NCBI RefSeq assembly: GCF_947631165.1
Contig: NZ_CANRKH010000011.1
Coordinates: 1 to 64,000 of the forward strand
DNA length: 64,000 nt
Reading direction: 5' to 3'
From: an uncultured Dysosmobacter sp.
GTDB lineage: Bacteria > Bacillota > Clostridia > Oscillospirales > Oscillospiraceae
In this document: positions 1-64,000 of the stretch, in pieces
Layout of the letters: each line of letters begins with the position of its first letter
How positions within the stretch are numbered: the first letter of the stretch is position 1
Made by a program: the position numbers and the translations under genes
Notes under the pieces: model-generated
What the model saw: the letters and a program-made list of their open reading frames with translations, nothing else
Told to the model about the DNA's origin: nothing
The model's database searches: none

Positions 1-81
1 ATGCCTCATGTGGGCGCCGGCACCAAGGAGGCTCAGAAGCGCATCGGCGCCGAGCTGGTGGATATCGTGGAGCATTTTTGA
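1..81 (+). CDS. D-isomer 2-hydroxyacid dehydrogenase, C-terminal end (partial)
   Basis: The window opens inside a gene; only the last 26 codons are present, ending in TGA at 79-81. The piece contains PHVGAGTKEAQKRIG, which resembles the C-terminal segment of the phosphoglycerate dehydrogenase/2-hydroxyacid dehydrogenase family, where the His of the PHxG motif is the catalytic acid. The ATG at position 1 is an internal Met by this reading, not a start. A short-form 3-phosphoglycerate dehydrogenase is the likeliest product, but the substrate cannot be read from this fragment. Confidence 0.55.
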   Translation: MPHVGAGTKEAQKRIGAELVDIVEHF

Positions 82-111
82 CAGACCGCTGATCTGTTAA
101 GATGCACTTAA

Positions 112-153
112 AAGTTCAGAGGAAATACCTAGAAAGGCATTTCCTCTGAACTT
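112..153 (+). terminator. Perfect 15-bp hairpin after the dehydrogenase gene
   Basis: Arms 112-126 and 139-153 are perfect inverted complements around a 12-nt loop, 30 bp after the stop codon. The following T-rich stretch (ATTATTTTAT) is weak. Probable terminator of the upstream plus-strand gene. Confidence 0.6.
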
Positions 154-162
154 GGAATTATT

Positions 163-335
163 TTATAGTCAATGAATTTGAAAATCGCAAGCGATTTTTC
201 AAACGGGCTACGCCCGCTGCGCACAAAGTGCACTATGAAATCCAAATCATGGCGGCGTACCGCAGCCTGTCACAGCGCATCTGCGCTGTGACACTTGAAA
301 AGTGGTTTACCACTTTTCAAGTGATTTGATTATAA
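163..335. mobile_element. Mosaic hairpin element with imperfect inverted ends
   Basis: The left end TTATAGTCAATGAATTTG and the reverse complement of the right end, TTATAATCAAATCACTTG, are similar inverted ends. In between is a chain of hairpins: AAAATCG/CGATTTT, GGGCTACGCCC, TGTCACAGCG/CGCTGTGACA, and CTTGAAAAGTGG/CCACTTTTCAAG. There is no coding potential. The right end overlaps the last Leu codon and TAA stop of the minus-strand aldo/keto reductase. Architecture fits a MITE-like non-autonomous element; no clear target duplication could be assigned. Confidence 0.55.
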
Positions 336-1466
336 CAGCTCTGCTGCCTTAGCCATCCGGCTCACCACCGGAACGCCAAAGGGACAGCGGGACTCACAGC
401 CGCCGCAGGCCATGCAGTCGCCGGCGTTGGCGCTCAAGGCGTTGTAATGCGCCCGGATGGTGGCGGGGATCTCGGGCTGCATGACGGCCAGATCGTACAG
501 CTTGTTCACCATGGCGACATCAATACCGACCGGGCAGGGAGCGCAGTGGCCGCAATAGGTGCATTGACCGAAATAAGCGTTGCGGGGCGCGGACGCCAGA
601 ACAGTCGCGTAGTCTTTCTCATCTGGGGAGGCAGTCTCATAAGCCACGGCAGCATCCACGTGTTCCGGTGTGTCATAGCCCACCATCACACTGGCGACAG
701 CTGGACGGGTCAAGGCATAGTGCAGGCATTGCACAGGGGTCAAGGCCACGCCGAAAGGAGAGGTGGAGGCGGAGAACAACCGGCCGCCGGCATATCCCTT
801 CATCACGGTGATGCCTACGTTTTCCTGCTCGCAGATGCGGTACAGCTCCGCCCGTTCCGGCGCGATATTGCCCAGAGAGGGATCATACTGCTGGTAATAA
901 GTCTGTATATCCTCCGAAGCCGGCAGCATGTCGAAAGCGGGATTGACGCTGAACAGGATCATCTCGATCTTGCCGCTGCGGGCAGCCAGTGTGGCCACAT
1001 TTGGATTGTGAGTGCTCAGGCCAATGTGGCGGATGGCGCCTGCCTCCAGAAGCTGTCGGGCATATTGAAAGAACTCGCCCTCCATGATCCGGTGGAACTC
1101 CGCGATCTCATCCACAAAGTGGATCATGCCCAGATCGATGTAATCTGTCTGCAGCCGGGCCAGCAGATCGGCGAAGGCCTCCTTGACTTTGGGCATATCC
1201 CTGGTGCGGACATACTGGCCGTTTTGCCAGGTAGACCCCAGGTGGCCCTGGATGTACCAGCGTTCCCGGCGGCCCTTCAGGGCAGCGCCGATGTTGGAGC
1301 GGACGTTTGGCTCCGCCATCCAGCAGTCCAGAATATTGATCCCGGCGGCCTCGCAGCGGTCCACCACGGCCTGGATCTCCTGTGCATTGTGGCGTTCCAG
1401 CCATTCGCCGCCCAAACCGATCTCACTGACAAGAAGGCCGGTCTTTCCTAATTTCCTGTATTTCAT
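330..1466 (-). CDS. Aldo/keto reductase with C-terminal 2x[4Fe-4S] ferredoxin-like domain
   Basis: 378 aa. The N-terminal two thirds is a TIM-barrel aldo/keto reductase beginning with the typical YRKLGKTGLLVSEIGLGG stretch. The C-terminus carries two cysteine clusters, CTYCGHCAPCP from residue 302 and CMACGGCESRCP from residue 351, which can bind two [4Fe-4S] clusters. The barrel Asp is present (NILDCW) and so is the catalytic-site His (DLGMIHF), but the usual Tyr position reads Glu (DCWMAEP) and the usual Lys position reads His (YIQGHLG). It may therefore be a redox enzyme with altered chemistry rather than a normal NADPH carbonyl reductase. Transcribed divergently from the peptidase gene. 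Its stop lies in the end of a mosaic hairpin element. Confidence 0.85.
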   Translation of the reverse strand: MKYRKLGKTGLLVSEIGLGGEWLERHNAQEIQAVVDRCEAAGINILDCWMAEPNVRSNIGAALKGRRERWYIQGHLGSTWQNGQYVRTRDMPKVKEAFADLLARLQTDYIDLGMIHFVDEIAEFHRIMEGEFFQYARQLLEAGAIRHIGLSTHNPNVATLAARSGKIEMILFSVNPAFDMLPASEDIQTYYQQYDPSLGNIAPERAELYRICEQENVGITVMKGYAGGRLFSASTSPFGVALTPVQCLHYALTRPAVASVMVGYDTPEHVDAAVAYETASPDEKDYATVLASAPRNAYFGQCTYCGHCAPCPVGIDVAMVNKLYDLAVMQPEIPATIRAHYNALSANAGDCMACGGCESRCPFGVPVVSRMAKAAELL

Positions 1467-1629
1467 TTCTGCACCTCATTTTTCTAAAGGCATATTGCGG
1501 GATATTTGGCATAAAGCCCAGCGTGTCTTATTGTACCGGGAAGACAGGGAAATGTCCATACATAAAAACACAGATAAGAACATAAATCCATGGCCGGGAG
1601 AAAAAACCGGCGGAAAGGAAGAACAAATC

Positions 1630-2823
1630 ATGGAACTGAAAGAATATCGCATCGAACGGCTGAAAGCTGCTGCCGCGGCTGCCGGCGCGGACATGATCGT
1701 GGCGACTCTGCCGGCTAACCTGAACTATATCACAACGGGATATGTCTGCATCAATCAGGATGTTTTGACCCGTGCGGAATGCGCCATTGGCTATATCCCG
1801 GCGCAGGACAAATATGTGTACATTGTTGGCTATGCGGATCTTCCCACTGTGTTGGAGTTCGCCGGCAATGATGCGGAGGTCTATTTTGCTGGCGGCGGCT
1901 TCTTCTTTGAAAAGGGCGCTGAAAACGATGAATTCGTAGACAAGATCATGGCCTATAAGGAAAAGGCCTATCCTACTACCGCAGACGCCTGGAACGCCGC
2001 CGTCCGTAGCAATCTGCCGGAGGGATCCACCATCGCCATTGATGAGAGCCGTATTTTTGCCAGCCAGTTAAAGGCTGTAGAGGCCAAGCTGTCCGGTTAT
2101 CAGGTCATCAATGCCACGGATCTGTTCATGGAGGCCCGCCTGATCAAGCATCCCGAGGAAGTGGCCGGTGTGGAGGCTTCCGCCCGCTGTGCAGCTGACT
2201 CTTTGATGGCTGCGCTGGCTCAGTTTGAGCCTGGCATGACGGAGTACCGCATTGGCGAGCTGTACAGCATCGAATTGGCCAAGCGGGGCGCCAAGCCCTA
2301 TTTTTGCACGGTGACGTCTCAGCTTCGTGCTGCGTTCTCCGATACGACCAACGACCGTGTCCGCCCCATTGTCAAGGGTGACATGATCCGCTTTGACTTT
2401 GGCTGCATCCTGAACGGCTATTGCTCTGATCTGGGCCGCTTCGCTGTGGTGGGCGAGCCGACGGATAAAATGCGGCAGTACTACACGGCTATCTGCGCCG
2501 GTCTGGACGCGGCTGTCGCCATCGCAAAGCCCGGCGTCACGGCAGGCGAGCTGTTCGACGCCGCCATGGATGCGGTCCGTAAGAACGGCCTGCCGCATTA
2601 TCGCCGTCATCACACGGGACATGGTATTGGCCTGGAGTGCTATGACAATCCCACCATTGCCCACGGCAATCCCATGCCCATTGTTGAAAATATGACCTTC
2701 AATCTGGAGACGCCCTACTATGAGTTGGGCTGGGGCGGCATGATGATCGAGGATACCTTTGCCATGACAGCCAACGGCGCCCGGATGCTGGACCATACGA
2801 CCCGGGATATGATCCTGCTGTAA
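1630..2823 (+). CDS. M24 family metallopeptidase (Xaa-Pro aminopeptidase-like)
   Basis: 397 aa from ATG 1630, preceded by an AGGAA ribosome site; the frame is open further upstream but that part overlaps the divergent gene and looks non-coding. An N-terminal creatinase-like domain (about 1-150) is followed by a pita-bread M24 domain. Metal ligands are visible: Asp256 and Asp267 (RFDFG...CSDLGR), His331 (HHTGHGIGLE), Glu360 (FNLETPYYE) and Glu374 (MMIEDTF). Expected to release N-terminal residues before proline from peptides in the cytoplasm; other M24B activities cannot be excluded. The last base of its TAA stop is the start of the palindromic element at 2824. Confidence 0.85.
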   Translation: MELKEYRIERLKAAAAAAGADMIVATLPANLNYITTGYVCINQDVLTRAECAIGYIPAQDKYVYIVGYADLPTVLEFAGNDAEVYFAGGGFFFEKGAENDEFVDKIMAYKEKAYPTTADAWNAAVRSNLPEGSTIAIDESRIFASQLKAVEAKLSGYQVINATDLFMEARLIKHPEEVAGVEASARCAADSLMAALAQFEPGMTEYRIGELYSIELAKRGAKPYFCTVTSQLRAAFSDTTNDRVRPIVKGDMIRFDFGCILNGYCSDLGRFAVVGEPTDKMRQYYTAICAGLDAAVAIAKPGVTAGELFDAAMDAVRKNGLPHYRRHHTGHGIGLECYDNPTIAHGNPMPIVENMTFNLETPYYELGWGGMMIEDTFAMTANGARMLDHTTRDMILL

Positions 2824-2872
2824 TACGATTTCCTGACAAAAAATCAGAAGATCGTTTTATCAGGGATTCGTA
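2824..2872. mobile_element. TAC...GTA palindromic element, short form (family 1, copy A)
   Basis: 49 bp, nearly fully palindromic: it starts TACGATTTCCTGA and ends TCAGGGATTCGTA. On the left it is bounded by TAA, which is the stop codon of the M24 peptidase; on the right by TAT, so its presumed TNA target duplication is one base off. Same family as copies at 10384, 20422, 33007, 39950 and 62543; closest to the short copy at 62543. Confidence 0.75.
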
Positions 2873-2877
2873 TATTG

Positions 2878-2920
2878 CCTCCGGCGAGTTTATACTCGCC
2901 GGGGGCTTTTCCCTTTTGAC
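2878..2920 (+). terminator. Rho-independent terminator after the M24 peptidase
   Basis: CCGGCGAGT (2881-2889) pairs with ACTCGCCGG (2894-2902) around a TTAT loop, followed by GGGCTTTTCCCTTTT. A T8 run at 2961-2968 lies in the same gap. Confidence 0.8.
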
Positions 2921-3023
2921 GGCAGATCAAAGCCAACGGGCAGAAGCCTCTGGCGGCCGTTTTTTTTGAAAACACACTGCATGCAGGGAGATCAGGCGGG
3001 AAAAGCGGGGCTGCCGGGTATTT

Positions 3024-3605
3024 TTACAGAAACAGCCGCACCGCGCACCAGACCATCAGCAGGGCCATGACCTTGTTGACGATGGCGGCATGCCGGGAGA
3101 ACAGGACCCGCAGAAGCGAGCCGAACCCCGCCCAGCACAGGTTCAGGCAGAATCCCAGGAAAGCCAGCAGCAGGGCGAAGAGCAGTAAATGCACCGGCTG
3201 CCCCTGGTACAGCGGCAGCACGAAGCTCTGCATGGACACGATGCAGTAGATGTAGATCTTGGGATTGACGAACTGGAGAAAAAACCCGTCCCGAAAGCCG
3301 GACCGGGCGGCGGTGTTGTCGCCAATAGCGCCCGCCCGCCAGGTTTTCCAGGCCAGGTATAGGATGTAGCAGGCCCCCAGCACCAGCATGGGCGTCCGAA
3401 TGGCGGGGATCAGGGCCTCCAGCGTGCTGCACAGCAGGGTGCAGGCCACGGAGACAATGGAAAATCCCGCCCAGATGCCGAAGGTATAGGGCAGTGTCCG
3501 CCAAAAGCCCAGACGGCTGCCGTTGGACAGGGAGGACAGGGTGTTGGGCCCCGGTGTCCCGGCGGTGACCAGGACATAAAGAAAAAATCGTGCCCAGGGA
3601 AACAT
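3024..3605 (-). CDS. LysE/RhtB family amino-acid exporter
   Basis: 193 aa, about six hydrophobic membrane segments. The family signature is present: TPGPN near residue 18 and the NPK motif in FLQFVNPKIYIY. These proteins export amino acids such as lysine, threonine or homoserine lactone; the substrate cannot be told from sequence. The start at 3605 has GGAGGT a few bases upstream. It stands alone between the peptidase gene and the FakA-like gene, separated from the latter by a strong hairpin. Confidence 0.85.
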   Translation of the reverse strand: MFPWARFFLYVLVTAGTPGPNTLSSLSNGSRLGFWRTLPYTFGIWAGFSIVSVACTLLCSTLEALIPAIRTPMLVLGACYILYLAWKTWRAGAIGDNTAARSGFRDGFFLQFVNPKIYIYCIVSMQSFVLPLYQGQPVHLLLFALLLAFLGFCLNLCWAGFGSLLRVLFSRHAAIVNKVMALLMVWCAVRLFL

Positions 3606-3627
3606 GGATTACCTCCTGAATTGTGAT

Positions 3628-3665
3628 ATGAAACCCGCCTGGACATCCATTCAGGCGGGTTTCAT
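3628..3665 (-). terminator. 14-bp perfect hairpin between fakA-like and lysE-like genes
   Basis: ATGAAACCCGCCTG (3628-3641) pairs with CAGGCGGGTTTCAT (3652-3665). It lies just past the stop of the fakA-like gene on the minus strand. No T-run follows on that strand, so termination is likely but not certain; it also sits in the leader of the lysE-like gene. Confidence 0.55.
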
Positions 3666-3675
3666 AAGCAAGTGC

Positions 3676-5349
3676 TTATTCCATAGAGACGATATAGTAG
3701 TAAACGGGCTGTCCGCCGGAGAGGACCGCGATCTCCGCGTCGGGGCAGGCGGCCTTAAAAAGCTGCCCGGCCTTTTGAGCGTCGGACTCGGACACGTCCT
3801 CGCCGAAATACAGGGAGATGAAGCTGGCCTCCCGCTCCACAGCGTCCGCCGCCAGCTTGTGCAGCAGAGCGTCCAGGTCGCTGTCGGTGCCGAAGAGCTT
3901 GCCCTCCTCCAGGGCCAGATAATCGCCCGCCTTGATGTCGAAGCCGTCAAAGTCGGAATCCCGGGCGGCGTAGGTGATCTGGGCGGTGGTGACGGTGGAG
4001 AGGCTCTCCGTCATGGCGTCGGTGATGGTCTGGGCGTCCGGAGCCTCAAAGTCCACGTTCATCATGGCGGTGATGCCCTGGGGCACTGTCTTGGTGGGGA
4101 TGACCACCACGTTTTTCTCCGTCAGCACGCCGCACTGCTGGGCGGCCATGATGATATTGCCGTTGTTGGGCAGGATGAACACGGTCTCGGCGGGGATCTT
4201 CTCGACCCCTGCCAGAATGCTCTCCGTGGAGGGATTCATGGTCTGTCCGCCGGATACCACGCCGTCGGCCCCCAGATCCTTAAAGACCGCCGCCAGGCCG
4301 TCGCCGGCGCAGACCGCCAGGAAGCCATAGGGCTTCTCCGGCGCGGCGGGGGCCTCGCCCCGTTCCAGCTCTTCCTCGACAGCGTCCAGGTCGTCAGTGC
4401 TCTGCGCCTGCCGGCCGGCGGCCAGATCCTCCGCCTGGGTGCGCATGTTCTCGATCTTGGCCAGCTCCAGCGTACCGTATTTCTGGGCCTCCATCAGAGC
4501 TGCGCCGGGGATATCGGTATGGACGTGGACCTTGAATGCCTCGTCGTCCTCGCCGATGACCAGGCTGTCACCGATGCTGTTCAGGTATTCCCGGAAAGGC
4601 TCCAGGGGCTTATCCACCGTCTTGCGGACGATGAACACCGTGTCGAAGGTGAAAGTGATGTCCTCCAGGCCCAGGGCGGCGAAGTCCGCCTTTTCCTGAA
4701 CGGATTCCTCCTCGGCTGGCTCCGGCAGAGGTTCGCCCCGCAGAGCGGCCAGCATCCCCTCCAGGATCAGCAGGTAGCCCTTGCCGCCGGCGTCCACCAC
4801 GCCGGCCTTTTTCAGCACCGGATTCATGTCGGTGGTCTGAGCCAGGGTTTCGTAGCCCTCCTTCAAAGCCGCCTCCAGCACCGTCTCCAGGTCTTTGACG
4901 CCTTGAGCGGCGGTCTCGGCGGCCCGCTTGGCCGCCAGCCGGGAAACGGTGAGCACCGTACCTTCGGCAGGCTTCATCACCGCCTTATAGGCGGCGGACA
5001 CGCCCTCCTGCATGGCGGCGGCAAAGGCGGCGGCGTCGGCGGTCTCTCTGCCTTTCAGACCCTTGGAGATGCCCCGGAACAGCAGGGACAGGATGACGCC
5101 GGAATTGCCCCGGGCGCCCCGCAGCAGGGCGGAGGCGGTGACGTCGGCTGCCTTGGACAGCGTGGGAGGCTCGGCCTTCCGCAGCTCCGCCACAGCAGCG
5201 CCGATGGTCATGGACATATTGGTGCCGGTGTCTCCGTCAGGCACGGGGAACACGTTCAAATCGTTGATGCCCTGCTTCTGGGCGGTGATAACGGCGGCGC
5301 CGTGGAGCACCATCTGCTTGAACAGGGCGCCGGTGATCAGTTCGTTCAT
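3676..5349 (-). CDS. fakA: DAK2 domain protein, FakA/YloV-like fatty-acid kinase subunit
   Basis: 557 aa, the normal length for the DAK2-DegV-like fusion family. The N-terminal DAK2 domain holds NVFPVPDGDTGTNM (about residues 28-41), which supplies the metal/ATP-binding aspartates. A central region and a C-terminal EDD-like region follow. FakA transfers phosphate from ATP to fatty acids presented by a FakB (DegV-type) protein for phospholipid synthesis; no fakB is in the window. Start at 5349 with GGGAGGT upstream. It follows the yloU-like gene by 16 bp, the conserved yloU-yloV arrangement, so the two are co-transcribed. Confidence 0.9.
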   Translation of the reverse strand: MNELITGALFKQMVLHGAAVITAQKQGINDLNVFPVPDGDTGTNMSMTIGAAVAELRKAEPPTLSKAADVTASALLRGARGNSGVILSLLFRGISKGLKGRETADAAAFAAAMQEGVSAAYKAVMKPAEGTVLTVSRLAAKRAAETAAQGVKDLETVLEAALKEGYETLAQTTDMNPVLKKAGVVDAGGKGYLLILEGMLAALRGEPLPEPAEEESVQEKADFAALGLEDITFTFDTVFIVRKTVDKPLEPFREYLNSIGDSLVIGEDDEAFKVHVHTDIPGAALMEAQKYGTLELAKIENMRTQAEDLAAGRQAQSTDDLDAVEEELERGEAPAAPEKPYGFLAVCAGDGLAAVFKDLGADGVVSGGQTMNPSTESILAGVEKIPAETVFILPNNGNIIMAAQQCGVLTEKNVVVIPTKTVPQGITAMMNVDFEAPDAQTITDAMTESLSTVTTAQITYAARDSDFDGFDIKAGDYLALEEGKLFGTDSDLDALLHKLAADAVEREASFISLYFGEDVSESDAQKAGQLFKAACPDAEIAVLSGGQPVYYYIVSME

Positions 5350-5365
5350 CTGACTGCTACCTCCC

Positions 5366-5716
5366 TCACAGGGTCATGGAATCGACGCACACGTCCACAG
5401 CGCGGACGGCGACGCCGGTGTTTTTGGTCACCACATAGCGGACCTCGTTCATGATGGACCGGCACACTGCGGGGAGGTTGACGCCGTTCTCCACGATGAT
5501 GTGCAGCTCGATGGAGACGGAGTTATCGTCGTGATAGGTGACGCTGACGCCCTTGCTCATGGCCTCCCGCCGCAGCAGGTGGACCAGGCCGTCGGTCATA
5601 GAGCGGTAGGCCATGCCCTTGACGCCGAAGCAGTTGGTGGCGGCCATGCCGGTGATGTTGGAGAACACGGCGCCGCTGACGGAGATCTCGCCTAGTTCAG
5701 ATGTGAAATGGATCAT
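5366..5716 (-). CDS. Asp23/Gls24 family envelope stress protein (YloU-like)
   Basis: 116 aa from ATG 5716, which has AAGGA 8 bases upstream; a longer reading to 5824 would run into the promoter and is rejected. Contains the Asp23/Gls24 fold: an alternating hydrophobic pattern around GEISVSGAVFSNI and a C-terminal half ending in VRAVDVCVDSM. No membrane segment. Members are abundant small proteins associated with the envelope and fatty-acid kinase locus; the biochemical role is unknown. First gene of the operon with the fakA-like gene. Confidence 0.85.
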   Translation of the reverse strand: MIHFTSELGEISVSGAVFSNITGMAATNCFGVKGMAYRSMTDGLVHLLRREAMSKGVSVTYHDDNSVSIELHIIVENGVNLPAVCRSIMNEVRYVVTKNTGVAVRAVDVCVDSMTL

Positions 5717-5795
5717 GAGAACATCCTTTCCTTCCCGGTCATTCTGAAGCAGGCGGCGGAGCCGCCTTTTCTGACGCGCAGTTTTTGAGGACTTT

Positions 5796-5824
5796 ATTAT
5801 ATACGATTCTTTCGCAAAGTACAA
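5796..5824 (-). promoter_or_regulatory. SigA-type promoter of yloU-fakA operon
   Basis: On the minus strand, TTGTAC (5819-5824), a 17-bp spacer, then a perfect TATAAT (5796-5801), about 80 bp before the yloU-like start. A GGCGGC/GCCGCC hairpin lies in the leader around 5750-5768. Confidence 0.75.
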
Positions 5825-6264
5825 GTAGAAAAAGTCCGTCTCCCGTTTGAAATGCTCGCCGCAGGGTCAGATCTCCGGCGAGCTGCTGAAACGGTTTGCC
5901 GATGCGCGGCCTCATGCGGCGTCCGGCGGCCCCGGTTCATGTCAAGCCCTGCGGAGGCGCTCCCGCGTCGTAAGACGGCATACATAGACAGCTGCTATCC
6001 TGCTAAAATAAAGGGAAATATATGGAAAACCGCTCGGAAACATGATATACTCGACCCAAGCAGCCGAGCGATAAAGGCGGATTTAATCGGGAGAAAACAC
6101 GAGGGCCCAAATCATAAAAAACGATTCACTTCCAGTTTCCCGGAGAGACAGCAGACCTTACCGCGGATCACGGCGGGATCGCCCGAAAGCGGCTCCGGGG
6201 AGGCGGACGGGCGGCCCCGGTGCCGAAATCGGCAAAAAAGCTGGAAAAAGGCGGCGGCATCCTA
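5825..6264. other. Non-coding gap between yloU and rsmD promoters
   Basis: About 440 bp with no credible gene: the open frames have no ribosome site, no domain pattern and Arg/Ser-rich composition typical of shadows. One long-range inverted repeat (CGCTCGG near 6031, CCGAGCG near 6066) encloses a possible TATACT. Function not evident. Confidence 0.5.
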
Positions 6265-6293
6265 TTGAAATCAGCGGCGGGATGTCCTAAAAT
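6265..6293 (+). promoter_or_regulatory. SigA-type promoter of rsmD operon
   Basis: TTGAAA (6265-6270), 17-bp spacer, TAAAAT (6288-6293), 43 bp before the rsmD start. Confidence 0.7.
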
Positions 6294-6336
6294 AATAAAC
6301 TGAGAAACCGCCGGAGAGGGCGGAGGAGGATGGACC

Positions 6337-6894
6337 ATGCGTGTCATCACAGGCTCCGCCCGGGGCCGCCGACTGAAAGAGCTGGAGGGGATGGAGACCC
6401 GCCCCACCACCGACCGGGTGAAGGAGGGCCTGTTCAGCGCCCTGCAATTCGACATCGAGGGCCGCCGGGTCCTGGATCTGTTTGCCGGCACCGGCCAGCT
6501 GGGCATCGAGTGTCTCAGCCGTGGGGCCGCCTCCGCCGTGTTCGTGGACCGGCGGGCCGACGCGGTGAAGCTCATCCGTGAGAACCTGCGGATCACGGAC
6601 CTTCAGGACAAGGCCCAGGTGGTGGCGGGGGATTCGGTGGAGTATCTGAAGTCCGTCCGCCAGCCTTTTGACATCATCCTGCTGGACCCGCCCTATCAGG
6701 CGGGCCTGCTGGAGCCGGTGATCGCCCATATCATCACATTTGACATTCTGTCGCCGCATGGTATAATTGTGGCGGAGCATCCGGCGGGCATGTCCCTGCC
6801 AGGGGTCAGCGCCCCATACCGGCTCCACAAGAACTACCGCTATGGCAAGATCGGTCTGACCATCTTCCGCCGGGGCGGAGACCAAGAGAACTGA
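6337..6894 (+). CDS. rsmD: 16S rRNA (guanine(966)-N2)-methyltransferase
   Basis: 185 aa, standard length. The S-adenosylmethionine site DLFAGTGQLGIECLSRGA is near residues 48-65 and the catalytic motif LLDPPY near 112. RsmD methylates G966 of 16S rRNA in the assembled 30S particle. GGAGGAGG precedes the start. It is followed 12 bp later by coaD, the conserved rsmD-coaD pair of Firmicutes. Confidence 0.93.
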   Translation: MRVITGSARGRRLKELEGMETRPTTDRVKEGLFSALQFDIEGRRVLDLFAGTGQLGIECLSRGAASAVFVDRRADAVKLIRENLRITDLQDKAQVVAGDSVEYLKSVRQPFDIILLDPPYQAGLLEPVIAHIITFDILSPHGIIVAEHPAGMSLPGVSAPYRLHKNYRYGKIGLTIFRRGGDQEN

Positions 6895-6906
6895 GGGAAC
6901 GGCCCT

Positions 6907-7398
6907 ATGAAAACAGCCATCTGCTCCGGCAGCTTCGATCCGATAACCCTGGGCCACCTGGACGTGATCCGGCGGGCTGCCGCGTGTTTCGACCAGGTGT
7001 GGGTGTGCGTCAGCCCCAATGCGGAAAAGAAGAATCCCATGTTTAGCCCGGAGGAAAAACTCCTGCTGGTAAAAGCCGCCGTGGCGGACCTGCCCCATGT
7101 GGAGGCGGAGCTGTGGCCCGGCCTGCTGGCGGATTACGCCGTGGCCCACGGGGCCTGCGCCATCGTCCGGGGCGTCCGCAACGCCACGGATTTTGATGTG
7201 GAATATCAAATGGCCCTGATCAACCGGGGCCTGCATCCGGAACTGGAGACGCTGCTGTTGCCTGCCAGCGCGGCGTATCAGCATTTCAGCTCCTCCATGG
7301 TGCGGGAGATGATCCGCTACAACCAGCCGCTGGAGCAGTATATGCCGCCGTCCATTATCCCCCTGGTGCGGGACATGATGAAGAAAAAGGAAGGATAA
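6907..7398 (+). CDS. coaD: Phosphopantetheine adenylyltransferase
   Basis: 163 aa. The N-terminal nucleotidyltransferase motif GSFDPITLGHLDVI (TxGH) and the C-terminal ISSxxVR-like FSSSMVREM are intact. It joins ATP and 4'-phosphopantetheine to dephospho-CoA, the penultimate step of CoA synthesis. Lies 12 bp after rsmD and 5 bp before the coiled-coil gene, so it is mid-operon. Confidence 0.95.
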   Translation: MKTAICSGSFDPITLGHLDVIRRAAACFDQVWVCVSPNAEKKNPMFSPEEKLLLVKAAVADLPHVEAELWPGLLADYAVAHGACAIVRGVRNATDFDVEYQMALINRGLHPELETLLLPASAAYQHFSSSMVREMIRYNQPLEQYMPPSIIPLVRDMMKKKEG

Positions 7399-7403
7399 TA
7401 CTT

Positions 7404-7931
7404 ATGGCCAACGATGTCAACCGCCTGATCGACATGCTGTATGAAAAGATCGAGGACGCTAAATCCCCCGCTTTAAAGCCCACGATGTGCGTGGTGGACC
7501 GGGATGAGCTGCTGGACCTGCTGGACGAGCTGCGGGCACAGCTGCCGGTGGAGATCAAGCGCGCCCAGGAACTGCTGGCCGCCAGGGAGAAATTCGTGGA
7601 GGAGGCCAAGCGGGATGTGGAGCGCATGATGCGCCAGGCGGAGCTGGAGGCCAAGACCAAGGTCTCTGACAGCGAGGTGCTCTACGCCGCTAGGGAGAAG
7701 TCCCGCCAGATGGTCGCCCAGGCGGAGGAGCGTTCCCGCAAGCTGTACCAGGTGGCCAACGAATATGCCGAGGACGTCCTCTCCCGGACCGAGGAGGCCG
7801 TGCAGGCCGCACTGGACGAGGTGCGGGAATCCCGTGTGAATTTCCGCAGCGCCTCCGCCGCCAAAATGCAGGCGCAGCGGGACGAGCTGGACGGCAAAAA
7901 CGACCCCCAAGCGGGCCAGGAGACCGGCTGA
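7404..7931 (+). CDS. Coiled-coil protein of unknown function downstream of coaD
   Basis: 175 aa, soluble, highly charged. From about residue 45 to 155 it is continuous Glu/Lys/Arg/Ala-rich helix predicted to form a coiled coil (for example AQELLAAREKFVEEAKRD). No membrane segment or catalytic motif is visible. Similar proteins downstream of coaD in clostridia are often named ATPase or DivIVA-like/ATP synthase subunit B-like on composition only. The ribosome site AAGGAAGG precedes ATG 7404. Followed by a strong terminator, it closes the rsmD-coaD operon. Confidence 0.7.
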   Translation: MANDVNRLIDMLYEKIEDAKSPALKPTMCVVDRDELLDLLDELRAQLPVEIKRAQELLAAREKFVEEAKRDVERMMRQAELEAKTKVSDSEVLYAAREKSRQMVAQAEERSRKLYQVANEYAEDVLSRTEEAVQAALDEVRESRVNFRSASAAKMQAQRDELDGKNDPQAGQETG

Positions 7932-8032
7932 CGCCACAGGTAGACCATAATTCAAAAAATTTTGTAAAAATCGACGAAAAAATCGGTGAAACTTTTCTAC
8001 GCACTTCAAGATTTTGTAGTTGAGTTTTTCAC

Positions 8033-8072
8033 AAAACGCCTCCGGCACAAGATGTTGTGCCGGAGGCGTTTT
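8033..8072. terminator. 18-bp perfect bidirectional terminator
   Basis: AAAACGCCTCCGGCACAA pairs with its exact complement at 8055-8072 around a GATG loop, giving A- and T-runs on both sides. It ends the rsmD operon. The 8073-8187 stretch that follows is AT-rich and holds no gene. Confidence 0.9.
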
Positions 8073-8187
8073 CCAATTTTACGTCAACCAGCGAAAAAAC
8101 ATCGAACGTTCGTTTCATTTTCCTGATTTTTTATGAAAAAACGAATAAAAATGAATTTTTTGCCAGTTTCACGTCGGAAAAAAATAC

Positions 8188-8216
8188 TTGCATTTCCTGG
8201 AATATTTGCTTATACT
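8188..8216 (+). promoter_or_regulatory. SigA-type promoter of the dcw cluster (PmraZ)
   Basis: TTGCAT (8188-8193), exactly 17 bp, TATACT (8211-8216), in an AT-rich gap about 95 bp before mraZ. Confidence 0.85.
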
Positions 8217-8228
8217 CAAAATACATGG

Positions 8229-8243
8229 TGGGGAAAAGTGGGG
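8229..8243 (+). promoter_or_regulatory. Probable MraZ operator (TGGGG repeats)
   Basis: Two TGGGG boxes, 8229-8233 and 8239-8243, with 5 bp between them, just after the -10 box. MraZ proteins are known to bind TGGGN direct repeats spaced by 5 bp in their own promoters, so autoregulation of the cluster is likely. Confidence 0.7.
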
Positions 8244-8310
8244 CCAACTAACTGCTAAGTGTTAAATTATCCCTAAAATTCCTCAAAAATCCGGGGAAGG
8301 TGGCGGCACT

Positions 8311-8754
8311 ATGGCGGGTTTGCTGGGAAAATCCAATAACAGCATCGACGCCAAGGGCCGTTTGGTGATTCCCTCCACCATGCGGGACGCGTTGGGAGAC
8401 ACTTTTTTTATCACCATCGGTGCGGAGCACTGCCTGACCATCTACCCTCAGGCCAAATGGGAGCGGATGGGAGAGGACATGGACGCCCTGTCCTATACTG
8501 AGGCCCGAGCGCTGACACTGCTGTATGCCAACGCCGTCCAGTGTGAGCCGGATGGCCAGGGCCGGGTCCTGATCCCTGCCAGCCTCCGGGCCTATGCGGG
8601 ATTGAAAAAGACGGCCACCGTGGTGGGGATGAACTCCTTCGCGGAGATCTGGGACCAAAAGACCTGGGCGGAGCGGGAGCAGCAGATGCTGGAGGCCGAC
8701 GACATGGCCGCCGCCATGGACGCATTGGCCCGTGTCCGCCGGAACCGGGGGTAA
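8311..8754 (+). CDS. mraZ: Transcriptional regulator MraZ
   Basis: 147 aa with two AbrB-like swapped-hairpin repeats; the family signature [16 protein letters not shown] is near residues 11-27 and its second copy [20 protein letters not shown] near 72-91. DNA-binding regulator of the division and cell-wall cluster, acting on TGGGN repeats such as those at 8229. First gene of the cluster; rsmH follows after 6 bp. Confidence 0.95.
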
Positions 8755-8760
8755 GGCTCC

Positions 8761-9708
8761 ATGGAATATACCCACAAGCCGGTTCTGCTGGACGAGTGCG
8801 TCGACGCGCTGCACATCCGCCCTGACGGAGTCTATGTGGACGGGACCCTGGGCCGCGCGGGACACAGCCGGGAGATCGCCAAACGATTGACCACCGGCCG
8901 TCTGATCTGCATCGACCGGGACATGGCCGCTATCGACGCGGCCAAGGAGCGGCTGGCCCCCTGGATGGACCGGGTGACGCTGGTGCACAGCAACTTTTCT
9001 GAATTGGGACAGGTCCTGCGGGCCGCCGGGGTCACCGGCGCTGACGGGATGCTGTTTGACCTGGGCGTGTCCTCTCCCCAGCTGGACGACGCCTCCCGGG
9101 GCTTTTCCTATATGCAGGACGCCCCGCTGGATATGCGGATGGACACCTCTGCCCCCCTCACTGCCCATGAGGTGGTGAACGGCTGGAGCTGTGAGGAGCT
9201 GCGCCGCATCCTGTTTGAATACGGCGAGGAGCGCTATGCGCCCGCCATTGCCAAAGCCATCGTCCGGGCGCGGGAGACTGCGCCTGTGGCCACCACGCTG
9301 GAGCTGGTGGCGATCATCAAAAGCGCTATGCCTCCGGCGGCCCTGCGGGAGAAACAGCACCCTGCCAAGCGCAGCTTTCAGGCCATCCGCATCGCTGTCA
9401 ACGGCGAGCTGGACGCCCTGCCGCCTATGCTGACGGCGGCGGTGGAGGGACTGGCCCCCGGCGGGCGGCTGGCGGTCATCACATTCCATTCGCTGGAGGA
9501 TCGCGTGGTCAAGCGCCGCATGGCGGAGCTGGCCAGGGGCTGCACTTGCCCGCCGGAGTTTCCGGTGTGCGTGTGCGGCAATAAGCCGAAGATCAAGGTG
9601 CTGACCCGCAAGCCCATCGTCTCCGGCGGGGCGGAGCTGGCGGAGAACCCCCGCGCGCGCAGCGCAAAATTACGCGTGGCGGAGAAATGCGATCCATTGG
9701 ATATTTGA
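8761..9708 (+). CDS. rsmH: 16S rRNA (cytosine(1402)-N4)-methyltransferase
   Basis: 315 aa, normal length. Starts YTHKPVLLDECVDAL; SAM motif YVDGTLGRAGHSREI near residue 25; LFDLGVSSPQLDD near 98; C-terminal ITFHSLEDRVVK. Methylates N4 of C1402 in 16S rRNA; the partner 2'-O enzyme RsmI is also encoded in this window (40119-40949). Second gene of the cluster. Confidence 0.95.
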   Translation: MEYTHKPVLLDECVDALHIRPDGVYVDGTLGRAGHSREIAKRLTTGRLICIDRDMAAIDAAKERLAPWMDRVTLVHSNFSELGQVLRAAGVTGADGMLFDLGVSSPQLDDASRGFSYMQDAPLDMRMDTSAPLTAHEVVNGWSCEELRRILFEYGEERYAPAIAKAIVRARETAPVATTLELVAIIKSAMPPAALREKQHPAKRSFQAIRIAVNGELDALPPMLTAAVEGLAPGGRLAVITFHSLEDRVVKRRMAELARGCTCPPEFPVCVCGNKPKIKVLTRKPIVSGGAELAENPRARSAKLRVAEKCDPLDI

Positions 9709-9762
9709 TATGGGGGACAAGCCCCCTGTTTGTAAAGATCTGGAGGAAGGGAGGAGTTCACT

Positions 9763-10317
9763 GTGGCATCCACAGCGCGGGAACTGCGCTATCAGAGCCG
9801 GTCCGCTGTCAACGGCAGCCTGGCCTATGATCTGGATTACGCGGTCCGGGAACGGGAACTGCGCCACGCCGGCGAACTCCCCCGCCGCCAAGAGCAGGAG
9901 AAGGCGAAGGTCCGCAGCATTCCCAAGGTCCAGCTGCGGGAGCGGCAGCGGGTGTCCGTCCTCTCTGTACTGGGCACTGCGGCCATCATGGGGCTGGCAG
10001 TCCTGGTGCTGATGAGCTACATCCAGCTGACGGTCCTCTCCGCCGAGACAGTGGAGCTGAAAAGCCAGCTGAGCACTCTGGAGACGGAGAACGTGACCCT
10101 CACCGCGGAATACGAGCAGATCTTCGATCTGGCCACCGTGAAGGAGGCCGCCGAGGCCGCCGGGATGTCCAAGCCCAGCAGCAGCCAGATCTTTTACATC
10201 GACCTGTCCGGCGGGGACAGCGCCGTGGTGTACCGGCAGGAGGACCCCAGCGTGCTGGATCGGGTGTTGACGTCCCTGAACCACGGCGTCTACGCGGTGG
10301 TGGAATATTTCGACTGA
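9763..10317 (+). CDS. ftsL: Cell division protein FtsL-like
   Basis: 184 aa from GTG 9763, supported by GGAGGAAGGGAGGAG immediately upstream. Basic cytoplasmic N-terminus of about 65 residues, one membrane segment (about 68-90, VLSVLGTAAIMGLAVLVLMS), then a short extracellular coiled coil (VELKSQLSTLETENVTL). Position between rsmH and the PBP gene fits FtsL, which bridges FtsQ/DivIB and DivIC and helps activate FtsW-PBP at the septum. The cytoplasmic part is long for FtsL. Confidence 0.8.
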   Translation: MASTARELRYQSRSAVNGSLAYDLDYAVRERELRHAGELPRRQEQEKAKVRSIPKVQLRERQRVSVLSVLGTAAIMGLAVLVLMSYIQLTVLSAETVELKSQLSTLETENVTLTAEYEQIFDLATVKEAAEAAGMSKPSSSQIFYIDLSGGDSAVVYRQEDPSVLDRVLTSLNHGVYAVVEYFD

Positions 10318-10340
10318 CCGCCGCACTATACTGAAACACA

Positions 10341-10374
10341 GCGGGGAGTGAGAAGCTAGTTTCTCGCTCCCCGC
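10341..10374 (+). terminator. Hairpin after ftsL
   Basis: GCGGGGAGTGAGAA (10341-10354) pairs with TTCTCGCTCCCCGC (10361-10374), one G-T pair. No T-run follows; it may act as an attenuator rather than a full stop, since the cluster continues. Confidence 0.5.
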
Positions 10375-10383
10375 CGCCTGTCA

Positions 10384-10528
10384 TACTATTTCCTGATCAA
10401 AAACATTCAAAAAGTTTTTGATTGCGGCGCACAGGAAAAGTATGGACGTTCATCGCAGGCGGCTTTGCCGCCGGGGCCGCTTGTGCGGCCCCCATAAAAC
10501 AAGAAAATTGTTTTATGCGTGATTCGTA
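10384..10528. mobile_element. TAC...GTA mosaic element, long form (family 1, copy B)
   Basis: 145 bp flanked by TCA on both sides (10381-10383 and 10529-10531), a perfect 3-bp TNA target duplication. Internal order: AAAAACATTC/AAAGTTTTT hairpin, GGAAAAGTATGGACG core, GGCGGCTTTGCCGCC, GGGGCCGC/GCGGCCCC, ATAAAACAA/TTGTTTTAT. Splits ftsL from the PBP gene; the only one of the six copies not at a stop codon. Confidence 0.8.
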
Positions 10529-10584
10529 TCAGAGGGGAGCGGTCCCGCTGGTGGGCGGCAAAACGGCTCCAAGGAGGAAAAACC

Positions 10585-13002
10585 ATGGCAAGCAATCGAA
10601 AAAGCGAAGCGGCCCGCCGGGCGAATCAGGTCATCCGGACCCGGACGGTGCTGATCATGCTGCTGCTGGGCGTGGGGACCTTCCTGCTCCTGTTCTGGAA
10701 GCTGTACGACATCCAGATCAACCAGCACGAGGATATGCAGGAGCGGGCCGTGGGCCAGCAGACCCGCAGCGCGGTGATCTCCGCCTCCCGGGGGACCATC
10801 TATGACCGCAGCGGCGTGACCCTGGCCATCTCCGCCTCGGCGGAGACGGTGAATATCTCCCCTCTGGATATCCAGAGATTCGTGGACAGCCAGGAAGATA
10901 CCATTGCGAAGAAGAAGGAAGCGGCGGCGGAAAAGGGAGAGACCTACACCGCCCCGGAGGTGCGGGATCAGGCCTATATCGCCCGGGGGCTCAGCCGCAT
11001 TTTGGACGTGGATCAGGGCACCATTGAAAAGTGGATGGAGCAGGTCGACGACCAGTATGTGGAGGTTAAGAAAAAGACAGAACGGGCCGTGGCGGACCAG
11101 GTCCGCCAGTTCATCAACGGCCAGATCGACGACGAGGGGAACGCGGTGCCGGAGAACCAGCAGAAGCGGCTCCAGGGCGTCTGGCTCCAGCCGGATTCCA
11201 AGCGCTATTATCCATACAGCAGCCTGGCGGCCAACGTCATCGGCTTCGTCAACGGCGAGAACCAGGGCGGCGTGGGCCTGGAGGCCAAATACAACGCCGA
11301 GTTGGATGGCACCGCCGGCCTGACCGTCACCGCCAAGAACGCTGCCGGTACGGATATGCTGTTCAACTACGAGCAGTATTACGATGCCGAGAACGGCAAC
11401 AGCCTGATACTGACCATCGATCAGGAGGTCCAGTCCTATCTGGAAAAGGGGCTGGAGAGCATGCTGAAAAAATATGACGCGGCCAACGGCGGCACCGGCA
11501 TCGTCATGAACGTGAACAACGCGGCCATCGTGGCCATGGCGTCCTATCCAAATTACGACGTGAACGAATACGGCACCATCCTGGACGAGGCGCTCCAGGA
11601 AAAGCTGGACGCCGCCCTGGCGGAGCTGGCCAAGGACCGGGGAAAATACGAGACGGAGGAAGCGTACCAGAAGGCCGTCGACAAGGCCATGAGCGACGCG
11701 GTGCAGACCCAGTGGCGCAACAAGTGCATCGACTCTACCTATGAGCCTGGCTCCACCTTCAAGCCCATCACCCTGGCGGCGGCGCTGGAGGAGGGCAAGG
11801 TGAACATGAACTCTACCTTCAACTGCACCGGCTCCGTCATGGTCCCCGGCTGGAACAAGCCCATCAAGTGCTCCAATAAGTCCGGCCACGGGATGCAGAC
11901 CTTGGAGGAGGCGGTGGGGCACTCCTGCAACCCCGCTTTTATTTCCATGGGCTTGAAGGTTGGCACAAAGACCTATTATAAATACCTGAAGTCCTTCGGC
12001 TTTATGGAAAAAACTGGAGTCGACATGATCGGCGAGGTGCCTGGCATTTTTGCCAGCGAGGAGAGCTTCAATTCCAATGTGGTCTCTTTGGCGTCTTACT
12101 CCTTCGGTCAGACCTTCAACATCACGCCTCTGGAGCTGATCCGGGCGCAGGCGGCCTGCATCAACGGCGGCTATCTGTATACGCCTTATGTGGTGGAGCA
12201 GGTGCTGGATGACGAGGGCAACATTATTTCCCAGCACGACAGCACCCCTATACGGCAGGTCATCAGTGAAGAGACCTCCGCCAAGGTCCGCCAGTGCCTG
12301 GAGTATGTGGTGGCTGAGGGCGGCGGCAAAAACGGACAGGTGGCGGGCTACCGCATCGGCGGCAAGACCGGCACGGCGGATAAGACTGGTACAGGCGACG
12401 TTGTGGTCTCCTTTATGTGCTTTGCCCCGGCGGACGATCCCCAGTACATCATGCTGCTGACCATGGATACCCCCAGCCGCAACACCGGCACCGCCGTATT
12501 CGGCGGCACTATGGTGGCCCCCGTGGCCAGCCAGATCATGGCGGATATTCTGCCCGCCTTGGGCATCGAGCCGGACTACTCCGCCGAGGAGCTGAAGGGC
12601 GCCGACGCGGCGGTCCCCAATGTAGTGGGCAAATCCGCGGCGGACGCCAAGGCCAAGCTGACGGCGGCGGGCTTTGGCTGCCGTACCGTGGGCAATGGGG
12701 ACACAGTGACCGACCAGACGCCGGCAGGCGGCGCCATCGTGCCCAACAACGCCTCTATCGTGCTCTATCTGGGGGTCGCCAAGAGCGACGCCAAGTGTAC
12801 CGTGCCCAATGTGATCGGCAAGACCGCCTCGGCGGCCAACACCGCCCTGACCAACGCGGGCCTCATCATGAAAGTCACCGGCACCACCAACAGCAGCTCC
12901 GGCAATGTCCACGCTCTCAGCCAGTCCTACCCGGAGGGAACGGAACTGGCGGCGGGGGCGGTGGTCACCGTCCAGTTCGGCGACAGCTCCGTGCTGGACT
13001 GA
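10585..13002 (+). CDS. PASTA-domain penicillin-binding protein 2 (SpoVD/FtsI type)
   Basis: 805 aa from ATG 10585 (AAGGAGG upstream). One N-terminal membrane anchor (about 24-41), a pedestal domain, then a transpeptidase domain with Ser390-x-x-Lys393 (GSTFKPITL), SCN at 447-449 and KTG from Lys594. Two PASTA domains close the protein (about 674-733 and 739-803). It crosslinks peptidoglycan with FtsW. The dcw position cannot separate a vegetative PBP2B/FtsI from the sporulation enzyme SpoVD; two PASTA domains match PBP2B, while many clostridia carry one gene here named spoVD. An insert of about 50 residues precedes the active-site serine. Confidence 0.9.
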   Translation: MASNRKSEAARRANQVIRTRTVLIMLLLGVGTFLLLFWKLYDIQINQHEDMQERAVGQQTRSAVISASRGTIYDRSGVTLAISASAETVNISPLDIQRFVDSQEDTIAKKKEAAAEKGETYTAPEVRDQAYIARGLSRILDVDQGTIEKWMEQVDDQYVEVKKKTERAVADQVRQFINGQIDDEGNAVPENQQKRLQGVWLQPDSKRYYPYSSLAANVIGFVNGENQGGVGLEAKYNAELDGTAGLTVTAKNAAGTDMLFNYEQYYDAENGNSLILTIDQEVQSYLEKGLESMLKKYDAANGGTGIVMNVNNAAIVAMASYPNYDVNEYGTILDEALQEKLDAALAELAKDRGKYETEEAYQKAVDKAMSDAVQTQWRNKCIDSTYEPGSTFKPITLAAALEEGKVNMNSTFNCTGSVMVPGWNKPIKCSNKSGHGMQTLEEAVGHSCNPAFISMGLKVGTKTYYKYLKSFGFMEKTGVDMIGEVPGIFASEESFNSNVVSLASYSFGQTFNITPLELIRAQAACINGGYLYTPYVVEQVLDDEGNIISQHDSTPIRQVISEETSAKVRQCLEYVVAEGGGKNGQVAGYRIGGKTGTADKTGTGDVVVSFMCFAPADDPQYIMLLTMDTPSRNTGTAVFGGTMVAPVASQIMADILPALGIEPDYSAEELKGADAAVPNVVGKSAADAKAKLTAAGFGCRTVGNGDTVTDQTPAGGAIVPNNASIVLYLGVAKSDAKCTVPNVIGKTASAANTALTNAGLIMKVTGTTNSSSGNVHALSQSYPEGTELAAGAVVTVQFGDSSVLD

Positions 13003-13196
13003 GGACCCCGCGCGCCAGTATGCCGGAGACGGATGTTCAGGTCCGGCGGCAAAAGGCCACGCATCCAGGCCCCGCTGGCGGGACGGCAGATTTTGCATGG
13101 TTTTCGGCACCATTCTCCGTATGCTTCCCGGTCCCAGGGGGATATACTGGATGCTGACGGCTTTTGGCCGCCATACCTGTGAAAAGAGGCTGTGAC

Positions 13197-14693
13197 ATGA
13201 AATTAAAGGAACTTTTGCGGGGCGTTCCCGTTCTCTCCGCCACGGCGGACATGGAGCTGGAAATCCCCGGCGTCAGCTATGACTCCCGCACGATCCGGCC
13301 CGGCGAATTGTTCGTGGCTATGACCGGCTTCGCGGCGGACGGCCACGCCTTCATCGGAAAGGCGGCGGAAGCCGGCGCGGCGGCGGTGCTCTGTGAGCAG
13401 ATACCCCGGGGGGGTATCCATGAAGAGGCCGGCAAGATACCCCCGGGGGGTATCCCCTATGTCCAGGTGGAGAACTCCCGCCGCTGCCTGGCGTTGTTGG
13501 GGGCCAATTTCTTCGGCCATCCGGCGGACAGCATGACCATGGTGGGCGTCACCGGCACCAACGGCAAGACCACCACCACCTATCTGCTGAAAGAGGTCCT
13601 GGAGCGGACCCGGGGAGCCAAAGTCGGCCTGATCGGCACCAACCAGAACATGATCGGCGATCAGGCCCTGCCCACGGAGCGGACCACGCCGGAATCCTTT
13701 GAGCTGCAGCGGCTCTTCGCCCGGATGCGGGACGCGGGCTGCACCCATGTGGTGATGGAGGTGTCTTCCCACGCCCTGGTGCTGGACCGGGTCTACGGCG
13801 TGCGCTACGCCGTGGGCATCTTCACCAATCTGACTCAGGACCACCTGGACTTCCACAAGACCATGGAGGCCTATTGCGACGCCAAAGCGCTGCTGTTCCA
13901 AAACTGCACTGTCGGCGTGTTCAACGCCGACGATCCCTGGGTCGGGCGGCTGCTGGAGGGCACCGCCTGCCGGAAGCTCTTTTACGCGGAGCGGGAGGCG
14001 GCGGATCTGCGGGCAGAGGATATCCGGCTGGCGGCGGACCACGTGGCCTTTACAGCAGCGGCCGGCGCGGAGCGGGTCCCGGTGCGGGTGAACATCCCCG
14101 GCGGCTTCATGGTGTACAACACCCTGGATGTGCTGGGGGCGGCCATGGCCCTGGGCGTCTCCCTGGAGGAGAGCGCCGCCGCCCTGGCCCATGTGCCGCA
14201 TGTGAAGGGACGGGTGGAGGTGGTCCCCACGCCGGGGAAGGACTACACCGTGCTCATCGACTACGCCCATACGCCGGACAGTCTGGAAAACGTGCTGAAG
14301 AGCGTGAAGGGCTTTGCCAAGGGCCGCACCGTGGCGCTGTTCGGCTGCGGCGGAGACCGGGACCGGACCAAGCGGCCCAAAATGGGCAGGATCGCGGCGG
14401 ACTGCGCCGACTTTGTCATCGTGACCACCGACAATCCGCGGACGGAGAAGCCGGGCGACATCATTGCCGACATCCTGCCGGGACTGGCGGGCACCGACAC
14501 GCCCCATGTGGTGGTGGAGGACCGGACCGAGGCCATCCGCTTCTGTCTGGACCACGCCCTGCCGGGGGACGTCATCGTGCTCTGCGGCAAGGGCCACGAG
14601 ACCTATCAAGAGATCAATCATGTGAAGCATCACATGGACGAACGGGAGATCGTGGCGGAGCATCTGAACGAGCAAGAGATCAATAGGAGTTAG
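13197..14693 (+). CDS. murE: UDP-N-acetylmuramoyl-tripeptide synthetase MurE
   Basis: 498 aa from ATG 13197. ATP site GVTGTNGKTTTTYLL and the C-terminal DNPRTEKPGDI motif, whose DNPR is the signature of the meso-diaminopimelate-adding enzyme. Adds the third residue of the stem peptide in the cytoplasm. Residues about 69-86 hold an unusual insert, IPRGG...IPPGG, encoded by two GATACCCC/GGGGTATC palindromes exactly 36 bp apart (13400-13418 and 13436-13454). Followed directly by mraY, with no murF. Confidence 0.93.
   Translation: MKLKELLRGVPVLSATADMELEIPGVSYDSRTIRPGELFVAMTGFAADGHAFIGKAAEAGAAAVLCEQIPRGGIHEEAGKIPPGGIPYVQVENSRRCLALLGANFFGHPADSMTMVGVTGTNGKTTTTYLLKEVLERTRGAKVGLIGTNQNMIGDQALPTERTTPESFELQRLFARMRDAGCTHVVMEVSSHALVLDRVYGVRYAVGIFTNLTQDHLDFHKTMEAYCDAKALLFQNCTVGVFNADDPWVGRLLEGTACRKLFYAEREAADLRAEDIRLAADHVAFTAAAGAERVPVRVNIPGGFMVYNTLDVLGAAMALGVSLEESAAALAHVPHVKGRVEVVPTPGKDYTVLIDYAHTPDSLENVLKSVKGFAKGRTVALFGCGGDRDRTKRPKMGRIAADCADFVIVTTDNPRTEKPGDIIADILPGLAGTDTPHVVVEDRTEAIRFCLDHALPGDVIVLCGKGHETYQEINHVKHHMDEREIVAEHLNEQEINRS
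13400..13454 (+). repeat. Two in-frame 19-bp palindromes inside murE
   Basis: GATACCCCGGGGGGGTATC at 13400-13418 and GATACCCCCGGGGGGTATC at 13436-13454, start-to-start distance 36 bp (12 codons), so the reading frame is kept. They encode the repeated IPxGGI. Confidence 0.85.
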
Positions 14694-14760
14694 GAGTTTT
14701 CCTCTCTTCATTTACGAAGGAACCGGGGAACCGGCGGGAACAGGAAAGGGAGAAGAGCAA

Positions 14761-15753
14761 ATGGATATTTATTGGCTGTTGGCGCTGGCGGTCAGCTTTG
14801 TGCTGACGCTGGCGGTGGGCAGGTCGCTGATCGCCGAGCTGAGGAAGCTGAAGGCGGGACAGGAGATCCGGGAGGACGGCCCCAAGTGGCACGCCGGCAA
14901 GGCGGGAACGCCCACTATGGGCGGCATCATGTTCATCCTGGGCACCGGCGTAGCGGTGTTCGTTGTGGGCTGGAACCGGATGCTGACAGGGCAGTTCGCA
15001 CACCTGTATGTGTACCTCTTCTCCCTGGCGTTCGGCATGATCGGTTTTGTGGATGATTACCGCAAGGTCCGCCAGCACCAGAACGAGGGCCTGACCGCCA
15101 AGCAGAAATTTGTCCTGCAGCTGGCGGCGGCGGTGGTGTTCCTGTGCCTGATGCGGTATGAGGGCCTGCTGACCAACGCGCTGTATATCCCCTTTTTCAA
15201 CACGACCTGGAACGTCAACTGGATCGTCTATCTGATCTTCGCTGCCTTCGTTATCGTGGGCTGCGTCAACGCCGTGAACCTCACCGACGGCATCGACGGC
15301 CTGGCGGCCAGCGTGACTCTTGTGGTGATGGCGTTTTTCACCGTGGCGGCGGTGAGCTGGGGCCTGTTCGACCTGGCGCTGTTCCCTGCGGCGCTGGCGG
15401 GGGGCCTTGCGGCGTTCTTCGTCTATAACCACCATCCGGCCAAGGTCTTTATGGGCGACACCGGCAGCCTGTTTCTGGGCGGCGCGGTGGCGGCTCTGGG
15501 CTTTGCGTTGGATATGCCCCTTATTTTGATCCCCGTGGGCATCATATACATCGCCGAGACCATGTCCGACATTATCCAGGTTGCCTATTTCAAGGCGACC
15601 CACGGCAAGCGCTTTTTCAAAATGGCGCCGCTGCACCATCACCTGGAGCTGTCTGGCTGGAGCGAAACCAAGCTGGTGACGGTGTTCTCCGCCATCACGC
15701 TGGTGTGCTGCATGCTGGCCTGGATAGGCGTGCAGGGGAGATACGGAGCCTGA
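14761..15753 (+). CDS. mraY: Phospho-N-acetylmuramoyl-pentapeptide transferase MraY
   Basis: 330 aa, about ten membrane segments. Conserved stretches: GTPTMGGIMFILG near residue 57, FVDDYRK near 95, NLTDGIDGLA near 176, GDTGSLFLGG near 231, and the HHHLELSGW loop near 290. Transfers phospho-MurNAc-pentapeptide to undecaprenyl phosphate to make lipid I at the inner membrane face. AAAGGGAG ribosome site; 67 bp after murE. Confidence 0.95.
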   Translation: MDIYWLLALAVSFVLTLAVGRSLIAELRKLKAGQEIREDGPKWHAGKAGTPTMGGIMFILGTGVAVFVVGWNRMLTGQFAHLYVYLFSLAFGMIGFVDDYRKVRQHQNEGLTAKQKFVLQLAAAVVFLCLMRYEGLLTNALYIPFFNTTWNVNWIVYLIFAAFVIVGCVNAVNLTDGIDGLAASVTLVVMAFFTVAAVSWGLFDLALFPAALAGGLAAFFVYNHHPAKVFMGDTGSLFLGGAVAALGFALDMPLILIPVGIIYIAETMSDIIQVAYFKATHGKRFFKMAPLHHHLELSGWSETKLVTVFSAITLVCCMLAWIGVQGRYGA

Positions 15754-15788
15754 GTGGTCCTGAAACGAAGCGGAAAGGAGGGAGCGGG

Positions 15789-17072
15789 ATGTCCCAACGC
15801 CGGAGGCCGGAGACATACCAGACGCACCGAAGAGCAGAGCCGCACCGGGGCCCGGAGCCGCAGCGGCGCAGGCCGCTGACCCGGGAAGAGGCCCAGGCGC
15901 GGCAGGAGCGCCGCCAGCGGCAGCAGGAGCGGGAGGAGATCAGCCGGGAGCTGGCCAGAGGCCCCATCGACCTGCCCTTTTGCCTGCTGGTGCTGCTGCT
16001 GACGGCCATCGGCCTGGTGATGCTGCTGTCCGCCAGCTTTCCCTCCGCCTATTACGAGACGAAAAATCACGACCCCACCTATTACTTTACCCGCCAGAGC
16101 GTGTTCGCCGTCATGGGCATTGCCGCCATGTTTTTCGTGGGAAAGATCAACTACCAGCGGTTCCGGGGCGCGGCGAAGCTGCTGCTGTACGTGTCCATCG
16201 TGCTGCTGATCCTGGTCATCATTCCCGGCAATCCCCTGGCTGTGACCCAGAACAACGCGACCCGCTGGCTGGGCAAGGCCGGCGTGTTCACCTTCCAGCC
16301 GTCGGAGATCGCCAAGGTGGCTATCGTCCTGTATTTTTCCGACAGCATTTCCAAGAAAAAAGATAAGATGCAGACGACCCGCTACGGCGTGGCGCCCTAT
16401 GTGGTGTGGCTGCTGGTCACCGGCGGCCTGGTAGCTCTGGAGCCCCATCTGTCCGGCGCTATCCTCATCATGGGCGCCGGGGCGGTGCTGATGCTGGTGG
16501 GCGGCATCAACTGGCGCTGGGTGTTCATCGCCGCAGGCGGCGCGGCGGGAGCGCTGTATATGATCCTGTTCGTCATCGGCTACAACACCTCACGCATCAC
16601 CTACTGGCTCCGGCCCTGGGAGGACGCACAGGGCAAGGGATACCAGCTCTGGCAGAGCATGATCACCATTGGATCCGGCGGACTGTGGGGCGTGGGCCTG
16701 GGCAAGAGCCGCCAAAAATTTATGTATCTGCCGGAGGAGCACAACGACTTCATCTTTGCTGTGATCTGCGAGGAGCTGGGCCTGATCGGCGCCACAGTCA
16801 TCATGCTGCTGTTCGCGGCGCTGATCCTGCGGGGCTACTGGATCGCGCTCCACGCCCGGGACCGCTTCGGCAGTCTGATGGTGGTGGGCGTGACCACCCT
16901 GATGGCCATGCAGGTCTTTCTGAACATCGGCGTGGTGACGGGCCTGCTGCCCACCACTGGCATCTCCCTGCCATTTTTCAGCTACGGCGGCACGGCGTTG
17001 TCCATCCAGCTGGCGGAAATGGGCATCGTGCTGAGCGTGTCGCGGCAGATGCGGCCGGCAAGCGGGAAATAG
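15789..17072 (+). CDS. ftsW: Septal peptidoglycan glycosyltransferase FtsW
   Basis: 427 aa from ATG 15789 (AAAGGAGGGAG upstream). SEDS family with about ten membrane segments; signature GLLPTTGISLPFFSYGG near the C-terminus. Polymerises lipid II with its cognate PBP. Unusual is a cytoplasmic N-terminal extension of about 58 residues very rich in Arg, Gln and Glu before the first membrane segment. It follows mraY with no murD in between. Confidence 0.93.
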   Translation: MSQRRRPETYQTHRRAEPHRGPEPQRRRPLTREEAQARQERRQRQQEREEISRELARGPIDLPFCLLVLLLTAIGLVMLLSASFPSAYYETKNHDPTYYFTRQSVFAVMGIAAMFFVGKINYQRFRGAAKLLLYVSIVLLILVIIPGNPLAVTQNNATRWLGKAGVFTFQPSEIAKVAIVLYFSDSISKKKDKMQTTRYGVAPYVVWLLVTGGLVALEPHLSGAILIMGAGAVLMLVGGINWRWVFIAAGGAAGALYMILFVIGYNTSRITYWLRPWEDAQGKGYQLWQSMITIGSGGLWGVGLGKSRQKFMYLPEEHNDFIFAVICEELGLIGATVIMLLFAALILRGYWIALHARDRFGSLMVVGVTTLMAMQVFLNIGVVTGLLPTTGISLPFFSYGGTALSIQLAEMGIVLSVSRQMRPASGK

Positions 17073-17150
17073 GGAGCTGCGTTCCGCCTTTCCGGCTTTT
17101 CCACTAAGGGGCGCAGAGTACAGGATACTGTGAAATGTGAGGTGAGAGAA

Positions 17151-18287
17151 ATGGAGAAAAAGCTGAAGCGGGTCATCTTTACCTGCGGCGGGACGGCGGG
17201 GCATGTGAATCCCGCCATCGCCCTGGCGCAGCTGATGCGGGAAAAGGACCCGGAGACGGAATTCCTGTTTGTTGGCGCGGAGCGGGGCCTGGAAAAGGAT
17301 CTGATCCCCAAGGCGGGCTACGCGTTCCGCACGGTCCACATCTCCAGCTTTCACCGCTCCCTCAAGCCTCGGGAGATCAAGCACAACGCGATCTCCGTCT
17401 GCAACCTGATCCGGGCGCCCCGAGAGGCCCGGGGCATCCTGCGGGAGTTCCGGCCCGATGTGGTCATCGGCACCGGCGGCTACGCCAGCTATCCCATGGT
17501 GAAGGCCGCCGCCAAGGCGGGGATCCCCACGGCGGTCCATGAGTCCAACATGGTGCCAGGGCTGACCACGGAGATGCTGGAACCATTCGCGGACCGCGTT
17601 CTGGTGGGCTTTGAGGCCTGCCGCCAGCACTACCGCCATCCGGAAAAGGTGATCGTCACCGGCACGCCGGTGCGGGGAGACTTTTTCGCCCTGACGAAAG
17701 CGGAGGCCAGGCGGAAGCTGGGCCTGGACGACGGACGGCCGCTGGTGGTCTCCTTCTGGGGATCCCTGGGGGCTTCCGGTATGAACCGGCAGATGGCGGA
17801 TATGCTGGCGCTGGAGGCGGCCAGGGAGCCGTTCCATCACATCCATGCTGCCGGAAAGAGCGGTTATCCCCTGGTACGGGAGCTGCTGCGGGAAAAGAAC
17901 GTGGAGCTGGCCAGCTGCCCGGCCCTGGACCTGCGGGAGTATATCTATGACATGGCGGTGGTCATGCGGGCGGCGGACCTGGTGATCTGCCGGGCGGGAG
18001 CCTCCACCATCAGCGAGCTGACGGCCCTGGGCGTGCCTGCCCTGATGGTGCCGTCCCCCTATGTGACCAACAACCACCAGGAGAAGAACGCCCGCATCCT
18101 GGAGCAGGCCGGCGGCGCGATGGTGCTGCTGGAGAAGGATTCCACCGGGCAGGCCCTGTTCCAGGCCGCCTGCGGCATCCTGCGGGACGGCGCCCGCCGG
18201 GCGGAGATGGAAAAGGCCATGGCCGCGCTGGGCATCCGGGACGCCACGGAGCGCATTTATCAGACTGTGCTGGAGATCTGCGGGTAA
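17151..18287 (+). CDS. murG: UDP-GlcNAc transferase MurG
   Basis: 378 aa. The start at ATG 17151 (MEKKLKRVIF) is preferred because GAGGTGAGAG sits right before it; GTG 17130 is possible. GT28 fold with CGGTAGHVNPA at the N-terminus, GTGGYASYP near 104, and the sugar-nucleotide site CRAGASTISEL near residue 281. Adds GlcNAc to lipid I to form lipid II on the cytoplasmic face. Confidence 0.95.
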   Translation: MEKKLKRVIFTCGGTAGHVNPAIALAQLMREKDPETEFLFVGAERGLEKDLIPKAGYAFRTVHISSFHRSLKPREIKHNAISVCNLIRAPREARGILREFRPDVVIGTGGYASYPMVKAAAKAGIPTAVHESNMVPGLTTEMLEPFADRVLVGFEACRQHYRHPEKVIVTGTPVRGDFFALTKAEARRKLGLDDGRPLVVSFWGSLGASGMNRQMADMLALEAAREPFHHIHAAGKSGYPLVRELLREKNVELASCPALDLREYIYDMAVVMRAADLVICRAGASTISELTALGVPALMVPSPYVTNNHQEKNARILEQAGGAMVLLEKDSTGQALFQAACGILRDGARRAEMEKAMAALGIRDATERIYQTVLEICG

Positions 18288-18350
18288 CCAAGGACCCCTT
18301 TTGCCCATAGGATGGTTTGGATACCATTTTGGGCACGGAGGGGAACGGAT

Positions 18351-19622
18351 ATGAGCCAGCTTTTGGTAAAGGGCGGGAACCGCCTCACGGGAGAGGTGAC
18401 TGTCCAGGGAGCGAAAAACAGCGTACTGCCGATCCTGGCGGCCACGCTGCTGGCGGGCGGACAGGTGGAACTGCGAAACTGTCCCCGCCTGCGGGACGTG
18501 GAGGCGTCCATCCACATTCTGGAGGCGCTGGGCTGCGCCGCCCGGTGGACGGACAGCGGCCTGCTGGTGGATACTGGCGGCTTGAACGGCTGCGTGATCT
18601 CTGATATACTGATGAGAGAGATGCGCTCCTCCGCCATCTTCCTCGGGGCGATCCTGGCCCGGTGCGGACAGGCGGAGCTGAGCTATCCCGGCGGCTGTGA
18701 GCTTGGCCCCAGGCCCATCGACCTGCATCTGGCGGGTCTGCGGGAGCTGGGGGCGGAGATCGACGACACTGGCGGCCTGCTGCGCTGCGAGGCCCCCCGG
18801 CTGCGGGGACGGGAGATCGTGCTGAGCCTGCCCTCTGTGGGAGCCACAGAGAATTTGATGCTGGCGGCCTGCGGGGCCGAGGGCGTTACGATCCTCTCCA
18901 ACGCTGCCCGGGAGCCGGAGATCGTGGATCTGCAGGAGTTCCTGAATGCCTGTGGGGCGGAGGTGTCCGGCGCGGGGACCGACAGCGTGGCCATCGTGGG
19001 CGGGCGCAGGCTCCATGGGTGCACCTTCACCATCATGCCGGACCGCATCGTGGCGGCTACTTACCTGTGCGCTGCGGCGTCGGCGGGGGGAGAGATCTTT
19101 CTGCGGAACGCCGGGGAGCGGCACCTTGCCACCGTCACCGCCGCCCTGCGGGAGGCGGGCTGCGCTGTTACGGCGGACAGCGGCGGCATCGCCTGCGCCT
19201 GCCGCCGACGGCTGAAGGCGGTCCGCCCCGTGCGGACGGCGCCCTATCCCGGATTTCCCACCGACGCCCAGGCGGTGCTGATGGCGGCGCTGCTGCGGAG
19301 CCGGGGCGCCACGGTGTTCGAGGAGAACATGTTCTCCAGCCGCTACCGCCATGTGGGGGAGCTGACCCGCATGGGCGCGGAGATCCGGGTGTCCGGCCGG
19401 GTGGCGGTGGTCACCGGGGTCGAGACACTGTATGGCGCGCCGGTCTGCTGCACCGATCTGCGGGGCGGCGCGGCCCTGTGCGTGGCGGCTCTGGCGGCGG
19501 AGGGGGAGACCCGGGTGTCCCAGACCGCCCACATCGACCGGGGCTACGAGGACATCGCAAGAGATCTGACGGCCCTGGGCGCGGAGATCCGGCGAATAGA
19601 GACTACGCCCATAGAGACATAG
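18351..19622 (+). CDS. murA: UDP-N-acetylglucosamine 1-carboxyvinyltransferase
   Basis: 423 aa from ATG 18351 (GGAGGGGAACGGAT). EPT-family fold; Lys22-Asn23 in GAKNSVLPILAA and the active-site Cys116 in GGCELGPRPIDLH, so it should be fosfomycin-sensitive in principle. First committed step of peptidoglycan synthesis: enolpyruvyl transfer from PEP to UDP-GlcNAc. Its place between murG and ftsQ is the usual clostridial order. Confidence 0.95.
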   Translation: MSQLLVKGGNRLTGEVTVQGAKNSVLPILAATLLAGGQVELRNCPRLRDVEASIHILEALGCAARWTDSGLLVDTGGLNGCVISDILMREMRSSAIFLGAILARCGQAELSYPGGCELGPRPIDLHLAGLRELGAEIDDTGGLLRCEAPRLRGREIVLSLPSVGATENLMLAACGAEGVTILSNAAREPEIVDLQEFLNACGAEVSGAGTDSVAIVGGRRLHGCTFTIMPDRIVAATYLCAAASAGGEIFLRNAGERHLATVTAALREAGCAVTADSGGIACACRRRLKAVRPVRTAPYPGFPTDAQAVLMAALLRSRGATVFEENMFSSRYRHVGELTRMGAEIRVSGRVAVVTGVETLYGAPVCCTDLRGGAALCVAALAAEGETRVSQTAHIDRGYEDIARDLTALGAEIRRIETTPIET

Positions 19623-19638
19623 AAGGAGAGCGCGACTG

Positions 19639-20421
19639 ATGGCCAGACGAAGACATTCCAAACGGCGGCGCAGAGGAAGCTTCAGCTTCCTCTATAAGCT
19701 GCTGTCTACGCTGGTGATCTGCGGGGCCATCATCTTGGCGCTGACCCTGTTTTTCCGGGTCGATACCATCCTGGTGACGGGCCAGGAACGCTACACCGCC
19801 GAGGAGGTGGCGGCGGCCACCGGCGTGGAGATCGGCGACAACCTGTATCTTTTGAACAAAAACCGGGTCGCCAACAACATTCTGGCGGCGCTGCCCTATA
19901 TCGAGCATATCCATCCCTACCGCCGCCTGCCGGACACCCTGGTGATCGAGGTGACGGAGTGCGGGACCCCGCTGGCGGTGGTGCAGGACGGCAGCGCGTG
20001 GCTCATCAGCCCCAGCGGCGACCCCGGCGGCAAGATCGTGGAGCAGAAGGATGATGCCGCGGCGGCGGATTACGGCGTGATCGACGGCTGCCAGCTGCTG
20101 GCTCCCACCGTGGGTACGCCCCTGGCCCTGGCCACGGAGTACGCCGGCCAGCAGACCAGCCTGCTGGCCCTGATGAAAGCCCTCTATGAGGCGGACATGA
20201 TCGACGATGTGGACGCCATCCATCTGGCGGACTTGTCCATGCTGACGCTGGATTACGCCGGACGATTCACTGTGCAGCTGCCCTACGGCGCGGACTACGC
20301 CCAAAAGCTGAAGACGCTGCGGCTGATCCTGGAGGGGGAGGCTATTCAGGACAATATGACCGGCACTTTCGACATGCGAAAGGACAGCGGCCGCATCCCC
20401 TTCAAGCAAAACGTGCGCTGA
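19639..20421 (+). CDS. ftsQ: Cell division protein FtsQ/DivIB
   Basis: 260 aa. Arg-rich cytoplasmic N-terminus, single membrane segment (about 15-37), then a POTRA domain (DTILVTGQERYTAEEV...) and a beta domain outside the cell. Scaffold of the divisome with FtsL and DivIC. The TGA stop (20419-20421) is one flank of a TAC...GTA element, so the element begins immediately after the stop. Confidence 0.9.
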   Translation: MARRRHSKRRRRGSFSFLYKLLSTLVICGAIILALTLFFRVDTILVTGQERYTAEEVAAATGVEIGDNLYLLNKNRVANNILAALPYIEHIHPYRRLPDTLVIEVTECGTPLAVVQDGSAWLISPSGDPGGKIVEQKDDAAAADYGVIDGCQLLAPTVGTPLALATEYAGQQTSLLALMKALYEADMIDDVDAIHLADLSMLTLDYAGRFTVQLPYGADYAQKLKTLRLILEGEAIQDNMTGTFDMRKDSGRIPFKQNVR

Positions 20422-20589
20422 TACGCATCACTTATAAAACAATTTTATTGTTTTATTGGGGCCGCGTAAGCGGCCCCGGCGGCAAAGCCGCTTGTGAGGA
20501 ACGTCCATACTTTTCCTGCGCGCCGTAGGCGCGGCGGCGCAATGCGCCGCAATCAAAAACTTTTTAAAGTTTTTTGTCAGGAAACAGTA
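20422..20589. mobile_element. TAC...GTA mosaic element, long form (family 1, copy C, inverted)
   Basis: 168 bp flanked by TGA on both sides (20419-20421 and 20590-20592). The left TGA is the ftsQ stop codon. Orientation is opposite to copies B, D and E. Contains ATAAAACAATTTTATTGTTTTAT, GGGGCCGC/GCGGCCCC, GGCGGCAAAGCCG, the reverse of the GGAAAAGTATGGAC core, GCGGCGCAATGCGCCGC and AAAAACTTT/AAAGTTTTTT. Lies between ftsQ and ftsZ. Confidence 0.85.
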
Positions 20590-20591
20590 TG

Positions 20592-20627
20592 AATTGGAAG
20601 AGCGGCGGCACCGCTCTTCCAATTTTT
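20592..20627 (+). terminator. Terminator before ftsZ
   Basis: AATTGGAAGAGCGG (20592-20605) and CCGCTCTTCCAATT (20611-20624) form a 14-bp stem followed by TTTTTG. It ends the ftsQ transcript, leaving ftsZ on its own promoter. Confidence 0.85.
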
Positions 20628-20710
20628 GTATGGGGCGGCGGAGGGGCGGCGAAAAATTTGACGGACGTGCATATTTTTTAGAAATTTTCCCCGAAAAGCC
20701 AAAGGGACAC

Positions 20711-20739
20711 TTGACCGGAGCGGGAAAGTGTCATACAAT
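20711..20739 (+). promoter_or_regulatory. SigA-type promoter of ftsZ
   Basis: TTGACC (20711-20716), 17-bp spacer, TACAAT (20734-20739), about 85 bp before ftsZ. Confidence 0.85.
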
Positions 20740-20825
20740 AAACTAAATATTAAAGAATACAGGATATTGGGTACATCGGCGGGAAATTTCCCCCGCTTCT
20801 ACAAATGATAGCAGGAGGCACCACT

Positions 20826-21932
20826 ATGGCATTTGGATTGGAGACCGGTCCCGATACCGTTGTCAACATTAAGGTCATCGGCGTTGGCGGCGGCGGCAAC
20901 AACGTGGTCAACCGCATGGTCCGCTCCGGGACCAAGGGCGTGGAATTTGTGGCGGTCAATACCGACAAGCAGGCGCTGAACGTGTCCAGCGCCACGTATA
21001 AGATCCAGATCGGCGAGAAGCTGACCCACGGTCAGGGCGCCGGATCTGATCCGGAGGTGGGCCGCAAGTCCGCCGAGGAGAGCCGCCAGCAGATCGCCAA
21101 GGCGCTGGAGGACACCGATATGGTGTTCATCACCGCCGGTATGGGCGGCGGCACCGGCACTGGCGGCGCGCCCATCGTGGCGGAGATCGCCAAGGAAATG
21201 GATATCCTGACGGTGGCCGTGGTCACCAAACCCTTTGGCTTTGAGGGCCGCCGCCGGATGCAGCAGGCCGAGGCCGGTATTGCGGAGCTTCAGGGAAAGG
21301 TGGACTCTTTGGTCATCATTCCCAATGAGCGGCTGAAGCACGCCACCGACCAGAAGATCACCTTTGCCAACGCTTTTGAGATCGCCGACGATGTGCTGCG
21401 CCAGGCGGTGCAGTCCATTTCCGACCTGATCCGGGACACCGGCTTCATCAATCTGGACTTTGCCGATGTGACCGCCATCATGAAGAACGCGGGCATGGCC
21501 CACATGGGCGTGGGCCGGGCCGCCGGCAAGGGCAAGGCCGAGGAGGCCGCCAAGATGGCCATTTCCAGCCCCCTGCTGGAGACCTCTATCGAGGGCGCCA
21601 AGGGCGTGCTGATCAACGTCACCGGTTCTATGGACATCGGCCTGGAGGAAGTGGAGCAGGCTGCCAGCCTGGTGCAGGCCGCCGTCCATCCCGACGCGCT
21701 CACCATCTTCGGCGCCACCTTCGACGAGACGCTGGATGACGAGATCCGCGTGACTGTTATCGCCACCGGCTTTGACAAAGCGCCCGGTGAGCTGCCCAAG
21801 GCCGCGGAGACCGCCGCGGCTGCTGAAGCTCCCAAGCTGAAGCCCCTGGATGAGACAGATCTGCCCAAGCCCGGCGACGATGATGACGACGTGTTCAGTG
21901 ATATTTTGAAAATTTTCAACAAGCGCGAATAA
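20826..21932 (+). CDS. ftsZ: Cell division protein FtsZ
   Basis: 368 aa from ATG 20826 (AGGAGG upstream; a longer reading from 20805 lacks support). Tubulin-like GTPase with the tubulin signature [12 protein letters not shown] near residue 107, [14 protein letters not shown] near 18, and a disordered acidic linker (about 318-355, ending in KPGDDDDD) before the C-terminal peptide [15 protein letters not shown] tail. Forms the division ring. Transcribed from its own promoter; no ftsA next to it. Confidence 0.95.
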
Positions 21933-21948
21933 ATATCCAAGTTTTGGC

Positions 21949-21984
21949 GAGACCCGCAGACATTTGCCTGCGGGTCTCTTTTTA
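21949..21984 (+). terminator. Terminator after ftsZ
   Basis: GAGACCCGCAG (21949-21959) pairs with CTGCGGGTCTC (21968-21978), then TTTTTAT. Confidence 0.9.
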
Positions 21985-22125
21985 TCCCGCCTGCTGTGGG
22001 ACAGGCAGATGGTACCATGGGCGCGCTGCCGCTTTTTGCTTGGCGTGTTTTCGCGCCGCCGGCAGATGATAACGGTGCCGGCGGCCGGTGCGCCGCCGGT
22101 CGATGTGAGAAAGGGGTGATTTTGA

Positions 22126-23139
22126 TTGTATGAAGGGATATCTTATGCGAAGCGGCTGCTGCGGATCGGGGCGGCTGCTGTTTTGGCGCTCTTCCTCTGT
22201 TCTTCCACGCTGGCAATGGCCGTTGATGTGACGGAGGAAAGGCCCCGGATGCTGATCCCCGTGGGCCACACCGTGGGCATCAAGCTGTTTGCCCGGGGCG
22301 TGGTGGTGGTAAAGCTGCCTGACGGCGGCACGCCCGCCAGGGCCTGCGGCCTGCGGACCGGGGACATCATCATGTCCTGCGGCGGCGCCGCCGTCACCTC
22401 CACAGAGCAGTTCCAGTCCCTTTTGCAGAAAAACGGCGCTCGCTCCACAGACCTGCAGGTCCGGCGGGACGGGGACAGCATGACCCTGTCTGTGGCGCCC
22501 TCGCAGAATGAGCAGGGCGTCTACTGCATCGGCGCCTGGATCCGGGACAGCATGGCGGGCATCGGCACCATGACCTATGTGGACCCGGCCACCGGGGCCT
22601 TTGGCGCACTGGGCCACGGCATCACCGATGTAGACACCGCCCAGCTGATGCCCTTTTCTAACGGCTCCATCCTGCCCTCTACCGTGAAGGCGGTGAAGAA
22701 GGGCACTGTGGGAGCTGCGGGCGAGCTGCGGGGAGATTTTGATCTGACCCAGGATCTGGGGACGCTGTACGCCAACACCAGCAGCGGCGTGTTCGGAACG
22801 CTGACGGAGCTGGAGACCTCCAGCCTGCCGGCGGCCGTGCCGGTGGGGGCTGCCAGGACAGGACCGGCTTTGATCCGCTGCAATATCCAGGGAGACACGG
22901 TGCGGGAATATGAGATCGAGATCCTGAAAGTGGTCTCCAACGCCGCCGACGGGCGGGACATGGTGCTCTCCGTCACGGACCCGGCGCTGTTGGCTGCCAC
23001 CGGAGGCATCGTCCAGGGCATGTCCGGCTCACCCATTCTGCAGGATGGCAAGCTGATAGGCGCGGTGACCCATGTGCTGCTGAATGATCCCGCCAGGGGA
23101 TATGGCATTGCCATCGAAACGATGCTGAACGCTGCGTAA
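22126..23139 (+). CDS. spoIVB: SpoIVB-type peptidase (sporulation signalling protease)
   Basis: 337 aa from a TTG start with AAAGGGGTG 7 bases upstream. Signal/anchor helix (about 12-32), a PDZ domain (about 58-120, GLRTGDIIMSCGG), then the SpoIVB serine-peptidase domain with His164 (ALGHGITD) and Ser300 (VQGMSGSPIL), and HVLLNDPARGYGIAIE after it. In B. subtilis SpoIVB is exported by the forespore and triggers sigma-K processing. Shorter than the B. subtilis protein (about 425 aa), mostly at the N-terminus. spo0A follows 2.4 kb downstream instead of next to it. Confidence 0.9.
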   Translation: MYEGISYAKRLLRIGAAAVLALFLCSSTLAMAVDVTEERPRMLIPVGHTVGIKLFARGVVVVKLPDGGTPARACGLRTGDIIMSCGGAAVTSTEQFQSLLQKNGARSTDLQVRRDGDSMTLSVAPSQNEQGVYCIGAWIRDSMAGIGTMTYVDPATGAFGALGHGITDVDTAQLMPFSNGSILPSTVKAVKKGTVGAAGELRGDFDLTQDLGTLYANTSSGVFGTLTELETSSLPAAVPVGAARTGPALIRCNIQGDTVREYEIEILKVVSNAADGRDMVLSVTDPALLAATGGIVQGMSGSPILQDGKLIGAVTHVLLNDPARGYGIAIETMLNAA

Positions 23140-23145
23140 CGGTAG

Positions 23146-23176
23146 GGAAAGGGCGGCTTCCGCCCTTTCCCTTTCA
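23146..23176 (+). terminator. Terminator after spoIVB
   Basis: GGAAAGGGCG (23146-23155) pairs with CGCCCTTTCC (23161-23170), followed by CTTTCAT. Confidence 0.65.
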
Positions 23177-23300
23177 TACGTAATCGTTAGCGAATATCAT
23201 AAAAAAATTTTCGGAAAATATTTCAATAATTTACAAAAATTTTAAAAAAATACACAATATTATCATTGTAAAAATTCTGTAAAAAACGCAAACGATTGCC

Positions 23301-23329
23301 TTGATTTTTAAAAAAGTCTGCTGTATACT
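23301..23329 (+). promoter_or_regulatory. SigA-type promoter of the antiporter gene
   Basis: TTGATT (23301-23306), 17-bp spacer, TATACT (23324-23329), in a strongly AT-rich gap 33 bp before the start codon. Confidence 0.75.
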
Positions 23330-23362
23330 GGGGAAACCAAATTCGAGATAGGAAGATGCCTT

Positions 23363-24658
23363 ATGTCTACATTGCTGTCTGTTTCCATTGCCGTTCTGGC
23401 AGGACTTTTGATGACCCGTGTGGTCCACCCGCTGAAGCTGCCCGACGTTACCGCTTATCTGGTGGCAGGGGTCCTGATCGGCCCTTACTGCCTGGGGGCG
23501 ATGCATATCGACGGTTTGGGCTTTGTATCCGCCGAGGCGGTGGAGCAGATGTCGCTGGTCTCGGAAGTGGCCCTGGGTTTCATCGCTTTTTCCATCGGCA
23601 ATGAATTCCGGCTCCGCGATCTGAAGTCCACTGGGCGGCAGGCCACCATCATCGGCGTGTTCCAGGCCCTCACCGCCACGCTGCTGGTGGATCTGGCGCT
23701 GCTGGCTGTCCATCTGCTGATCCCAGAGAAGCTGACTGTTGCCCAGGCGATCACCTTGGGGGCCATCGCCACGGCTACCGCCCCTGCCGCCACGCTGATG
23801 GTGGTGCGGCAGTACAAGGCAGACGGCCCGCTGACCCGCCTTCTGCTGCCCATCGTGGCCCTGGATGACGCCGTGGGACTGGTGGCCTTCGCGGTGTCCT
23901 TCGGCATTGCCAAAACACTGGTCAGCGGCGTGGTGGATCTGGTGTCCATCCTGGTGAATCCCCTGGTGGAGATCGTGGGTTCCCTGCTGCTGGGGGCGGT
24001 GATGGGCTGGCTGCTGACGCTGCTGGAGCGGTTGTTCCACTCCAACACCAACCGGCTGAACATGACCATTGCCTTTGTGTTCCTCACCGCTTCCATGGCT
24101 ATGCTGGAATTCCGGATCGGCCCCGTCACTGTGGGCTTTTCCTCTCTGCTGGTGTGCATGATGCTGGGCACGGTGTTCTGCAATCTCTGCCCCCTGTCCC
24201 AGGACCTGATGGGGGCGGCAGATAAGTGGACCTCCCCGCTGTTTGCCTTGTTTTTTGTCATCAGCGGCGCGGAACTGGAGCTGGGCGTGTTTGCCGATGC
24301 CGCCATCGTCTGCATCGGCGTGGTATACATTTTGTCCCGTTCCCTGGGGAAATATATCGGCGCTTATGTCAGCGCCAAAAAGACCCGCTGCGCACCTCAG
24401 ATCTGCAAATATTTGGGTGTCACGCTGCTGCCTCAGGCGGGTGTCGCCCTTGGCATGTGTGCCACCGCCATGCAGCTGGGCCAGCAGGGAAGCCTGATCC
24501 GCAACATCACCTTGTTTTCGGTGCTGATCTATGAGCTGGCAGGTCCGTTGCTGACCCGGCAGGCCCTCACCGCCGCCGGCGATATCAAACCCATGAGCGA
24601 GGAGGTCCGCAACCGCCGCCAAACCAAGCTGGAATCCGCAAAAAAACAGCGGACATAA
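23363..24658 (+). CDS. Cation:proton antiporter (CPA2, Kef/NapA type)
   Basis: 431 aa with about twelve membrane segments. VAGVLIGPYCLG near residue 34 and the core ATAPAATLMVVRQYKADGPL near 140, followed by the LPIVALDDAVGLV segment with the paired aspartates expected for cation/proton exchange. No C-terminal nucleotide-binding (RCK/TrkA-N) domain. Ion (Na+ or K+) not assignable. A monocistronic unit between promoter 23301 and terminator 24663. Confidence 0.85.
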   Translation: MSTLLSVSIAVLAGLLMTRVVHPLKLPDVTAYLVAGVLIGPYCLGAMHIDGLGFVSAEAVEQMSLVSEVALGFIAFSIGNEFRLRDLKSTGRQATIIGVFQALTATLLVDLALLAVHLLIPEKLTVAQAITLGAIATATAPAATLMVVRQYKADGPLTRLLLPIVALDDAVGLVAFAVSFGIAKTLVSGVVDLVSILVNPLVEIVGSLLLGAVMGWLLTLLERLFHSNTNRLNMTIAFVFLTASMAMLEFRIGPVTVGFSSLLVCMMLGTVFCNLCPLSQDLMGAADKWTSPLFALFFVISGAELELGVFADAAIVCIGVVYILSRSLGKYIGAYVSAKKTRCAPQICKYLGVTLLPQAGVALGMCATAMQLGQQGSLIRNITLFSVLIYELAGPLLTRQALTAAGDIKPMSEEVRNRRQTKLESAKKQRT

Positions 24659-24662
24659 AGAG

Positions 24663-24700
24663 ATTTCCCGGATACGCGCTGCGTATCCGGGAAATTCTTT
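24663..24700. terminator. Bidirectional terminator between antiporter and Nudix genes
   Basis: ATTTCCCGGATACGC (24663-24677) pairs with 24681-24695 over a 3-nt loop; T-rich on the plus side. It serves the two converging genes. Confidence 0.8.
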
Positions 24701-25261
24701 TCACAATTTCTGTAATTTTGCGTTGAGCTTTTGATAGATCCGCGCCTGCATCCATGGCTCCGAGGAGGCCGACACCGCGTCATCCAGTGAAAACCAGGCG
24801 ACCCGGCTGTTTTCATCCGGTTTGCAGTGAAGAGGGGCCGCCGGGTCGGCCTCCAGCAGAAAGGTGACGTTGAGGTGCAGGTGGGAGGGAATGTAGACGC
24901 CCCGCTTCTCGTGGCCGTGGACGGCCAGGATCTCCACGGAGTAGATGTCCGCCGTCACCGGCGTGACGGCAGTAAGACCGCTTTCCTCCCGGACCTCCCG
25001 CTGAGCGACTGCCAGCAGGTCCCGGTCTCCGTCGGCGTGTCCGCCCAGCCAGGCCCAGGAGCTGTACAGATTGTGGTAGGCCAGCAGCACCTGGCTCCGG
25101 TCAGGGGTGACGACCCAGGCGGACGCTGTCAAATGGGCTGCGGGATTCTCCCGGCCATACAGCTCCTCGCCAGACCGCAGGCGGCGCAGCAGCTCGGCCC
25201 GGTCCCGCGTCTCCTGCTCGTTCCAGGGCTGGAACGCCTCCAGAGCGGCGATGATATCCAT
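24701..25261 (-). CDS. Nudix hydrolase
   Basis: 186 aa from ATG 25261 with AAGGAAGG upstream. The Nudix box is GHADGDRDLLAVAQREVREE: the metal-binding REVREE core is intact, but the first Glu of the consensus GX5EX7REUXEE is Arg. Hydrolyses a nucleoside diphosphate linked to another group; substrate unknown. Single gene transcribed towards the antiporter gene and away from spo0A. Confidence 0.85.
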   Translation of the reverse strand: MDIIAALEAFQPWNEQETRDRAELLRRLRSGEELYGRENPAAHLTASAWVVTPDRSQVLLAYHNLYSSWAWLGGHADGDRDLLAVAQREVREESGLTAVTPVTADIYSVEILAVHGHEKRGVYIPSHLHLNVTFLLEADPAAPLHCKPDENSRVAWFSLDDAVSASSEPWMQARIYQKLNAKLQKL

Positions 25262-25394
25262 AGATCCGGCCTTCCTTCCGCAGATGTGGTGGGGCGGCAA
25301 TGTACGCCGTCTGGCAACAGAATACCACACTTTGCCGGAAAAAGGAAGCGCCAAAACCGGCGAAACGGGGAAATCAGAGAAGTCCCAAGAAACG

Positions 25395-25401
25395 TGTCGA
25401 A
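25395..25401 (+). promoter_or_regulatory. Candidate 0A box upstream of spo0A
   Basis: TGTCGAA is a perfect match to the Spo0A binding core. It lies about 37 bp before a possible -35 element (TTGAAA 25432-25437, 17-bp spacer, weak TAGTTT 25455-25460). Suggests autoregulation of spo0A. Confidence 0.5.
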
Positions 25402-25583
25402 TGATTTATGGAATAATTTTACATATGCGGCTTGAAAAATCTGTAAGTTTATGCTAGTTTATAGAAAACGGGGTTTAAAGACGGGGGCGGAACGCAGGAC
25501 AGGAAGGAACGGCCCGTTTTTACCGCCGTTTTGTATGATCGCGTTCACAGATCGCAAATTCTGGGAAAAGGACAAGGGGTAGT

Positions 25584-26345
25584 ATGGACAACAGAAGAAC
25601 GGTATTGCTGGCAGACGCCAATGAGGGCTTTCGCGGGATACTGCGGGAAGCCATTGAAAAGCTGGAGGGATTCACAGTGGTAGGCACCGCGGGAGACGGG
25701 AAAGAGGCTCTGCGAATGCTGAGTCAGCATCATCCCGACCTGGTGGTGATGGATGTGATGCTGCCGGAGCTGGACGGCCTGAGCATCCTGCGGCAGATGC
25801 AGGGGGACAAGCGCCCGAAGGTGATCCTGGTCTCCGCCCTTTGCACCGATCAGGTGGTGGGAGAAGCCATGAGCCTTGGGGCCAACTTTTTCCTGCCCAA
25901 GCCCTGCGCCTTGGACGCACTGCTGGATCGGGTTCAGAGCGTGTTCCAGAAGCCCGTCACGCCGGAGCAGCGGGCCGCCATGCTGAAAAACATGGTCACC
26001 AACATCATCCATGAGGTGGGCGTGCCTGCCCATATCAAAGGCTACCAGTATCTGCGGGAGGCCATCATCATCGCCGTGGGGGACATGGAGGTCATCAACG
26101 CCGTCACCAAGGTGCTGTATCCCGCGGTGGCCAAGCGCTTTTCCACCACGCCCAGCCGGGTGGAGCGGGCCATTCGCCACGCCATTGAGGTGGCTTGGGA
26201 CCGGGGCGACCTGGAGACCCTGCAAAAGTATTTCGGCTACACGGTGAGCAACGCCAAGGGCAAGCCCACGAACAGCGAGTTCATCGCCATGATCGCCGAC
26301 CGCATCTCTCTGGAGCTGAAAAACGGCAAGGGGCTGACGATATAA
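25584..26345 (+). CDS. spo0A: Sporulation master regulator Spo0A
   Basis: 253 aa. N-terminal receiver with phospho-acceptor Asp57 ([12 protein letters not shown]), Thr/Ser in ILVSALC and Lys in FLPKPC; a linker; then the Spo0A-specific C-terminal DNA-binding domain starting [19 protein letters not shown] and containing [17 protein letters not shown]. Binds TGTCGAA boxes to commit the cell to sporulation. Encoded alone with its own upstream region and a strong terminator. Confidence 0.97.
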
Positions 26346-26356
26346 ATCGAAATAAA

Positions 26357-26386
26357 AACAGGCGGGGAATTCCCCGCCTGTTTTTT
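26357..26386. terminator. Bidirectional terminator between spo0A and DUF2812 operon
   Basis: AAACAGGCGGGG (26357-26368) pairs with CCCCGCCTGTTT (26373-26384) around AATT, followed by TTTTTT. Confidence 0.92.
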
Positions 26387-27782
26387 ATGCGTTTTTTAGC
26401 CTTTCCGCCGTAATAGCCATCTGTTCCGCCGTGACGGACCAGTCATGCGCAAATTCGATCTCCACCAGCCGGTCTTCATAGCACAGGAGATACTGGTTCC
26501 GCGGCTTGCCGCCGGTGGTGAGGCGGTAGGCCCCCAGGGCATTCCAGGGGGTGGGGTCCACCGGCTCATAGAGGTCCAGGAACTCCGGGATGTCCGGGTC
26601 GTTGAACCGCTCCGCATGGCGCAGCATGGCCTGTTCCGTAAACTCATACAGGGACGGACGCTTCACCTGGACCACCGTGTACTCCAGATCCGGCTGGTCC
26701 CAGTCGCCCACCCTGGCCCGCTGGCGGTACTCCGTTTTCGCCAGCAGGAAGGTGGACTGGCCGTCCGCCTCTGTGGACCAGCCGTCATAGTCCGTGTCCG
26801 TCAGGTCCTCAAGGCGGAGGGGGATCTGGTCGTGATAGACCTCCCAGGTCATGCCGTGGTACTGGTAGGTCTCCGCCGCGACCTTGCCGGAAAGGCTGCC
26901 GGACGAGTGGAAGATCCAGGCGAGGAGTCCCGCCATCAATCCAATGGTGAGGGCCAGGATCATACCCAGGGACACCAGCCGGTTGACCCAGGACTTGAAG
27001 TTCAGGCGCCGCATGGCGTTGGTGGCCACGGCGGTGAGGCCGCCCATCAGGGAGATGGCCGCGATCATGATCAGGAACAGCCCCCGCATCTGCCGGGAGC
27101 CGCTGAACAGCAGCATCGCCAGGACTTGGATGCCCACCAGGCCCCAGGTCACGATGTTCAAGGTCCGGCTGCTTCGGAAGGACGGCAGGGAGCCGCCGGC
27201 CTCCACGGCCCGCCTGGCCCGCCGGAGCCAAAGCCCATAGATGACGGCATATCCGACCGTGATGAGGAGCAGCGGCAGCAGGGACGTCAGGTTCATCAGG
27301 TAGACGGGATTGGACAAAACGTCTACCGCGTCGTCCCGGAGCCGCTGCAGGTTGGTACCACCCAAGAGCAGCGCCTCCACCAGCACCAGCATGACCAGAG
27401 GCCGCAGGGACCGGCCTGCGCTGCGGCGGATGGTGTCCAGCTCCACCGCCGGGTCTGTCTCGATGGGCACGGCGTTTTCATCTGCGGTGTAAAAGATCTG
27501 GGCCTGGCCGCTGTCCGCCGCGAAGGTCCAGCCCGCCGCCGCGCAGTAGTCCCGAAAGGTCTCCGCGTCCTGACTGTTCGCAGGGGTAAATTGGGACGCC
27601 TGGGGGAGATAGGCCACGGAGAAGCGGAGCTTCTGGGGCTCGATCCGCCGGTAGCGCCAGCCGCCGGGACCGACGCTCTCCAGCAGCCAGCCTTCCGAGG
27701 CCCGTTTTTCCAGGTGGGCTTCAATGCGGCCCCGTTCGTACAGAGTGTAGGTGATGAGATATTCCCGTTTTGTGTTTTTCAT
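26385..27782 (-). CDS. DUF2812 domain membrane protein, second copy of the pair
   Basis: 465 aa. The N-terminal 110 residues match the DUF2812 pattern (GWLLESVGPGGWRYRRIEP, RDYCAAAGWTF). Four or so hydrophobic segments follow (about 125-265), and a C-terminal extracytoplasmic-looking region with Trp/Tyr-rich strands. Starts MKNTK like its neighbour, so the two are paralogs. Its ATG overlaps the neighbour's TGA by 4 bp, implying translational coupling. Function unknown; DUF2812 genes usually sit beside a PadR regulator, as here. Confidence 0.75.
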   Translation of the reverse strand: MKNTKREYLITYTLYERGRIEAHLEKRASEGWLLESVGPGGWRYRRIEPQKLRFSVAYLPQASQFTPANSQDAETFRDYCAAAGWTFAADSGQAQIFYTADENAVPIETDPAVELDTIRRSAGRSLRPLVMLVLVEALLLGGTNLQRLRDDAVDVLSNPVYLMNLTSLLPLLLITVGYAVIYGLWLRRARRAVEAGGSLPSFRSSRTLNIVTWGLVGIQVLAMLLFSGSRQMRGLFLIMIAAISLMGGLTAVATNAMRRLNFKSWVNRLVSLGMILALTIGLMAGLLAWIFHSSGSLSGKVAAETYQYHGMTWEVYHDQIPLRLEDLTDTDYDGWSTEADGQSTFLLAKTEYRQRARVGDWDQPDLEYTVVQVKRPSLYEFTEQAMLRHAERFNDPDIPEFLDLYEPVDPTPWNALGAYRLTTGGKPRNQYLLCYEDRLVEIEFAHDWSVTAEQMAITAERLKNA

Positions 27783-29200
27783 GGGAGCAGACCTCCTGTT
27801 TTCGGATCGGTTTGGTGGAGGCGGTCGTGGATGAGCGTTTTCTGCGCCGCCGTGAGCGGCTCTGTCAGGTGGAGACGGCTGATGCGGTCCGGATATTGCA
27901 GCAGGTAGACCGGCAAGGGATCCTCTTCGTCATGGAGCTGCCAGGCCGCCTCCGCCTGCCAGCCGGCGGCGGAGATGCTCTCCCAGCGGAGGCCCGGATC
28001 GGCGGAATGGACGCCATAGTTGTACCGGTCAAAATAGAGCTTCTGGATCAGATCGTCGTCCTCGCCGGGGGTATTCAGGCAGTGGTCCAGCGCCATGGCC
28101 ACTACCCGGGGATAGGGCGAGATGGTGAGGGTATAGCTGAGATCATTGCCGGAGTCCTGGCTGGGGAACCAATAGATGTGGTGGGACAGCAGAACGGACT
28201 GGCCTCCGTGGTTCCAGCAGCCGTTGAAGGCGCGGCCCGGGGCCAGATCCTCCGGGGACAGGGGCGCGGTCCAGGCCGGGGCATTTGGATCGTCGAACTG
28301 GCGGGCCAGCCATCCGTCGGACCGGGTCAGCCAGGAAAGTCCGAGGATAAAGGGAACGACCAGGGCCACGTCCACCAGCACGGTGAGCCAGACGGTGCGG
28401 AGGACGGCGCTGCCTCGGTCCCGCAGACGCTCCCGGGTGTGGTGGATGATGAGGCTGAGCAGGTTGAGGCCTGCCACGTACAGCAGGAGATGAATGCCCT
28501 GTTCCGGGGAATCGGAGAGAAAGGCGGCAGAGAGCAGGAGCGCCAGAACGACCGCAAGCAGAAGCGTGCCGCCTGTCCGGTCCAGGACCCGCAGGGGCGC
28601 GGTGGAGGCGCAGCCGCCGCCCTGAGCAATGGAGCGGCGGGACAGCCGGCGCCAGATGTAGTAACCGGCGAAGCGGCAGACCGTGAACAGCAGCAGGAGC
28701 GCTGTGGCGGCCAGGAACGCCAGCATACTGTTGCTGGATAAGCCCAGCGGGGGATCGCACACCAGCCGGTACAGCGGCTTCCACAGCACAAACAGGACCG
28801 CGCCCAGCAGGATCAGGTCGGATGGGAAGGCGGTCTTCCACATGGAGCGGTGGATGGCGTCCAGCCGGACGGCCTCGTCGGTCTCCAGGGGGACGGGGTC
28901 CGCCGACTCAGAGCAGAAGACCTGCATCTGGAGCCAGTCCGTCACCTTGGCCCATCCCGCGGCGGCGCACAGCTCCTCCAGGCTCTCCTGGCTTTCACTG
29001 GGGCGGGGGTCGAACATGGAGACATCCAGATAGGTGACGGCGTAGGTGATCCGGGCAGGCTCCGCCCGACGGAACCGCCACAAAAAGGCCCCGGCCTTTT
29101 CCAGCCGCCAGCCCCTGGCGGCCTGTTTGGAAAGCCAGCGCTCCGCCGCCTGATAGTCGTACAGCCCGTAAGGCGGGCGCATGTATTTCGTGTTTTTCAC
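27779..29200 (-). CDS. DUF2812 domain membrane protein, first copy of the pair
   Basis: 473 aa from a GTG start that overlaps the PadR gene's TGA by 4 bp. N-terminal DUF2812 region (RGWRLEKAGAFLWRFRRAEP, ELCAAAGWAKV), then four hydrophobic segments (about 125-290) and a soluble C-terminal half. Same layout as the downstream paralog with limited identity, so the duplication is old. Probably a membrane protein whose level is set by the PadR repressor; the trigger is unknown. Confidence 0.75.
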   Translation of the reverse strand: MKNTKYMRPPYGLYDYQAAERWLSKQAARGWRLEKAGAFLWRFRRAEPARITYAVTYLDVSMFDPRPSESQESLEELCAAAGWAKVTDWLQMQVFCSESADPVPLETDEAVRLDAIHRSMWKTAFPSDLILLGAVLFVLWKPLYRLVCDPPLGLSSNSMLAFLAATALLLLFTVCRFAGYYIWRRLSRRSIAQGGGCASTAPLRVLDRTGGTLLLAVVLALLLSAAFLSDSPEQGIHLLLYVAGLNLLSLIIHHTRERLRDRGSAVLRTVWLTVLVDVALVVPFILGLSWLTRSDGWLARQFDDPNAPAWTAPLSPEDLAPGRAFNGCWNHGGQSVLLSHHIYWFPSQDSGNDLSYTLTISPYPRVVAMALDHCLNTPGEDDDLIQKLYFDRYNYGVHSADPGLRWESISAAGWQAEAAWQLHDEEDPLPVYLLQYPDRISRLHLTEPLTAAQKTLIHDRLHQTDPKTGGLLP

Positions 29201-29520
29201 AGCAAGCCCTCCCGGCCCGTCAGGGCCTCGTAGTCCGCCGCCAGCAGCCGCAGGCGGCGGTATTCCTCGTCCAGCGCCGTCTGCCCGGCCCCGGTGATGA
29301 GATAGCTCCGCTTCCGGCCCTCCACCTTGGTCTCCCGGATCATCCCGGTGGACTGGAACTGTTCCAGCAGATTATAGAGCGTTCCCGGCCCCACCGTCAC
29401 CCGGCCCTGGGTCAGGGCGGTGACCTGGGCCATGATGTCCGCGCCGCACTGCTCCTGCCGCAGGCACAGCAGGATGTAGAACATTTGCTCCGTCAGGGTC
29501 TGAAATTTTTCCCGGGCCAT
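29197..29520 (-). CDS. PadR family transcriptional regulator
   Basis: 107 aa from ATG 29520, with GGAG 8 bases upstream (GTG 29529 is an alternative). Winged-helix domain: LTEQMFYILLCLRQEQCGADIMAQV, then the characteristic GPGTLYNLLEQFQSTGMI recognition region and wing KRSYLITGAGQTAL, plus a short C-terminal dimerisation helix. Likely represses its own operon through the repeats at 29536 and 29570. First gene of the three-gene operon. Confidence 0.88.
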   Translation of the reverse strand: MAREKFQTLTEQMFYILLCLRQEQCGADIMAQVTALTQGRVTVGPGTLYNLLEQFQSTGMIRETKVEGRKRSYLITGAGQTALDEEYRRLRLLAADYEALTGREGLL

Positions 29521-29535
29521 ATGCTTCACTCCAAA

Positions 29536-29552
29536 TATCGAATATCGTTATT
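29536..29552. promoter_or_regulatory. PadR operator candidate, distal copy
   Basis: TATCGAATATCGTTATT, an exact copy of the sequence at 29570-29586. Lies between the transcription start region and the padR start codon. Confidence 0.7.
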
Positions 29553-29562
29553 TACTGCCCTC

Positions 29563-29591
29563 AGTATATTATCGAATATCGTTATTGTCAA
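29563..29591 (-). promoter_or_regulatory. Consensus SigA promoter of the PadR-DUF2812 operon
   Basis: On the minus strand a perfect TTGACA (29586-29591), 17-bp spacer, TATACT (29563-29568). Confidence 0.9.
29570..29586. promoter_or_regulatory. PadR operator candidate inside the promoter spacer
   Basis: TATCGAATATCGTTATT fills the space between the -35 and -10 boxes; identical to 29536-29552, 34 bp apart. A bound repressor here would block RNA polymerase. Confidence 0.75.
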
Positions 29592-29721
29592 GCGAAACTT
29601 TTTCTGACCTGCTGAAACCGGCCTGATACAGAAGGGCGGCCTTGCCTTTTTCGAGGGGATGTGATATGCTGGATGCGGTCATAACAAAGAGACATTACGG
29701 ATATGGAGAGGAGAACCGATC

Positions 29722-29979
29722 ATGACATATACATTCCGCCCCCGGGGCGTTTGCTCCCAGGCTATGCGGGTCGAGGTGGACGACCAGGGCACCATTCAGG
29801 AGCTGGAAGTGCTGGGGGGATGCAGCGGCAACCTGCAGGGCATCTCCGCCCTGGTGAAGGGCATGGACGCCCGGGAGGCCATTCAGCGGCTCAAGGGCAT
29901 CCGCTGCGGCTTCAAGGACACCTCCTGTCCCGACCAGTTTGCCCGAAATCTGGAGAAAGCGCTGGAACAGAACAGATGA
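29722..29979 (+). CDS. TSCPD domain protein (TIGR03905-type)
   Basis: 85 aa. Small single-domain protein with the family end motif: GFKDTSCPDQFARNLEKAL, and GGCSGNLQGIS in the middle. Related domains occur at the C-terminus of adenosylcobalamin-dependent ribonucleotide reductases; the free-standing form has no established function. Cys residues (GGCSGN, CGFKDTSCPDQ) could bind metal. AGAGGAGA ribosome site; its TGA overlaps the glycosyltransferase ATG. Confidence 0.85.
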   Translation: MTYTFRPRGVCSQAMRVEVDDQGTIQELEVLGGCSGNLQGISALVKGMDAREAIQRLKGIRCGFKDTSCPDQFARNLEKALEQNR

Positions 29980-31109
29980 AGATCGTATTGGTCATCGACC
30001 AGTTTGACGACGCCAACAATGGCACCACTATCAGCGCCCGCCGGTTCGCCGCCGCGCTGAAGGAGTATGGCAACGAGGTGCGGGTCATCGCCATCGGCAA
30101 GCCGGCGGATTACAAATACGCCGTGCGGCAGATGCGGTTTTTCCCAGTGATGGAGCATCTCATCACCAGCCAGGGGATGCGGCTGGCCATCCCCAACAGG
30201 CATGTGTTTGAAAAGGCGGCGGCCTGGGCGGATGTGGTCCATTTCATGATGCCCTCCCCCTTGGCCATCATGGGACTGCGGCATGTGGAAAAGCTGGGCA
30301 TCCCCCACACGGCGGCCTTCCACTGCCAGCCGGAGAACATCACCTTTACCCTCCACATGGGCAACAGCAAGCGGGTCAACGATTTTGTGTATGACCGTTT
30401 CCGGGATACCTTCTTCAACCGCTTTACCCATATCCACTGCCCCAGCAACATGATTGCGGACCAGCTTCGCCAGCATGGCTACACCGCCCAGCTCCATGTC
30501 ATCTCCAACGGCATCAGCCCCCAGTACTTCTATGGCAAGCGCCCCAAGGAGGACTGGATGCGGGACCGCTTCAACGTGCTGATGGTGGGCCGCTACGCTG
30601 GGGAGAAGCGGCAGGACGAGCTGATCGAGGCCTGCGCCAAGTGCCGCCACGCCCAGGAGATCCAAGTGATCTTGGCGGGCAAGGGGCCGCTGGAGAAGAA
30701 GTACCGCCGCCTGGCGGAGAAGCTGCCTAATCCCATTGTCATGCAGTTCTACGAGCCGAAGCGGCTCCTGGACATCCTGCACATGGCGGACCTGTACGTC
30801 CACACCTCTGACGCGGAGATCGAGGCCATGAGCTGCATGGAGGCCTTCGCCTGCGGATTGGTGCCCGTCATCGCCGACTCTCCCCGGTCCGCTACGCCCC
30901 AGTTTGCTCTGGATGAGCGGAGCCTGTTCCCCGCCGGGGATACAGACGCCCTGGCGGAGCGCATCGACTGGTGGATCGAGCATCCCCAGGAGCGGCAGGA
31001 GATGGAGCTGCGGTACGCCGAGCACGCCAAGCAGTATGCTCTGGATCGCTCCATCCAGCAGACGGAGGAGATGTTCCGCACCGCCATCGCTGAGCAGAAG
31101 CACAAATGA
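29976..31109 (+). CDS. GT4-family glycosyltransferase
   Basis: 377 aa from ATG 29976, overlapping the TSCPD stop by 4 bp; the frame stays open upstream but that part is the TSCPD gene in another frame. Two-domain GT-B fold: N-terminal acceptor domain (NNGTTISARRFAAAL, later FHCQPENIT) and C-terminal donor domain with VLMVGRYAGEKRQDELI, GKGPLEKKYR and EAMSCMEAFACGLVPVIA (the EX7E region). Probably transfers a sugar to a lipid acceptor such as diacylglycerol; unproven. Soluble or peripheral. Confidence 0.85.
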   Translation: MKIVLVIDQFDDANNGTTISARRFAAALKEYGNEVRVIAIGKPADYKYAVRQMRFFPVMEHLITSQGMRLAIPNRHVFEKAAAWADVVHFMMPSPLAIMGLRHVEKLGIPHTAAFHCQPENITFTLHMGNSKRVNDFVYDRFRDTFFNRFTHIHCPSNMIADQLRQHGYTAQLHVISNGISPQYFYGKRPKEDWMRDRFNVLMVGRYAGEKRQDELIEACAKCRHAQEIQVILAGKGPLEKKYRRLAEKLPNPIVMQFYEPKRLLDILHMADLYVHTSDAEIEAMSCMEAFACGLVPVIADSPRSATPQFALDERSLFPAGDTDALAERIDWWIEHPQERQEMELRYAEHAKQYALDRSIQQTEEMFRTAIAEQKHK

Positions 31110-31125
31110 ATATCTGCTGAGACAA

Positions 31126-31160
31126 AAAACGAGACCGCTGCACAGGCGGTCTCGTTTTCG
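31126..31160 (+). terminator. Terminator after the glycosyltransferase
   Basis: AAAACGAGACCGC (31126-31138) pairs with GCGGTCTCGTTTT (31146-31158). Confidence 0.85.
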
Positions 31161-31218
31161 CATACAATGAGTTGAATCCACCTGCCGGCGGCCCCGGCAG
31201 TAAGGAGGGAACGATCCA

Positions 31219-31659
31219 ATGGCTTATTCCGACCGCGAGCTGCTGGCCCGGCTGATCCAGTGCGAGGCGGGCGGCGAGGGGGAGACCGGCATGAAGGCGG
31301 TGGCGGGTGTGGTGATGAACCGAGTCCACGCCACGGGCGGAGAATACGCCCGGATTGGCCAGGGCAGTATCCGCAAGATCATTTTCCAGCCCTACCAGTT
31401 TGTCTGCGCCAGCGAGACAGAGGGCGGCGCCTACAACCCCCAGAACATCTACAACATGCGGCCTGAGCAGATCCACTACGACATCGCCGACTGGGCCATC
31501 GCAGGCAACCGCATCCCGGATGTGGCGGAATCCCTGTGGTTCTACAATCCCTTTGGCCCTCAGTGCCGGTCCCGCTTCCCGTCGGATGTGGGATACTGGC
31601 AGACCCGCATCGGCGACCACTGCTTTTATAATCCAACAAACGCGTATTACAAGACTTGA
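31219..31659 (+). CDS. Cell wall hydrolase, CwlJ/SleB type
   Basis: 146 aa, a single hydrolase_2 domain without peptidoglycan-binding domain or signal peptide, as in CwlJ (142 aa in B. subtilis). Glu16 (IQCEAGGEGETGMKAVAGVV) is the expected catalytic acid; NRVHATGG and the FNPTNAYY-like end (CFYNPTNAYYKT) fit the family. CwlJ degrades spore cortex during germination and needs GerQ, which is the next gene here. GGAGGGA ribosome site. Confidence 0.9.
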   Translation: MAYSDRELLARLIQCEAGGEGETGMKAVAGVVMNRVHATGGEYARIGQGSIRKIIFQPYQFVCASETEGGAYNPQNIYNMRPEQIHYDIADWAIAGNRIPDVAESLWFYNPFGPQCRSRFPSDVGYWQTRIGDHCFYNPTNAYYKT

Positions 31660-31670
31660 GAGGTGCTATG

Positions 31671-32273
31671 ATGGTACAGTATTCGAATACTTACACGCCC
31701 GCGCGGACCCTCAACGGCCGCCCCCTGACTCAGATGGACTGGGCGGCGGAGATCACCGCAGACCAGGACGGCCAGCCCCGCGCCGCCTCCGACACAGGTA
31801 TGGGCGGCATGACCAGCACGCCCGGCGGTCTGTCCGCCGGTGCGGCAGGGCAGTCCACAGACATGATGAGGCAGTCCGGCGGCATGGCCCAGTCCGGCGG
31901 CATGACGGCCCCCAACGGCCGTCTGTTCCAAAACGGCGGAGAGCTGGACATGAAGACCGGCCTGCCGGATGAGGTGATCCAGGCCCCCACCACCGTGGAT
32001 GAGGCTTACCGGGGTTCCTTAAAGGCCATGCTGGCCCGAAACGTGGGCAACTATGTGGTAGCCACCTTCCTGGTGGGAACTCAGGGGACCGTGGCCTGGG
32101 AGGGCATCCTGTATGACGTGGGCAACGACTTTGTGACCATTTACCAGGAGGCGAGGGAGCGGTATATCGTCATCGATATCTATTCTCTCAAATATATTGA
32201 GTTTTATGATACCCGCCGCCGGGAGCTGTGCGAGTCCATGATGCGGCAAAACGGCTGGCAGAACAATTTTTGA
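31671..32273 (+). CDS. gerQ: GerQ-like spore coat protein
   Basis: 200 aa (ATG 31668 equally possible). The C-terminal 85 residues match the GerQ coat domain: YRGSLKAMLARNVGNYVVAT..., GTVAWEGILYDVGNDFVTIY, YIVIDIYSLKYIEFYD. The N-terminal 115 residues are a low-complexity Gly/Met/Gln/Ser stretch (GGMTSTPGG, QSGGMAQSGGM), longer than in B. subtilis GerQ. GerQ anchors and is needed for CwlJ activity; the 11-bp spacing to the cwlJ-like gene supports the same pairing. Confidence 0.85.
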   Translation: MVQYSNTYTPARTLNGRPLTQMDWAAEITADQDGQPRAASDTGMGGMTSTPGGLSAGAAGQSTDMMRQSGGMAQSGGMTAPNGRLFQNGGELDMKTGLPDEVIQAPTTVDEAYRGSLKAMLARNVGNYVVATFLVGTQGTVAWEGILYDVGNDFVTIYQEARERYIVIDIYSLKYIEFYDTRRRELCESMMRQNGWQNNF

Positions 32274-32284
32274 TATCTTTGAAA

Positions 32285-32314
32285 AAGACGGCCGCCTGAA
32301 AGGGCGGCCGTCTT
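32285..32314 (+). terminator. Hairpin after gerQ-like gene
   Basis: AAGACGGCCGCC (32285-32296) and GGCGGCCGTCTT (32303-32314), perfect 12-bp stem; no T-run follows. Confidence 0.6.
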
Positions 32315-32334
32315 ACTTGGCGGGGAATCGGGCA

Positions 32335-32363
32335 TTGCGGAAAGGGGCGGACTGTGATATAGT
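32335..32363 (+). promoter_or_regulatory. Promoter of the nitroreductase gene
   Basis: TTGCGG (32335-32340), 17-bp spacer, TATAGT (32358-32363). The -10 box is the first part of a sequence resembling the left end of the 163-335 element. Confidence 0.65.
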
Positions 32364-32442
32364 CAACATAGTTGAAAAGGAGCAGGTCCCTTTTCAATTG
32401 ACGGGCCAATGGCCCGCCGGCGCGCAAGGCGCGCTGCCCTTT
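32362..32442 (+). repeat. Three tandem hairpins in the nitroreductase leader
   Basis: GTCAA...TTGAC encloses TTGAAAAGG/CCTTTTCAA (32372-32399), followed by CGGGCCAATGGCCCG and GGCGCGCAAGGCGCGC. Arrangement resembles the left half of the element at 163-335. Confidence 0.55.
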
Positions 32443-32493
32443 GCCTGCTGAGGGTAAGATCCGGATATTACAAATGATAAAGGAGATCGTGTT

Positions 32494-33006
32494 ATGGATT
32501 TTGCAAAGCTGTCCGCGGAGCGGTATTCCCTCCGCAAATTCAGTGACCGGCCTGTGGAGGAGGAGAAGCTGGCCTTGGTCCTGGAGGCGGGCCGCAGCGC
32601 CCCTACCGCCCACAACAACCAGCCCCAGCGCATCTTCGTGCTGCGTTCGCCGGAGGCCATGGAGAAGGCCGACGGCTGCACCAGCATGCACTTTCATCCG
32701 CCGGTGATGCTGGTGGCGGCCTATGACCCCGCCGCGGCCTGGGTCCGGGAGCACGACGGCAAAAACCACGGCGAGATCGACGCCGCCATCGCCGTGACCC
32801 AGATGATGCTCCAGGCGGCGGACCTGGGCCTGGGCACCACCTACATCGGTGTGTTTGAGCCGGAGAAGCTGCTGGCGGCCTTCCCGGAGATGGCGGGCCT
32901 GACGCCCATTGCCATGCTGCCCCTGGGCTACCCGGCGGAGGATGCCCATCCCTCCCGGCGCCACACGGTCCGCAAGCCCATGGAGGAGCTGGTAAAGGTC
33001 CTGTAA
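32494..33006 (+). CDS. Nitroreductase family protein
   Basis: 170 aa. FMN-binding Arg/Ser pattern RYSLRKFSDRPV at the N-terminus, SAPTAHNNQPQRI near residue 35, and the family end PLGYPAE. No ferredoxin part. Reduces nitro-aromatics or quinones with NAD(P)H in vitro in this family; physiological substrate unknown. Single gene; its TAA stop (33004-33006) is the left target triplet of a TAC...GTA element. Confidence 0.87.
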   Translation: MDFAKLSAERYSLRKFSDRPVEEEKLALVLEAGRSAPTAHNNQPQRIFVLRSPEAMEKADGCTSMHFHPPVMLVAAYDPAAAWVREHDGKNHGEIDAAIAVTQMMLQAADLGLGTTYIGVFEPEKLLAAFPEMAGLTPIAMLPLGYPAEDAHPSRRHTVRKPMEELVKVL

Positions 33007-33174
33007 TACTGTTTCTTTGAAAAAAACTTTAAAAAGTTTTTTATCACGGCGCAATGCGCCGCAGCGCCTACGGCACACAAGAAAAGTATTGACAACATTC
33101 TTGGGCGGCTACGCCGCCAGACCGCTTACAGCGGCCTCGATAAAGCGATTAAATCGTTTTATCGAGAATTAGTA
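33007..33174. mobile_element. TAC...GTA mosaic element, long form (family 1, copy D)
   Basis: 168 bp flanked by TAA on both sides (33004-33006 and 33175-33177). The left TAA is the nitroreductase stop. Hairpin chain: AAAAACTTT/AAAAGTTTTTT, GCGGCGCA/TGCGCCGC type, GGCGGCTACGCCGCC, CCGCTTACAGCGG, TAAAGCGATTAAATCGTTTTA. Core reads GAAAAGTATTGAC, more diverged than copies B, C and E. Confidence 0.85.
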
Positions 33175-33270
33175 TAAAAGAGAAATGCAGGCAGCTCGCG
33201 GGACGTTTTCGTGCCATGCCCGCCGTCCTTTCGCGGAGATGCACCTCGCACCTGTCCCATGAAAAACAGA

Positions 33271-33305
33271 GGGAGACCGCCCACAGGCGGTCTCCCGTTA
33301 TTTTT
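33271..33305 (+). terminator. Terminator downstream of nitroreductase and copy D
   Basis: GGGAGACCGCC (33271-33281) pairs with GGCGGTCTCCC (33286-33296), then GTTATTTTT. A TA-bounded element starts at the end of its T-run. Confidence 0.8.
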
Positions 33306-33469
33306 AGGGAACCTCTGATTAAATCGGGATGTGCGGATTGGCAGGCAGTTTTTTTGCCTGCCAAGAAAGAAAAGTGCAGGAATCCTGACGGATTTCAAAC
33401 TTTTCTGACGCAGTTCAGGCGGAAAAATGTTGCCGAGACGTGCGTCACGATTTAATCAGAGGTTCCCTA
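33305..33469. mobile_element. 165-bp MITE-like element with 22-bp perfect inverted ends
   Basis: Left end TAGGGAACCTCTGATT... (33305-33326) is exactly complementary to the right end (33448-33469). Both ends begin with TA, consistent with a TA target duplication. Inside: GGCAGGCA/TGCCTGCC hairpin, no coding frame. Sits between the terminator and the stop of the dacF-like gene. Confidence 0.8.
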
Positions 33470-33477
33470 GATATCCT

Positions 33478-34863
33478 TTACCGTCTCCGGCGGCCCCGAT
33501 AATTGCTCCGGCTGCTGCGGCCCACGCTGCGGCCGTAGCGGTAGCGCCGGCGGCTGAACAGCAGCTTCCAGACCAGGAAGGCCAGGAGCAGTACTGCCAG
33601 TACCACCAGGGCGACCCGGACGCTGGTCTTGGCGAAGAACAGCTTCACATCCCGCCAGAAGGTCAGCAGCTTGCTGGCTTCCACATCGTTGGCGGCCAGC
33701 AGGTCCACGGTGGCGTAGACCGTGTCGTTATAGCTCAGCTCCAGGGTCCCCAGCTTCTGGCCCGCCGTGACAGGAGCTTCCACCGTCTCCTGGTCCAGCG
33801 TGACCTTTTGGCTCAGATTCTCCGGCGAGAGGACCCGGGGCATCAGCACTTCCTTTTCCCCGGCGGTCTCCGCCAGTACATGGTCGATCTTGGAGAGGGA
33901 CACCGGCACCTCCTGCACGGCCACGCCCTTCTCTATCACAGTCTGGTAGGAAAAGCTGTCGAAGGCCCAGTTGAAGAGCAGATTGGTGTCGTAAAAGCTG
34001 TATGTCCGGATCTCGTTGTTCTCCAGCGTGACCCGGTCGCCGCCCAGCACCACGCTGATGAAGCTGAGGCTGCCCCGGGTCGCGGAGGATACCAGGCAGT
34101 GGCCCGCCTCACTGGTGGAGCCGGTCTTGATGCCGTGGGCGTCGCTGTTGAGATAGCCCCGGGAATACCAGGAGCCGATGAGGTAGTTGGTGGTGTGGAG
34201 CGTCCGGGCCTCACTGAGATTGGTGGCGGGGATGGTGGCGGTAGCGGTGTCGCACAAGCTCATAAAGACGTCGTGTTTCATGGCCTCCCGGACGATGAGG
34301 TACAGGTCCCAGGCGGAGGTGTAGTGCTGGCTGTCGTGCAGGCCGGTGGTATTGACGAAGTGGGTGTTGACGCAGCCCAGCAGGGCGGCCTTCTCGTTCA
34401 TGGCGTCCACAAAGGCGGCCACGGAGCCGGAGACCGCCTCCGCCAGCACATCGCAGGCCTCATTGGCGGAGACCACCAGCATACAGGTGAGATACTGGGC
34501 CGCCGTCATGGTCTCGCCTTCCTTGATGTTGGCGGTGCTGCCGTCGCTGGACAGGCCGGTGTGCAGGGCGGTGTAGGAGGCGGTCAGGGGCTCGTCCAGG
34601 GACAGCCTGCCCTCATCCACCGCCTCCAGCACCAGCAGGGCGGTCATGATTTTAGTGAGGCTGGCGGGGTACAGCTCCTGATGCTCATTTTTGGCGTAGA
34701 CCGGCAGACCGGTGTTGGCGTCCACCAGCAGCGCCGCTTTGCAGGAGATCTCCGGGTCCTGAGGCAGCTCCGGCGGATCGTCCGCCAGGGCGCAGGGGGC
34801 GGCAAACAGGCTCATGACCAGAGCGGCCAGTAAAAAAACCGATAAAAAGCGTTTTGTTTTCAT
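33478..34863 (-). CDS. D-alanyl-D-alanine carboxypeptidase (DacF/PBP5 type)
   Basis: 461 aa from ATG 34863 (GGGAGA upstream). Signal peptide (about 1-28, cut near ALA-DDP), then an S11 peptidase domain: Ser-Leu-Thr-Lys in LYPASLTKIM, SAN in MLVVSANEA, KTG in HGIKTGSTSEAGHCL. A PBP5-like C-terminal beta domain follows, then an unusual true membrane segment (about 418-440) and a basic Arg/Tyr/Ser-rich tail. Trims the terminal D-Ala from peptidoglycan stem peptides. Vegetative DacA or sporulation DacF role not resolved. Confidence 0.9.
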   Translation of the reverse strand: MKTKRFLSVFLLAALVMSLFAAPCALADDPPELPQDPEISCKAALLVDANTGLPVYAKNEHQELYPASLTKIMTALLVLEAVDEGRLSLDEPLTASYTALHTGLSSDGSTANIKEGETMTAAQYLTCMLVVSANEACDVLAEAVSGSVAAFVDAMNEKAALLGCVNTHFVNTTGLHDSQHYTSAWDLYLIVREAMKHDVFMSLCDTATATIPATNLSEARTLHTTNYLIGSWYSRGYLNSDAHGIKTGSTSEAGHCLVSSATRGSLSFISVVLGGDRVTLENNEIRTYSFYDTNLLFNWAFDSFSYQTVIEKGVAVQEVPVSLSKIDHVLAETAGEKEVLMPRVLSPENLSQKVTLDQETVEAPVTAGQKLGTLELSYNDTVYATVDLLAANDVEASKLLTFWRDVKLFFAKTSVRVALVVLAVLLLAFLVWKLLFSRRRYRYGRSVGRSSRSNYRGRRRR

Positions 34864-34882
34864 GTTCTTCTCCCGCAATCTA

Positions 34883-34891
34883 TGCTATAAT
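34883..34891 (+). promoter_or_regulatory. Extended -10 promoter for the comEA-like operon
   Basis: TGCTATAAT: a perfect TATAAT (34886-34891) with the extended -10 TGn; no good -35 box. 90 bp before the helix-hairpin-helix gene. Confidence 0.5.
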
Positions 34892-34980
34892 GGTAAAACA
34901 ATGGAGTGTGTCCATGTCAAAATGCGTGGTGTTTCGACAATTATCTATTAGTATATCAAAAAAACCATGGGAGTTCAACC

Positions 34981-35361
34981 ATGAACGAGAAGGGAAAAAT
35001 CGCTAAAATCGAATGGCTTCTTTTGGCGTCGACGGCGCTGTTTTTGTGTATTCTGATGGCGCTGTATTTCCGCGACCGGGCGGCCATGGAGCGCGGGGCG
35101 GTGGAGACCGACGTTCAGGTGCCCCAGGAGGAGCTGGTGCCGAAGCCGCTGCCGCCGGTGGACCTGAACACCGCCACAGCAGAGGAGCTGACAGCTCTGC
35201 CGGGCATCGGTGAGGAGCTGGCCGGGCGCATCGTGGCATATCGGGAGGAGCACGGACCCTTTGAAACGCCGGAGGAGATCATGAACGTCTCCGGCATCGG
35301 CGAGAGCAAATTCGCCGACTTGAAAGAGCATATCACAGTGAATGGAGAAGAGACGTCATGA
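34981..35361 (+). CDS. ComEA-like helix-hairpin-helix protein
   Basis: 126 aa from ATG 34981 (GGGAG upstream). One membrane segment (about 13-32) followed by a short linker and a C-terminal ComEA-type domain with two helix-hairpin-helix motifs: LNTATAEELTALPGIGEELA and VSGIGESKFADL. ComEA binds DNA outside the membrane during uptake in competent bacteria; no other competence gene is in the window. The stop overlaps the response-regulator ATG by 4 bp. Confidence 0.8.
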   Translation: MNEKGKIAKIEWLLLASTALFLCILMALYFRDRAAMERGAVETDVQVPQEELVPKPLPPVDLNTATAEELTALPGIGEELAGRIVAYREEHGPFETPEEIMNVSGIGESKFADLKEHITVNGEETS

Positions 35362-36035
35362 AGATCCTGGTGGTGGACGATGAGCGGACCCTGGTGAAGG
35401 GGATGAAATTCAACCTGGAAAACGAAGGCTACCAGGTGGAATGCGCCTATGACGGCGCGGCGGCGGTGGAGCTGGCCCGGAACGAGAAATTCGACCTGCT
35501 GATTTTGGATGTGATGATGCCGGAGCTGGATGGACTGGAGGCGTGCATGCGCATTCGGGAGTTTTCCAACGTCCCCATCATCATGCTGACCGCCAAAAGC
35601 GAGGACGCGGACAAGCTGATGGGCTTTGAGTGCGGCGCCGACGACTATCTGACCAAGCCCTTCAACATCCTGGAGCTGAAGGCCCGGGTCCGGGCGCTGC
35701 TGCGGCGGGCCGCGGGGGTCCAGCGGAGCCAGGGCAGTCTGCTGACGGTGGGGGACCTGACCCTGAACACCGAGGAGCGGGTCGCCGTCCGGGATGGGAA
35801 AACGGTGGACCTGACCGCCAAGGAATACGACCTGATCGAGCTGCTGATGCGGAATCCCCGGCGGGTGTACAGCCGGGAAAATCTGATGAACGTGGTGTGG
35901 GGCTATTCCTACGGCGGGGATTACCGCACGGTGGACGTCCATATCCGCCGCCTGCGGGAGAAGCTGGAAAAAAATCCGGCGGAGCCGGACCACATCATGA
36001 CCAAGTGGGGAGTGGGGTACTATTTTAAAGGATAG
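35358..36035 (+). CDS. OmpR/PhoB family response regulator
   Basis: 225 aa. Receiver domain: acidic pocket VVDDE near residue 6, phospho-acceptor Asp in LLILDVMMPELDG near 51, Thr in IIMLTAKSE, Lys in YLTKPF. C-terminal winged helix with TAKEYDLIELLM, RVYSRENLMNVVWGY and RTVDVHIRRLREKL. Pairs with the kinase encoded immediately downstream; targets unknown. Part of a four-gene overlapping operon. Confidence 0.93.
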   Translation: MKILVVDDERTLVKGMKFNLENEGYQVECAYDGAAAVELARNEKFDLLILDVMMPELDGLEACMRIREFSNVPIIMLTAKSEDADKLMGFECGADDYLTKPFNILELKARVRALLRRAAGVQRSQGSLLTVGDLTLNTEERVAVRDGKTVDLTAKEYDLIELLMRNPRRVYSRENLMNVVWGYSYGGDYRTVDVHIRRLREKLEKNPAEPDHIMTKWGVGYYFKG

Positions 36036-36099
36036 GCAGAGGATCTGGAGCAGTCTCCGCGTCAAGTTCGGCCTGAGCTACATCAGCATCATCGCGGCG

Positions 36100-37446
36100 G
36101 TGCTGGTTCTGCTGAACACCTATCCGCTGCTGGTGTCGGAGGACATGGTGTTCCACTCCAAGGTGACGACGATGCAGAGCAACGTCTCCGTGATGGTGTA
36201 TTCCCTGTCAGGATTGGACAGGCTGAATGAGGAGAACGTGGCGGCGGCCATGGCGGTGGTGGAGGAGACCGGCCTGTCCCGCATCCTGGTGACGGACGCA
36301 GAGGGAAAGGTCTTGTACGACACCCGGGAGACCGGCAGCACCGTGGGCAAATATGTGTTTTTTTCCGAGATCGTGTCGGCCCTGATGGGCAACGATGCCT
36401 CCTCCTGCGTCTATCGGAGCGGGGCCTTCCGCAGCCGCGCGTCCTCGCCGGTGCTGTATCAGAACCGGATCATCGGGGCGGTATACGCCTATGAATACGA
36501 CACGGCCCAGGCGGCCCTTCTGGAGGGCCTGCAGGTCAATCTGCTGAAGCTGTCCGCCGTCATCGGGGCGGTGGTGCTGGGATTGAGCCTGCTGCTGTCC
36601 ATGGCCTTGACCCGGAAGATCAGCCGCCTTCTGACGGCCATCCGCCGGGTGCGGGAGGGCGCATACAGCCACCGGGCGCGGATCGGAGGACACGACGAGA
36701 TCGCCCAGATCGGCCAGGAGTTCAACAGCCTGACGGACCGGCTCCAGACCACGGAGGATCTCCGCCGCCGCTTCGTGTCTGACGCCTCCCACGAGCTGAA
36801 AACGCCGCTGGCGGCCATCCGGCTGCTGACGGACTCCATTTTGCAGACCGACAACATCGACCCCGCTACGACCCGGGAGTTCGTGGCGGACATCGGACGG
36901 GAGGCCGAGCGGCTGACCCGCATCTCCGAGGACCTGCTGCGGCTGACCCGGCTGGACAGCGGTGTGCTGGACCCGGCCACGGCGGTGGAGGTGCTTCCGG
37001 TGCTGGAGCAGGTGATGCGGATGATGAGCCTGGTGGCGCAGGAGAAGAACGTGGATCTGACCTATGACGCGGCGGAGGGCTGCGTGGTCCAGGCGACCCG
37101 GGACGAGATCCACCAGGTCATCTACAATCTGGTGGACAATGCGGTGAAATACTCCGCCGGCGGTGCGGTGCAGGTCTCCCTTGGAACAGAGGGGGCGTGG
37201 GTGGCCCTGTCTGTGGCGGATAACGGTCCCGGCATCCCGGAGGAGGATCTGAGCCGTATTTTCGAGCGGTTCTACCGAGTCGACAAGGCCCGCTCCCGGG
37301 CCGCCGGAGGAACGGGCCTGGGATTGTCCATCGTCAGCGACACGGTGCGCCGCCGGGGCGGCACGGTGGAGGCGGTCAACCGGCCCCAGGGGGGCGCGGT
37401 GTTCACCGCCCGCTGGCCCCGGATGGAGGGAGGGGCGGCCCTATGA
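36100..37446 (+). CDS. PhoR-like sensor histidine kinase (true start probably further upstream)
   Basis: 448 aa from GTG 36100, the first ATG, GTG or TTG in frame, but this cuts the first membrane helix in half. The frame is open back past 36001 and reads KFGLSYISIIAAVLVLLN across 36064-36117, so translation likely begins upstream, inside the end of the response-regulator gene, at a rare codon such as ATT 36022. Domains: membrane helix, extracytoplasmic sensor of about 140 residues, second helix (about 148-168), HAMP, HisKA with SDASHELKTPL, and HATPase_c with DNAVKYS, DNGPGIPEEDL and GTGLGLSIV. Overlaps the GerMN gene by 4 bp. Confidence 0.88.
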   Translation: MLVLLNTYPLLVSEDMVFHSKVTTMQSNVSVMVYSLSGLDRLNEENVAAAMAVVEETGLSRILVTDAEGKVLYDTRETGSTVGKYVFFSEIVSALMGNDASSCVYRSGAFRSRASSPVLYQNRIIGAVYAYEYDTAQAALLEGLQVNLLKLSAVIGAVVLGLSLLLSMALTRKISRLLTAIRRVREGAYSHRARIGGHDEIAQIGQEFNSLTDRLQTTEDLRRRFVSDASHELKTPLAAIRLLTDSILQTDNIDPATTREFVADIGREAERLTRISEDLLRLTRLDSGVLDPATAVEVLPVLEQVMRMMSLVAQEKNVDLTYDAAEGCVVQATRDEIHQVIYNLVDNAVKYSAGGAVQVSLGTEGAWVALSVADNGPGIPEEDLSRIFERFYRVDKARSRAAGGTGLGLSIVSDTVRRRGGTVEAVNRPQGGAVFTARWPRMEGGAAL

Positions 37447-38360
37447 GACGATGTGCGGCGCTCCTTCTGTTCCTCCTGCTGCTGGCGGGATGTGCCGCCG
37501 CTGAAGCGGAGCGGGAGCAGGGAACTGCCTATAAGCTGTATTTTCTGGAGACCGACCTGCGGCAGGCCGCCGGAGGCGGCGCACTGCGGGAGGAGACCGT
37601 TTACCTGCAGAATATGGAGGAGGCGGGAACGGTCCAGGTCGCGGAGGCACTGTTGGAGGCGCTGCTGGAGGGACCGGGGAGCGAGGACCTGGAGAGTGCC
37701 ATCCCGGCGGGGACCAGCCTGCTGTCTTTGAAGATGGAGGGCAGCCAGGCGCTGGTGGACTTCTCGGCATCGTACAGCGCCCTGTCCGGCGTGTCGCTGA
37801 CTCTGGCGGATTACGCCGTGACCCTGACGCTGACCCAGCTGCCGGAGATCGCCCGGGTCGGGATCACCGTCCGGGGACAGGAGCTGGCCTATCGGGACAA
37901 GCAGATCTTTTCCGCCCGGGATGTGCTGCTGGCGCCGCAGGGCGACGTGGTCAGTACTGTGCCAGTTACGCTGTATTTCCTGGACGAGGACGGATATTTG
38001 ATAGGCGAGGAACGGATGCTGTCCCTGTACGAGGGCGACACCCAGGTCAGCGCCGTGGCCCAGGCTTTGGAGAACGGGCCGGAGAGCAAGAACCTGATCC
38101 CGGCGCAGCCGGAGGGCTTCCGGGTGAAGTCCGTGTGGCTGGAGGAGGATGTGTGCTATGTCAACCTGTCCTCCGCCCTGTGTGAGGAGCTGCCGCCGGA
38201 GGAGGCGGATCTGGCCACGGCGCTGGAGGCCCTGGCGCGGTCCCTGTGCTCTCTGGAGAGCGTCAGCGAGACCCAGTTCCTGGTGGACGGCGTGTTTGCC
38301 AGCCATTATGGCGGTATCGACGTGGCGGAGCCGTATCAATACGGCGAATACAGTGCATGA
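37443..38360 (+). CDS. Lipoprotein with two GerMN domains
   Basis: 305 aa. Signal peptide with lipobox LLAGC, so Cys17 is the predicted lipidation site. Two GerMN repeats: about 32-155 (YKLYFLETDLRQ..., ALVDFSASYSAL) and about 172-290 (VTLYFLDEDGYLIGEE..., CYVNLSSALCEEL). GerM acts in sporulation and germination in B. subtilis; in actinobacteria the GerMN lipoprotein LpqB is encoded after the MtrA-MtrB two-component pair. Here too it directly follows a regulator and kinase, with a 4-bp overlap, suggesting it modulates the kinase sensor domain. Confidence 0.85.
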   Translation: MRRCAALLLFLLLLAGCAAAEAEREQGTAYKLYFLETDLRQAAGGGALREETVYLQNMEEAGTVQVAEALLEALLEGPGSEDLESAIPAGTSLLSLKMEGSQALVDFSASYSALSGVSLTLADYAVTLTLTQLPEIARVGITVRGQELAYRDKQIFSARDVLLAPQGDVVSTVPVTLYFLDEDGYLIGEERMLSLYEGDTQVSAVAQALENGPESKNLIPAQPEGFRVKSVWLEEDVCYVNLSSALCEELPPEEADLATALEALARSLCSLESVSETQFLVDGVFASHYGGIDVAEPYQYGEYSA

Positions 38361-38396
38361 TAACGGCGCGGGGCATCTGCCCCGCGCTGCTGCCGT

Positions 38397-38915
38397 CTAT
38401 CCGAAGAACAGCCGCACCGCCAGGGCAGAGGCCAAAAAACCCGTCAGGTCTGCTGCCAGGGCGGCGGGAATGGTGTGGCGGGTCCGGTGGATGCCCGCCG
38501 AGCCGAAGTAGACGGCGATGGTATAGAAGGTGGTCTCAGTGCTGCCCAGCATCACGGCAGCCACCCGGCCCACGTAGCTGTCAGGTCCGTGGGTCATCAT
38601 CAGGTCGCTGGCCACCGCCAGCGCGCCGCTGCCGGACACAGGCCGGATCAGCATCAGCGGCGTGGTCTCCGGCGGCACACCCAGGGCTTCCAGCACCGGC
38701 GCGCACAGGCCGGACAGCCACTCCATGGCCCCAGAGGCCCGGAACATGCTCACCGCGGTCAGCAGCCCCACCAGGGCGGGAATGATCCGCAGAAGGACTG
38801 TCAGTCCCTCCTCCGCGCCGTGAGTCAGGGCGCTGTATACGTCCACACGGCGGCCCATGCCGTACACAGCCACGGCGGAGAGCAGCAGGGGAATCACTAG
38901 AGAGCTGAGATTCAC
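38397..38915 (-). CDS. spmB: Spore maturation protein B
   Basis: 172 aa from GTG 38915 (GGAAGGAGG upstream), overlapping the spmA TGA. Nucleoside-recognition/gate domain with about five membrane segments; conserved LMLIRPVSGSGAL and MLGSTETTFYTIAVYFG match SpmB. With SpmA it is needed for spore core dehydration and heat resistance in B. subtilis and C. perfringens. Confidence 0.93.
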   Translation of the reverse strand: MNLSSLVIPLLLSAVAVYGMGRRVDVYSALTHGAEEGLTVLLRIIPALVGLLTAVSMFRASGAMEWLSGLCAPVLEALGVPPETTPLMLIRPVSGSGALAVASDLMMTHGPDSYVGRVAAVMLGSTETTFYTIAVYFGSAGIHRTRHTIPAALAADLTGFLASALAVRLFFG

Positions 38916-39496
38916 CGCCGCCTCCTTCCCACCCGGGCCAGGAGTTGGGCCGTCATCAGTCCGGCCGCCACCGACAGCACCGAGGACAGCCACACCGCCG
39001 GGAGGATATCGAAGGGGGTCTTGCATCCGGCGGCGGCCCGGACTGAGGCGATGGTGGCGGGCAGCAATTGGATGGAGGCGGTGTTCAGCACCACCAGCAG
39101 GCACAGCTCATCGCTGGCTGTACCGCCGCAGCCCCTGGCCATCCGACGAGCGGCCTGGATGCCCAGGGGGGTGGCGGCATTGCCCAGCCCCAGCAGGTTG
39201 GCGGAGACGTTGGCGGAGACGGCGGCCAGCGTCTCCGGGTCCCGGCAGGCGTTGGGCAGCAGCCGCCGCAGGATCGGGCGGAAGGCCCTGGCCAGTCCGC
39301 CGGACAGGCCGCAGACCCGCATGATCTCCATCACACCGCTCCAAAGACACAGGATCCCCGCCATGGAAACGCTCAAGTCAATGGCGGAGCGTGCGCCGTC
39401 CAGGGCGGCATTCGCCACCGCGTCCAGATTTCCGGTAAGGAGGCCAAACACCAAAGAGAGCACCACCATCCCGGTCCAGACCCATGCCATCGCCAT
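38912..39496 (-). CDS. spmA: Spore maturation protein A
   Basis: 194 aa; GGAGG 8 bases before ATG 39496. Membrane protein with the gate domain pattern: MAGILCLWSGVMEIM, ANLLGLGNAATPLGIQA, LLVVLNTASIQLLP. Forms the spmA-spmB operon, the stop overlapping the spmB start. Required for spore core dehydration. Confidence 0.93.
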   Translation of the reverse strand: MAMAWVWTGMVVLSLVFGLLTGNLDAVANAALDGARSAIDLSVSMAGILCLWSGVMEIMRVCGLSGGLARAFRPILRRLLPNACRDPETLAAVSANVSANLLGLGNAATPLGIQAARRMARGCGGTASDELCLLVVLNTASIQLLPATIASVRAAAGCKTPFDILPAVWLSSVLSVAAGLMTAQLLARVGRRRR

Positions 39497-39554
39497 ATCT
39501 GCCGCCTCCTTTTGAACGAATTGTAAACTATGCTAAAAAATTTGCAGATTTTGA

Positions 39555-39584
39555 TTGACAAATTATGACATAATGTGATATTGT
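39555..39584 (+). promoter_or_regulatory. Promoter with internal inverted repeat before abrB-like gene
   Basis: Perfect TTGACA (39555-39560), 18-bp spacer, TATTGT (39579-39584). TGACA near -35 and TGTCA over -10 form an inverted repeat (39556-39586) that could be an operator. Confidence 0.7.
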
Positions 39585-39629
39585 CAGTTTCACTGAAAAG
39601 TGGGAATTTAGCGGAAAAGGAGAAATCGT

Positions 39630-39872
39630 ATGAAATCGACGGGTATTGTGAGAAAGGTGGATGAACTGGGCCGGATTGTGCTTCCTATCGAGATGCGCCG
39701 CACCCTGGACATCGCGGAGAAGGACGCACTGGAAATCTATGTGGAAGGCTCGTCTGTCATTCTGAAAAAATACAAGCCCAGCTGTATTTTCTGTGACAGC
39801 AGCAAAGACATCACGGTTTTCAAAGGCAAGAACGTCTGCCCCAAGTGCTTGAAGGAACTGAAGAGCCTGTGA
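39630..39872 (+). CDS. AbrB/SpoVT-type transcriptional regulator with zinc-ribbon-like tail
   Basis: 80 aa. N-terminal AbrB swapped-hairpin domain: GIVRKVDELGRIVLPIEMRR. The C-terminal 30 residues carry CIFC and CPKC pairs (about residues 51-54 and 71-74), a probable zinc knuckle seen in clostridial AbrB relatives. Transition-state type DNA-binding regulator; targets unknown. Single gene with own promoter and terminator. Confidence 0.9.
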   Translation: MKSTGIVRKVDELGRIVLPIEMRRTLDIAEKDALEIYVEGSSVILKKYKPSCIFCDSSKDITVFKGKNVCPKCLKELKSL

Positions 39873-39896
39873 GCGCTGCCACGCTCGCAACAAAGC

Positions 39897-39938
39897 GGAA
39901 CGCCCCCGCGGTCTGGTGGACCACGGAGGCGTTTTTCG
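39897..39938 (+). terminator. Terminator after abrB-like gene
   Basis: AACGCC (39899-39904) with GGCGTT (39928-39933) closing an inner CCGCGGT/ACCACGG-like stem; TTTTT follows. Confidence 0.75.
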
Positions 39939-39949
39939 TATGCCTGTCA

Positions 39950-40118
39950 TACTGTTTCCTGATAAAAAACTTTAAAAAAGTTTTTTGCGGCGCATCGCGC
40001 CGCCGCGCCTACGTCGCGCGGGAAAAGTATGGACTTTCATCACAGGCGGTTTCGCCGCCGGGGCCGCATAAGCGGCCCCAATAAAACAATTTCATTGTTT
40101 TATGAGTGATTATTAGTA
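39950..40118. mobile_element. TAC...GTA mosaic element, long form (family 1, copy E)
   Basis: 169 bp flanked by TCA on both sides (39947-39949 and 40119-40121). The right TCA is the TGA stop codon of rsmI on the minus strand. Hairpins: AAAAAACTTT/AAAGTTTTTT, GCGGCGCATCGCGCCGC, GGCGGTTTCGCCGCC, GGGGCCGC/GCGGCCCC, ATAAAACAA/TTGTTTTAT, with the GGAAAAGTATGGAC core. Confidence 0.87.
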
Positions 40119-40949
40119 TCACCGCTCCAGTGCGGCGGCGTACAGCTCGTTTTTGGAAAGGCCGGTGTGCTGGGCCACCTCCTTGGCGGCGTCCTTCAGG
40201 CGGAGGCCCTGTTCCTTCAGCGCCAGCACCTGGGCCACGCCGTCCTCCAGTGTGACGGCGGCTTCCGTGCTGGGGGCGGCGCCGGCCACCACCAGCACAT
40301 ACTCGCCCTTGGGAGCGTTTTCGGCATAATAGGCCGCGGCCTCTCCCAGCGTGCAGCGGCGGGTCTCCTCGTGGAGCTTGGTCAGCTCCCGGCACAGGGC
40401 AACCCGCCGGTCCGGCCCGAAGGCGGCGGAGAGGTCCTCCAGCGTGGTCCGCAGCTTGTGAGGGGCCTCGTGGAAGATCATGGTCCGCTGTTCGTTTTTC
40501 AGGCTGTCCAGATGCTCCCGGCGGCTCTTTTTGTTGACGGTCAGAAAGCCCTCGAAGGTGAACCGCCCGGTGGGCAGTCCGCTGACGGCCAGGGCGTTCA
40601 CCGCGGCACAGCAGCCGGGGATGGACAGCACCTCCACACCGTTTTCGGCGCACAGCCGCACCAGGTCCTCGCCGGGGTCGGAGATGGCGGGCGTCCCGGC
40701 GTCGGTCACCAGGGCGCAGGACTCCCCCGCCAGCAGCCGGGCCAGGATGGCCTGCCCTGCGGTGATGTGGTTGTGCTCGTGATAGCTGACCAGGGGCCTT
40801 TTGATGGCGAAGTGATTCAGCAGCTTTACGGATACCCGGGTGTCCTCCGCCGCGATGAAATCCACGGTCTCCAGCGTCTCCACCGCCCGGGGAGAGAAGT
40901 CCCCCAGGTTACCGATGGGAGTGGCGACCAGATACAGCGTGCCGCTCAT
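40119..40949 (-). CDS. rsmI: 16S rRNA (cytidine(1402)-2'-O)-methyltransferase
   Basis: 276 aa from ATG 40949 (GAGGA upstream). The reading frame stays open into the upstream gene, but the family starts at GTLYLVATPIGNLGDFSPRA. Motifs: AAEDTRVSVKLLNHF, LVTDAGTPAISDPG and SIPGCCAAVNAL. Uses SAM to methylate the ribose of C1402, complementing RsmH. ATG overlaps the stop of the upstream methyltransferase. Its own TGA stop is the target triplet of a mosaic element. Confidence 0.95.
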   Translation of the reverse strand: MSGTLYLVATPIGNLGDFSPRAVETLETVDFIAAEDTRVSVKLLNHFAIKRPLVSYHEHNHITAGQAILARLLAGESCALVTDAGTPAISDPGEDLVRLCAENGVEVLSIPGCCAAVNALAVSGLPTGRFTFEGFLTVNKKSRREHLDSLKNEQRTMIFHEAPHKLRTTLEDLSAAFGPDRRVALCRELTKLHEETRRCTLGEAAAYYAENAPKGEYVLVVAGAAPSTEAAVTLEDGVAQVLALKEQGLRLKDAAKEVAQHTGLSKNELYAAALER

Positions 40950-41680
40950 GGCGTGTCCTCCTGTTGCCTGAAATAGATGGCGTCCAGCTCCGCCGTGGGG
41001 GAGCCGCCGCTGTTTTGCAGAAGCAGAGGGGCCTCGATGACCAGTCCCGGCTTCCCGCCCCGGCGGGCCTCCAGCAGAAGCAGGGAGGGGGCCGCCCCAG
41101 CGGTCTTGCAGACGAAGCGCAGCCGTTTCGGCTCCATGGCCGCCGCCCGCAGGGCGCAGAGCAGATCGGTCAGCCGCTCCGGCTTGTGGACCAGGCAGAA
41201 GCTGCCGCCCCAGCGGAGCAGGTAGGCCGCCGCGGCACAGACATCCTCCAGGGTGCAGGCCACCTCCGCACGGGCCGTTCGCAGGGCGGCGTCCGCCGCC
41301 CCACGGCCGTTGGCCGTTGGATAATAAGGGGGATTGCATACCACCAGGTCGGAGCTGCCGGTGGGGAAGCGCTCCCTGATCGTACGCAGGTCCAGCGCCC
41401 AAAAGGCCAAGCGGTCCGTCAGGCGGTTTTCCGCGGCGGCTTTTTCTGCCAGCCGCACCGCTTTTTCCTGGATCTCCACACCGGTGACATACAGATCCGG
41501 CTGCCGCTGGAGCAGCAGAAGGCCCAGCAGCCCGGTGCCGCATCCGAGATCGCACACCCGCAGTCCCGGCTTCAGCCGGGGCAGGGAGGAGAGGAGAAAG
41601 GTATCCGTTCCGGGGCGGAACAGGCCGTCGTCATAGACAAAGCGAAAGCCGCCGGGACAAAGGGTCTCCCAGTGTTCCAT
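40946..41680 (-). CDS. tRNA1(Val) (adenine(37)-N6)-methyltransferase-like (TrmN6)
   Basis: 244 aa from ATG 41680 (GGGGAGG upstream). Class I SAM fold with CDLGCGTGLLGLLLL near residue 44 and the N6-adenine motif NPPYYPTANGR near 125. Starts with the LCPGGFRFVYDDGLFRPGTDTFLL stretch of the TrmN6/YfiC family (B. subtilis YabB). Operon with rsmI (4-bp overlap), matching the yabB-rsmI arrangement of Firmicutes. Confidence 0.85.
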   Translation of the reverse strand: MEHWETLCPGGFRFVYDDGLFRPGTDTFLLSSLPRLKPGLRVCDLGCGTGLLGLLLLQRQPDLYVTGVEIQEKAVRLAEKAAAENRLTDRLAFWALDLRTIRERFPTGSSDLVVCNPPYYPTANGRGAADAALRTARAEVACTLEDVCAAAAYLLRWGGSFCLVHKPERLTDLLCALRAAAMEPKRLRFVCKTAGAAPSLLLLEARRGGKPGLVIEAPLLLQNSGGSPTAELDAIYFRQQEDTP

Positions 41681-41714
41681 GCAGGCGCCTCCCCTCTTGT
41701 TTATGATTTTCTCT

Positions 41715-41743
41715 ATTATAAAGGAAAAACCGCCGTCTTGCAA
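41715..41743 (-). promoter_or_regulatory. SigA promoter of trmN6-rsmI operon
   Basis: Minus strand TTGCAA (41738-41743), 17-bp spacer, perfect TATAAT (41715-41720), 34 bp before the start codon. Confidence 0.8.
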
Positions 41744-41784
41744 CGGCAGAAATAGACCCAAGCGGGGAGCCTGAGGCCCGTCTC

Positions 41785-41813
41785 TTGTAAAAATTGCTAA
41801 AATGTGGTATCTT
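41785..41813 (+). promoter_or_regulatory. Promoter of the acyl-ACP thioesterase gene
   Basis: TTGTAA (41785-41790), 17-bp spacer, TATCTT (41808-41813); divergent to the trmN6 promoter. Confidence 0.55.
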
Positions 41814-41887
41814 ATGCATGACCTGGGACGGACATGTTCCGGTGGAGCCGCCGTCCCGGACATAAACGAAAAAAGGAGCAGATCAGC

Positions 41888-42634
41888 GTGGAATCCTTCA
41901 AGCAAAATTTGACAGAAAACAGCTACTCCCGCCAGGAGGAGCTGACGTTTTGGGACTGCGACCGGGACCAGAAGGCCCGGGTCGCGGCGCTTTTGAGCAA
42001 GATGGCGGTGTTTGCCGGCTACGACTACGATGCCCGGGGCCTGACCCATCAGGTCCTGTATGACCGGCGGGAGGTCTTCCTGCTGTCCCGGGCGGCGCTG
42101 CGCATCCATGTCTGTCCCCAGGCCGGGGACGTGCTGGACATCACCACCTGGGAAAACGGCGCCCGGGGCGCCCACATGCAGCGAGTGTTCGAGATGCGGG
42201 ACCAGACGGGCCGCCTGTGCGTCAGCGCCAAGAGCGACTGGATCCTGGTGGACCCCTTGACCCGGAAGATCCTGCGTCCCAACTCCTTCACGGCCAAGGC
42301 CCTGACGGTCTGTCCCAAGGAGATCGACTGCCCCGCCCCCCGGAAGGTGGTCCTGCCCAAAACGGGATTGGAGGAGCTGGGGACCCGGATCGTCCGCTGG
42401 TCAGACCTGGACGGCAACGGCCACCTGTTCAGCGGCAACTACGGCGACATCATCTGGGACGCCCTGCCCGCCGGCCTTCAGGAGCGGACGCCTCAGGAAT
42501 TTTATATCAACTACTGCAAGGAAGCGACCCTGGGAGAGGAGCTGCGGCTGGTGGGCGTCCGGGAGGGAGAGACCTTCCGCATGGAGGGGTTTGGCTCGGA
42601 CGGCGCATGTTTTTCCAGTCTGTGCGTGTTTTAA
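41888..42634 (+). CDS. Acyl-ACP thioesterase family protein
   Basis: 248 aa from GTG 41888 (AAAAGGAG upstream; no ATG lies nearby). Double hot-dog fold of the bacterial FatA-like family: N-terminal hot dog with ENGARGAHMQRVFEM and SAKSDWILVDPLTRK; C-terminal half starting IVRWSDLDGNGHLFSGNYGD, where Asp/Asn/His form the expected catalytic group. Releases fatty acids from acyl carrier protein. Not in a fatty-acid operon here. Confidence 0.85.
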   Translation: MESFKQNLTENSYSRQEELTFWDCDRDQKARVAALLSKMAVFAGYDYDARGLTHQVLYDRREVFLLSRAALRIHVCPQAGDVLDITTWENGARGAHMQRVFEMRDQTGRLCVSAKSDWILVDPLTRKILRPNSFTAKALTVCPKEIDCPAPRKVVLPKTGLEELGTRIVRWSDLDGNGHLFSGNYGDIIWDALPAGLQERTPQEFYINYCKEATLGEELRLVGVREGETFRMEGFGSDGACFSSLCVF

Positions 42635-42812
42635 AAAAGCACGGAAATTTATGCAAAAAAACAAACACCAGGAAAGAGTGACAAAAGTAAACTTCTGGTG
42701 CCAAATTATCCATAAATGTAAAATAAGAGGGCAAATAGACCGCAAAATGCACAAAAAACATGCGGAAAATACACCTGTTTTTTTTGCGCGTTTTTTGGAA
42801 AAAGAAGTGTGG

Positions 42813-42835
42813 TTTGTAACCGGTTTTGTAACCGG
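42813..42835 (+). repeat. Tandem TTTGTAACCGG pair in the promoter region of the surface protein
   Basis: TTTGTAACCGG occurs at 42813-42823 and 42825-42835. TTGTAA (42814-42819) with TATGGT (42838-42843, 18-bp spacer) is a possible promoter, so the repeats may form an operator. Confidence 0.5.
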
Positions 42836-42888
42836 CGTATGGTAATATGATATCAAAGGGGAGCGGAGAAGAAAGATTTGGACGCCCA

Positions 42889-42960
42889 ACAGGGGATATC
42901 CCCTGTTCTGCTTTGCTTCACAAAGCAGAATGTGCATTGCATATCCAACGCGGGGAGCCG
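42889..42960 (+). other. Stem-loops in the leader 5' of the riboswitch
   Basis: ACAGGGGATATCCCCTGT (42889-42906) is a perfect 18-nt palindrome, followed by TCTGCTTTG/CAAAGCAGA and CGCGG/CCGCG hairpins. Not matched to a known RNA class. Confidence 0.5.
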
Positions 42961-42972
42961 CGCCGATGATAA

Positions 42973-43068
42973 TGCTGCAAAGAGCAAACCGTCTGAAAGG
43001 GCGGGACGCAAAGCCTGGGGGCTAAAACGGAGAGCGCCAAAGATCCTGTCACACCGGCTCGGCCAGCA
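42973..43068 (+). ncRNA. Cyclic-di-GMP-I (GEMM) riboswitch
   Basis: The conserved core is clear: GAGCAAACC, a CCGTCT/AGGGCGG helix capped by a GAAA tetraloop, GGGACGCAAAGCC, and the GGGGGCTAAAACGG receptor side. Outer helix P1 may be TGCTG (42973-42977) with CAGCA (43064-43068). It ends 34 bp before the start codon of the surface protein gene; TTTCC at 43072-43076 could pair with the AAGGAGG ribosome site, so translational control is plausible (inference). Confidence 0.88.
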
Positions 43069-43102
43069 GGCTTTCCATCAAAAAGAAAAGGAGGTTGAAA
43101 AA

Positions 43103-45850
43103 ATGGCAAAGAAGAAGCTGCAAAAACTGTTTGCCGTACTGTTGACGGTCAGTATGGCCATGAGCCTGCTGAACCTCTCGGCAGCGGCCGCCGGAGGTAC
43201 TGCTTCACTGCTTTCCGTAGAGCTTCCGGAGGGAACGAGCACGACTCTGGAGGTTCCTGTGGGGACGACGCTTGAGGATGTCATCGCACAGCTCCCGGAG
43301 GAACTGAACGCGACCATCCTGATCGTGCCGGTGGCACCGATGAGTTCAGTGGTTCCTGAGATCCCGGCCGCGCCTGTGGATCCCGCCGATCCCACGGACC
43401 CTGTCGATCCCACGGACCCTGTCGATCCTGTGGATCCCGCCGATCCTGTGGACCCTGTCGATCCTGTAGACCCCACTGATCCTGAGACTCCTGAGAACAA
43501 TGAATCCACTGAGTCTGAAGGCTCTGGCGCAGATCCTGAGGCTTCCGATGAAAGCGGTGAAATGTCGGCGGAGCTGATCCATGAAGATCCTCTGCCTGAG
43601 AACAACAATAGCAACGGCACTGATGTAAGAACCCCCGACGTGCCCGATCCCGACGTGCCCGATCCTGACGTGCCCGATCCCGACGTGCCCGGTTCCGACG
43701 TGACTGATCCCGACGTGCCCGATCCCGATGTGCCCGATCCTGACGTGCCCGATCCCGACGTGACTGATCCCGACGTGCCCGGCCTTGATGCGACACTCCC
43801 CGAGGGGATCATTCCTGATGTGCCCACCATCCTGAGTACGGAACCCGTCCCTGCCGATACGACTGTGCCCGTCACTTGGGAATGCCAGACGGAATATGAT
43901 CCTGAACAGTTAGGCACTTATACGTTTATTCCCAAACTGATGAAGGACATTTATGACAACGCGTCCGAAGTGGAATTCCCCACGATCAACGTCATTGTGC
44001 GGAATATCGTAAAGGTAGAGACTGAGGAAGCACTGAATGCGGCTATTGGAAACGCTCAGCAAACGCAGCAGCCGACTGTGATTGATATAACCGCCAATAT
44101 CGCTTTAGCTGAGACAGTCGTCATCCCAGAGGGATTTGACATTACATTTACTTCAAAAAGCAGTGCTCCGCTTTGCCGGACAAAAAATGCTGTGATGATC
44201 CAGATCGAGAAAGGCGGATGCCTGACGCTGGAAAAGATCAATCTGAATGGTTCCAGTAAGGAATCAAAATATAGCGTCTCTCCCATTGCCTGTGCGGGCA
44301 ACATGACCTTGAAAGACGGCGCTGTGATTTCCGGCTTCCATGCCTATCAGGGCGGCGGCTTGACCGTGGAAAATGGCGGCAGAGTCATCATGGAAGGCGG
44401 CAGGATCACAGGCAATACGGCCAGCAGAGTTACTGAAACAGACGAGGGAACCTATGGCGGCGGCGTTTTCATCGAGGACGGCGGCACCTTCATCCTGGAG
44501 GGCGGCCTCATCAGCCGCAATACGTGTACGATTGGTATAAGCTCAACGGCTTCCTATGTTTCCGGCGGCGGTGTGGCTGTCGGTAACGGCGGACGATTCA
44601 TCATGGTTGGCGGCTCGATTGAAAACAATGAGGCAGATGGCGCTTTTGGCGGCGGCCTCTCCATTGGCAATCTTACGACTTCGGGCTGTGTTGCCGCGGG
44701 AGATGTTCAACTGTGGGGCGGTACGATCCGGAACAATTCCGCGAGGACAGGCGGCGGTATTTATGTTGAACGATTCAGCACACTGGTGCTGGAACGGACT
44801 GCCGTGACGAACAATGAGGCAAAAAACGCAATGCCAGAAGGTCTCCCTCCATGGATGGAAGCATTTTTTGATGGAGGATATGGCGGAGGCGTCTGGTATT
44901 GCAGTTATGGGGGCGGTCATTTTTACGCGACCTCCGGCGGCCTGATCACAAACAATACTGCGAAAAAATCCGGAAAGGACTTTGTTGCACAGGCGAGCTT
45001 TGAGGCAGATATCCACCTGGCTTCCCGGCTCCACGATGGAACGCCTGTGGAATGGTATCAGGATCCCGGAGCTTCCGGGTGGACCGACGAGACCATCGGC
45101 GACTCTCCGATCCCGGACCTGGACAAATATGTGGCTGACTGGTACGCAGAAGAGAGTGCTCCTGTGGGCCAAAGCCTCGCGCTGCGCAGCGAGACCACCG
45201 GAAGCGCGAGCGACAGCTACTATGACTTTTTCGTCGTGAACAATAAGGCGACTATGGAGGGCGGCGGCATCGCCTGCAACGGAACACTGACCATGGGCGA
45301 AGATCGGGATATGACCCTGACGGTGAAAAAAGTGTGGAAGGGCAAGCCCGAAACTGGCCACCCCACCTCTGTTCAGGTGGATGTACACCGTGACGGCCGT
45401 TATCTGGAAACGGTGACGCTGAGCGAGGAGAACAACTGGACTGTGACGCTGAAGGATCTGCCCGCGGCTGACTACACGGTGAAAGAGCGGGCGGTGACGG
45501 GTTATGCTGCCGCATATGCCCCTGATACGGCGGATAGCGGCGCACCGGTCATTACGATCACAAATACCTACAACTCCGGCGGTGGCGGCAGCCACGAGGA
45601 CCCTGATGACGACCCGCGCGATGATCCTGACCCTGAGGATATCCCCGATGAACCCACGCCTCTGACGCCCGGCCCCGAGGAGCCTCCCGTGACGCCGGAG
45701 GAGCCGGTGGCGGAGCTTCCCGAGGAGGAGATCCCCCTGGTCGAGATTCCCAAGACTGGCGACATCTCCGCGGCGTGGCTGGCCCTTACGGCCCTGTCGG
45801 CGTTGGGCCTGGCTATGGTGAGCCTGCGCAAAAAGCGGGAAGAGGCCTAA
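43103..45850 (+). CDS. Wall-anchored surface protein with Asp-Pro repeat stalks, beta-helix and Cna-B domain
   Basis: 915 aa from ATG 43103 (AAGGAGG upstream). Signal peptide (about 1-31, cut after AAA). Then a threonine-rich region; DP-rich stalk 1 (VDPTDPVDP type, about 92-130); acidic linker; DP-rich stalk 2 (PDVPD units, about 178-231); a bacterial Ig-like segment with VPVTWECQTEYDPEQLGTY; a right-handed beta-helix region with repeated GGGVFIEDGGTFILEGG-type coils (about 395-730); a Cna-B domain (VKKVWKGKPETGHPTSVQ); an acidic proline tail; and the sorting signal IPKTGD, hydrophobic helix and RKKREEA (882-915). Likely adhesin attached by a sortase; no sortase gene in the window. Controlled by a c-di-GMP riboswitch. 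Confidence 0.9.
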   Translation: MAKKKLQKLFAVLLTVSMAMSLLNLSAAAAGGTASLLSVELPEGTSTTLEVPVGTTLEDVIAQLPEELNATILIVPVAPMSSVVPEIPAAPVDPADPTDPVDPTDPVDPVDPADPVDPVDPVDPTDPETPENNESTESEGSGADPEASDESGEMSAELIHEDPLPENNNSNGTDVRTPDVPDPDVPDPDVPDPDVPGSDVTDPDVPDPDVPDPDVPDPDVTDPDVPGLDATLPEGIIPDVPTILSTEPVPADTTVPVTWECQTEYDPEQLGTYTFIPKLMKDIYDNASEVEFPTINVIVRNIVKVETEEALNAAIGNAQQTQQPTVIDITANIALAETVVIPEGFDITFTSKSSAPLCRTKNAVMIQIEKGGCLTLEKINLNGSSKESKYSVSPIACAGNMTLKDGAVISGFHAYQGGGLTVENGGRVIMEGGRITGNTASRVTETDEGTYGGGVFIEDGGTFILEGGLISRNTCTIGISSTASYVSGGGVAVGNGGRFIMVGGSIENNEADGAFGGGLSIGNLTTSGCVAAGDVQLWGGTIRNNSARTGGGIYVERFSTLVLERTAVTNNEAKNAMPEGLPPWMEAFFDGGYGGGVWYCSYGGGHFYATSGGLITNNTAKKSGKDFVAQASFEADIHLASRLHDGTPVEWYQDPGASGWTDETIGDSPIPDLDKYVADWYAEESAPVGQSLALRSETTGSASDSYYDFFVVNNKATMEGGGIACNGTLTMGEDRDMTLTVKKVWKGKPETGHPTSVQVDVHRDGRYLETVTLSEENNWTVTLKDLPAADYTVKERAVTGYAAAYAPDTADSGAPVITITNTYNSGGGGSHEDPDDDPRDDPDPEDIPDEPTPLTPGPEEPPVTPEEPVAELPEEEIPLVEIPKTGDISAAWLALTALSALGLAMVSLRKKREEA
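43378..43490 (+). repeat. 9-bp units coding DP-x (VDPTDPVDP) in the surface protein
   Basis: About a dozen GAT/GAC-CCx-GTx type 9-bp units with synonymous variation, coding Val/Thr/Ala-Asp-Pro. First stalk of the surface protein. Confidence 0.85.
43636..43797 (+). repeat. 15-bp units coding PDVPD in the surface protein
   Basis: About eleven 15-bp units (GTGCCCGATCCCGAC type) with near-identical DNA and occasional Thr or Gly substitutions (VTDPD, VPGSD). A longer 75-bp period is visible. Prone to length change by slippage. Confidence 0.85.
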
Positions 45851-45871
45851 GCCCCTGCCTGTGAAGCAGTA

Positions 45872-45903
45872 AAAAAACCGCTCCCGATGGGGAGCGGTTT
45901 TTT
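45872..45903. terminator. Bidirectional terminator after the surface protein
   Basis: AAAAAACCGCTCCC (45872-45885), GATG loop, GGGAGCGGTTTTTT (45890-45903). Shared with the converging oxidase gene. Confidence 0.93.
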
Positions 45904-45910
45904 CAGCGTC

Positions 45911-46930
45911 TTAATATCCGTAGAGCATGGAGCGGTCAATGTCCGCCAGGCAGTGGGCACCGCACATGGCCATGGTGTCGGCCAGCTCGGCCTTCAGCTT
46001 GTCCACATATACCTGCACGCCCTCGGCTCCACCGCCATAGACCATGTTCACGAAGGGGCGGCCGATCAGCACCGCGTCGGCGCCCAGGGCCAGTGCCTTG
46101 AACACGTCCATGCCGGTGCGGATGCCGCCGTCCACCAGAATGGTCATCTGGCCGCCCACGGCGTCAACGATGGCGGGCAGCACCTCGGCGGTGGAGGGGC
46201 ACTGGTCCAGCACACGGCCGCCGTGGTTGCTGACCACGATGCCGCTGGCCCCGGCCTCCAGGGCCTTCCGCGCGCCCCGCACCGTCATGATGCCCTTGAG
46301 GATGAAGGGCTTGCCCGCCATGGCGGCGATCTCCTTCAGCTCCTCCACGGTCTTGCTGCCGGCGGGGGGCTGCAGGTTCTTCAGGAAGGGCAGACCGGCG
46401 GCGTCGATGTCCATGGCGATGGCAAAGGGATCGGCAGCCTTCACCAGGTCCATTTTTTCCCGGATGGTGTCCATGTTCCAGGGCTTGACGGTGGGGATGC
46501 CGCAGCCGCCGTTTTTCTTCAGCGCCTCGGCGGCGGCTTTCATCACGGCGGGATTGGTGCCGTCGCCGGTGAAGGCGGCGATGCCCGCCGCCGCGCAGGC
46601 AGGCACCAGGATATCGTTGTATTGCAGGTCGTCGTATTTATCGCCGTAGTGCAGCGTCATGGCCCCCACGGGAGCGGCAAAGACCGGCAGGTCCACCTTG
46701 TGGCCGAACAGCTCGAAGGTGGTGTCCACCGGCTTGTTCTCACAGATGGTATCCATATTGACGCACAGCTCCTGCCACTTCTGATAGTTGCGGATGAAGC
46801 CGGTGCCGATGCCCTTGGCGCCGGGGCCGGGGACGGTGTTTTTGCAGGCCAGGCCGTTGCAGGTGGGGCAGCCCTTGCAGTAGGGACCCATGCAGGTCCG
46901 GGCGTTGGCCAAAACTTCCTGATATGTCAT
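45911..46930 (-). CDS. FMN-dependent alpha-hydroxy-acid oxidizing protein
   Basis: 339 aa from ATG 46930 (GGAGGGA upstream). FMN-binding TIM barrel: LPVFAAPVGAMTLHYG, ILKGIMTVRGARKALEAG, catalytic-loop SNHGGRVLDQ with the active-site His, and VDGGIRTGMDVFKALALGAD. The N-terminus has an unusual cysteine cluster, CMGPYCKGCPTCNGLACKN (about residues 13-31), not found in classic lactate or glycolate oxidases. Might bind a metal or cluster, or form disulfides; the substrate is not known. Confidence 0.85.
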   Translation of the reverse strand: MTYQEVLANARTCMGPYCKGCPTCNGLACKNTVPGPGAKGIGTGFIRNYQKWQELCVNMDTICENKPVDTTFELFGHKVDLPVFAAPVGAMTLHYGDKYDDLQYNDILVPACAAAGIAAFTGDGTNPAVMKAAAEALKKNGGCGIPTVKPWNMDTIREKMDLVKAADPFAIAMDIDAAGLPFLKNLQPPAGSKTVEELKEIAAMAGKPFILKGIMTVRGARKALEAGASGIVVSNHGGRVLDQCPSTAEVLPAIVDAVGGQMTILVDGGIRTGMDVFKALALGADAVLIGRPFVNMVYGGGAEGVQVYVDKLKAELADTMAMCGAHCLADIDRSMLYGY

Positions 46931-47142
46931 GTTGATTCCCTCCGAAACGATGTAAAGTTTTCTTATTCTCTTAGCGGAAAGCTGGAATAGCAGGAACATT
47001 GTACCGCGCAACGGGAAAAAAGGCAAGGCGTGAGAAAAATTTTGCGGAAATGCGCCGTGGACGGGAACTTTTTCCGGGTTTTCCCGTCTATACAGGCAAA
47101 CGGCTCCGTGGAAGAAGGGCTGTAAAAGAGGAGGACGATACG

Positions 47143-48096
47143 ATGAAGAGAAAAGCGCTTGCGGGCCTGCTGGCCCTGATGCTCCTGCTGACTCTGACCG
47201 CCTGCGGCGGCAGCGCCAAGGGGGAGTCCAATTCCGCGGCTATGGACGCGGCGGTCCCATCGAATACTACGACCGCAGAAGCGGACTACGGCTACTACCC
47301 GGCGGACACTGAAGAGATGGTGGAGGCGCCTGCGGCGGAGCCCCAGGAGAGCGCGTCCAAGGCGGAGGCGCTCCAGGGCCGGAAGCTGATCTGCACCGCC
47401 CAGCTGGAGCTGGAGACCACGGAATTTGACCAGGCGTCCGTCCGCCTGGCGGAGCTGACGGAGGAGTACGGCGGCTGGTTCGAGTCCAGCAGCGTCGGCG
47501 GACGGGGCAGCGGGCACTGCTGGGCCAACTACACCGTGCGGGTCCCCGTGGCCCGGTACCAGGCGTTTCTGAACCAGATCGGAGAGCTGTGCCATGAGAC
47601 CTGGCGCTCCACCGAGCAGCAGGACATCACTGAATCCTACTATGATACCCAGGGCCGCCTGGAGACCCAGAAAATCAAGCTGGAGCGCCTTCAGGAGCTG
47701 CTGCGGAAGGCGGAGGCCATGGAGGACATCATCACCATCGAGTCGGCCATTTCTGAAACGGAATGGATGATCGACGACCTCTCCGGCACCATGCGGCACT
47801 ACGATTCCCTGGTGGACTACGCCACCATCACCGTCTCCCTCCAGGAGGTCTATAAGCTCTCCAATGTGGAGGAGGTGCCGGACAGCTTCGGCAGCCGGAT
47901 CGGCGCGGCCTTCCGCAACGGCTGCAGCGCCTTTGCCGACGGAATGGAAAATCTGGCCGTGGCCCTGGCCTACGGCTGGATGTGGGTGCTCCTGGCGGCA
48001 GCGGCCGTCGTGCTCGTGGTCCGCATCCTGCGGAAGCGGCGGAAGAAGGCGGGCAAGCCCTCCGCAGAGAAACGGGACGAACAGGAGAAGCAGTGA
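47143..48096 (+). CDS. DUF4349 domain lipoprotein
   Basis: 317 aa from ATG 47143 (GAGGAGG upstream). Lipobox LTAC makes Cys21 the lipidation site; a Ser/Ala/Glu-rich linker; the DUF4349 domain (about 82-290) with a coiled-coil hairpin (YYDTQGRLETQKIKLERLQELL) and a hydrophobic helix near 283-303; basic tail. Members are envelope proteins of unknown function. Divergent from the oxidase gene. Confidence 0.83.
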   Translation: MKRKALAGLLALMLLLTLTACGGSAKGESNSAAMDAAVPSNTTTAEADYGYYPADTEEMVEAPAAEPQESASKAEALQGRKLICTAQLELETTEFDQASVRLAELTEEYGGWFESSSVGGRGSGHCWANYTVRVPVARYQAFLNQIGELCHETWRSTEQQDITESYYDTQGRLETQKIKLERLQELLRKAEAMEDIITIESAISETEWMIDDLSGTMRHYDSLVDYATITVSLQEVYKLSNVEEVPDSFGSRIGAAFRNGCSAFADGMENLAVALAYGWMWVLLAAAAVVLVVRILRKRRKKAGKPSAEKRDEQEKQ

Positions 48097-48141
48097 CGGC
48101 GCCGCACGAAAAAGGCCGTGACAAAAGAGGCGAAAGCTGGT

Positions 48142-48177
48142 AAGATGAAAGAGACGGGAGACCGTCTCTTTCATCTT
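48142..48177 (+). terminator. 16-bp perfect hairpin after DUF4349 gene
   Basis: AAGATGAAAGAGACGG (48142-48157) and its exact complement (48162-48177), GAGA loop; no T-run. Confidence 0.65.
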
Positions 48178-48208
48178 GTATCAATGACTATATAAGGAGG
48201 GACCCGCT

Positions 48209-48826
48209 ATGAAGCTGACCTGGCTGGGACATGCCTGTTTTCTGCTGGAACAGGACGGATACCGGATCGTGACAGATCCCTACACGGGGGTCGAGGGCTA
48301 TCCGCCTCTGGACGTCTTCGCCCACGAGGCGGTTTGCAGCCACCATCACTTTGACCATGACGCAGTGGACTGTGTGAAACCGCTGCCTCGGGCCAAAAGC
48401 CCCTTTGCCGTCCGGGAGGTGGAGACCTGCCACGACGAACAGGGCGGCGCGCTGCGGGGGCCTAACATTGTCCGGATTTTCACCGCCGGCGGCGTGTCGG
48501 TGGCCCATCTGGGGGACCTGGGCCATCAGCTGACGGCGGGCCAGCTGGCGGCCATTGGTCCGGTGGACGCGGTGCTGGTGCCGGTGGGCGGCGTCTATAC
48601 CGTGGATGCGGCGGGGGCCAAGGCGGTCTGCGACGCCCTGGGCGCACGGTGCGTGATACCCATGCATTACCGCCACGCCCCCTATGGACTGCCCAATGTG
48701 GCGGGAGTGGAGGGCTTTCTGGCCCTTTGGCCCGCAGAGCAGGTCCGACGCCTGGACGGGCCGTCCTTCGATGTGACGAAGGAGACCGGCGGCGTGCTGG
48801 TACCGCGCTTTTTGAATGAGGAATGA
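48209..48826 (+). CDS. Metallo-beta-lactamase fold hydrolase
   Basis: 205 aa (AAGGAGGG ribosome site). Short MBL-fold protein of the UlaG/UPF0173 type: TWLGHACFLLEQDG at the start, metal motif SHHHFDHDAV near residue 44, AHLGDLGH near 99 and a C-terminal MHYRHAPYG. Substrate unknown. Monocistronic; the downstream gap holds a TA-bounded element. Confidence 0.83.
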   Translation: MKLTWLGHACFLLEQDGYRIVTDPYTGVEGYPPLDVFAHEAVCSHHHFDHDAVDCVKPLPRAKSPFAVREVETCHDEQGGALRGPNIVRIFTAGGVSVAHLGDLGHQLTAGQLAAIGPVDAVLVPVGGVYTVDAAGAKAVCDALGARCVIPMHYRHAPYGLPNVAGVEGFLALWPAEQVRRLDGPSFDVTKETGGVLVPRFLNEE

Positions 48827-48840
48827 GCAGCTGGGAATTT

Positions 48841-49006
48841 TAGAACCTGTACCAATAGGTGCAGCACACCGTCTGAGCGGTCCTTTTCCCGCCGCTCTGC
48901 GTTGTTTCTCCTTGGAATACTTCAAGTATTCCTGCGTCAAAACGCCTTGATCGGCAGAGAAATTCCTCTCCCATCCGGCGTTTCTCCCCTATTGGTACAG
49001 GTTCTA
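48841..49006. mobile_element. 166-bp MITE-like element with 19-bp perfect inverted ends
   Basis: TAGAACCTGTACCAATAGG (48841-48859) is exactly complementary to 48988-49006. Both ends start with TA. Inside: GGAATACTTCAAGTATTCC palindrome and no coding frame. Follows the MBL gene stop by 14 bp. Confidence 0.82.
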
Positions 49007-49026
49007 TATCAGCCGCCGCTGGGGCA

Positions 49027-49076
49027 GCATTGAAAGGAACTGGCCGGAAGCCGGCCAGTTCCTTTCAATGCTTTTG
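49027..49076. terminator. 21-bp perfect terminator hairpin
   Basis: Arms 49027-49047 and 49051-49071 are perfect complements with an AAG loop; CTTTTG follows on the plus strand. Placed between converging genes. Confidence 0.85.
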
Positions 49077-49105
49077 AAACTTGCGGAAATCCCTCGTTGT
49101 CAACG

Positions 49106-49807
49106 TTACCACAGATCCGTCCAGCCGGTGCCCTCTCCAAAAGTCTGGAACGGCTCCGGAACATCATCGCTCTCCAGCATCCCCGCCCGGATGGCGGCGG
49201 AGACATCCGGCACGGTGTCCGGGCCATAGTCCAGGAAGGCGGCGCTGTCCATCAGGATGGCGCCTGCCCGCTCCATGTCCTCCAGATTGACCCGCTGGAT
49301 CTCCTCCGTCTGAGAGGAGCAGCAGTCCGTCAGAACCACCGTGTTGTACTCCAGAGCGATGGCGTCATAGCAGGTGGTGCGGACGCAGTTGGGGGTCGTG
49401 GTTCCCGCCAGGATGACGGTGCGGACGTCCAGCCGCCGCAGAATCAGGTCCAGCTCCGTCTGGAAAAAGGCGCTCCACCGGGGCTTGATGATGGTGTAGT
49501 CCCCCGGCTGGGGCCGCAGGCCCTCCGGCGCCTGGGCGCTGTTGAAACCGGCGGAAGCAGGCATGCAGGCCCGGCCTCCGGCCAGCCACCCGGCGTGGCG
49601 GGTCAGCTCCACGTCGCTGCCGTCGGAGCGGTAGATACGCTTGACGAAAAACACCGGGATGCCCTTGCTCCGGGCTGTCTCCACTGCCTGGACGCAGGCG
49701 GGGACGGTGGACTGGGCAAAGCGGATGCAGTGGCCGCCTTTGGGGTCCACAAAGCCGTTTTCCATGTCGATGACGATGAGGGCGGAGCGGGTTGGATTGG
49801 GTCTCAT
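49106..49807 (-). CDS. Isochorismatase-like cysteine hydrolase
   Basis: 233 aa from ATG 49807 (GGAGGA upstream). Catalytic triad of the family is visible: Asp14 (LIVIDMENGF), Lys (YTIIKPRWSAF) and Cys (TTTPNCVRTTCYDA), with the cis-peptide neighbourhood GTTTPNC. Such enzymes hydrolyse amides (nicotinamide, ureidoacrylate) or isochorismate; the exact substrate is unknown. Downstream of the methyltransferase gene on the same strand, 14 bp apart, so co-transcribed with the MATE-rlmA genes. Confidence 0.87.
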   Translation of the reverse strand: MRPNPTRSALIVIDMENGFVDPKGGHCIRFAQSTVPACVQAVETARSKGIPVFFVKRIYRSDGSDVELTRHAGWLAGGRACMPASAGFNSAQAPEGLRPQPGDYTIIKPRWSAFFQTELDLILRRLDVRTVILAGTTTPNCVRTTCYDAIALEYNTVVLTDCCSSQTEEIQRVNLEDMERAGAILMDSAAFLDYGPDTVPDVSAAIRAGMLESDDVPEPFQTFGEGTGWTDLW

Positions 49808-49821
49808 GGCGATTCCTCCAG

Positions 49822-50643
49822 TCACAGTTTGCGAAAGATGTGGATGCGGAAGGCGATGCGGGCCGTCAGGGTCTCCAGCGATGCCAGCCTTTCCGCTCCG
49901 GCCCTGGGCGTTTTCCAGTAGTAAGGCGTCATCTGGAACAGGGCGTGGATGTCCGCCTGGCTTTCCAGCGTGATGGTGTCCTCCACCGGGACGATGGCCT
50001 CATAGGCGAAGCCCTCATAGGGCGTCTCCTTTTCCTCGTTGGGATAGGGCCGGTCGTACAGCACCTGCTTCAGCTCCCACAGGTGGTCCGCCGCCGGGAC
50101 CACGTAGAGGAAGGTCCCGGCGGGCTTCAAAACCCGCCGGAACTCCTCCAGGGCCAGGGGCGAGAAGCAGTTCAGCAGGGTGTCCACGCTCCCGTCTGCC
50201 AGGGGCAGGTGGTAGGAGGATGCCACGGCGAACTCCACGCCCCGCTCCCGTTTGGCGGCCAGCCGCAGGATGGCCTTGGAGATATCGGTCCCCACCATCC
50301 GGGGCGCTTTTCCGGCGCTCTGCAATGCCTGATAGATGCCGGCAGTGTAGTAGCCCTCGCCGCAGCCGGTGTCCAGGATCGCGGGGCCATTGCCGGAACG
50401 GGCCAGGACCTCACGGCAAAGAGCTTCCAGCAGCGGCGCGTAATAGCCCTTGGACAGGAACGCCCGCCGGGCCTGGGCCATGCCCTTGTCGTCGCCGGGG
50501 GCGGCGGAGTGTTTTTGATTGGGGGGCAGGAGATAGATGTAGCCTTCTTTGGCGATGTCATAGCTGTGACCTGCCGGACAGCGGCAGGCATGTTCCCCCC
50601 GGTCCAGCGGTCCGCCGCAGACAGGACATCGAAACAGGCTCAT
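49822..50643 (-). CDS. rlmA: 23S rRNA (guanine(745/748)-N1)-methyltransferase RlmA-like
   Basis: 273 aa from ATG 50643, overlapping the MATE stop. N-terminal zinc finger Cys6, Cys9, Cys22, His26 (CPVCGGPL...CRCPAGHSYD) followed by KEGYIYLLPPNQKHSAAPGD, as in E. coli RlmA. SAM site LDTGCGEGYYTAGIY near residue 91; NCFSPLALEEFRRVLKPAG near 159. Gram-positive homologs methylate G748 and can alter macrolide response; the exact target base is not certain. Confidence 0.88.
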   Translation of the reverse strand: MSLFRCPVCGGPLDRGEHACRCPAGHSYDIAKEGYIYLLPPNQKHSAAPGDDKGMAQARRAFLSKGYYAPLLEALCREVLARSGNGPAILDTGCGEGYYTAGIYQALQSAGKAPRMVGTDISKAILRLAAKRERGVEFAVASSYHLPLADGSVDTLLNCFSPLALEEFRRVLKPAGTFLYVVPAADHLWELKQVLYDRPYPNEEKETPYEGFAYEAIVPVEDTITLESQADIHALFQMTPYYWKTPRAGAERLASLETLTARIAFRIHIFRKL

Positions 50644-52031
50644 AAGGCACTTCCTTTGGTGACGTCGTTGATCCATCTGCCGCTGTTGATGCGCCAGATG
50701 CAGATGGGCACTTTTAAAATGCTCTCCACTTGCATAGCGATGGCGATGGGCCAGCAGCCCGTCTTCAGCACCAAAGCCGCCAGAGCCGTCAGCGGCAGAC
50801 CGGCCAGCCACTGGGGAGCCAGATCCAAAACGGTGCTCCAGGTCACGTCGCCGCCGGCCCGCAGCACGCCGGTGATGGCGGAAATGCCGCAGGCGTGGAG
50901 GGGGATGGAGGCGAAGCCCGTCACCGCCAGGGCCGTGGCGATGGCGGCGGACTGGCCGAACAGCTTGAAGAGCGGGAACACCACCGGCACAAACAGCAGC
51001 GGCACCAGCAGCAGGGAGACGACGGCCAGCCCCGCGCCCACCAGGATGGTAAAGCGGAGCAGGGCTTGGCTCAAGGCCTGCACCTGGGCGCGAGCCTGTC
51101 CCTCGCCGATGGCCTTGCCCACGATCACCGCCGTGGCGGCGCCCAGGCCGAAGCACACCACCAGGAACAGGCGGTTCAGATTGCCCATGACGGCGTTGGC
51201 CGCCAGCATCTCCACAGAATTGTCCGTGTAGCCCAAAATGACCGTCAGCAGGGAATTGCCCAGGCCCCAGGCGGCCTCGTTGAGGACCACGGGGGAGGCG
51301 TATTTCACAAAGCGGCGGGCCATGGCCAGTCCCGGCCGCAGCAGGCAGCTCAGCTTGAAGGGGACGGTTTTGCTGTGGACGGCATAGACGGCGCAGATGA
51401 CGAACTCAGAGATCCGGGCCAGCAGCGTGGCGATGGCCGCACCGGCTACTCCCAGAGCGGGGAAGCCGCCGTGGCCGAAGATCAGCAGATAGTTCAGCCC
51501 CGTGTTCACCAGTGTGGAAAAGCCGAAGAGCTTCATGCCGAAGGTGGGATTTTCCACACTGCGCTGGGCGCTGGCGTAGATGGAGGAGAGCATGTTGAAC
51601 ACGTAAGAAAAGCCGATAACCCGCAGATAGGGCGCGCCCAGCAGGCTCAGGTCGTGGCGGTTGCTCAGCAGGTCCATCACCTGCACCGGGAACAGGGCAA
51701 AGACAACGGCCAGCGCCAGCGTGATGCCGGAGCCGATCAAGGCGGCCACGCCGATGGCCCGGTTGATGTTGTCCGTGTCCCCCTTGCCCCAGTATTGGCT
51801 CACCAGGATGCCCAGGCCGCTCTGCACGCCGAACACGATGCTGAGCAGCAGAAATACCGGCACATTGGCGGTGGTAACGGCGGCCATTTCCTCATTGCCC
51901 AGCTGGCTCACCATGAAAGTGTCGATCAGTCCCAGGGAGAAGGTGATGAGATTTTGCAGGATCATCGGCAGAGACAGCTTCCACAGCCGACGGTAAAAGC
52001 CGGGTTCCCGGCAGAAAAAGTTGTTTTTCAT
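50640..52031 (-). CDS. MATE family efflux transporter
   Basis: 463 aa from ATG 52031; the frame is open to 52106 but the extra residues lie in a purine-rich leader. Twelve membrane segments in two MatE halves: LPMILQNLITFSLGLIDTFMVSQLG at the start and NEAAWGLGNSLLTVILGY in the second half. Exports drugs or metabolites using Na+ or H+; substrate unknown. Overlaps the rlmA-like gene by 4 bp. Confidence 0.88.
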   Translation of the reverse strand: MKNNFFCREPGFYRRLWKLSLPMILQNLITFSLGLIDTFMVSQLGNEEMAAVTTANVPVFLLLSIVFGVQSGLGILVSQYWGKGDTDNINRAIGVAALIGSGITLALAVVFALFPVQVMDLLSNRHDLSLLGAPYLRVIGFSYVFNMLSSIYASAQRSVENPTFGMKLFGFSTLVNTGLNYLLIFGHGGFPALGVAGAAIATLLARISEFVICAVYAVHSKTVPFKLSCLLRPGLAMARRFVKYASPVVLNEAAWGLGNSLLTVILGYTDNSVEMLAANAVMGNLNRLFLVVCFGLGAATAVIVGKAIGEGQARAQVQALSQALLRFTILVGAGLAVVSLLLVPLLFVPVVFPLFKLFGQSAAIATALAVTGFASIPLHACGISAITGVLRAGGDVTWSTVLDLAPQWLAGLPLTALAALVLKTGCWPIAIAMQVESILKVPICIWRINSGRWINDVTKGSAL

Positions 52032-52124
52032 AATACCATTTCTCTTAATTAGAAAGTAGGAATTGAGATAAAAGATAGGAGATATTTTTATCTTCTGCCT
52101 CTTCACTCTTATCTCTTCACTTTT

Positions 52125-53258
52125 TCACAGCATGGGCATCCGGGTGTCGTGATGATGCCGTAAGGCGGCGGCGCAGGCGTCGATGTCCGCCTTGCCGGTC
52201 TCCGGGCCGAAGCTCAGGCGGATGACGCTGCCAGCCGTCCGCTTGGGCAGATCCAGCGCCGCCACCACATGGCTGGGCCTGCCCTGATGGCAGGCGGAAC
52301 CGGCGGAGACGCAGATGCCCTGGCCGCTCAGGTCGTTGACGATGTTTTGACTGGGCCAGCCCGTCAGAGCCACGGACAAAATGTGGGGCGCGGCGCCGCT
52401 GCCGATGACCGTGAGATCCGGGATGGCGGAGAGCGTTTCCACCGCATAGGCCTTGATGTCCGCCATGCGGGCCAGCTTGTCCGCCAGATGGTCGGTCCGC
52501 AGCTCCACGGCCTTGGCAAAGCCCGCGATCTGGGCCGTGGCCTCGGTGCCGGAGCGGAGGCCGCCCTCCTGTCCGCCTCCCGCCAGCAGAGGCCGGGGAT
52601 TGCGGACCCGAGGGCCGATATACAGCGCGCCGATGCCCTTGGGACCGCCGATCTTGTGAGCGGAGAGGGTGATGAAGTCCGCCCCCAGGCTCTTGGCGGC
52701 GAAGGGGACTTTCAAAAAGCCCTGCACCGCGTCAGTGTGGAGCAGGGTCTTGGGATTTTTCACCGTCAGGCCCCGGGCGATGTCCGCGATGGGGTAGACG
52801 TTCCCCAGCTCGTTGTTCACCATCATCACGGAAACCAGCGCTGTGTCGGGCCGCACGGCGGAGAGCACCTGCTCCGCCGTGATGCCGCCATTCCCGTCAG
52901 GGGCGATATAGGTCACTTCATAGCCCTGCTTTTCCATCCACTTGCAGGCCTCCAGCACGGCGTTGTGCTCCACCGCCGTGGTGACGATGTGCTTGCCCAG
53001 ATGGCGGTTCTGCCAGCAGGCCGCCTGGATGGCCCAGTTGTCGCCCTCGGTGCCGCAGGAGGTGAAAAACAGCTGCTTCGCCTCGCAGCCCAGGGAGCCC
53101 GCCACGGTTTTCCGCCAGTCCTCGACCTTTTTTTTCATGTCCAGGCCCAACTGATACTGGGAGCTGGGATTGCCGAACTGCTCCGTCAGTACGGCATACA
53201 TGGCGTCGGCCACCTCCTTTGGAACCGGCGTGGTGGCGGCGTGGTCTAAGTAGATCAT
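52125..53258 (-). CDS. Cysteine desulfurase (NifS/IscS family)
   Basis: 377 aa. PLP-dependent class V aminotransferase: IYLDHAATTPVP start, TSCGTEGDN near residue 67, HTDAVQGF, PLP-lysine in LSAHKIGGPKGIG and the sulfur-carrying Cys in SAGSACHQG. Supplies sulfur for Fe-S clusters and thiolated tRNA. No iscU or tRNA thiolase (mnmA) gene follows in the window; the divergent genes on the other side include the methylthiotransferase mtaB, which needs Fe-S clusters. Confidence 0.92.
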   Translation of the reverse strand: MIYLDHAATTPVPKEVADAMYAVLTEQFGNPSSQYQLGLDMKKKVEDWRKTVAGSLGCEAKQLFFTSCGTEGDNWAIQAACWQNRHLGKHIVTTAVEHNAVLEACKWMEKQGYEVTYIAPDGNGGITAEQVLSAVRPDTALVSVMMVNNELGNVYPIADIARGLTVKNPKTLLHTDAVQGFLKVPFAAKSLGADFITLSAHKIGGPKGIGALYIGPRVRNPRPLLAGGGQEGGLRSGTEATAQIAGFAKAVELRTDHLADKLARMADIKAYAVETLSAIPDLTVIGSGAAPHILSVALTGWPSQNIVNDLSGQGICVSAGSACHQGRPSHVVAALDLPKRTAGSVIRLSFGPETGKADIDACAAALRHHHDTRMPML

Positions 53259-53438
53259 AGAAAACTCCTTTCATGGGCTTGCCCAATGGAGAAAAAATCG
53301 CTATAATAAAAACGCGTTCAATCATTATATACCATTCTTGAACAAAGGGCAACACAGTTTTTCCAGCTGCTCCGGCGGTTGGAACACGGCCCTGCGGGGA
53401 TGGCGGGGGCGCATCCAAGATCTCAATGGAGGAACGAT

Positions 53439-53630
53439 ATGAAACGAAAAACGCTGCTGGCGCTGCTGGCTGCCGTGATCCTGCTGGCTGCGGGGCTGTT
53501 CACGGAGAACTGGATCTTCTATCTGCTGAACGGCTTCCTCGCTCTGGGGATCTCCCTGTACTGGGTTCGGAAACGGTGGGCCCGGCGGGGCGGGACCACG
53601 AGCGATATCGTGAAGGACCAACTGTTATGA
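53439..53630 (+). CDS. Small membrane protein of unknown function
   Basis: 63 aa from ATG 53439 (GGAGGAACGAT upstream). Two closely spaced hydrophobic segments (LLALLAAVILLAAGLF and WIFYLLNGFLALGISLYW) and a basic C-terminus. No family recognised. Good ribosome site and the 4-bp overlap with mtaB argue it is real and translated. Confidence 0.65.
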   Translation: MKRKTLLALLAAVILLAAGLFTENWIFYLLNGFLALGISLYWVRKRWARRGGTTSDIVKDQLL

Positions 53631-54913
53631 GAGTAGCCATCTACACCTTGGGCTGCAAGGTGAACCAATATGAGACCCAGGCCATGGAGCAGCTCCTTCG
53701 GGCCAGGGGCCATCAGATCGTGGACTTTGGCGGCGAGGCGGACGTTTATGTGGTGAATTCCTGCTCCGTCACGGCAGTCAGCGACCAGAAGTCCCGGCAG
53801 GCCATCCACCGGGTCCGCCGGGAGCACCCGGTGGCGGTGGTGGCCCTGTGCGGCTGTTATCCCCAGACCCACGCTGATGATGTGCGGGGGCTGGACGTGG
53901 ACCTGATCGCCGGCACCGGCGACCGGGCCGGCTTCCTGGACCTGCTGGAACAGGCCGCAGCGGAAAAGCGGCGCATCGAGGCCATCGACCAGTCCTTTGA
54001 CCGCCGGACCTTTGAGGTCCTGCCCGCCGGTGGGCAGGACCGCCGCACCCGAGCCATGCTGAAGGTGGAAGACGGATGCGTCAATTTCTGTACCTACTGC
54101 ATCATCCCATACGCCCGGGGGCCGGTGCGGTCCCTGCCGCTGGAGACGGCGGCGGAGCAGGCCGCACGATTGAAGAGGGACGGCTACCGGGAGATCGTGC
54201 TGACGGGCATCGAGATCTCCTCCTGGGGCCGGGACCTGAAAACCGGCCAGACCCTCATCGACCTGATGGAGGCTGTCTGCGCCGCCGCTCCCGGCGTTCG
54301 GATCCGGCTGGGCAGTTTGGAGCCCCGGACCGTCACCGAGGACTTCTGCCGCCGCGCCGCAGCCCTGCCGGACCTGTGCCCCCAGTTCCACCTGTCTATG
54401 CAGAGCGGCTGCGACGAGACCCTGAAACGGATGAACCGCAAGTACGATACCGCCAGATTTGCACAGTCTGTTGCACTTTTAAATCAATATTTTGAACATC
54501 CTGCCGTTACTACCGACCTCATTACCGGCTTTCCGGAGGAGACGGAGGAGGAGTTCAGCCAAACTCTGGCGTTCATTCGGGACTGCCGGTTTGCCCAGAT
54601 GCACATCTTTCCCTACTCCATCCGCCCCGGCACGCCGGCGGCAAAGATGGCCCAGATTCCCAAAGCCATCAAGGAGGAGCGGGCGAAGCGGGCCGCGGCG
54701 GCGGCGGCGGAGATGCATCGGGAGTATCTGTCCGCCTGTGTGGGCAGGACCTATCCCGTTTTGTTCGAGCAGCCAAAGAACGGCAGATTCTCCGGCCACG
54801 CCCCCAATTATATGGAGGTGCTGGCGGCGGGAGAGGACCTGCACAACACCGTGAAGCCCGTCCGGATCACGGAGACCGACGGGGAAGTTCTGTATGGAGA
54901 GATCGAGGAGTAA
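53627..54913 (+). CDS. mtaB: tRNA t6A37 methylthiotransferase MtaB
   Basis: 428 aa from ATG 53627. UPF0004 domain at the N-terminus with Cys in TLGCKVNQYETQ, SCSVTAVSDQKSRQ and ALCGCYPQ (first Fe-S cluster); radical SAM core FCTYCIIPYARG near residue 150; QSGCDETLKRMNRKY; C-terminal TRAM domain. Adds a methylthio group to t6A37 of tRNA. A longer reading from 53426 runs through the small membrane gene and is rejected. Confidence 0.93.
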   Translation: MRVAIYTLGCKVNQYETQAMEQLLRARGHQIVDFGGEADVYVVNSCSVTAVSDQKSRQAIHRVRREHPVAVVALCGCYPQTHADDVRGLDVDLIAGTGDRAGFLDLLEQAAAEKRRIEAIDQSFDRRTFEVLPAGGQDRRTRAMLKVEDGCVNFCTYCIIPYARGPVRSLPLETAAEQAARLKRDGYREIVLTGIEISSWGRDLKTGQTLIDLMEAVCAAAPGVRIRLGSLEPRTVTEDFCRRAAALPDLCPQFHLSMQSGCDETLKRMNRKYDTARFAQSVALLNQYFEHPAVTTDLITGFPEETEEEFSQTLAFIRDCRFAQMHIFPYSIRPGTPAAKMAQIPKAIKEERAKRAAAAAAEMHREYLSACVGRTYPVLFEQPKNGRFSGHAPNYMEVLAAGEDLHNTVKPVRITETDGEVLYGEIEE

Positions 54914-54917
54914 GCTG

Positions 54918-55493
54918 ATGAAGAGCCACTTTTTTGCCTACATTTCCCGGATGCGGTTCATCCAGCGCTGGGCGCTGATGCGGAACACCGCCCAGGAGAA
55001 CGTCCAGGAGCACAGCCATCAGGTGGCCGTCCTGGCCCACGCTCTGGCGGTGATCCGCAATGAAAAATTCGGCGGCGGTGCGGACCCCGGAACCGTGGCG
55101 GCGGCGGCGCTGTACCACGATGCCAGTGAGATCCTGACCGGTGACATGCCGACCCCTATCAAATATGACAACCCTGCCATCCAGACTGCCTATAAGCAGG
55201 TAGAGGCCGTGGCGGAGCGGAAGCTGCTGCACATGCTGCCGGAGGAGCTGCAGCGGGCCTACGCCCCGGTTTTGACCGACGTGGACCCGGAGACAGAGCG
55301 GCTGGTGAAGGCGGCGGATAAGCTCTCCGCCTATATCAAGTGCGTGGAGGAGCTGAAAGCCGGGAATACGGAGTTCCGGGAGGCCGCCGCCCAGACCCGC
55401 AGGGCGCTGGAGGGCTATGGCCTGCCGGAGGTGTCGTATTTTCTGGAGACCTTCATGGACAGCTTCTCTCTGACCCTGGACGAATTGAAATGA
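54918..55493 (+). CDS. HD-domain 5'-deoxynucleotidase (YfbR-like)
   Basis: 191 aa from ATG 54918 (GAGGAG upstream), 4 bp after mtaB. Metal ligands of the HD fold: His in QEHSHQVA, His-Asp in LYHDASEILTGDMPTPIKY and Asp in KAADKLSAYIKC. YfbR enzymes dephosphorylate deoxynucleoside 5'-monophosphates. Same transcript as mtaB. Confidence 0.87.
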   Translation: MKSHFFAYISRMRFIQRWALMRNTAQENVQEHSHQVAVLAHALAVIRNEKFGGGADPGTVAAAALYHDASEILTGDMPTPIKYDNPAIQTAYKQVEAVAERKLLHMLPEELQRAYAPVLTDVDPETERLVKAADKLSAYIKCVEELKAGNTEFREAAAQTRRALEGYGLPEVSYFLETFMDSFSLTLDELK

Positions 55494-55526
55494 CCCCGCC
55501 TGACGGGGGAGAAAGAGGTGCGTGAA

Positions 55527-56312
55527 ATGGAACAGGCCCATAAAAAAATGATCGTGCAGGTGACCGCGGCGGTGCTGGTGCTTCTGCTGTCCCTGCTGGC
55601 GGCATCGAAGGCCGCGTCGCCGGAATTCCATCAGGGGACCCTGGCGGCGCTGGACGAGAAGCGGGCCACGGTCATGGAGCTGACCGCCGCCTCTACTGCC
55701 GCCTCTGCCGCCATCACGCTTCTACCGGGGGACACGGCGACCCCTATTGCCGACAAGCTGGCGGACCTCAGCGGCTATTTTCTGCTGGTCCTCTGCGCCA
55801 TCTATCTGGAAAAATATCTGGTGACCATCACCGGCTGTGCGGCGTTCCAGATCCTGATCCCGCTGGCCTGCATGCTGTGGATCGTCTATGCCGTTTTCCG
55901 GCGGGATGCCTGCAGGCGCGCGGCGGTGAAGCTGCTGGCCTTCGGCCTGGCCATTTTCCTGGTGATCCCAGCCAGTGTGGGGGTGTCCAATCTCATTGAA
56001 AACACCTATGCCGCCTCCATCCAGAGCACCATCGACTCGGCGAAGAAGTCCACGGACCTGATCGAAGAGGACAGCGCCGCTCAGGAGCCGGAGGATTCCG
56101 GCCTGCTGTCCGGCCTGCTCTCCCAGGCCGGCAAGGCCAAGGACGCCATTACCGGCGTGGGGGAGAAGGTGGAGCAGGTCCTGAACAACTTCATCGAGGC
56201 CCTGGCGGTGATGCTGGTGACCTCCTGCGTCATCCCCATCCTGGTGCTGCTGTTCTTCCTGTGGATCACGAAGCTGCTGCTGGGGGCTGACCTGTCCCGG
56301 CGGGAGCGCTGA
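55527..56312 (+). CDS. Multi-pass membrane protein of unknown function
   Basis: 261 aa from ATG 55527 (AAAGAGGTG upstream; GTG 55518 is an alternative). Hydrophobic segments near residues 10-28, 82-100, 104-122, 135-155 and 228-250, with a hydrophilic loop of about 65 residues (NTYAASIQSTIDSAKKSTD) before the last one. No family recognised. Last gene of the mtaB operon. Confidence 0.65.
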   Translation: MEQAHKKMIVQVTAAVLVLLLSLLAASKAASPEFHQGTLAALDEKRATVMELTAASTAASAAITLLPGDTATPIADKLADLSGYFLLVLCAIYLEKYLVTITGCAAFQILIPLACMLWIVYAVFRRDACRRAAVKLLAFGLAIFLVIPASVGVSNLIENTYAASIQSTIDSAKKSTDLIEEDSAAQEPEDSGLLSGLLSQAGKAKDAITGVGEKVEQVLNNFIEALAVMLVTSCVIPILVLLFFLWITKLLLGADLSRRER

Positions 56313-56331
56313 GGAGAAAACGGGACGCAAG

Positions 56332-56362
56332 TCAAAACCTCCGGCTCAGCCGGAGGTTTTGA
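56332..56362. terminator. Bidirectional terminator
   Basis: TCAAAACCTCCGGC (56332-56345) pairs with GCCGGAGGTTTTGA (56349-56362); separates the converging mtaB operon and brnQ. Confidence 0.85.
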
Positions 56363-56366
56363 CTGA

Positions 56367-57716
56367 TTATGCGGCCTTTTTCCCAAAGGTGTGCAGAAGC
56401 AGGCCCACGGCCAGACCGGCACAGGCGGGGAGGACCCAGCCCATGCCGATGGGGAAGAAGGGCAGGAACTTCTCGGCGGGAGCCAGCAGAAGCTCCGCGT
56501 GCAGCACGTCCCTGGCACCCGTGGGCAGGGCTTTCACAAAGTCCAGAATGGCGGCCAGGGCGGTGGGGACGATGACCGCGATAAAGACCCGGCGGTCATA
56601 GCCGAACCAGTGGCCGCACAGGCACAGCAGGATCAGCGTGATGGTCAGGGGATACAGGAACATCAGCACCGGCAGGGACAGCTCGATGATCCGGCTGAGG
56701 CCGAAGTTGGCGATGCCGAAGGAGAACAGGCAGAACAGGATGGCCCAGGCCCGATAACCCATGGACCTGGGGAACAGCTCCACAAAGGTGGACGCGCAGG
56801 AGGTGATGAGGCCGATGGCAGTCTTCATGCAGGCGAAGGTGACGGTGATCCCCAGCAGCACGCCGCCGAAGGCGCCAAAGTAATGGGTACCCACCCGGTA
56901 GAGCACCTCGCCGCCGTCGGCGCACAGGCCGTACACCGCCCGGGACTGAGCGCCCACCACCGTCAGCAGGCAGTAGATGGCGGCCATCAGCAGTGTGCTG
57001 AAGAAGCCGGCTTTCACCGTGCCGGCGGCGATGGCTCCGGGGGAGCGGACCCCAAGGTCCCGGATGGCGTTGATGAGCACGATGCCGAAGGCCAGGGCCG
57101 CCAGGGCGTCCAGGGTGTTGTAGCCCTCCAGAAAGCCTTGGAAGAAGCTCATGGAGGCATAGGGACCCACCGGCTCCGAAGCGGAGACGGCCCCCATGGG
57201 ACGCAGCAGGGCCGTGATGGTCAGGATGCCCAGAAACAGCAGGAACAGGGGATTCAGGATCTTGCCCACCCAGGTCATGATGCCGGAGGGCCGCAGGGAG
57301 AAGAACAGCACCGCCGCAAAGAACAGCGCCGAGAACAGGCACAGCACCAGCTTGGAGCGCTCCGCCGGGATCAGGGGCAGGATGCCCACGGAGAAGGACA
57401 CCGTGGCGGTACGGGGAATGGCGAACAGGGGCCCGATGGAGAGATACAGCAGGCAGGTGAAAAAATAGCTGTATGGCCGTCCTACCCTGCAGCCCATCTC
57501 AAAGAGGCCCTCGCTGCGGGAGATGCCTATGGCGGCCACGCCCAGCAGGGGCAGGCCCACGCCGGTGAGGCAGAAGCCGATGACGGCGGGCCACAGGGCC
57601 GCGCCTGCCTGTTGGCCCATCAGGGCTGGGAAGATCAGATTGCCCGCACCGAAAAACATGCCAAACAGCATGGAGGAGAGAAAAACATATTCTTTGGCCG
57701 TCAGTTTGTGGTCCAT
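56367..57716 (-). CDS. brnQ: Branched-chain amino acid transporter, LIVCS family
   Basis: 449 aa, about twelve membrane segments. Family start FLSSMLFGMFFGAGNLIFPALMG and SIGPLFAIPRTATVSFSVG near residue 90 are typical. Takes up Leu, Ile and Val with Na+ or H+. 22 bp downstream of recG on the same strand, so probably co-transcribed with it. Confidence 0.92.
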   Translation of the reverse strand: MDHKLTAKEYVFLSSMLFGMFFGAGNLIFPALMGQQAGAALWPAVIGFCLTGVGLPLLGVAAIGISRSEGLFEMGCRVGRPYSYFFTCLLYLSIGPLFAIPRTATVSFSVGILPLIPAERSKLVLCLFSALFFAAVLFFSLRPSGIMTWVGKILNPLFLLFLGILTITALLRPMGAVSASEPVGPYASMSFFQGFLEGYNTLDALAALAFGIVLINAIRDLGVRSPGAIAAGTVKAGFFSTLLMAAIYCLLTVVGAQSRAVYGLCADGGEVLYRVGTHYFGAFGGVLLGITVTFACMKTAIGLITSCASTFVELFPRSMGYRAWAILFCLFSFGIANFGLSRIIELSLPVLMFLYPLTITLILLCLCGHWFGYDRRVFIAVIVPTALAAILDFVKALPTGARDVLHAELLLAPAEKFLPFFPIGMGWVLPACAGLAVGLLLHTFGKKAA

Positions 57717-57738
57717 GGTGTGTGCTCCTTTGTTTCGC

Positions 57739-59787
57739 TCAATTCAGCGTGTCTTCATTTTGGGTAAACAGCTCTGCAATCCGCTCCGCGGTGGCGGGGC
57801 AGCGCTTCAGTTCCGGGTCTGCCGCCAGCAGGGTCTCTGCCGCCGCCTGGGCCTCCTTCAAAAGCTGGGTATCACAGCCGATATCGGCGATCCGCAGCCC
57901 CGGCAATCCGTGCTGCCGCTGGCCGAAAAAGTCGCCGGGACCCCGCAGACGCAGATCCTCCTCTGCAATCTTAAAGCCGTCGGTGGTCCTGGTCATGACC
58001 TTCAGCCGCTGCCGGGTCTCCTCGCTGCGGTTGTCGGAGATGAGGATGCAGTAGGACTGGTGCTTGCCCCGGCCCACCCGGCCCCGGAGCTGGTGGAGCT
58101 GGCTCAGGCCGAAGCGCTCCGCGTTCTCGATCACCATCACCGCCGCGTTGGGCACGTCGACCCCCACCTCGATGACGGTGGTGGATACCAGAATGTCTGT
58201 CTCATGGGCGGCAAAGGCTGTCATCACCGCGTCCTTCTCCTTTGGCTTCATCCTGCCGTGGACGAAGGCTACCTTCAAATCGGGAAACACTTGAGTTTGC
58301 AGCATGCTGGCGTATTCCGTCACGGCCTTCCGCTCGTCGGGCAGCTCGTCGTTTCCCTCCACCATGGGGCAGACGATATAGGCCTGCCGGCCCTCCGCCG
58401 CCAGCTTGCGGATAAAATTGTAGATCCGGGGGTGGTAGCTGCCGGGAACGGCGTAAGTCTCGATGGGCCGCCGTCCCGGAGGGAGCTGGTCAATGATGGA
58501 GACCTCCAGGTCGCCGTACAGGATCAGCGCCAGGGTCCGGGGAATGGGGGTCGCGGACATGACCAGGGTGTGGGGATGCTCCCCTTTGCCCGCCAGGGCT
58601 GCCCGCTGGGCCACGCCGAAACGGTGCTGTTCATCCGTCACCACCAGACCGAGATCGGCGTATTCCATGCCGCCGGTGATGAGGGCGTGGGTCCCGATGG
58701 CGAAGTCGATCTCCCCCGCCGCCAGCTGGGCGGCGATGGACCGTTTCGTTTTCATCGGGGTCGAGCCGGTCAGCAGGGCGCAGCGTATACCGAGATTTTC
58801 CATCAGCGGGGCCAGTCCCGCATAATGCTGCTGGGCCAGGATCTCCGTAGGGGCCATCAGGGCTGCCTGACGGCCGTTTTTTACCGCGAAATAGATGCAG
58901 GCGGCTGCCACCATGGTCTTGCCGGAGCCCACATCGCCCTGACACAGCCGGTTCATGGGGGTCCCGGACCGCATGTCCGCCAGGGCCTCGTCCACACACC
59001 GCTGCTGGGCGCTTGTCAGGGTAAAAGGCAGGATGCTGTAAAACGCATCCATATCCACTGCCTTGCAGGGGGGGACATGGACAACCTCCCGCCGCTGCCG
59101 CAGCCGCTTCAGGCCGATGGTGAACAAAAACAGCTCCTCAAAGGCCAGCCGCCGCCGGGCGATGTCCAGGGCCTCGGCGGACTCGGGAAAATGGATGTTC
59201 TCGTAAGCGTAATTGATCCGGCACAGGTGGCGTTCCTGCCGCACATCGTCCGGCAGCACGTCCGGCAGGATATCGGCGCAGGCGTCCAGACCCTGGCGGA
59301 TGGACCGGGACAGGACCAGCTGGCTGACGCCGGCGGTGAGGGGGTAGATGGGCACGATGCGCCCGGTGAACTCCCCCCGGCCCTCCCGCTCCACGATGGG
59401 GCTGGCCATGGTCTTGCGGAGAAGGTTCCCCTCCGCCCGGCCATAGAACACATAGGTCTCCCCCTGGGCCAGCTGGTTTTTCAGCCAAGTCTGGTTGAAA
59501 AAGGTCACGTCCAGCACGCCGCTCTCATCCACGGCCCGGACCTTTACCAGGTCCATGCCCTTTCGGATATGGGACACCGTGGGCGGGGATGCGATCATAG
59601 CTGCCACGCAGGCATACTCGCCGGGGACCAGGTCCGCGATGCGCCGGACCTGGGTGCGGTCGTCATATTTTCGGGGAAACCAGGAGATCAGGTCCCGCAG
59701 CGTGGCGATGCCCAGTTTGCCCAGGGCTTTGGCCCGCTGCTCGCCGATACCTTTGATATATCGCACGTCTGTGGACAGGTCCGCCAT
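57739..59787 (-). CDS. recG: ATP-dependent DNA helicase RecG
   Basis: 682 aa from ATG 59787 (GGGGGAG upstream; the frame is open to 60135 without support). N-terminal wedge/OB domain (IKGIGEQRAKALGKLGI), helicase motifs LCQGDVGSGKTMVAA (Walker A), DEQHRFG (DExH), MSATPIPRTLAL, and C-terminal LRGRVGRGKHQSYC. Remodels stalled forks and branched DNA. Length normal for the family. Confidence 0.95.
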   Translation of the reverse strand: MADLSTDVRYIKGIGEQRAKALGKLGIATLRDLISWFPRKYDDRTQVRRIADLVPGEYACVAAMIASPPTVSHIRKGMDLVKVRAVDESGVLDVTFFNQTWLKNQLAQGETYVFYGRAEGNLLRKTMASPIVEREGRGEFTGRIVPIYPLTAGVSQLVLSRSIRQGLDACADILPDVLPDDVRQERHLCRINYAYENIHFPESAEALDIARRRLAFEELFLFTIGLKRLRQRREVVHVPPCKAVDMDAFYSILPFTLTSAQQRCVDEALADMRSGTPMNRLCQGDVGSGKTMVAAACIYFAVKNGRQAALMAPTEILAQQHYAGLAPLMENLGIRCALLTGSTPMKTKRSIAAQLAAGEIDFAIGTHALITGGMEYADLGLVVTDEQHRFGVAQRAALAGKGEHPHTLVMSATPIPRTLALILYGDLEVSIIDQLPPGRRPIETYAVPGSYHPRIYNFIRKLAAEGRQAYIVCPMVEGNDELPDERKAVTEYASMLQTQVFPDLKVAFVHGRMKPKEKDAVMTAFAAHETDILVSTTVIEVGVDVPNAAVMVIENAERFGLSQLHQLRGRVGRGKHQSYCILISDNRSEETRQRLKVMTRTTDGFKIAEEDLRLRGPGDFFGQRQHGLPGLRIADIGCDTQLLKEAQAAAETLLAADPELKRCPATAERIAELFTQNEDTLN

Positions 59788-60022
59788 GAGAGCTCCCCCT
59801 TTCTTGCATCTCCAACATACGCATGATACCATGACTGGCGGAAAAAAACAAGGAAACTTCGGCGGCCTGGGGGATCTGCTTCCCTGGAGGGGGCGGAGAG
59901 GCGCTGGGCGAGTCTGCGGCCTCGCAGGTCTTACGGGATGTTTCCCAGCGCACAGCAGCCAGGGAACATGGATCTCTATTTTTCGCGCTGTGGTGTGAAC
60001 GCTGTAAGGCTTGGAACATATA

Positions 60023-60060
60023 AAAAGTGCCCGCCGGGAAAATTTCCGGCGGGCACTTTT
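60023..60060 (-). terminator. Terminator after folA
   Basis: AAAAGTGCCCGCCGG (60023-60037) pairs with 60046-60060, giving A/T runs on both sides. The rest of the recG-folA gap (59788-60022) shows no gene. Confidence 0.88.
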
Positions 60061-60070
60061 GCATACTATA

Positions 60071-60568
60071 TTAAATCTTTGTATTGATATAATCCACAAA
60101 ACGATAGGTAAATCCATTTTCTGTGATCGGCTCACCGGTCTGCTCCACCTCCCAGCCCGGCAGCTTATCCAGGTTGGGGAAGTAGGTGTCGGATTCCTCC
60201 ACCTGGGTCTCGACCCGGGTGAGGTAGACCCGTTCGCACCGGCTCAGAAGTGTGGCGTATACGCTGCCGCCGCCAATGATCCACAGCTTGTTGGGATCCT
60301 CGCTCTCCGTCATCTTCAGGGCTTCCTCAGTGCTGAACGCAACCTCGGCGCCCTCCCGGGAGAAGTCCGTGTTGTGGGTTATCACGATATTCCGCCGGTT
60401 GGGCAGGGGCCTTCCGCCGGGAAAGGACTCAAAGGTCTTGCGGCCCATGACAACGGTGCCGCCTGTGGTCATGGTACGGAAGCGCTTCATGTCCGTGGGC
60501 AGGGAGAACAGCAGCCCCCCCTCCAGGCCGATGGCCCAATTCTGATCGACGACGACGATGGCATTCAT
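60071..60568 (-). CDS. folA: Dihydrofolate reductase
   Basis: 165 aa from ATG 60568 (AAGGAGAG upstream). MNAIVVVDQNWAIGLEGGLLFSLPTDMKRF, VVMGRKTFESFPGGRPLPNR and IIGGGSVY are the NADPH and folate-binding parts. The substrate-site acid Asp30/Glu27 equivalent is Asp in LPTDMKRF. Regenerates tetrahydrofolate used by ThyA, whose gene lies 35 bp upstream in the same operon. Confidence 0.94.
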   Translation of the reverse strand: MNAIVVVDQNWAIGLEGGLLFSLPTDMKRFRTMTTGGTVVMGRKTFESFPGGRPLPNRRNIVITHNTDFSREGAEVAFSTEEALKMTESEDPNKLWIIGGGSVYATLLSRCERVYLTRVETQVEESDTYFPNLDKLPGWEVEQTGEPITENGFTYRFVDYINTKI

Positions 60569-60603
60569 GTTTCTGTCTCTCCTTCCAAAGCAAATCACAG
60601 GCG

Positions 60604-61434
60604 TCAGACCGCCACGGGGATCTTGTGGGCGAAGGGGGCGGGATCATAGCCCTCCAACCGGAAGTGGTCCTTGGTAAACTGGTAGAAATCTGTCACGGAG
60701 GGGTCCATCCACAGCTGGGGGGCCGCCTTGGGCTGCTGGCAGATCAGCTCTTCCACCATGGGGACATGGCGGTCATAGATGTGGCAGTCGGCAATGACGT
60801 GGACCAGCTCTCCGGGAACCAGGCCGCTGACCTGGGCGAACATATGCACCAGCAGGGCGTACTGCACCACGTTCCAGTTGCCCGCGGCCAGCATGTCCTG
60901 GCTGCGCTGGTTCAAAATGGCGTTCAGCACATTGCCGGAGACGTTGAAGGTCATAGAGTAGGCGCAGGGGGCCAGGTGCATCTCGCTGAGGTCGTGGTGG
61001 TTGAAGAGGTTGGTCAGGATGCGGCGGCTGGCGGGATTCTCCCGCAGGTCCTTCAAGACCCGGTCCACCTGGTCCATATCGCCGTCGGCGTAGTGGTGCT
61101 TCACGCCCATCTGATATCCGTAGGCCTTGCCGATGGAGCCGGTCTCGTCGGCCCACTGGTCCCAAACGTGGGAGCTGAGATCATGGATGTTATTGGACTT
61201 CTTCTGCCAGATCCACAGCAGCTCATCCAGGGCAGACTTCCAATAGGTGCGGCGGATGGTGAGGATGGGGAATTCCTCCCGCAGGTCATAGCGGTTGATC
61301 ACACCGAATTTTTTGATGGTGTGGGCGGGGCTTCCGTCCTCCCAGCGGGGGCGGACCTCCCGGTCGGTGTCCCAGACGCCGTTTTCCAGAATATCCCGGC
61401 AGGTCTGGATGAAGATGTCATCGGCGCGGCTCAT
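60604..61434 (-). CDS. thyA: Thymidylate synthase, B. subtilis ThyA type
   Basis: 276 aa. Nucleophile Cys in HLAPCAYSMTF, where the common PCH is PCA/PCV as in B. subtilis ThyA; RILTNLFNHHDL, NQRSQDMLAAGNWNVVQYALLVHM and the CHIYDRH loop follow. Converts dUMP to dTMP with methylene-tetrahydrofolate, yielding dihydrofolate for FolA. An extended -10 TGGTATACT lies upstream at 61478-61486 on the minus strand. Confidence 0.93.
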   Translation of the reverse strand: MSRADDIFIQTCRDILENGVWDTDREVRPRWEDGSPAHTIKKFGVINRYDLREEFPILTIRRTYWKSALDELLWIWQKKSNNIHDLSSHVWDQWADETGSIGKAYGYQMGVKHHYADGDMDQVDRVLKDLRENPASRRILTNLFNHHDLSEMHLAPCAYSMTFNVSGNVLNAILNQRSQDMLAAGNWNVVQYALLVHMFAQVSGLVPGELVHVIADCHIYDRHVPMVEELICQQPKAAPQLWMDPSVTDFYQFTKDHFRLEGYDPAPFAHKIPVAV

Positions 61435-61477
61435 GCGGATTCCTCCCTTGATATCATATTTTGCCTTTACTGAAGGT

Positions 61478-61486
61478 AGTATACCA
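61478..61486 (-). promoter_or_regulatory. Extended -10 promoter of thyA-folA
   Basis: Minus strand TGG-TATACT with no good -35 box, about 45 bp before the thyA start. Confidence 0.5.
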
Positions 61487-61574
61487 AATCCGGCGGCAGT
61501 TTGGTAGAGGGAATCTTACGGACTTTTACCCAAACTATTAAAAAAAATTTGCATGGTTTTGGAGGAATTTCTGA

Positions 61575-61603
61575 TTGTGCATCTGTAAAATGTGCGGTAA
61601 GAT
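61575..61603 (+). promoter_or_regulatory. Promoter of the AraC-type regulator gene
   Basis: TTGTGC (61575-61580), 17-bp spacer, TAAGAT (61598-61603). Confidence 0.6.
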
Positions 61604-61693
61604 GGGCGTATTGAAAAAGCGGCTCCGGACGGCGGCGCCAAATTACGACTTACAGAGCCGGCAAGAGACCGACGACAGAGAGGGGGACCTGAT

Positions 61694-62542
61694 ATGCTGG
61701 ATCGCAGCGAGGTGGGCAAGCGGGGCTATCTGAATGAGGATTTCCGCCTGTTCCACCTGAAGGACAGCCGCGCGCAGAAGCTGGATTACCACTACCACGA
61801 GTTCGATAAGCTGATCCTGCTGCTGAACGGCAAGGTCACCTATGTGGTGGAGGGCGTCACCTATTTTCTCCAGCCCTGGGACGTGCTGCTGGTACAGCAC
61901 AACATGATCCACCGGCCCATCATCGACCCGTCGGAGCCGTATGAGCGGGTCGTGATCTGGCTGGGCCGGGATTGGCTGGAGCAGCGGAGCGACCCGGGCG
62001 CGGCGCTGGACACCTGCTTTGACACCGCGCGCCAGCGGGGCTTCCACCTGCTGCGGACGGACGGAGAACGGCGGCTCCAATATATGCAGGTCATCCAGCG
62101 GCTGGAGGACGCGCTGCGCTCCACGGAGTTCGGGGCGGGCCGCATGGCGGATACCCTGTGCCAGCAGCTTTTGATCGCCGTCAACCGGGACCTGCTGCGC
62201 TCCCGCACCGCCGCGGAGGCGCAGGATAGCTACCGGATGGACCCGAAGATGGAGGAGATCCTGCAATACATCACCCAGAATCTGGATGGAGAGCTGTCGG
62301 TGGACGCGCTGGCGAAGCGGTTTTACCTGAGCCGGTACTATCTGATGCACCGGTTCAAGGCCGTCACCGGCTACACGGTCCACCAGTATATCAGTCAGAA
62401 GCGCCTGGTATGGGCGGGAGAGCTCATCCGCTCCGGCGTGCCGGTGATGAAGGCCGCCGAGCAGGCGGGCTTTCGGGAGTACTCCACCTTTCTCCGGGCT
62501 TTTCAGAATACCTTTCACATCAGTCCCCGTGAATTTCGGTAA
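61694..62542 (+). CDS. AraC family transcriptional regulator
   Basis: 282 aa. N-terminal cupin sensor (HYHEFDKLILLLNGKVTYVV) and C-terminal double helix-turn-helix (LAKRFYLSRYYLMHRFKAVTG, EQAGFREYSTFLRAFQNTF). Likely responds to a small molecule and could control the MATE gene 86 bp downstream; the ligand is unknown. Its TAA stop (62540-62542) is the left target triplet of a short TAC...GTA element. Confidence 0.9.
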   Translation: MLDRSEVGKRGYLNEDFRLFHLKDSRAQKLDYHYHEFDKLILLLNGKVTYVVEGVTYFLQPWDVLLVQHNMIHRPIIDPSEPYERVVIWLGRDWLEQRSDPGAALDTCFDTARQRGFHLLRTDGERRLQYMQVIQRLEDALRSTEFGAGRMADTLCQQLLIAVNRDLLRSRTAAEAQDSYRMDPKMEEILQYITQNLDGELSVDALAKRFYLSRYYLMHRFKAVTGYTVHQYISQKRLVWAGELIRSGVPVMKAAEQAGFREYSTFLRAFQNTFHISPREFR

Positions 62543-62589
62543 TACGATTTCCTGATAAAACGATTTGATCGTTTTACCAGGGATTTGTA
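62543..62589. mobile_element. TAC...GTA palindromic element, short form (family 1, copy F)
   Basis: 47 bp, a single near-perfect hairpin from TACGATTTCCTGATAAAACG to its inverted end ATTTGTA. Flanked by TAA on both sides (62540-62542, the AraC stop, and 62590-62592). Confidence 0.85.
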
Positions 62590-62628
62590 TAAGTAGACCA
62601 ACGCGCGGAAAAAGGAAGCAGAAACAAC

Positions 62629-63981
62629 ATGGAAACCAAGCAGATCAACGTGGAATTTACAAAACAGGACCTGCGGCGGCTGATCGTGCCGCTGGTCATT
62701 GAGCAGCTGCTGGCCATCACGGTGGGCCTGTTTGACTCCGTGATGGTGTCCCAGGTGGGGGAGGCGGCTATCTCCGCCGTGTCGCTGGTGGATACCGTCA
62801 ATGTGCTGATGGTCAACGCCTTTTCAGCGTTGGCCACCGGCGGCGCCGTCATCGCGGGCCAGTACCTGGGCCGGCGGGAGATGGACAAGGCGGGCCATTC
62901 CGGCGCCCAGCTCCTGCTGTTTATGGTGGAGGTCTCGCTGCTGGTCATGCTCCTGTTCTATCTGGGCAAGGGTTTTGTGCTGCATGTGGTGTTCGGACAG
63001 GTAGAGGCGGATGTGGCGGCTTACGCGGACACCTATTACATGATCGTAGAGGCGTCCACGCCCTTCCTGGCCATTTACAGCGCCGGAGCAGCCCTGTTCC
63101 GGGTCATGGGCAACTCCAAGATCTCCATGTGGGTGTCCCTGGGCATGAACATCATCAATGTGGTGGGCAACGCTATTTTGATCTTCATCGTCCGCATGGG
63201 CGTGGAGGGCGTGGCCATTCCCACGCTGGTGTCCCGGGCGGCGGCGGCCGCCGCCATGGTGGCGCTGCTGCGGCGGATGCCCGGACTTCCTTTGCGGATC
63301 GAGCGGTTCACCCTGCACCATGACCGCTATGTGGTGCGGAACATTCTGCGCTTCGGCGTGCCCAACGGCCTGGAGAGCAGCATGTTCCAGCTGGGGAAGA
63401 TCCTGCTGCTCTCCACCGTTGCCGTGCTGGGCACCGCGTCGGTGGCGGCCAATGCCATCGGCAATACGGTGACCTCCTTCCAGTGCGTGGCGGGCAACGC
63501 CCTGGGCCTTGCCATGGTGACGGTGGTCTCCCGCTGCGTGGGCGCCGGAAGCTATGAAAAGGCCCGGTATTACGCCTGGAAGCTGCTGAAGGCCACATAC
63601 CTCTATATGGATATCTGCATCATCGCCATCTGCGCGGCGCTTCCCCTCATCCTGAAGCTGTACAACGTGTCCGATCAGGCGGCGGAATACGCCCGCATCA
63701 TCATTCTGATGCACGGCGGGGCCGCCATGCTCCTGTGGCCCCTGTCCTTCACCCTGCCCCAGGCCCTCCGGGCGGCGGGGGACACCCGGTTCACCATGGT
63801 GGTCTCCACGGTCTCCATGTGGACGCTGCGGGTCGGCCTGGGCGTTTTGCTGGGCCGGTTCTGGGGCTTCGGCGTGCTGGGCATCTGGATGGCCATGTTT
63901 GCCGACTGGCTGCTGCGGGTCGCCTTTTTCCTCCCCCGGTTCCGCGGCCGTAAGTGGGAGACCATGAGCATTCGGGAATAA
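62629..63981 (+). CDS. MATE family efflux transporter
   Basis: 450 aa, about twelve membrane segments in two MatE halves; starts LIVPLVIEQLLAITVGLFDSVMVSQVG. Different subgroup from the MATE protein at 50640. Efflux of drugs or metabolites coupled to Na+ or H+. It follows the AraC regulator with a small palindromic element between, so the regulator may control it. Ends 19 bp before the window edge. Confidence 0.88.
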   Translation: METKQINVEFTKQDLRRLIVPLVIEQLLAITVGLFDSVMVSQVGEAAISAVSLVDTVNVLMVNAFSALATGGAVIAGQYLGRREMDKAGHSGAQLLLFMVEVSLLVMLLFYLGKGFVLHVVFGQVEADVAAYADTYYMIVEASTPFLAIYSAGAALFRVMGNSKISMWVSLGMNIINVVGNAILIFIVRMGVEGVAIPTLVSRAAAAAAMVALLRRMPGLPLRIERFTLHHDRYVVRNILRFGVPNGLESSMFQLGKILLLSTVAVLGTASVAANAIGNTVTSFQCVAGNALGLAMVTVVSRCVGAGSYEKARYYAWKLLKATYLYMDICIIAICAALPLILKLYNVSDQAAEYARIIILMHGGAAMLLWPLSFTLPQALRAAGDTRFTMVVSTVSMWTLRVGLGVLLGRFWGFGVLGIWMAMFADWLLRVAFFLPRFRGRKWETMSIRE

Positions 63982-64000
63982 CAAAAACGCCTTTCGAAGA

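What the first reader, a model, noticed from the sequence alone, without database searches (positions are those of the whole stretch)
2821..62592. A dispersed palindromic element family whose target triplet is the stop codon of the host gene
Six elements (2824-2872, 10384-10528, 20422-20589, 33007-33174, 39950-40118, 62543-62589) start with TAC, end with GTA and are flanked by TNA. Flanks: TCA/TCA, TGA/TGA, TAA/TAA, TCA/TCA, TAA/TAA for copies B-F (perfect 3-bp duplications) and TAA/TAT for copy A. In five of six the TNA is exactly a stop codon: M24 peptidase TAA, ftsQ TGA, nitroreductase TAA, rsmI TGA (minus strand), AraC TAA. Insertion with a TNA duplication regenerates the stop, so the event is silent for the protein and gives the mRNA a new structured 3' end. 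TNA target duplications are known for some IS5-family groups; stop-codon preference in a MITE family I have not seen described.
Basis: partly seen in the sequence, partly recalled or inferred. Interest (0 to 1): 0.85.

Follow-up and report, generated by a model that had tools for sequence, protein, structure and literature searches.

The report
Small transposon family favouring stop codons
A family of short, gene-free jumping DNA pieces in some gut bacteria lands at three-letter TNA sites, and about half of the intact copies sit exactly on a gene's stop codon, which the insertion duplicates and so preserves.

Summary
Six palindromic elements lie at the stated coordinates with TAC/GTA ends and TNA flanks (A: TAA/TAT); five sit on the stop of a Pfam-named gene. 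The family (F1) has about 36 copies in this genome and is patchy elsewhere.

Mobility is shown: 8 of 16 places in one genome have an uninterrupted sister site with a single TNA, and examined relatives lack copies E and F.

The stop bias is real but partial. 47 of 96 places with equal TNA flanks are exactly on a called stop. Against random TNA in the same intergenic gaps it is 45 of 78 versus 22.2 expected (P 2e-11). Two later sets were weaker: 3 of 10 versus 1.8 and 4 of 9 versus 2.6. Another MITE in this genome gave 0 of 13. Orientation flips with the stop: the left end faces TAA stops (33 of 37), the right end TGA stops (9 of 10), so the DNA triplet, not the gene direction, is probably read. 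No transposase was found, and targeting is not fully separated from selection.

The parts
2821..2875 (+). Copy A: TAA stop of M24 peptidase (2821-2823), 49-bp element 2824-2872, right flank TAT 2873-2875
   Evidence: RNA fold z -4.55
10381..10531 (+). Copy B: TCA, 145-bp element 10384-10528, TCA; not at a stop, in the gap before a penicillin-binding protein
   Evidence: RNA fold z -6.41
20419..20592 (-). Copy C: TGA stop of FtsQ-like gene (20419-20421), 168-bp element 20422-20589, TGA; element on minus strand
33004..33177 (+). Copy D: TAA stop of nitroreductase (33004-33006), 168-bp element 33007-33174, TAA
39947..40121 (+). Copy E: TCA, 169-bp element 39950-40118, TCA 40119-40121 = TGA stop of rsmI-like gene (minus strand); two examined relatives run across the site without it
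   Evidence: RNA fold z -7.34
62540..62592 (+). Copy F: TAA stop of AraC-type gene (62540-62542), 47-bp element 62543-62589, TAA; nine examined relatives run across the site without it
   Evidence: RNA fold z -6.25

Best explanation
F1 is a non-autonomous DNA transposon (MITE) family. Shown: it inserts at TNA, duplicates the 3 bp, and about half of the copies with equal flanks lie exactly on a called stop codon; at sites that are empty in a sister genome the same single triplet is present. Inferred: an unidentified transposase supplied in trans recognises the TAC...GTA ends and an asymmetric triplet, TAA or TCA read toward the left end. TAA and TGA stops match this triplet in opposite orientations, so both are good targets. 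Duplicating TNA rebuilds the stop, so these insertions leave the protein unchanged and persist. The excess over neighbouring TNA sites suggests target choice as well as tolerance, but its cause is not known.
For: 97 rows (96 places; L037 repeats L274) with equal TNA flanks in 19 genomes: TAA 68, TCA 18, TTA 10, TGA 1; 9 further near-perfect ends lacked equal TNA flanks. 8 of 16 places of one genome have an uninterrupted sister site with one TNA. Examined relatives lack copies F and E. Stop excess in matched gaps 45 of 78 versus 22.2, convergent gaps 24 of 31 versus 10.35, stop odds 7 to 8.7, the last after triplet class, flank bases and position. Per available site: stop 43 of 91, next 1-15 nt 2 of 40 (Fisher P 7e-7). 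Left end faces the gene at 33 of 37 TAA stops and 1 of 10 TGA stops. Control MITE F2: 0 of 13 at stops, 4 of the 13 being nested in F1 copies.
Against: Later sets: 3 of 10 versus 1.76 (P 0.24), 4 of 9 versus 2.61 (P 0.11), Pyramidobacter 4 of 11 versus 1.82 (P 0.044; 3 places shared with the main set). CANAQK 6 of 16 and JAETOQ 3 of 6 are not significant alone, and CANRMB has 0 of 3. The gene caller is home-made and missed copy E. 13 of 97 rows called 'inside' a gene and 6 without both neighbours were left out of the gap test; left ends without a right end within 256 bp were left out altogether. 2 of 14 held-out copies lie 6 nt inside a gene's 3' end. No transposase found. In Pyramidobacter 10 of 22 pairs have unequal flanks, 8 of them still TNA on both sides.
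Confidence: 0.72

Rival explanations
1. No target preference beyond TNA/TWA: selection removes insertions in coding DNA, terminators, promoters and ribosome-binding sites, and stop codons are left over as the safest sites.
For: Stops alone account for an expected 22.2 of 78 in these compact gaps. Keeping the triplet class raises the expectation to 28.7 of 75. Held-out sets are only mildly enriched.
Against: Still 43 of 75 versus 28.7 in the same triplet class. TNA 1-15 nt past the stop should be about as safe but took 2 of 40. 5 of 8 polymorphic copies are already at called stops, one of them a weak 35-codon ORF. F2 shows 0 of 13.
Confidence: 0.3
2. The enzyme senses translation or mRNA ends, that is, it finds the gene's stop through the ribosome or through RNA.
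For: Position is exact to the codon at about half of the places.
Against: Orientation relative to the gene flips with the stop triplet (left end toward the gene at 33 of 37 TAA stops, 1 of 10 TGA stops), which fits DNA-triplet reading and not a sense-strand cue. About half of the places are not at stops.
Confidence: 0.06
3. The elements are fixed regulatory RNA or terminators that arose in place and are not mobile.
For: Strong predicted folding, for copy E on both strands.
Against: Empty sites with a single TNA and relatives without copies E and F; equal TNA flanks. No Rfam family reaches its gathering score at the window's elements.
Confidence: 0.02

Closest known systems
YPAL / RU-2 of Yersinia (De Gregorio et al. 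2006, seen only through passages of PMC2229807 and PMC2759123)
   Same: About 168 bp, palindromic, intergenic, target duplications, empty and filled sites, perhaps acting on stability of upstream transcripts (passages). That YPAL tends to lie closely downstream of stop codons is recalled from its abstract, not read here.
   Different: YPAL duplications vary from 3 to 26 bp and its termini lack TA (PMC2229807). F1 has a fixed TNA duplication and often lies on the stop codon itself. No sequence comparison was made.
MITEs such as RUP, Correia/NEMIS and ERIC (passages of PMC2229807, PMC3733652)
   Same: Small, non-coding, inverted repeat ends, target duplications, next to genes.
   Different: RUP sites contain TA (PMC2229807); F1 uses TNA and favours stops.
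IS5-family groups with TNA duplications (ISL2, IS1031; recalled, from no call)
   Same: 3-bp TNA duplication.
   Different: F1 ends TACTRTTTCYTGATAAAA were on none of the 5 PF01609 loci found in 7 genomes.
REP elements and RAYT (IS200-like) transposases (passages of PMC3733652)
   Same: Palindromic repeats with hairpins.
   Different: F1 makes a duplication. 9 Y1_Tnp loci from 7 of 11 genomes were not flanked by F1 ends; this genome and the two with about 50 left-end matches each have no Y1 match.

Membership tests
MITE (non-autonomous DNA transposon) | Short, multi-copy, no transposase gene | tested here: met
   47-220 bp, about 36 elements in this genome
MITE (non-autonomous DNA transposon) | Inverted terminal repeats | tested here: met
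   TAC/GTA in nearly all; imperfect longer repeats; perfect in L279, near-perfect in the Pyramidobacter copies
MITE (non-autonomous DNA transposon) | Target site duplication and empty sites | tested here: met
   96 places with equal TNA flanks; 8 of 16 empty sister sites
MITE (non-autonomous DNA transposon) | A parent element with the same ends and a transposase | tested here: not met
   Scan of the loci held (to L323) for 450-4500 bp pairs; of the pairs listed only the 860-bp one in L296 was read in full, and it holds a NUDIX-like ORF. Genomes are drafts, later loci were not scanned.
IS5 family derivative | TNA duplication | tested here: met
   that this marks ISL2/IS1031 is recalled
IS5 family derivative | Ends shared with an IS5-type transposase gene | tested here: not met
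   PF01609 in 3 of 7 genomes, 5 loci, none with F1 ends; PF13359 and other DDE families not tested
YPAL | Sequence relationship to YPAL | not tested
   No YPAL sequence was fetched
REP/RAYT | Y1 transposase flanked by the repeat | tested here: not met
   9 loci examined, none flanked by F1 ends

The most novel reading that the evidence does not exclude
A DNA transposon family whose transposase has evolved a gene-end target preference: it reads TAA/TCA in a fixed orientation, so that both TAA and TGA stops are preferred landing sites, and the duplication restores the stop, giving a site that is both frequent and harmless.
Probability: 0.4. Interest if true: 0.75.

Novelty: new variant of a known kind. 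Interest (0 to 1): 0.58.

Why it matters
MITEs usually avoid harm by landing between genes. Here about half of the copies with equal flanks sit on the stop codon itself and rebuild it, close to the safest place in a gene. If this is target choice by the enzyme, it gives a natural example of, and a possible tool for, DNA insertion exactly at gene ends without protein change. It also puts potentially structured RNA after stop codons in several genomes, testable for effects on mRNA levels.

Tried and rejected
Autonomous partner: scans for paired ends with equal TNA at 260-4500 bp (loci to L139) and 450-4500 bp (loci to L323), inspection of unpaired ends, PF01609, Y1_Tnp PF01797, viral contigs (two hits, one a true element copy), plasmids (best E 3 among the 20 rows listed of 112 records). 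None found. A viral-contig search with the NUDIX-like ORF of the 860-bp element gave 9 loci at 29-39% identity, not followed. Rfam: one match in the window at gathering threshold, not at the elements; sub-threshold matches taken as chance. The second repeat family F2 (TACCCTCAGT...) first looked like kin because of its TAC ends; alone it shows no TNA duplication and fits a TA duplication, so it was used as a control. A first gene-calling set (28 of 62 at stops) was replaced by a larger one. One search crashed and was rerun. Literature: searches listed no paper on a stop-codon-targeting MITE; only open-licence papers are held and I saw listings and passages only. An even draw of 394 genomes of the order found the exact left end only in the window's own genome, so no further independent set came from there.

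Full report
OBSERVATION. The left-end pattern occurs 7 times in the window against 0.02 expected. Five of six lie with the TNA on the stop of a gene named by Pfam; for example RsmI_C runs to residue 477 of 478 and HTH_18 of copy F's gene to the last residue, so these look like native ends. Copy B is not on a stop.

THE FAMILY (F1). A pattern search gave 37 matches in the 3.16-Mb genome, not all real. A sequence model gave 34 matches at E below 1e-8, two of which are one element, so 33 elements; with the short copies A, F and one on contig C42 this makes about 36. The usual long form is about 168 bp with several predicted hairpins; short forms are 47-49 bp. An alignment of 16 long copies is. 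Spread is patchy: exact left end in 6 of 61 genomes of the genus, own included, and 1 of 394 drawn from the order, the own one. Interiors differ between lineages while ends are shared.

MOBILITY. 97 rows with equal TNA on both sides were collected: TAA 68, TCA 18, TTA 10, TGA 1. One row (L037) is the same place as another (L274), so there are 96 places in 19 genomes. The search required equal flanks; 9 near-perfect ends without equal TNA flanks were printed, among them window copy A, F2-interrupted copies and one (L260) whose true right end was found later. Left ends without a right end within 256 bp (truncated, at contig ends, or mirrored) were left out. Between two related genomes (G061, G062) 17 rows, 16 places, were examined: 8 have an uninterrupted sister site with one TNA, 7 have both flanks present but apart, and the remaining place (two rows) gave no match there but is occupied. 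For window copy F nine of the relatives examined, and for E two, run across the junction without the element (14 loci examined at base level, more matches were listed than examined; for B, C and D no locus examined ran across, and A was not in the query).

STOP CODONS. A codon-usage gene caller was trained per genome and gives plausible genes in the window, though it missed rsmI next to copy E on the joined site. On joined empty sites 47 of 97 rows are exactly on a called stop, 37 are elsewhere between genes, and 13 are called inside a gene, 12 of them within 200 nt of the called 5' end and one 13 nt inside a 3' end. With both neighbours known and the copy not inside, 45 of 78 are at stops against 22.2 expected if any TNA of the same gap were equally likely; exact P 1.8e-11. 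Convergent gaps: 24 of 31 versus 10.35; tandem: 21 of 40 versus 11.89; divergent 0 of 7. After dropping 3 orthologous duplicates, 43 of 75 versus 28.7 within the same triplet class, and stop odds of 8.7 after triplet class, flank bases, nearness to a start and nearness to a stop (likelihood ratio P 1e-8). Available stops were hit 43 of 91 times, TNA in the next 1-15 nt 2 of 40. Two later sets were weaker: 3 of 10 versus 1.76 (12 copies found) and 4 of 9 versus 2.61 (14 copies found), together 7 of 19 versus 4.37, P 0.059. Pyramidobacter: 4 of 11 versus 1.82 (12 of 22 pairs had equal TNA; 3 places also in the main set). The second MITE of this genome, F2, gave 0 of 13, four of which are nested in F1 copies. 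So the bias is strong in the main set, differs between genomes, and is not a rule.

ORIENTATION. At TAA stops the left end faces the gene in 33 of 37; at TGA stops in 1 of 10 (Fisher P 5e-6). The element therefore follows the triplet (A or C as middle base read toward its left end), not the direction of the gene. This speaks for recognition of DNA and against a role that needs one RNA strand. Both strands of copy E fold equally well (z -7.34 and -7.11).

MECHANISM. Shown: TNA duplication, empty sites, stop excess, orientation rule. Inferred: movement by a transposase supplied in trans. Open: why a stop is hit about ten times as often as a TNA a few bases on. Selection could contribute, since terminators and start regions fill the gaps, but 5 of the 8 polymorphic copies are already at called stops, one of them a weak 35-codon ORF. 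Whether the stop is in frame in the sister genome was not called separately; the triplet is the same and the aligned stretches are 79-96% identical there.

PARENT ELEMENT. None found (see Tried and rejected). By eye, native hairpin-T-run terminators remain downstream of copies A and C, so the element would sit in the 3' untranslated RNA. An effect on mRNA is only plausible, by analogy with YPAL.

KNOWN WORK. In PMC2229807 (passages), YPAL/RU-2 has duplications of 3 to 26 bp and might affect upstream transcripts; PMC3733652 (passages) states that MITEs are often next to coding sequences and can stabilise mRNA or speed its decay; PMC10969869 (passages) has no occurrence of 'stop codon'. The searches listed no report of a MITE whose TNA duplication is the stop codon.

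On recounting I changed: elements in this genome from about 37 to about 36, 97 copies to 97 rows at 96 places, 8 of 17 to 8 of 16, and the F2 control now says that 4 of 13 are nested. None of these changes the odds.

Noticed in passing
L140-L169 (own genome), L002, L021, L022, L027, L148: A second repeat family, ends TACCCTCAGTGGACAAAGGGCAAC, about 155 or 272 bp, 34 end matches; fits a TA duplication and abuts or lies in the terminal TA of F1 copies in five loci.
   Followed up: partly
L296 minus strand (0-based 9413-10273 of the reverse complement): An 860-bp TAA-flanked element with F1-like ends that holds a NUDIX-like ORF.
   Followed up: partly
G069 loci L396-L425 and others (Pyramidobacter): 10 of 22 element pairs have unequal flanks, 8 of them TNA on both sides with a different middle base, which suggests recombination between copies.
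   Followed up: no
several loci, e.g. L288, L112, L222, L304, L345: Several non-stop insertions have TAA directly before a Shine-Dalgarno-like GGAGR.
   Followed up: partly
window 33300-33343 and 33431-33474: Inverted pair GGGAACCTCTGATTAAATCG..., probably another repeat family; a similar stretch lies by L222.
   Followed up: no
window 42973-43070: c-di-GMP-I riboswitch (Rfam RF01051) by a long ORF with 15-base DVPDP-type repeats.
   Followed up: no
L395 (viral contig): An F1 copy in a viral contig, flanks TAA and TAG.
   Followed up: no
L010, L076, L303: F1 right ends replaced by another end, AACCTGTAT..., in two genomes.
   Followed up: no
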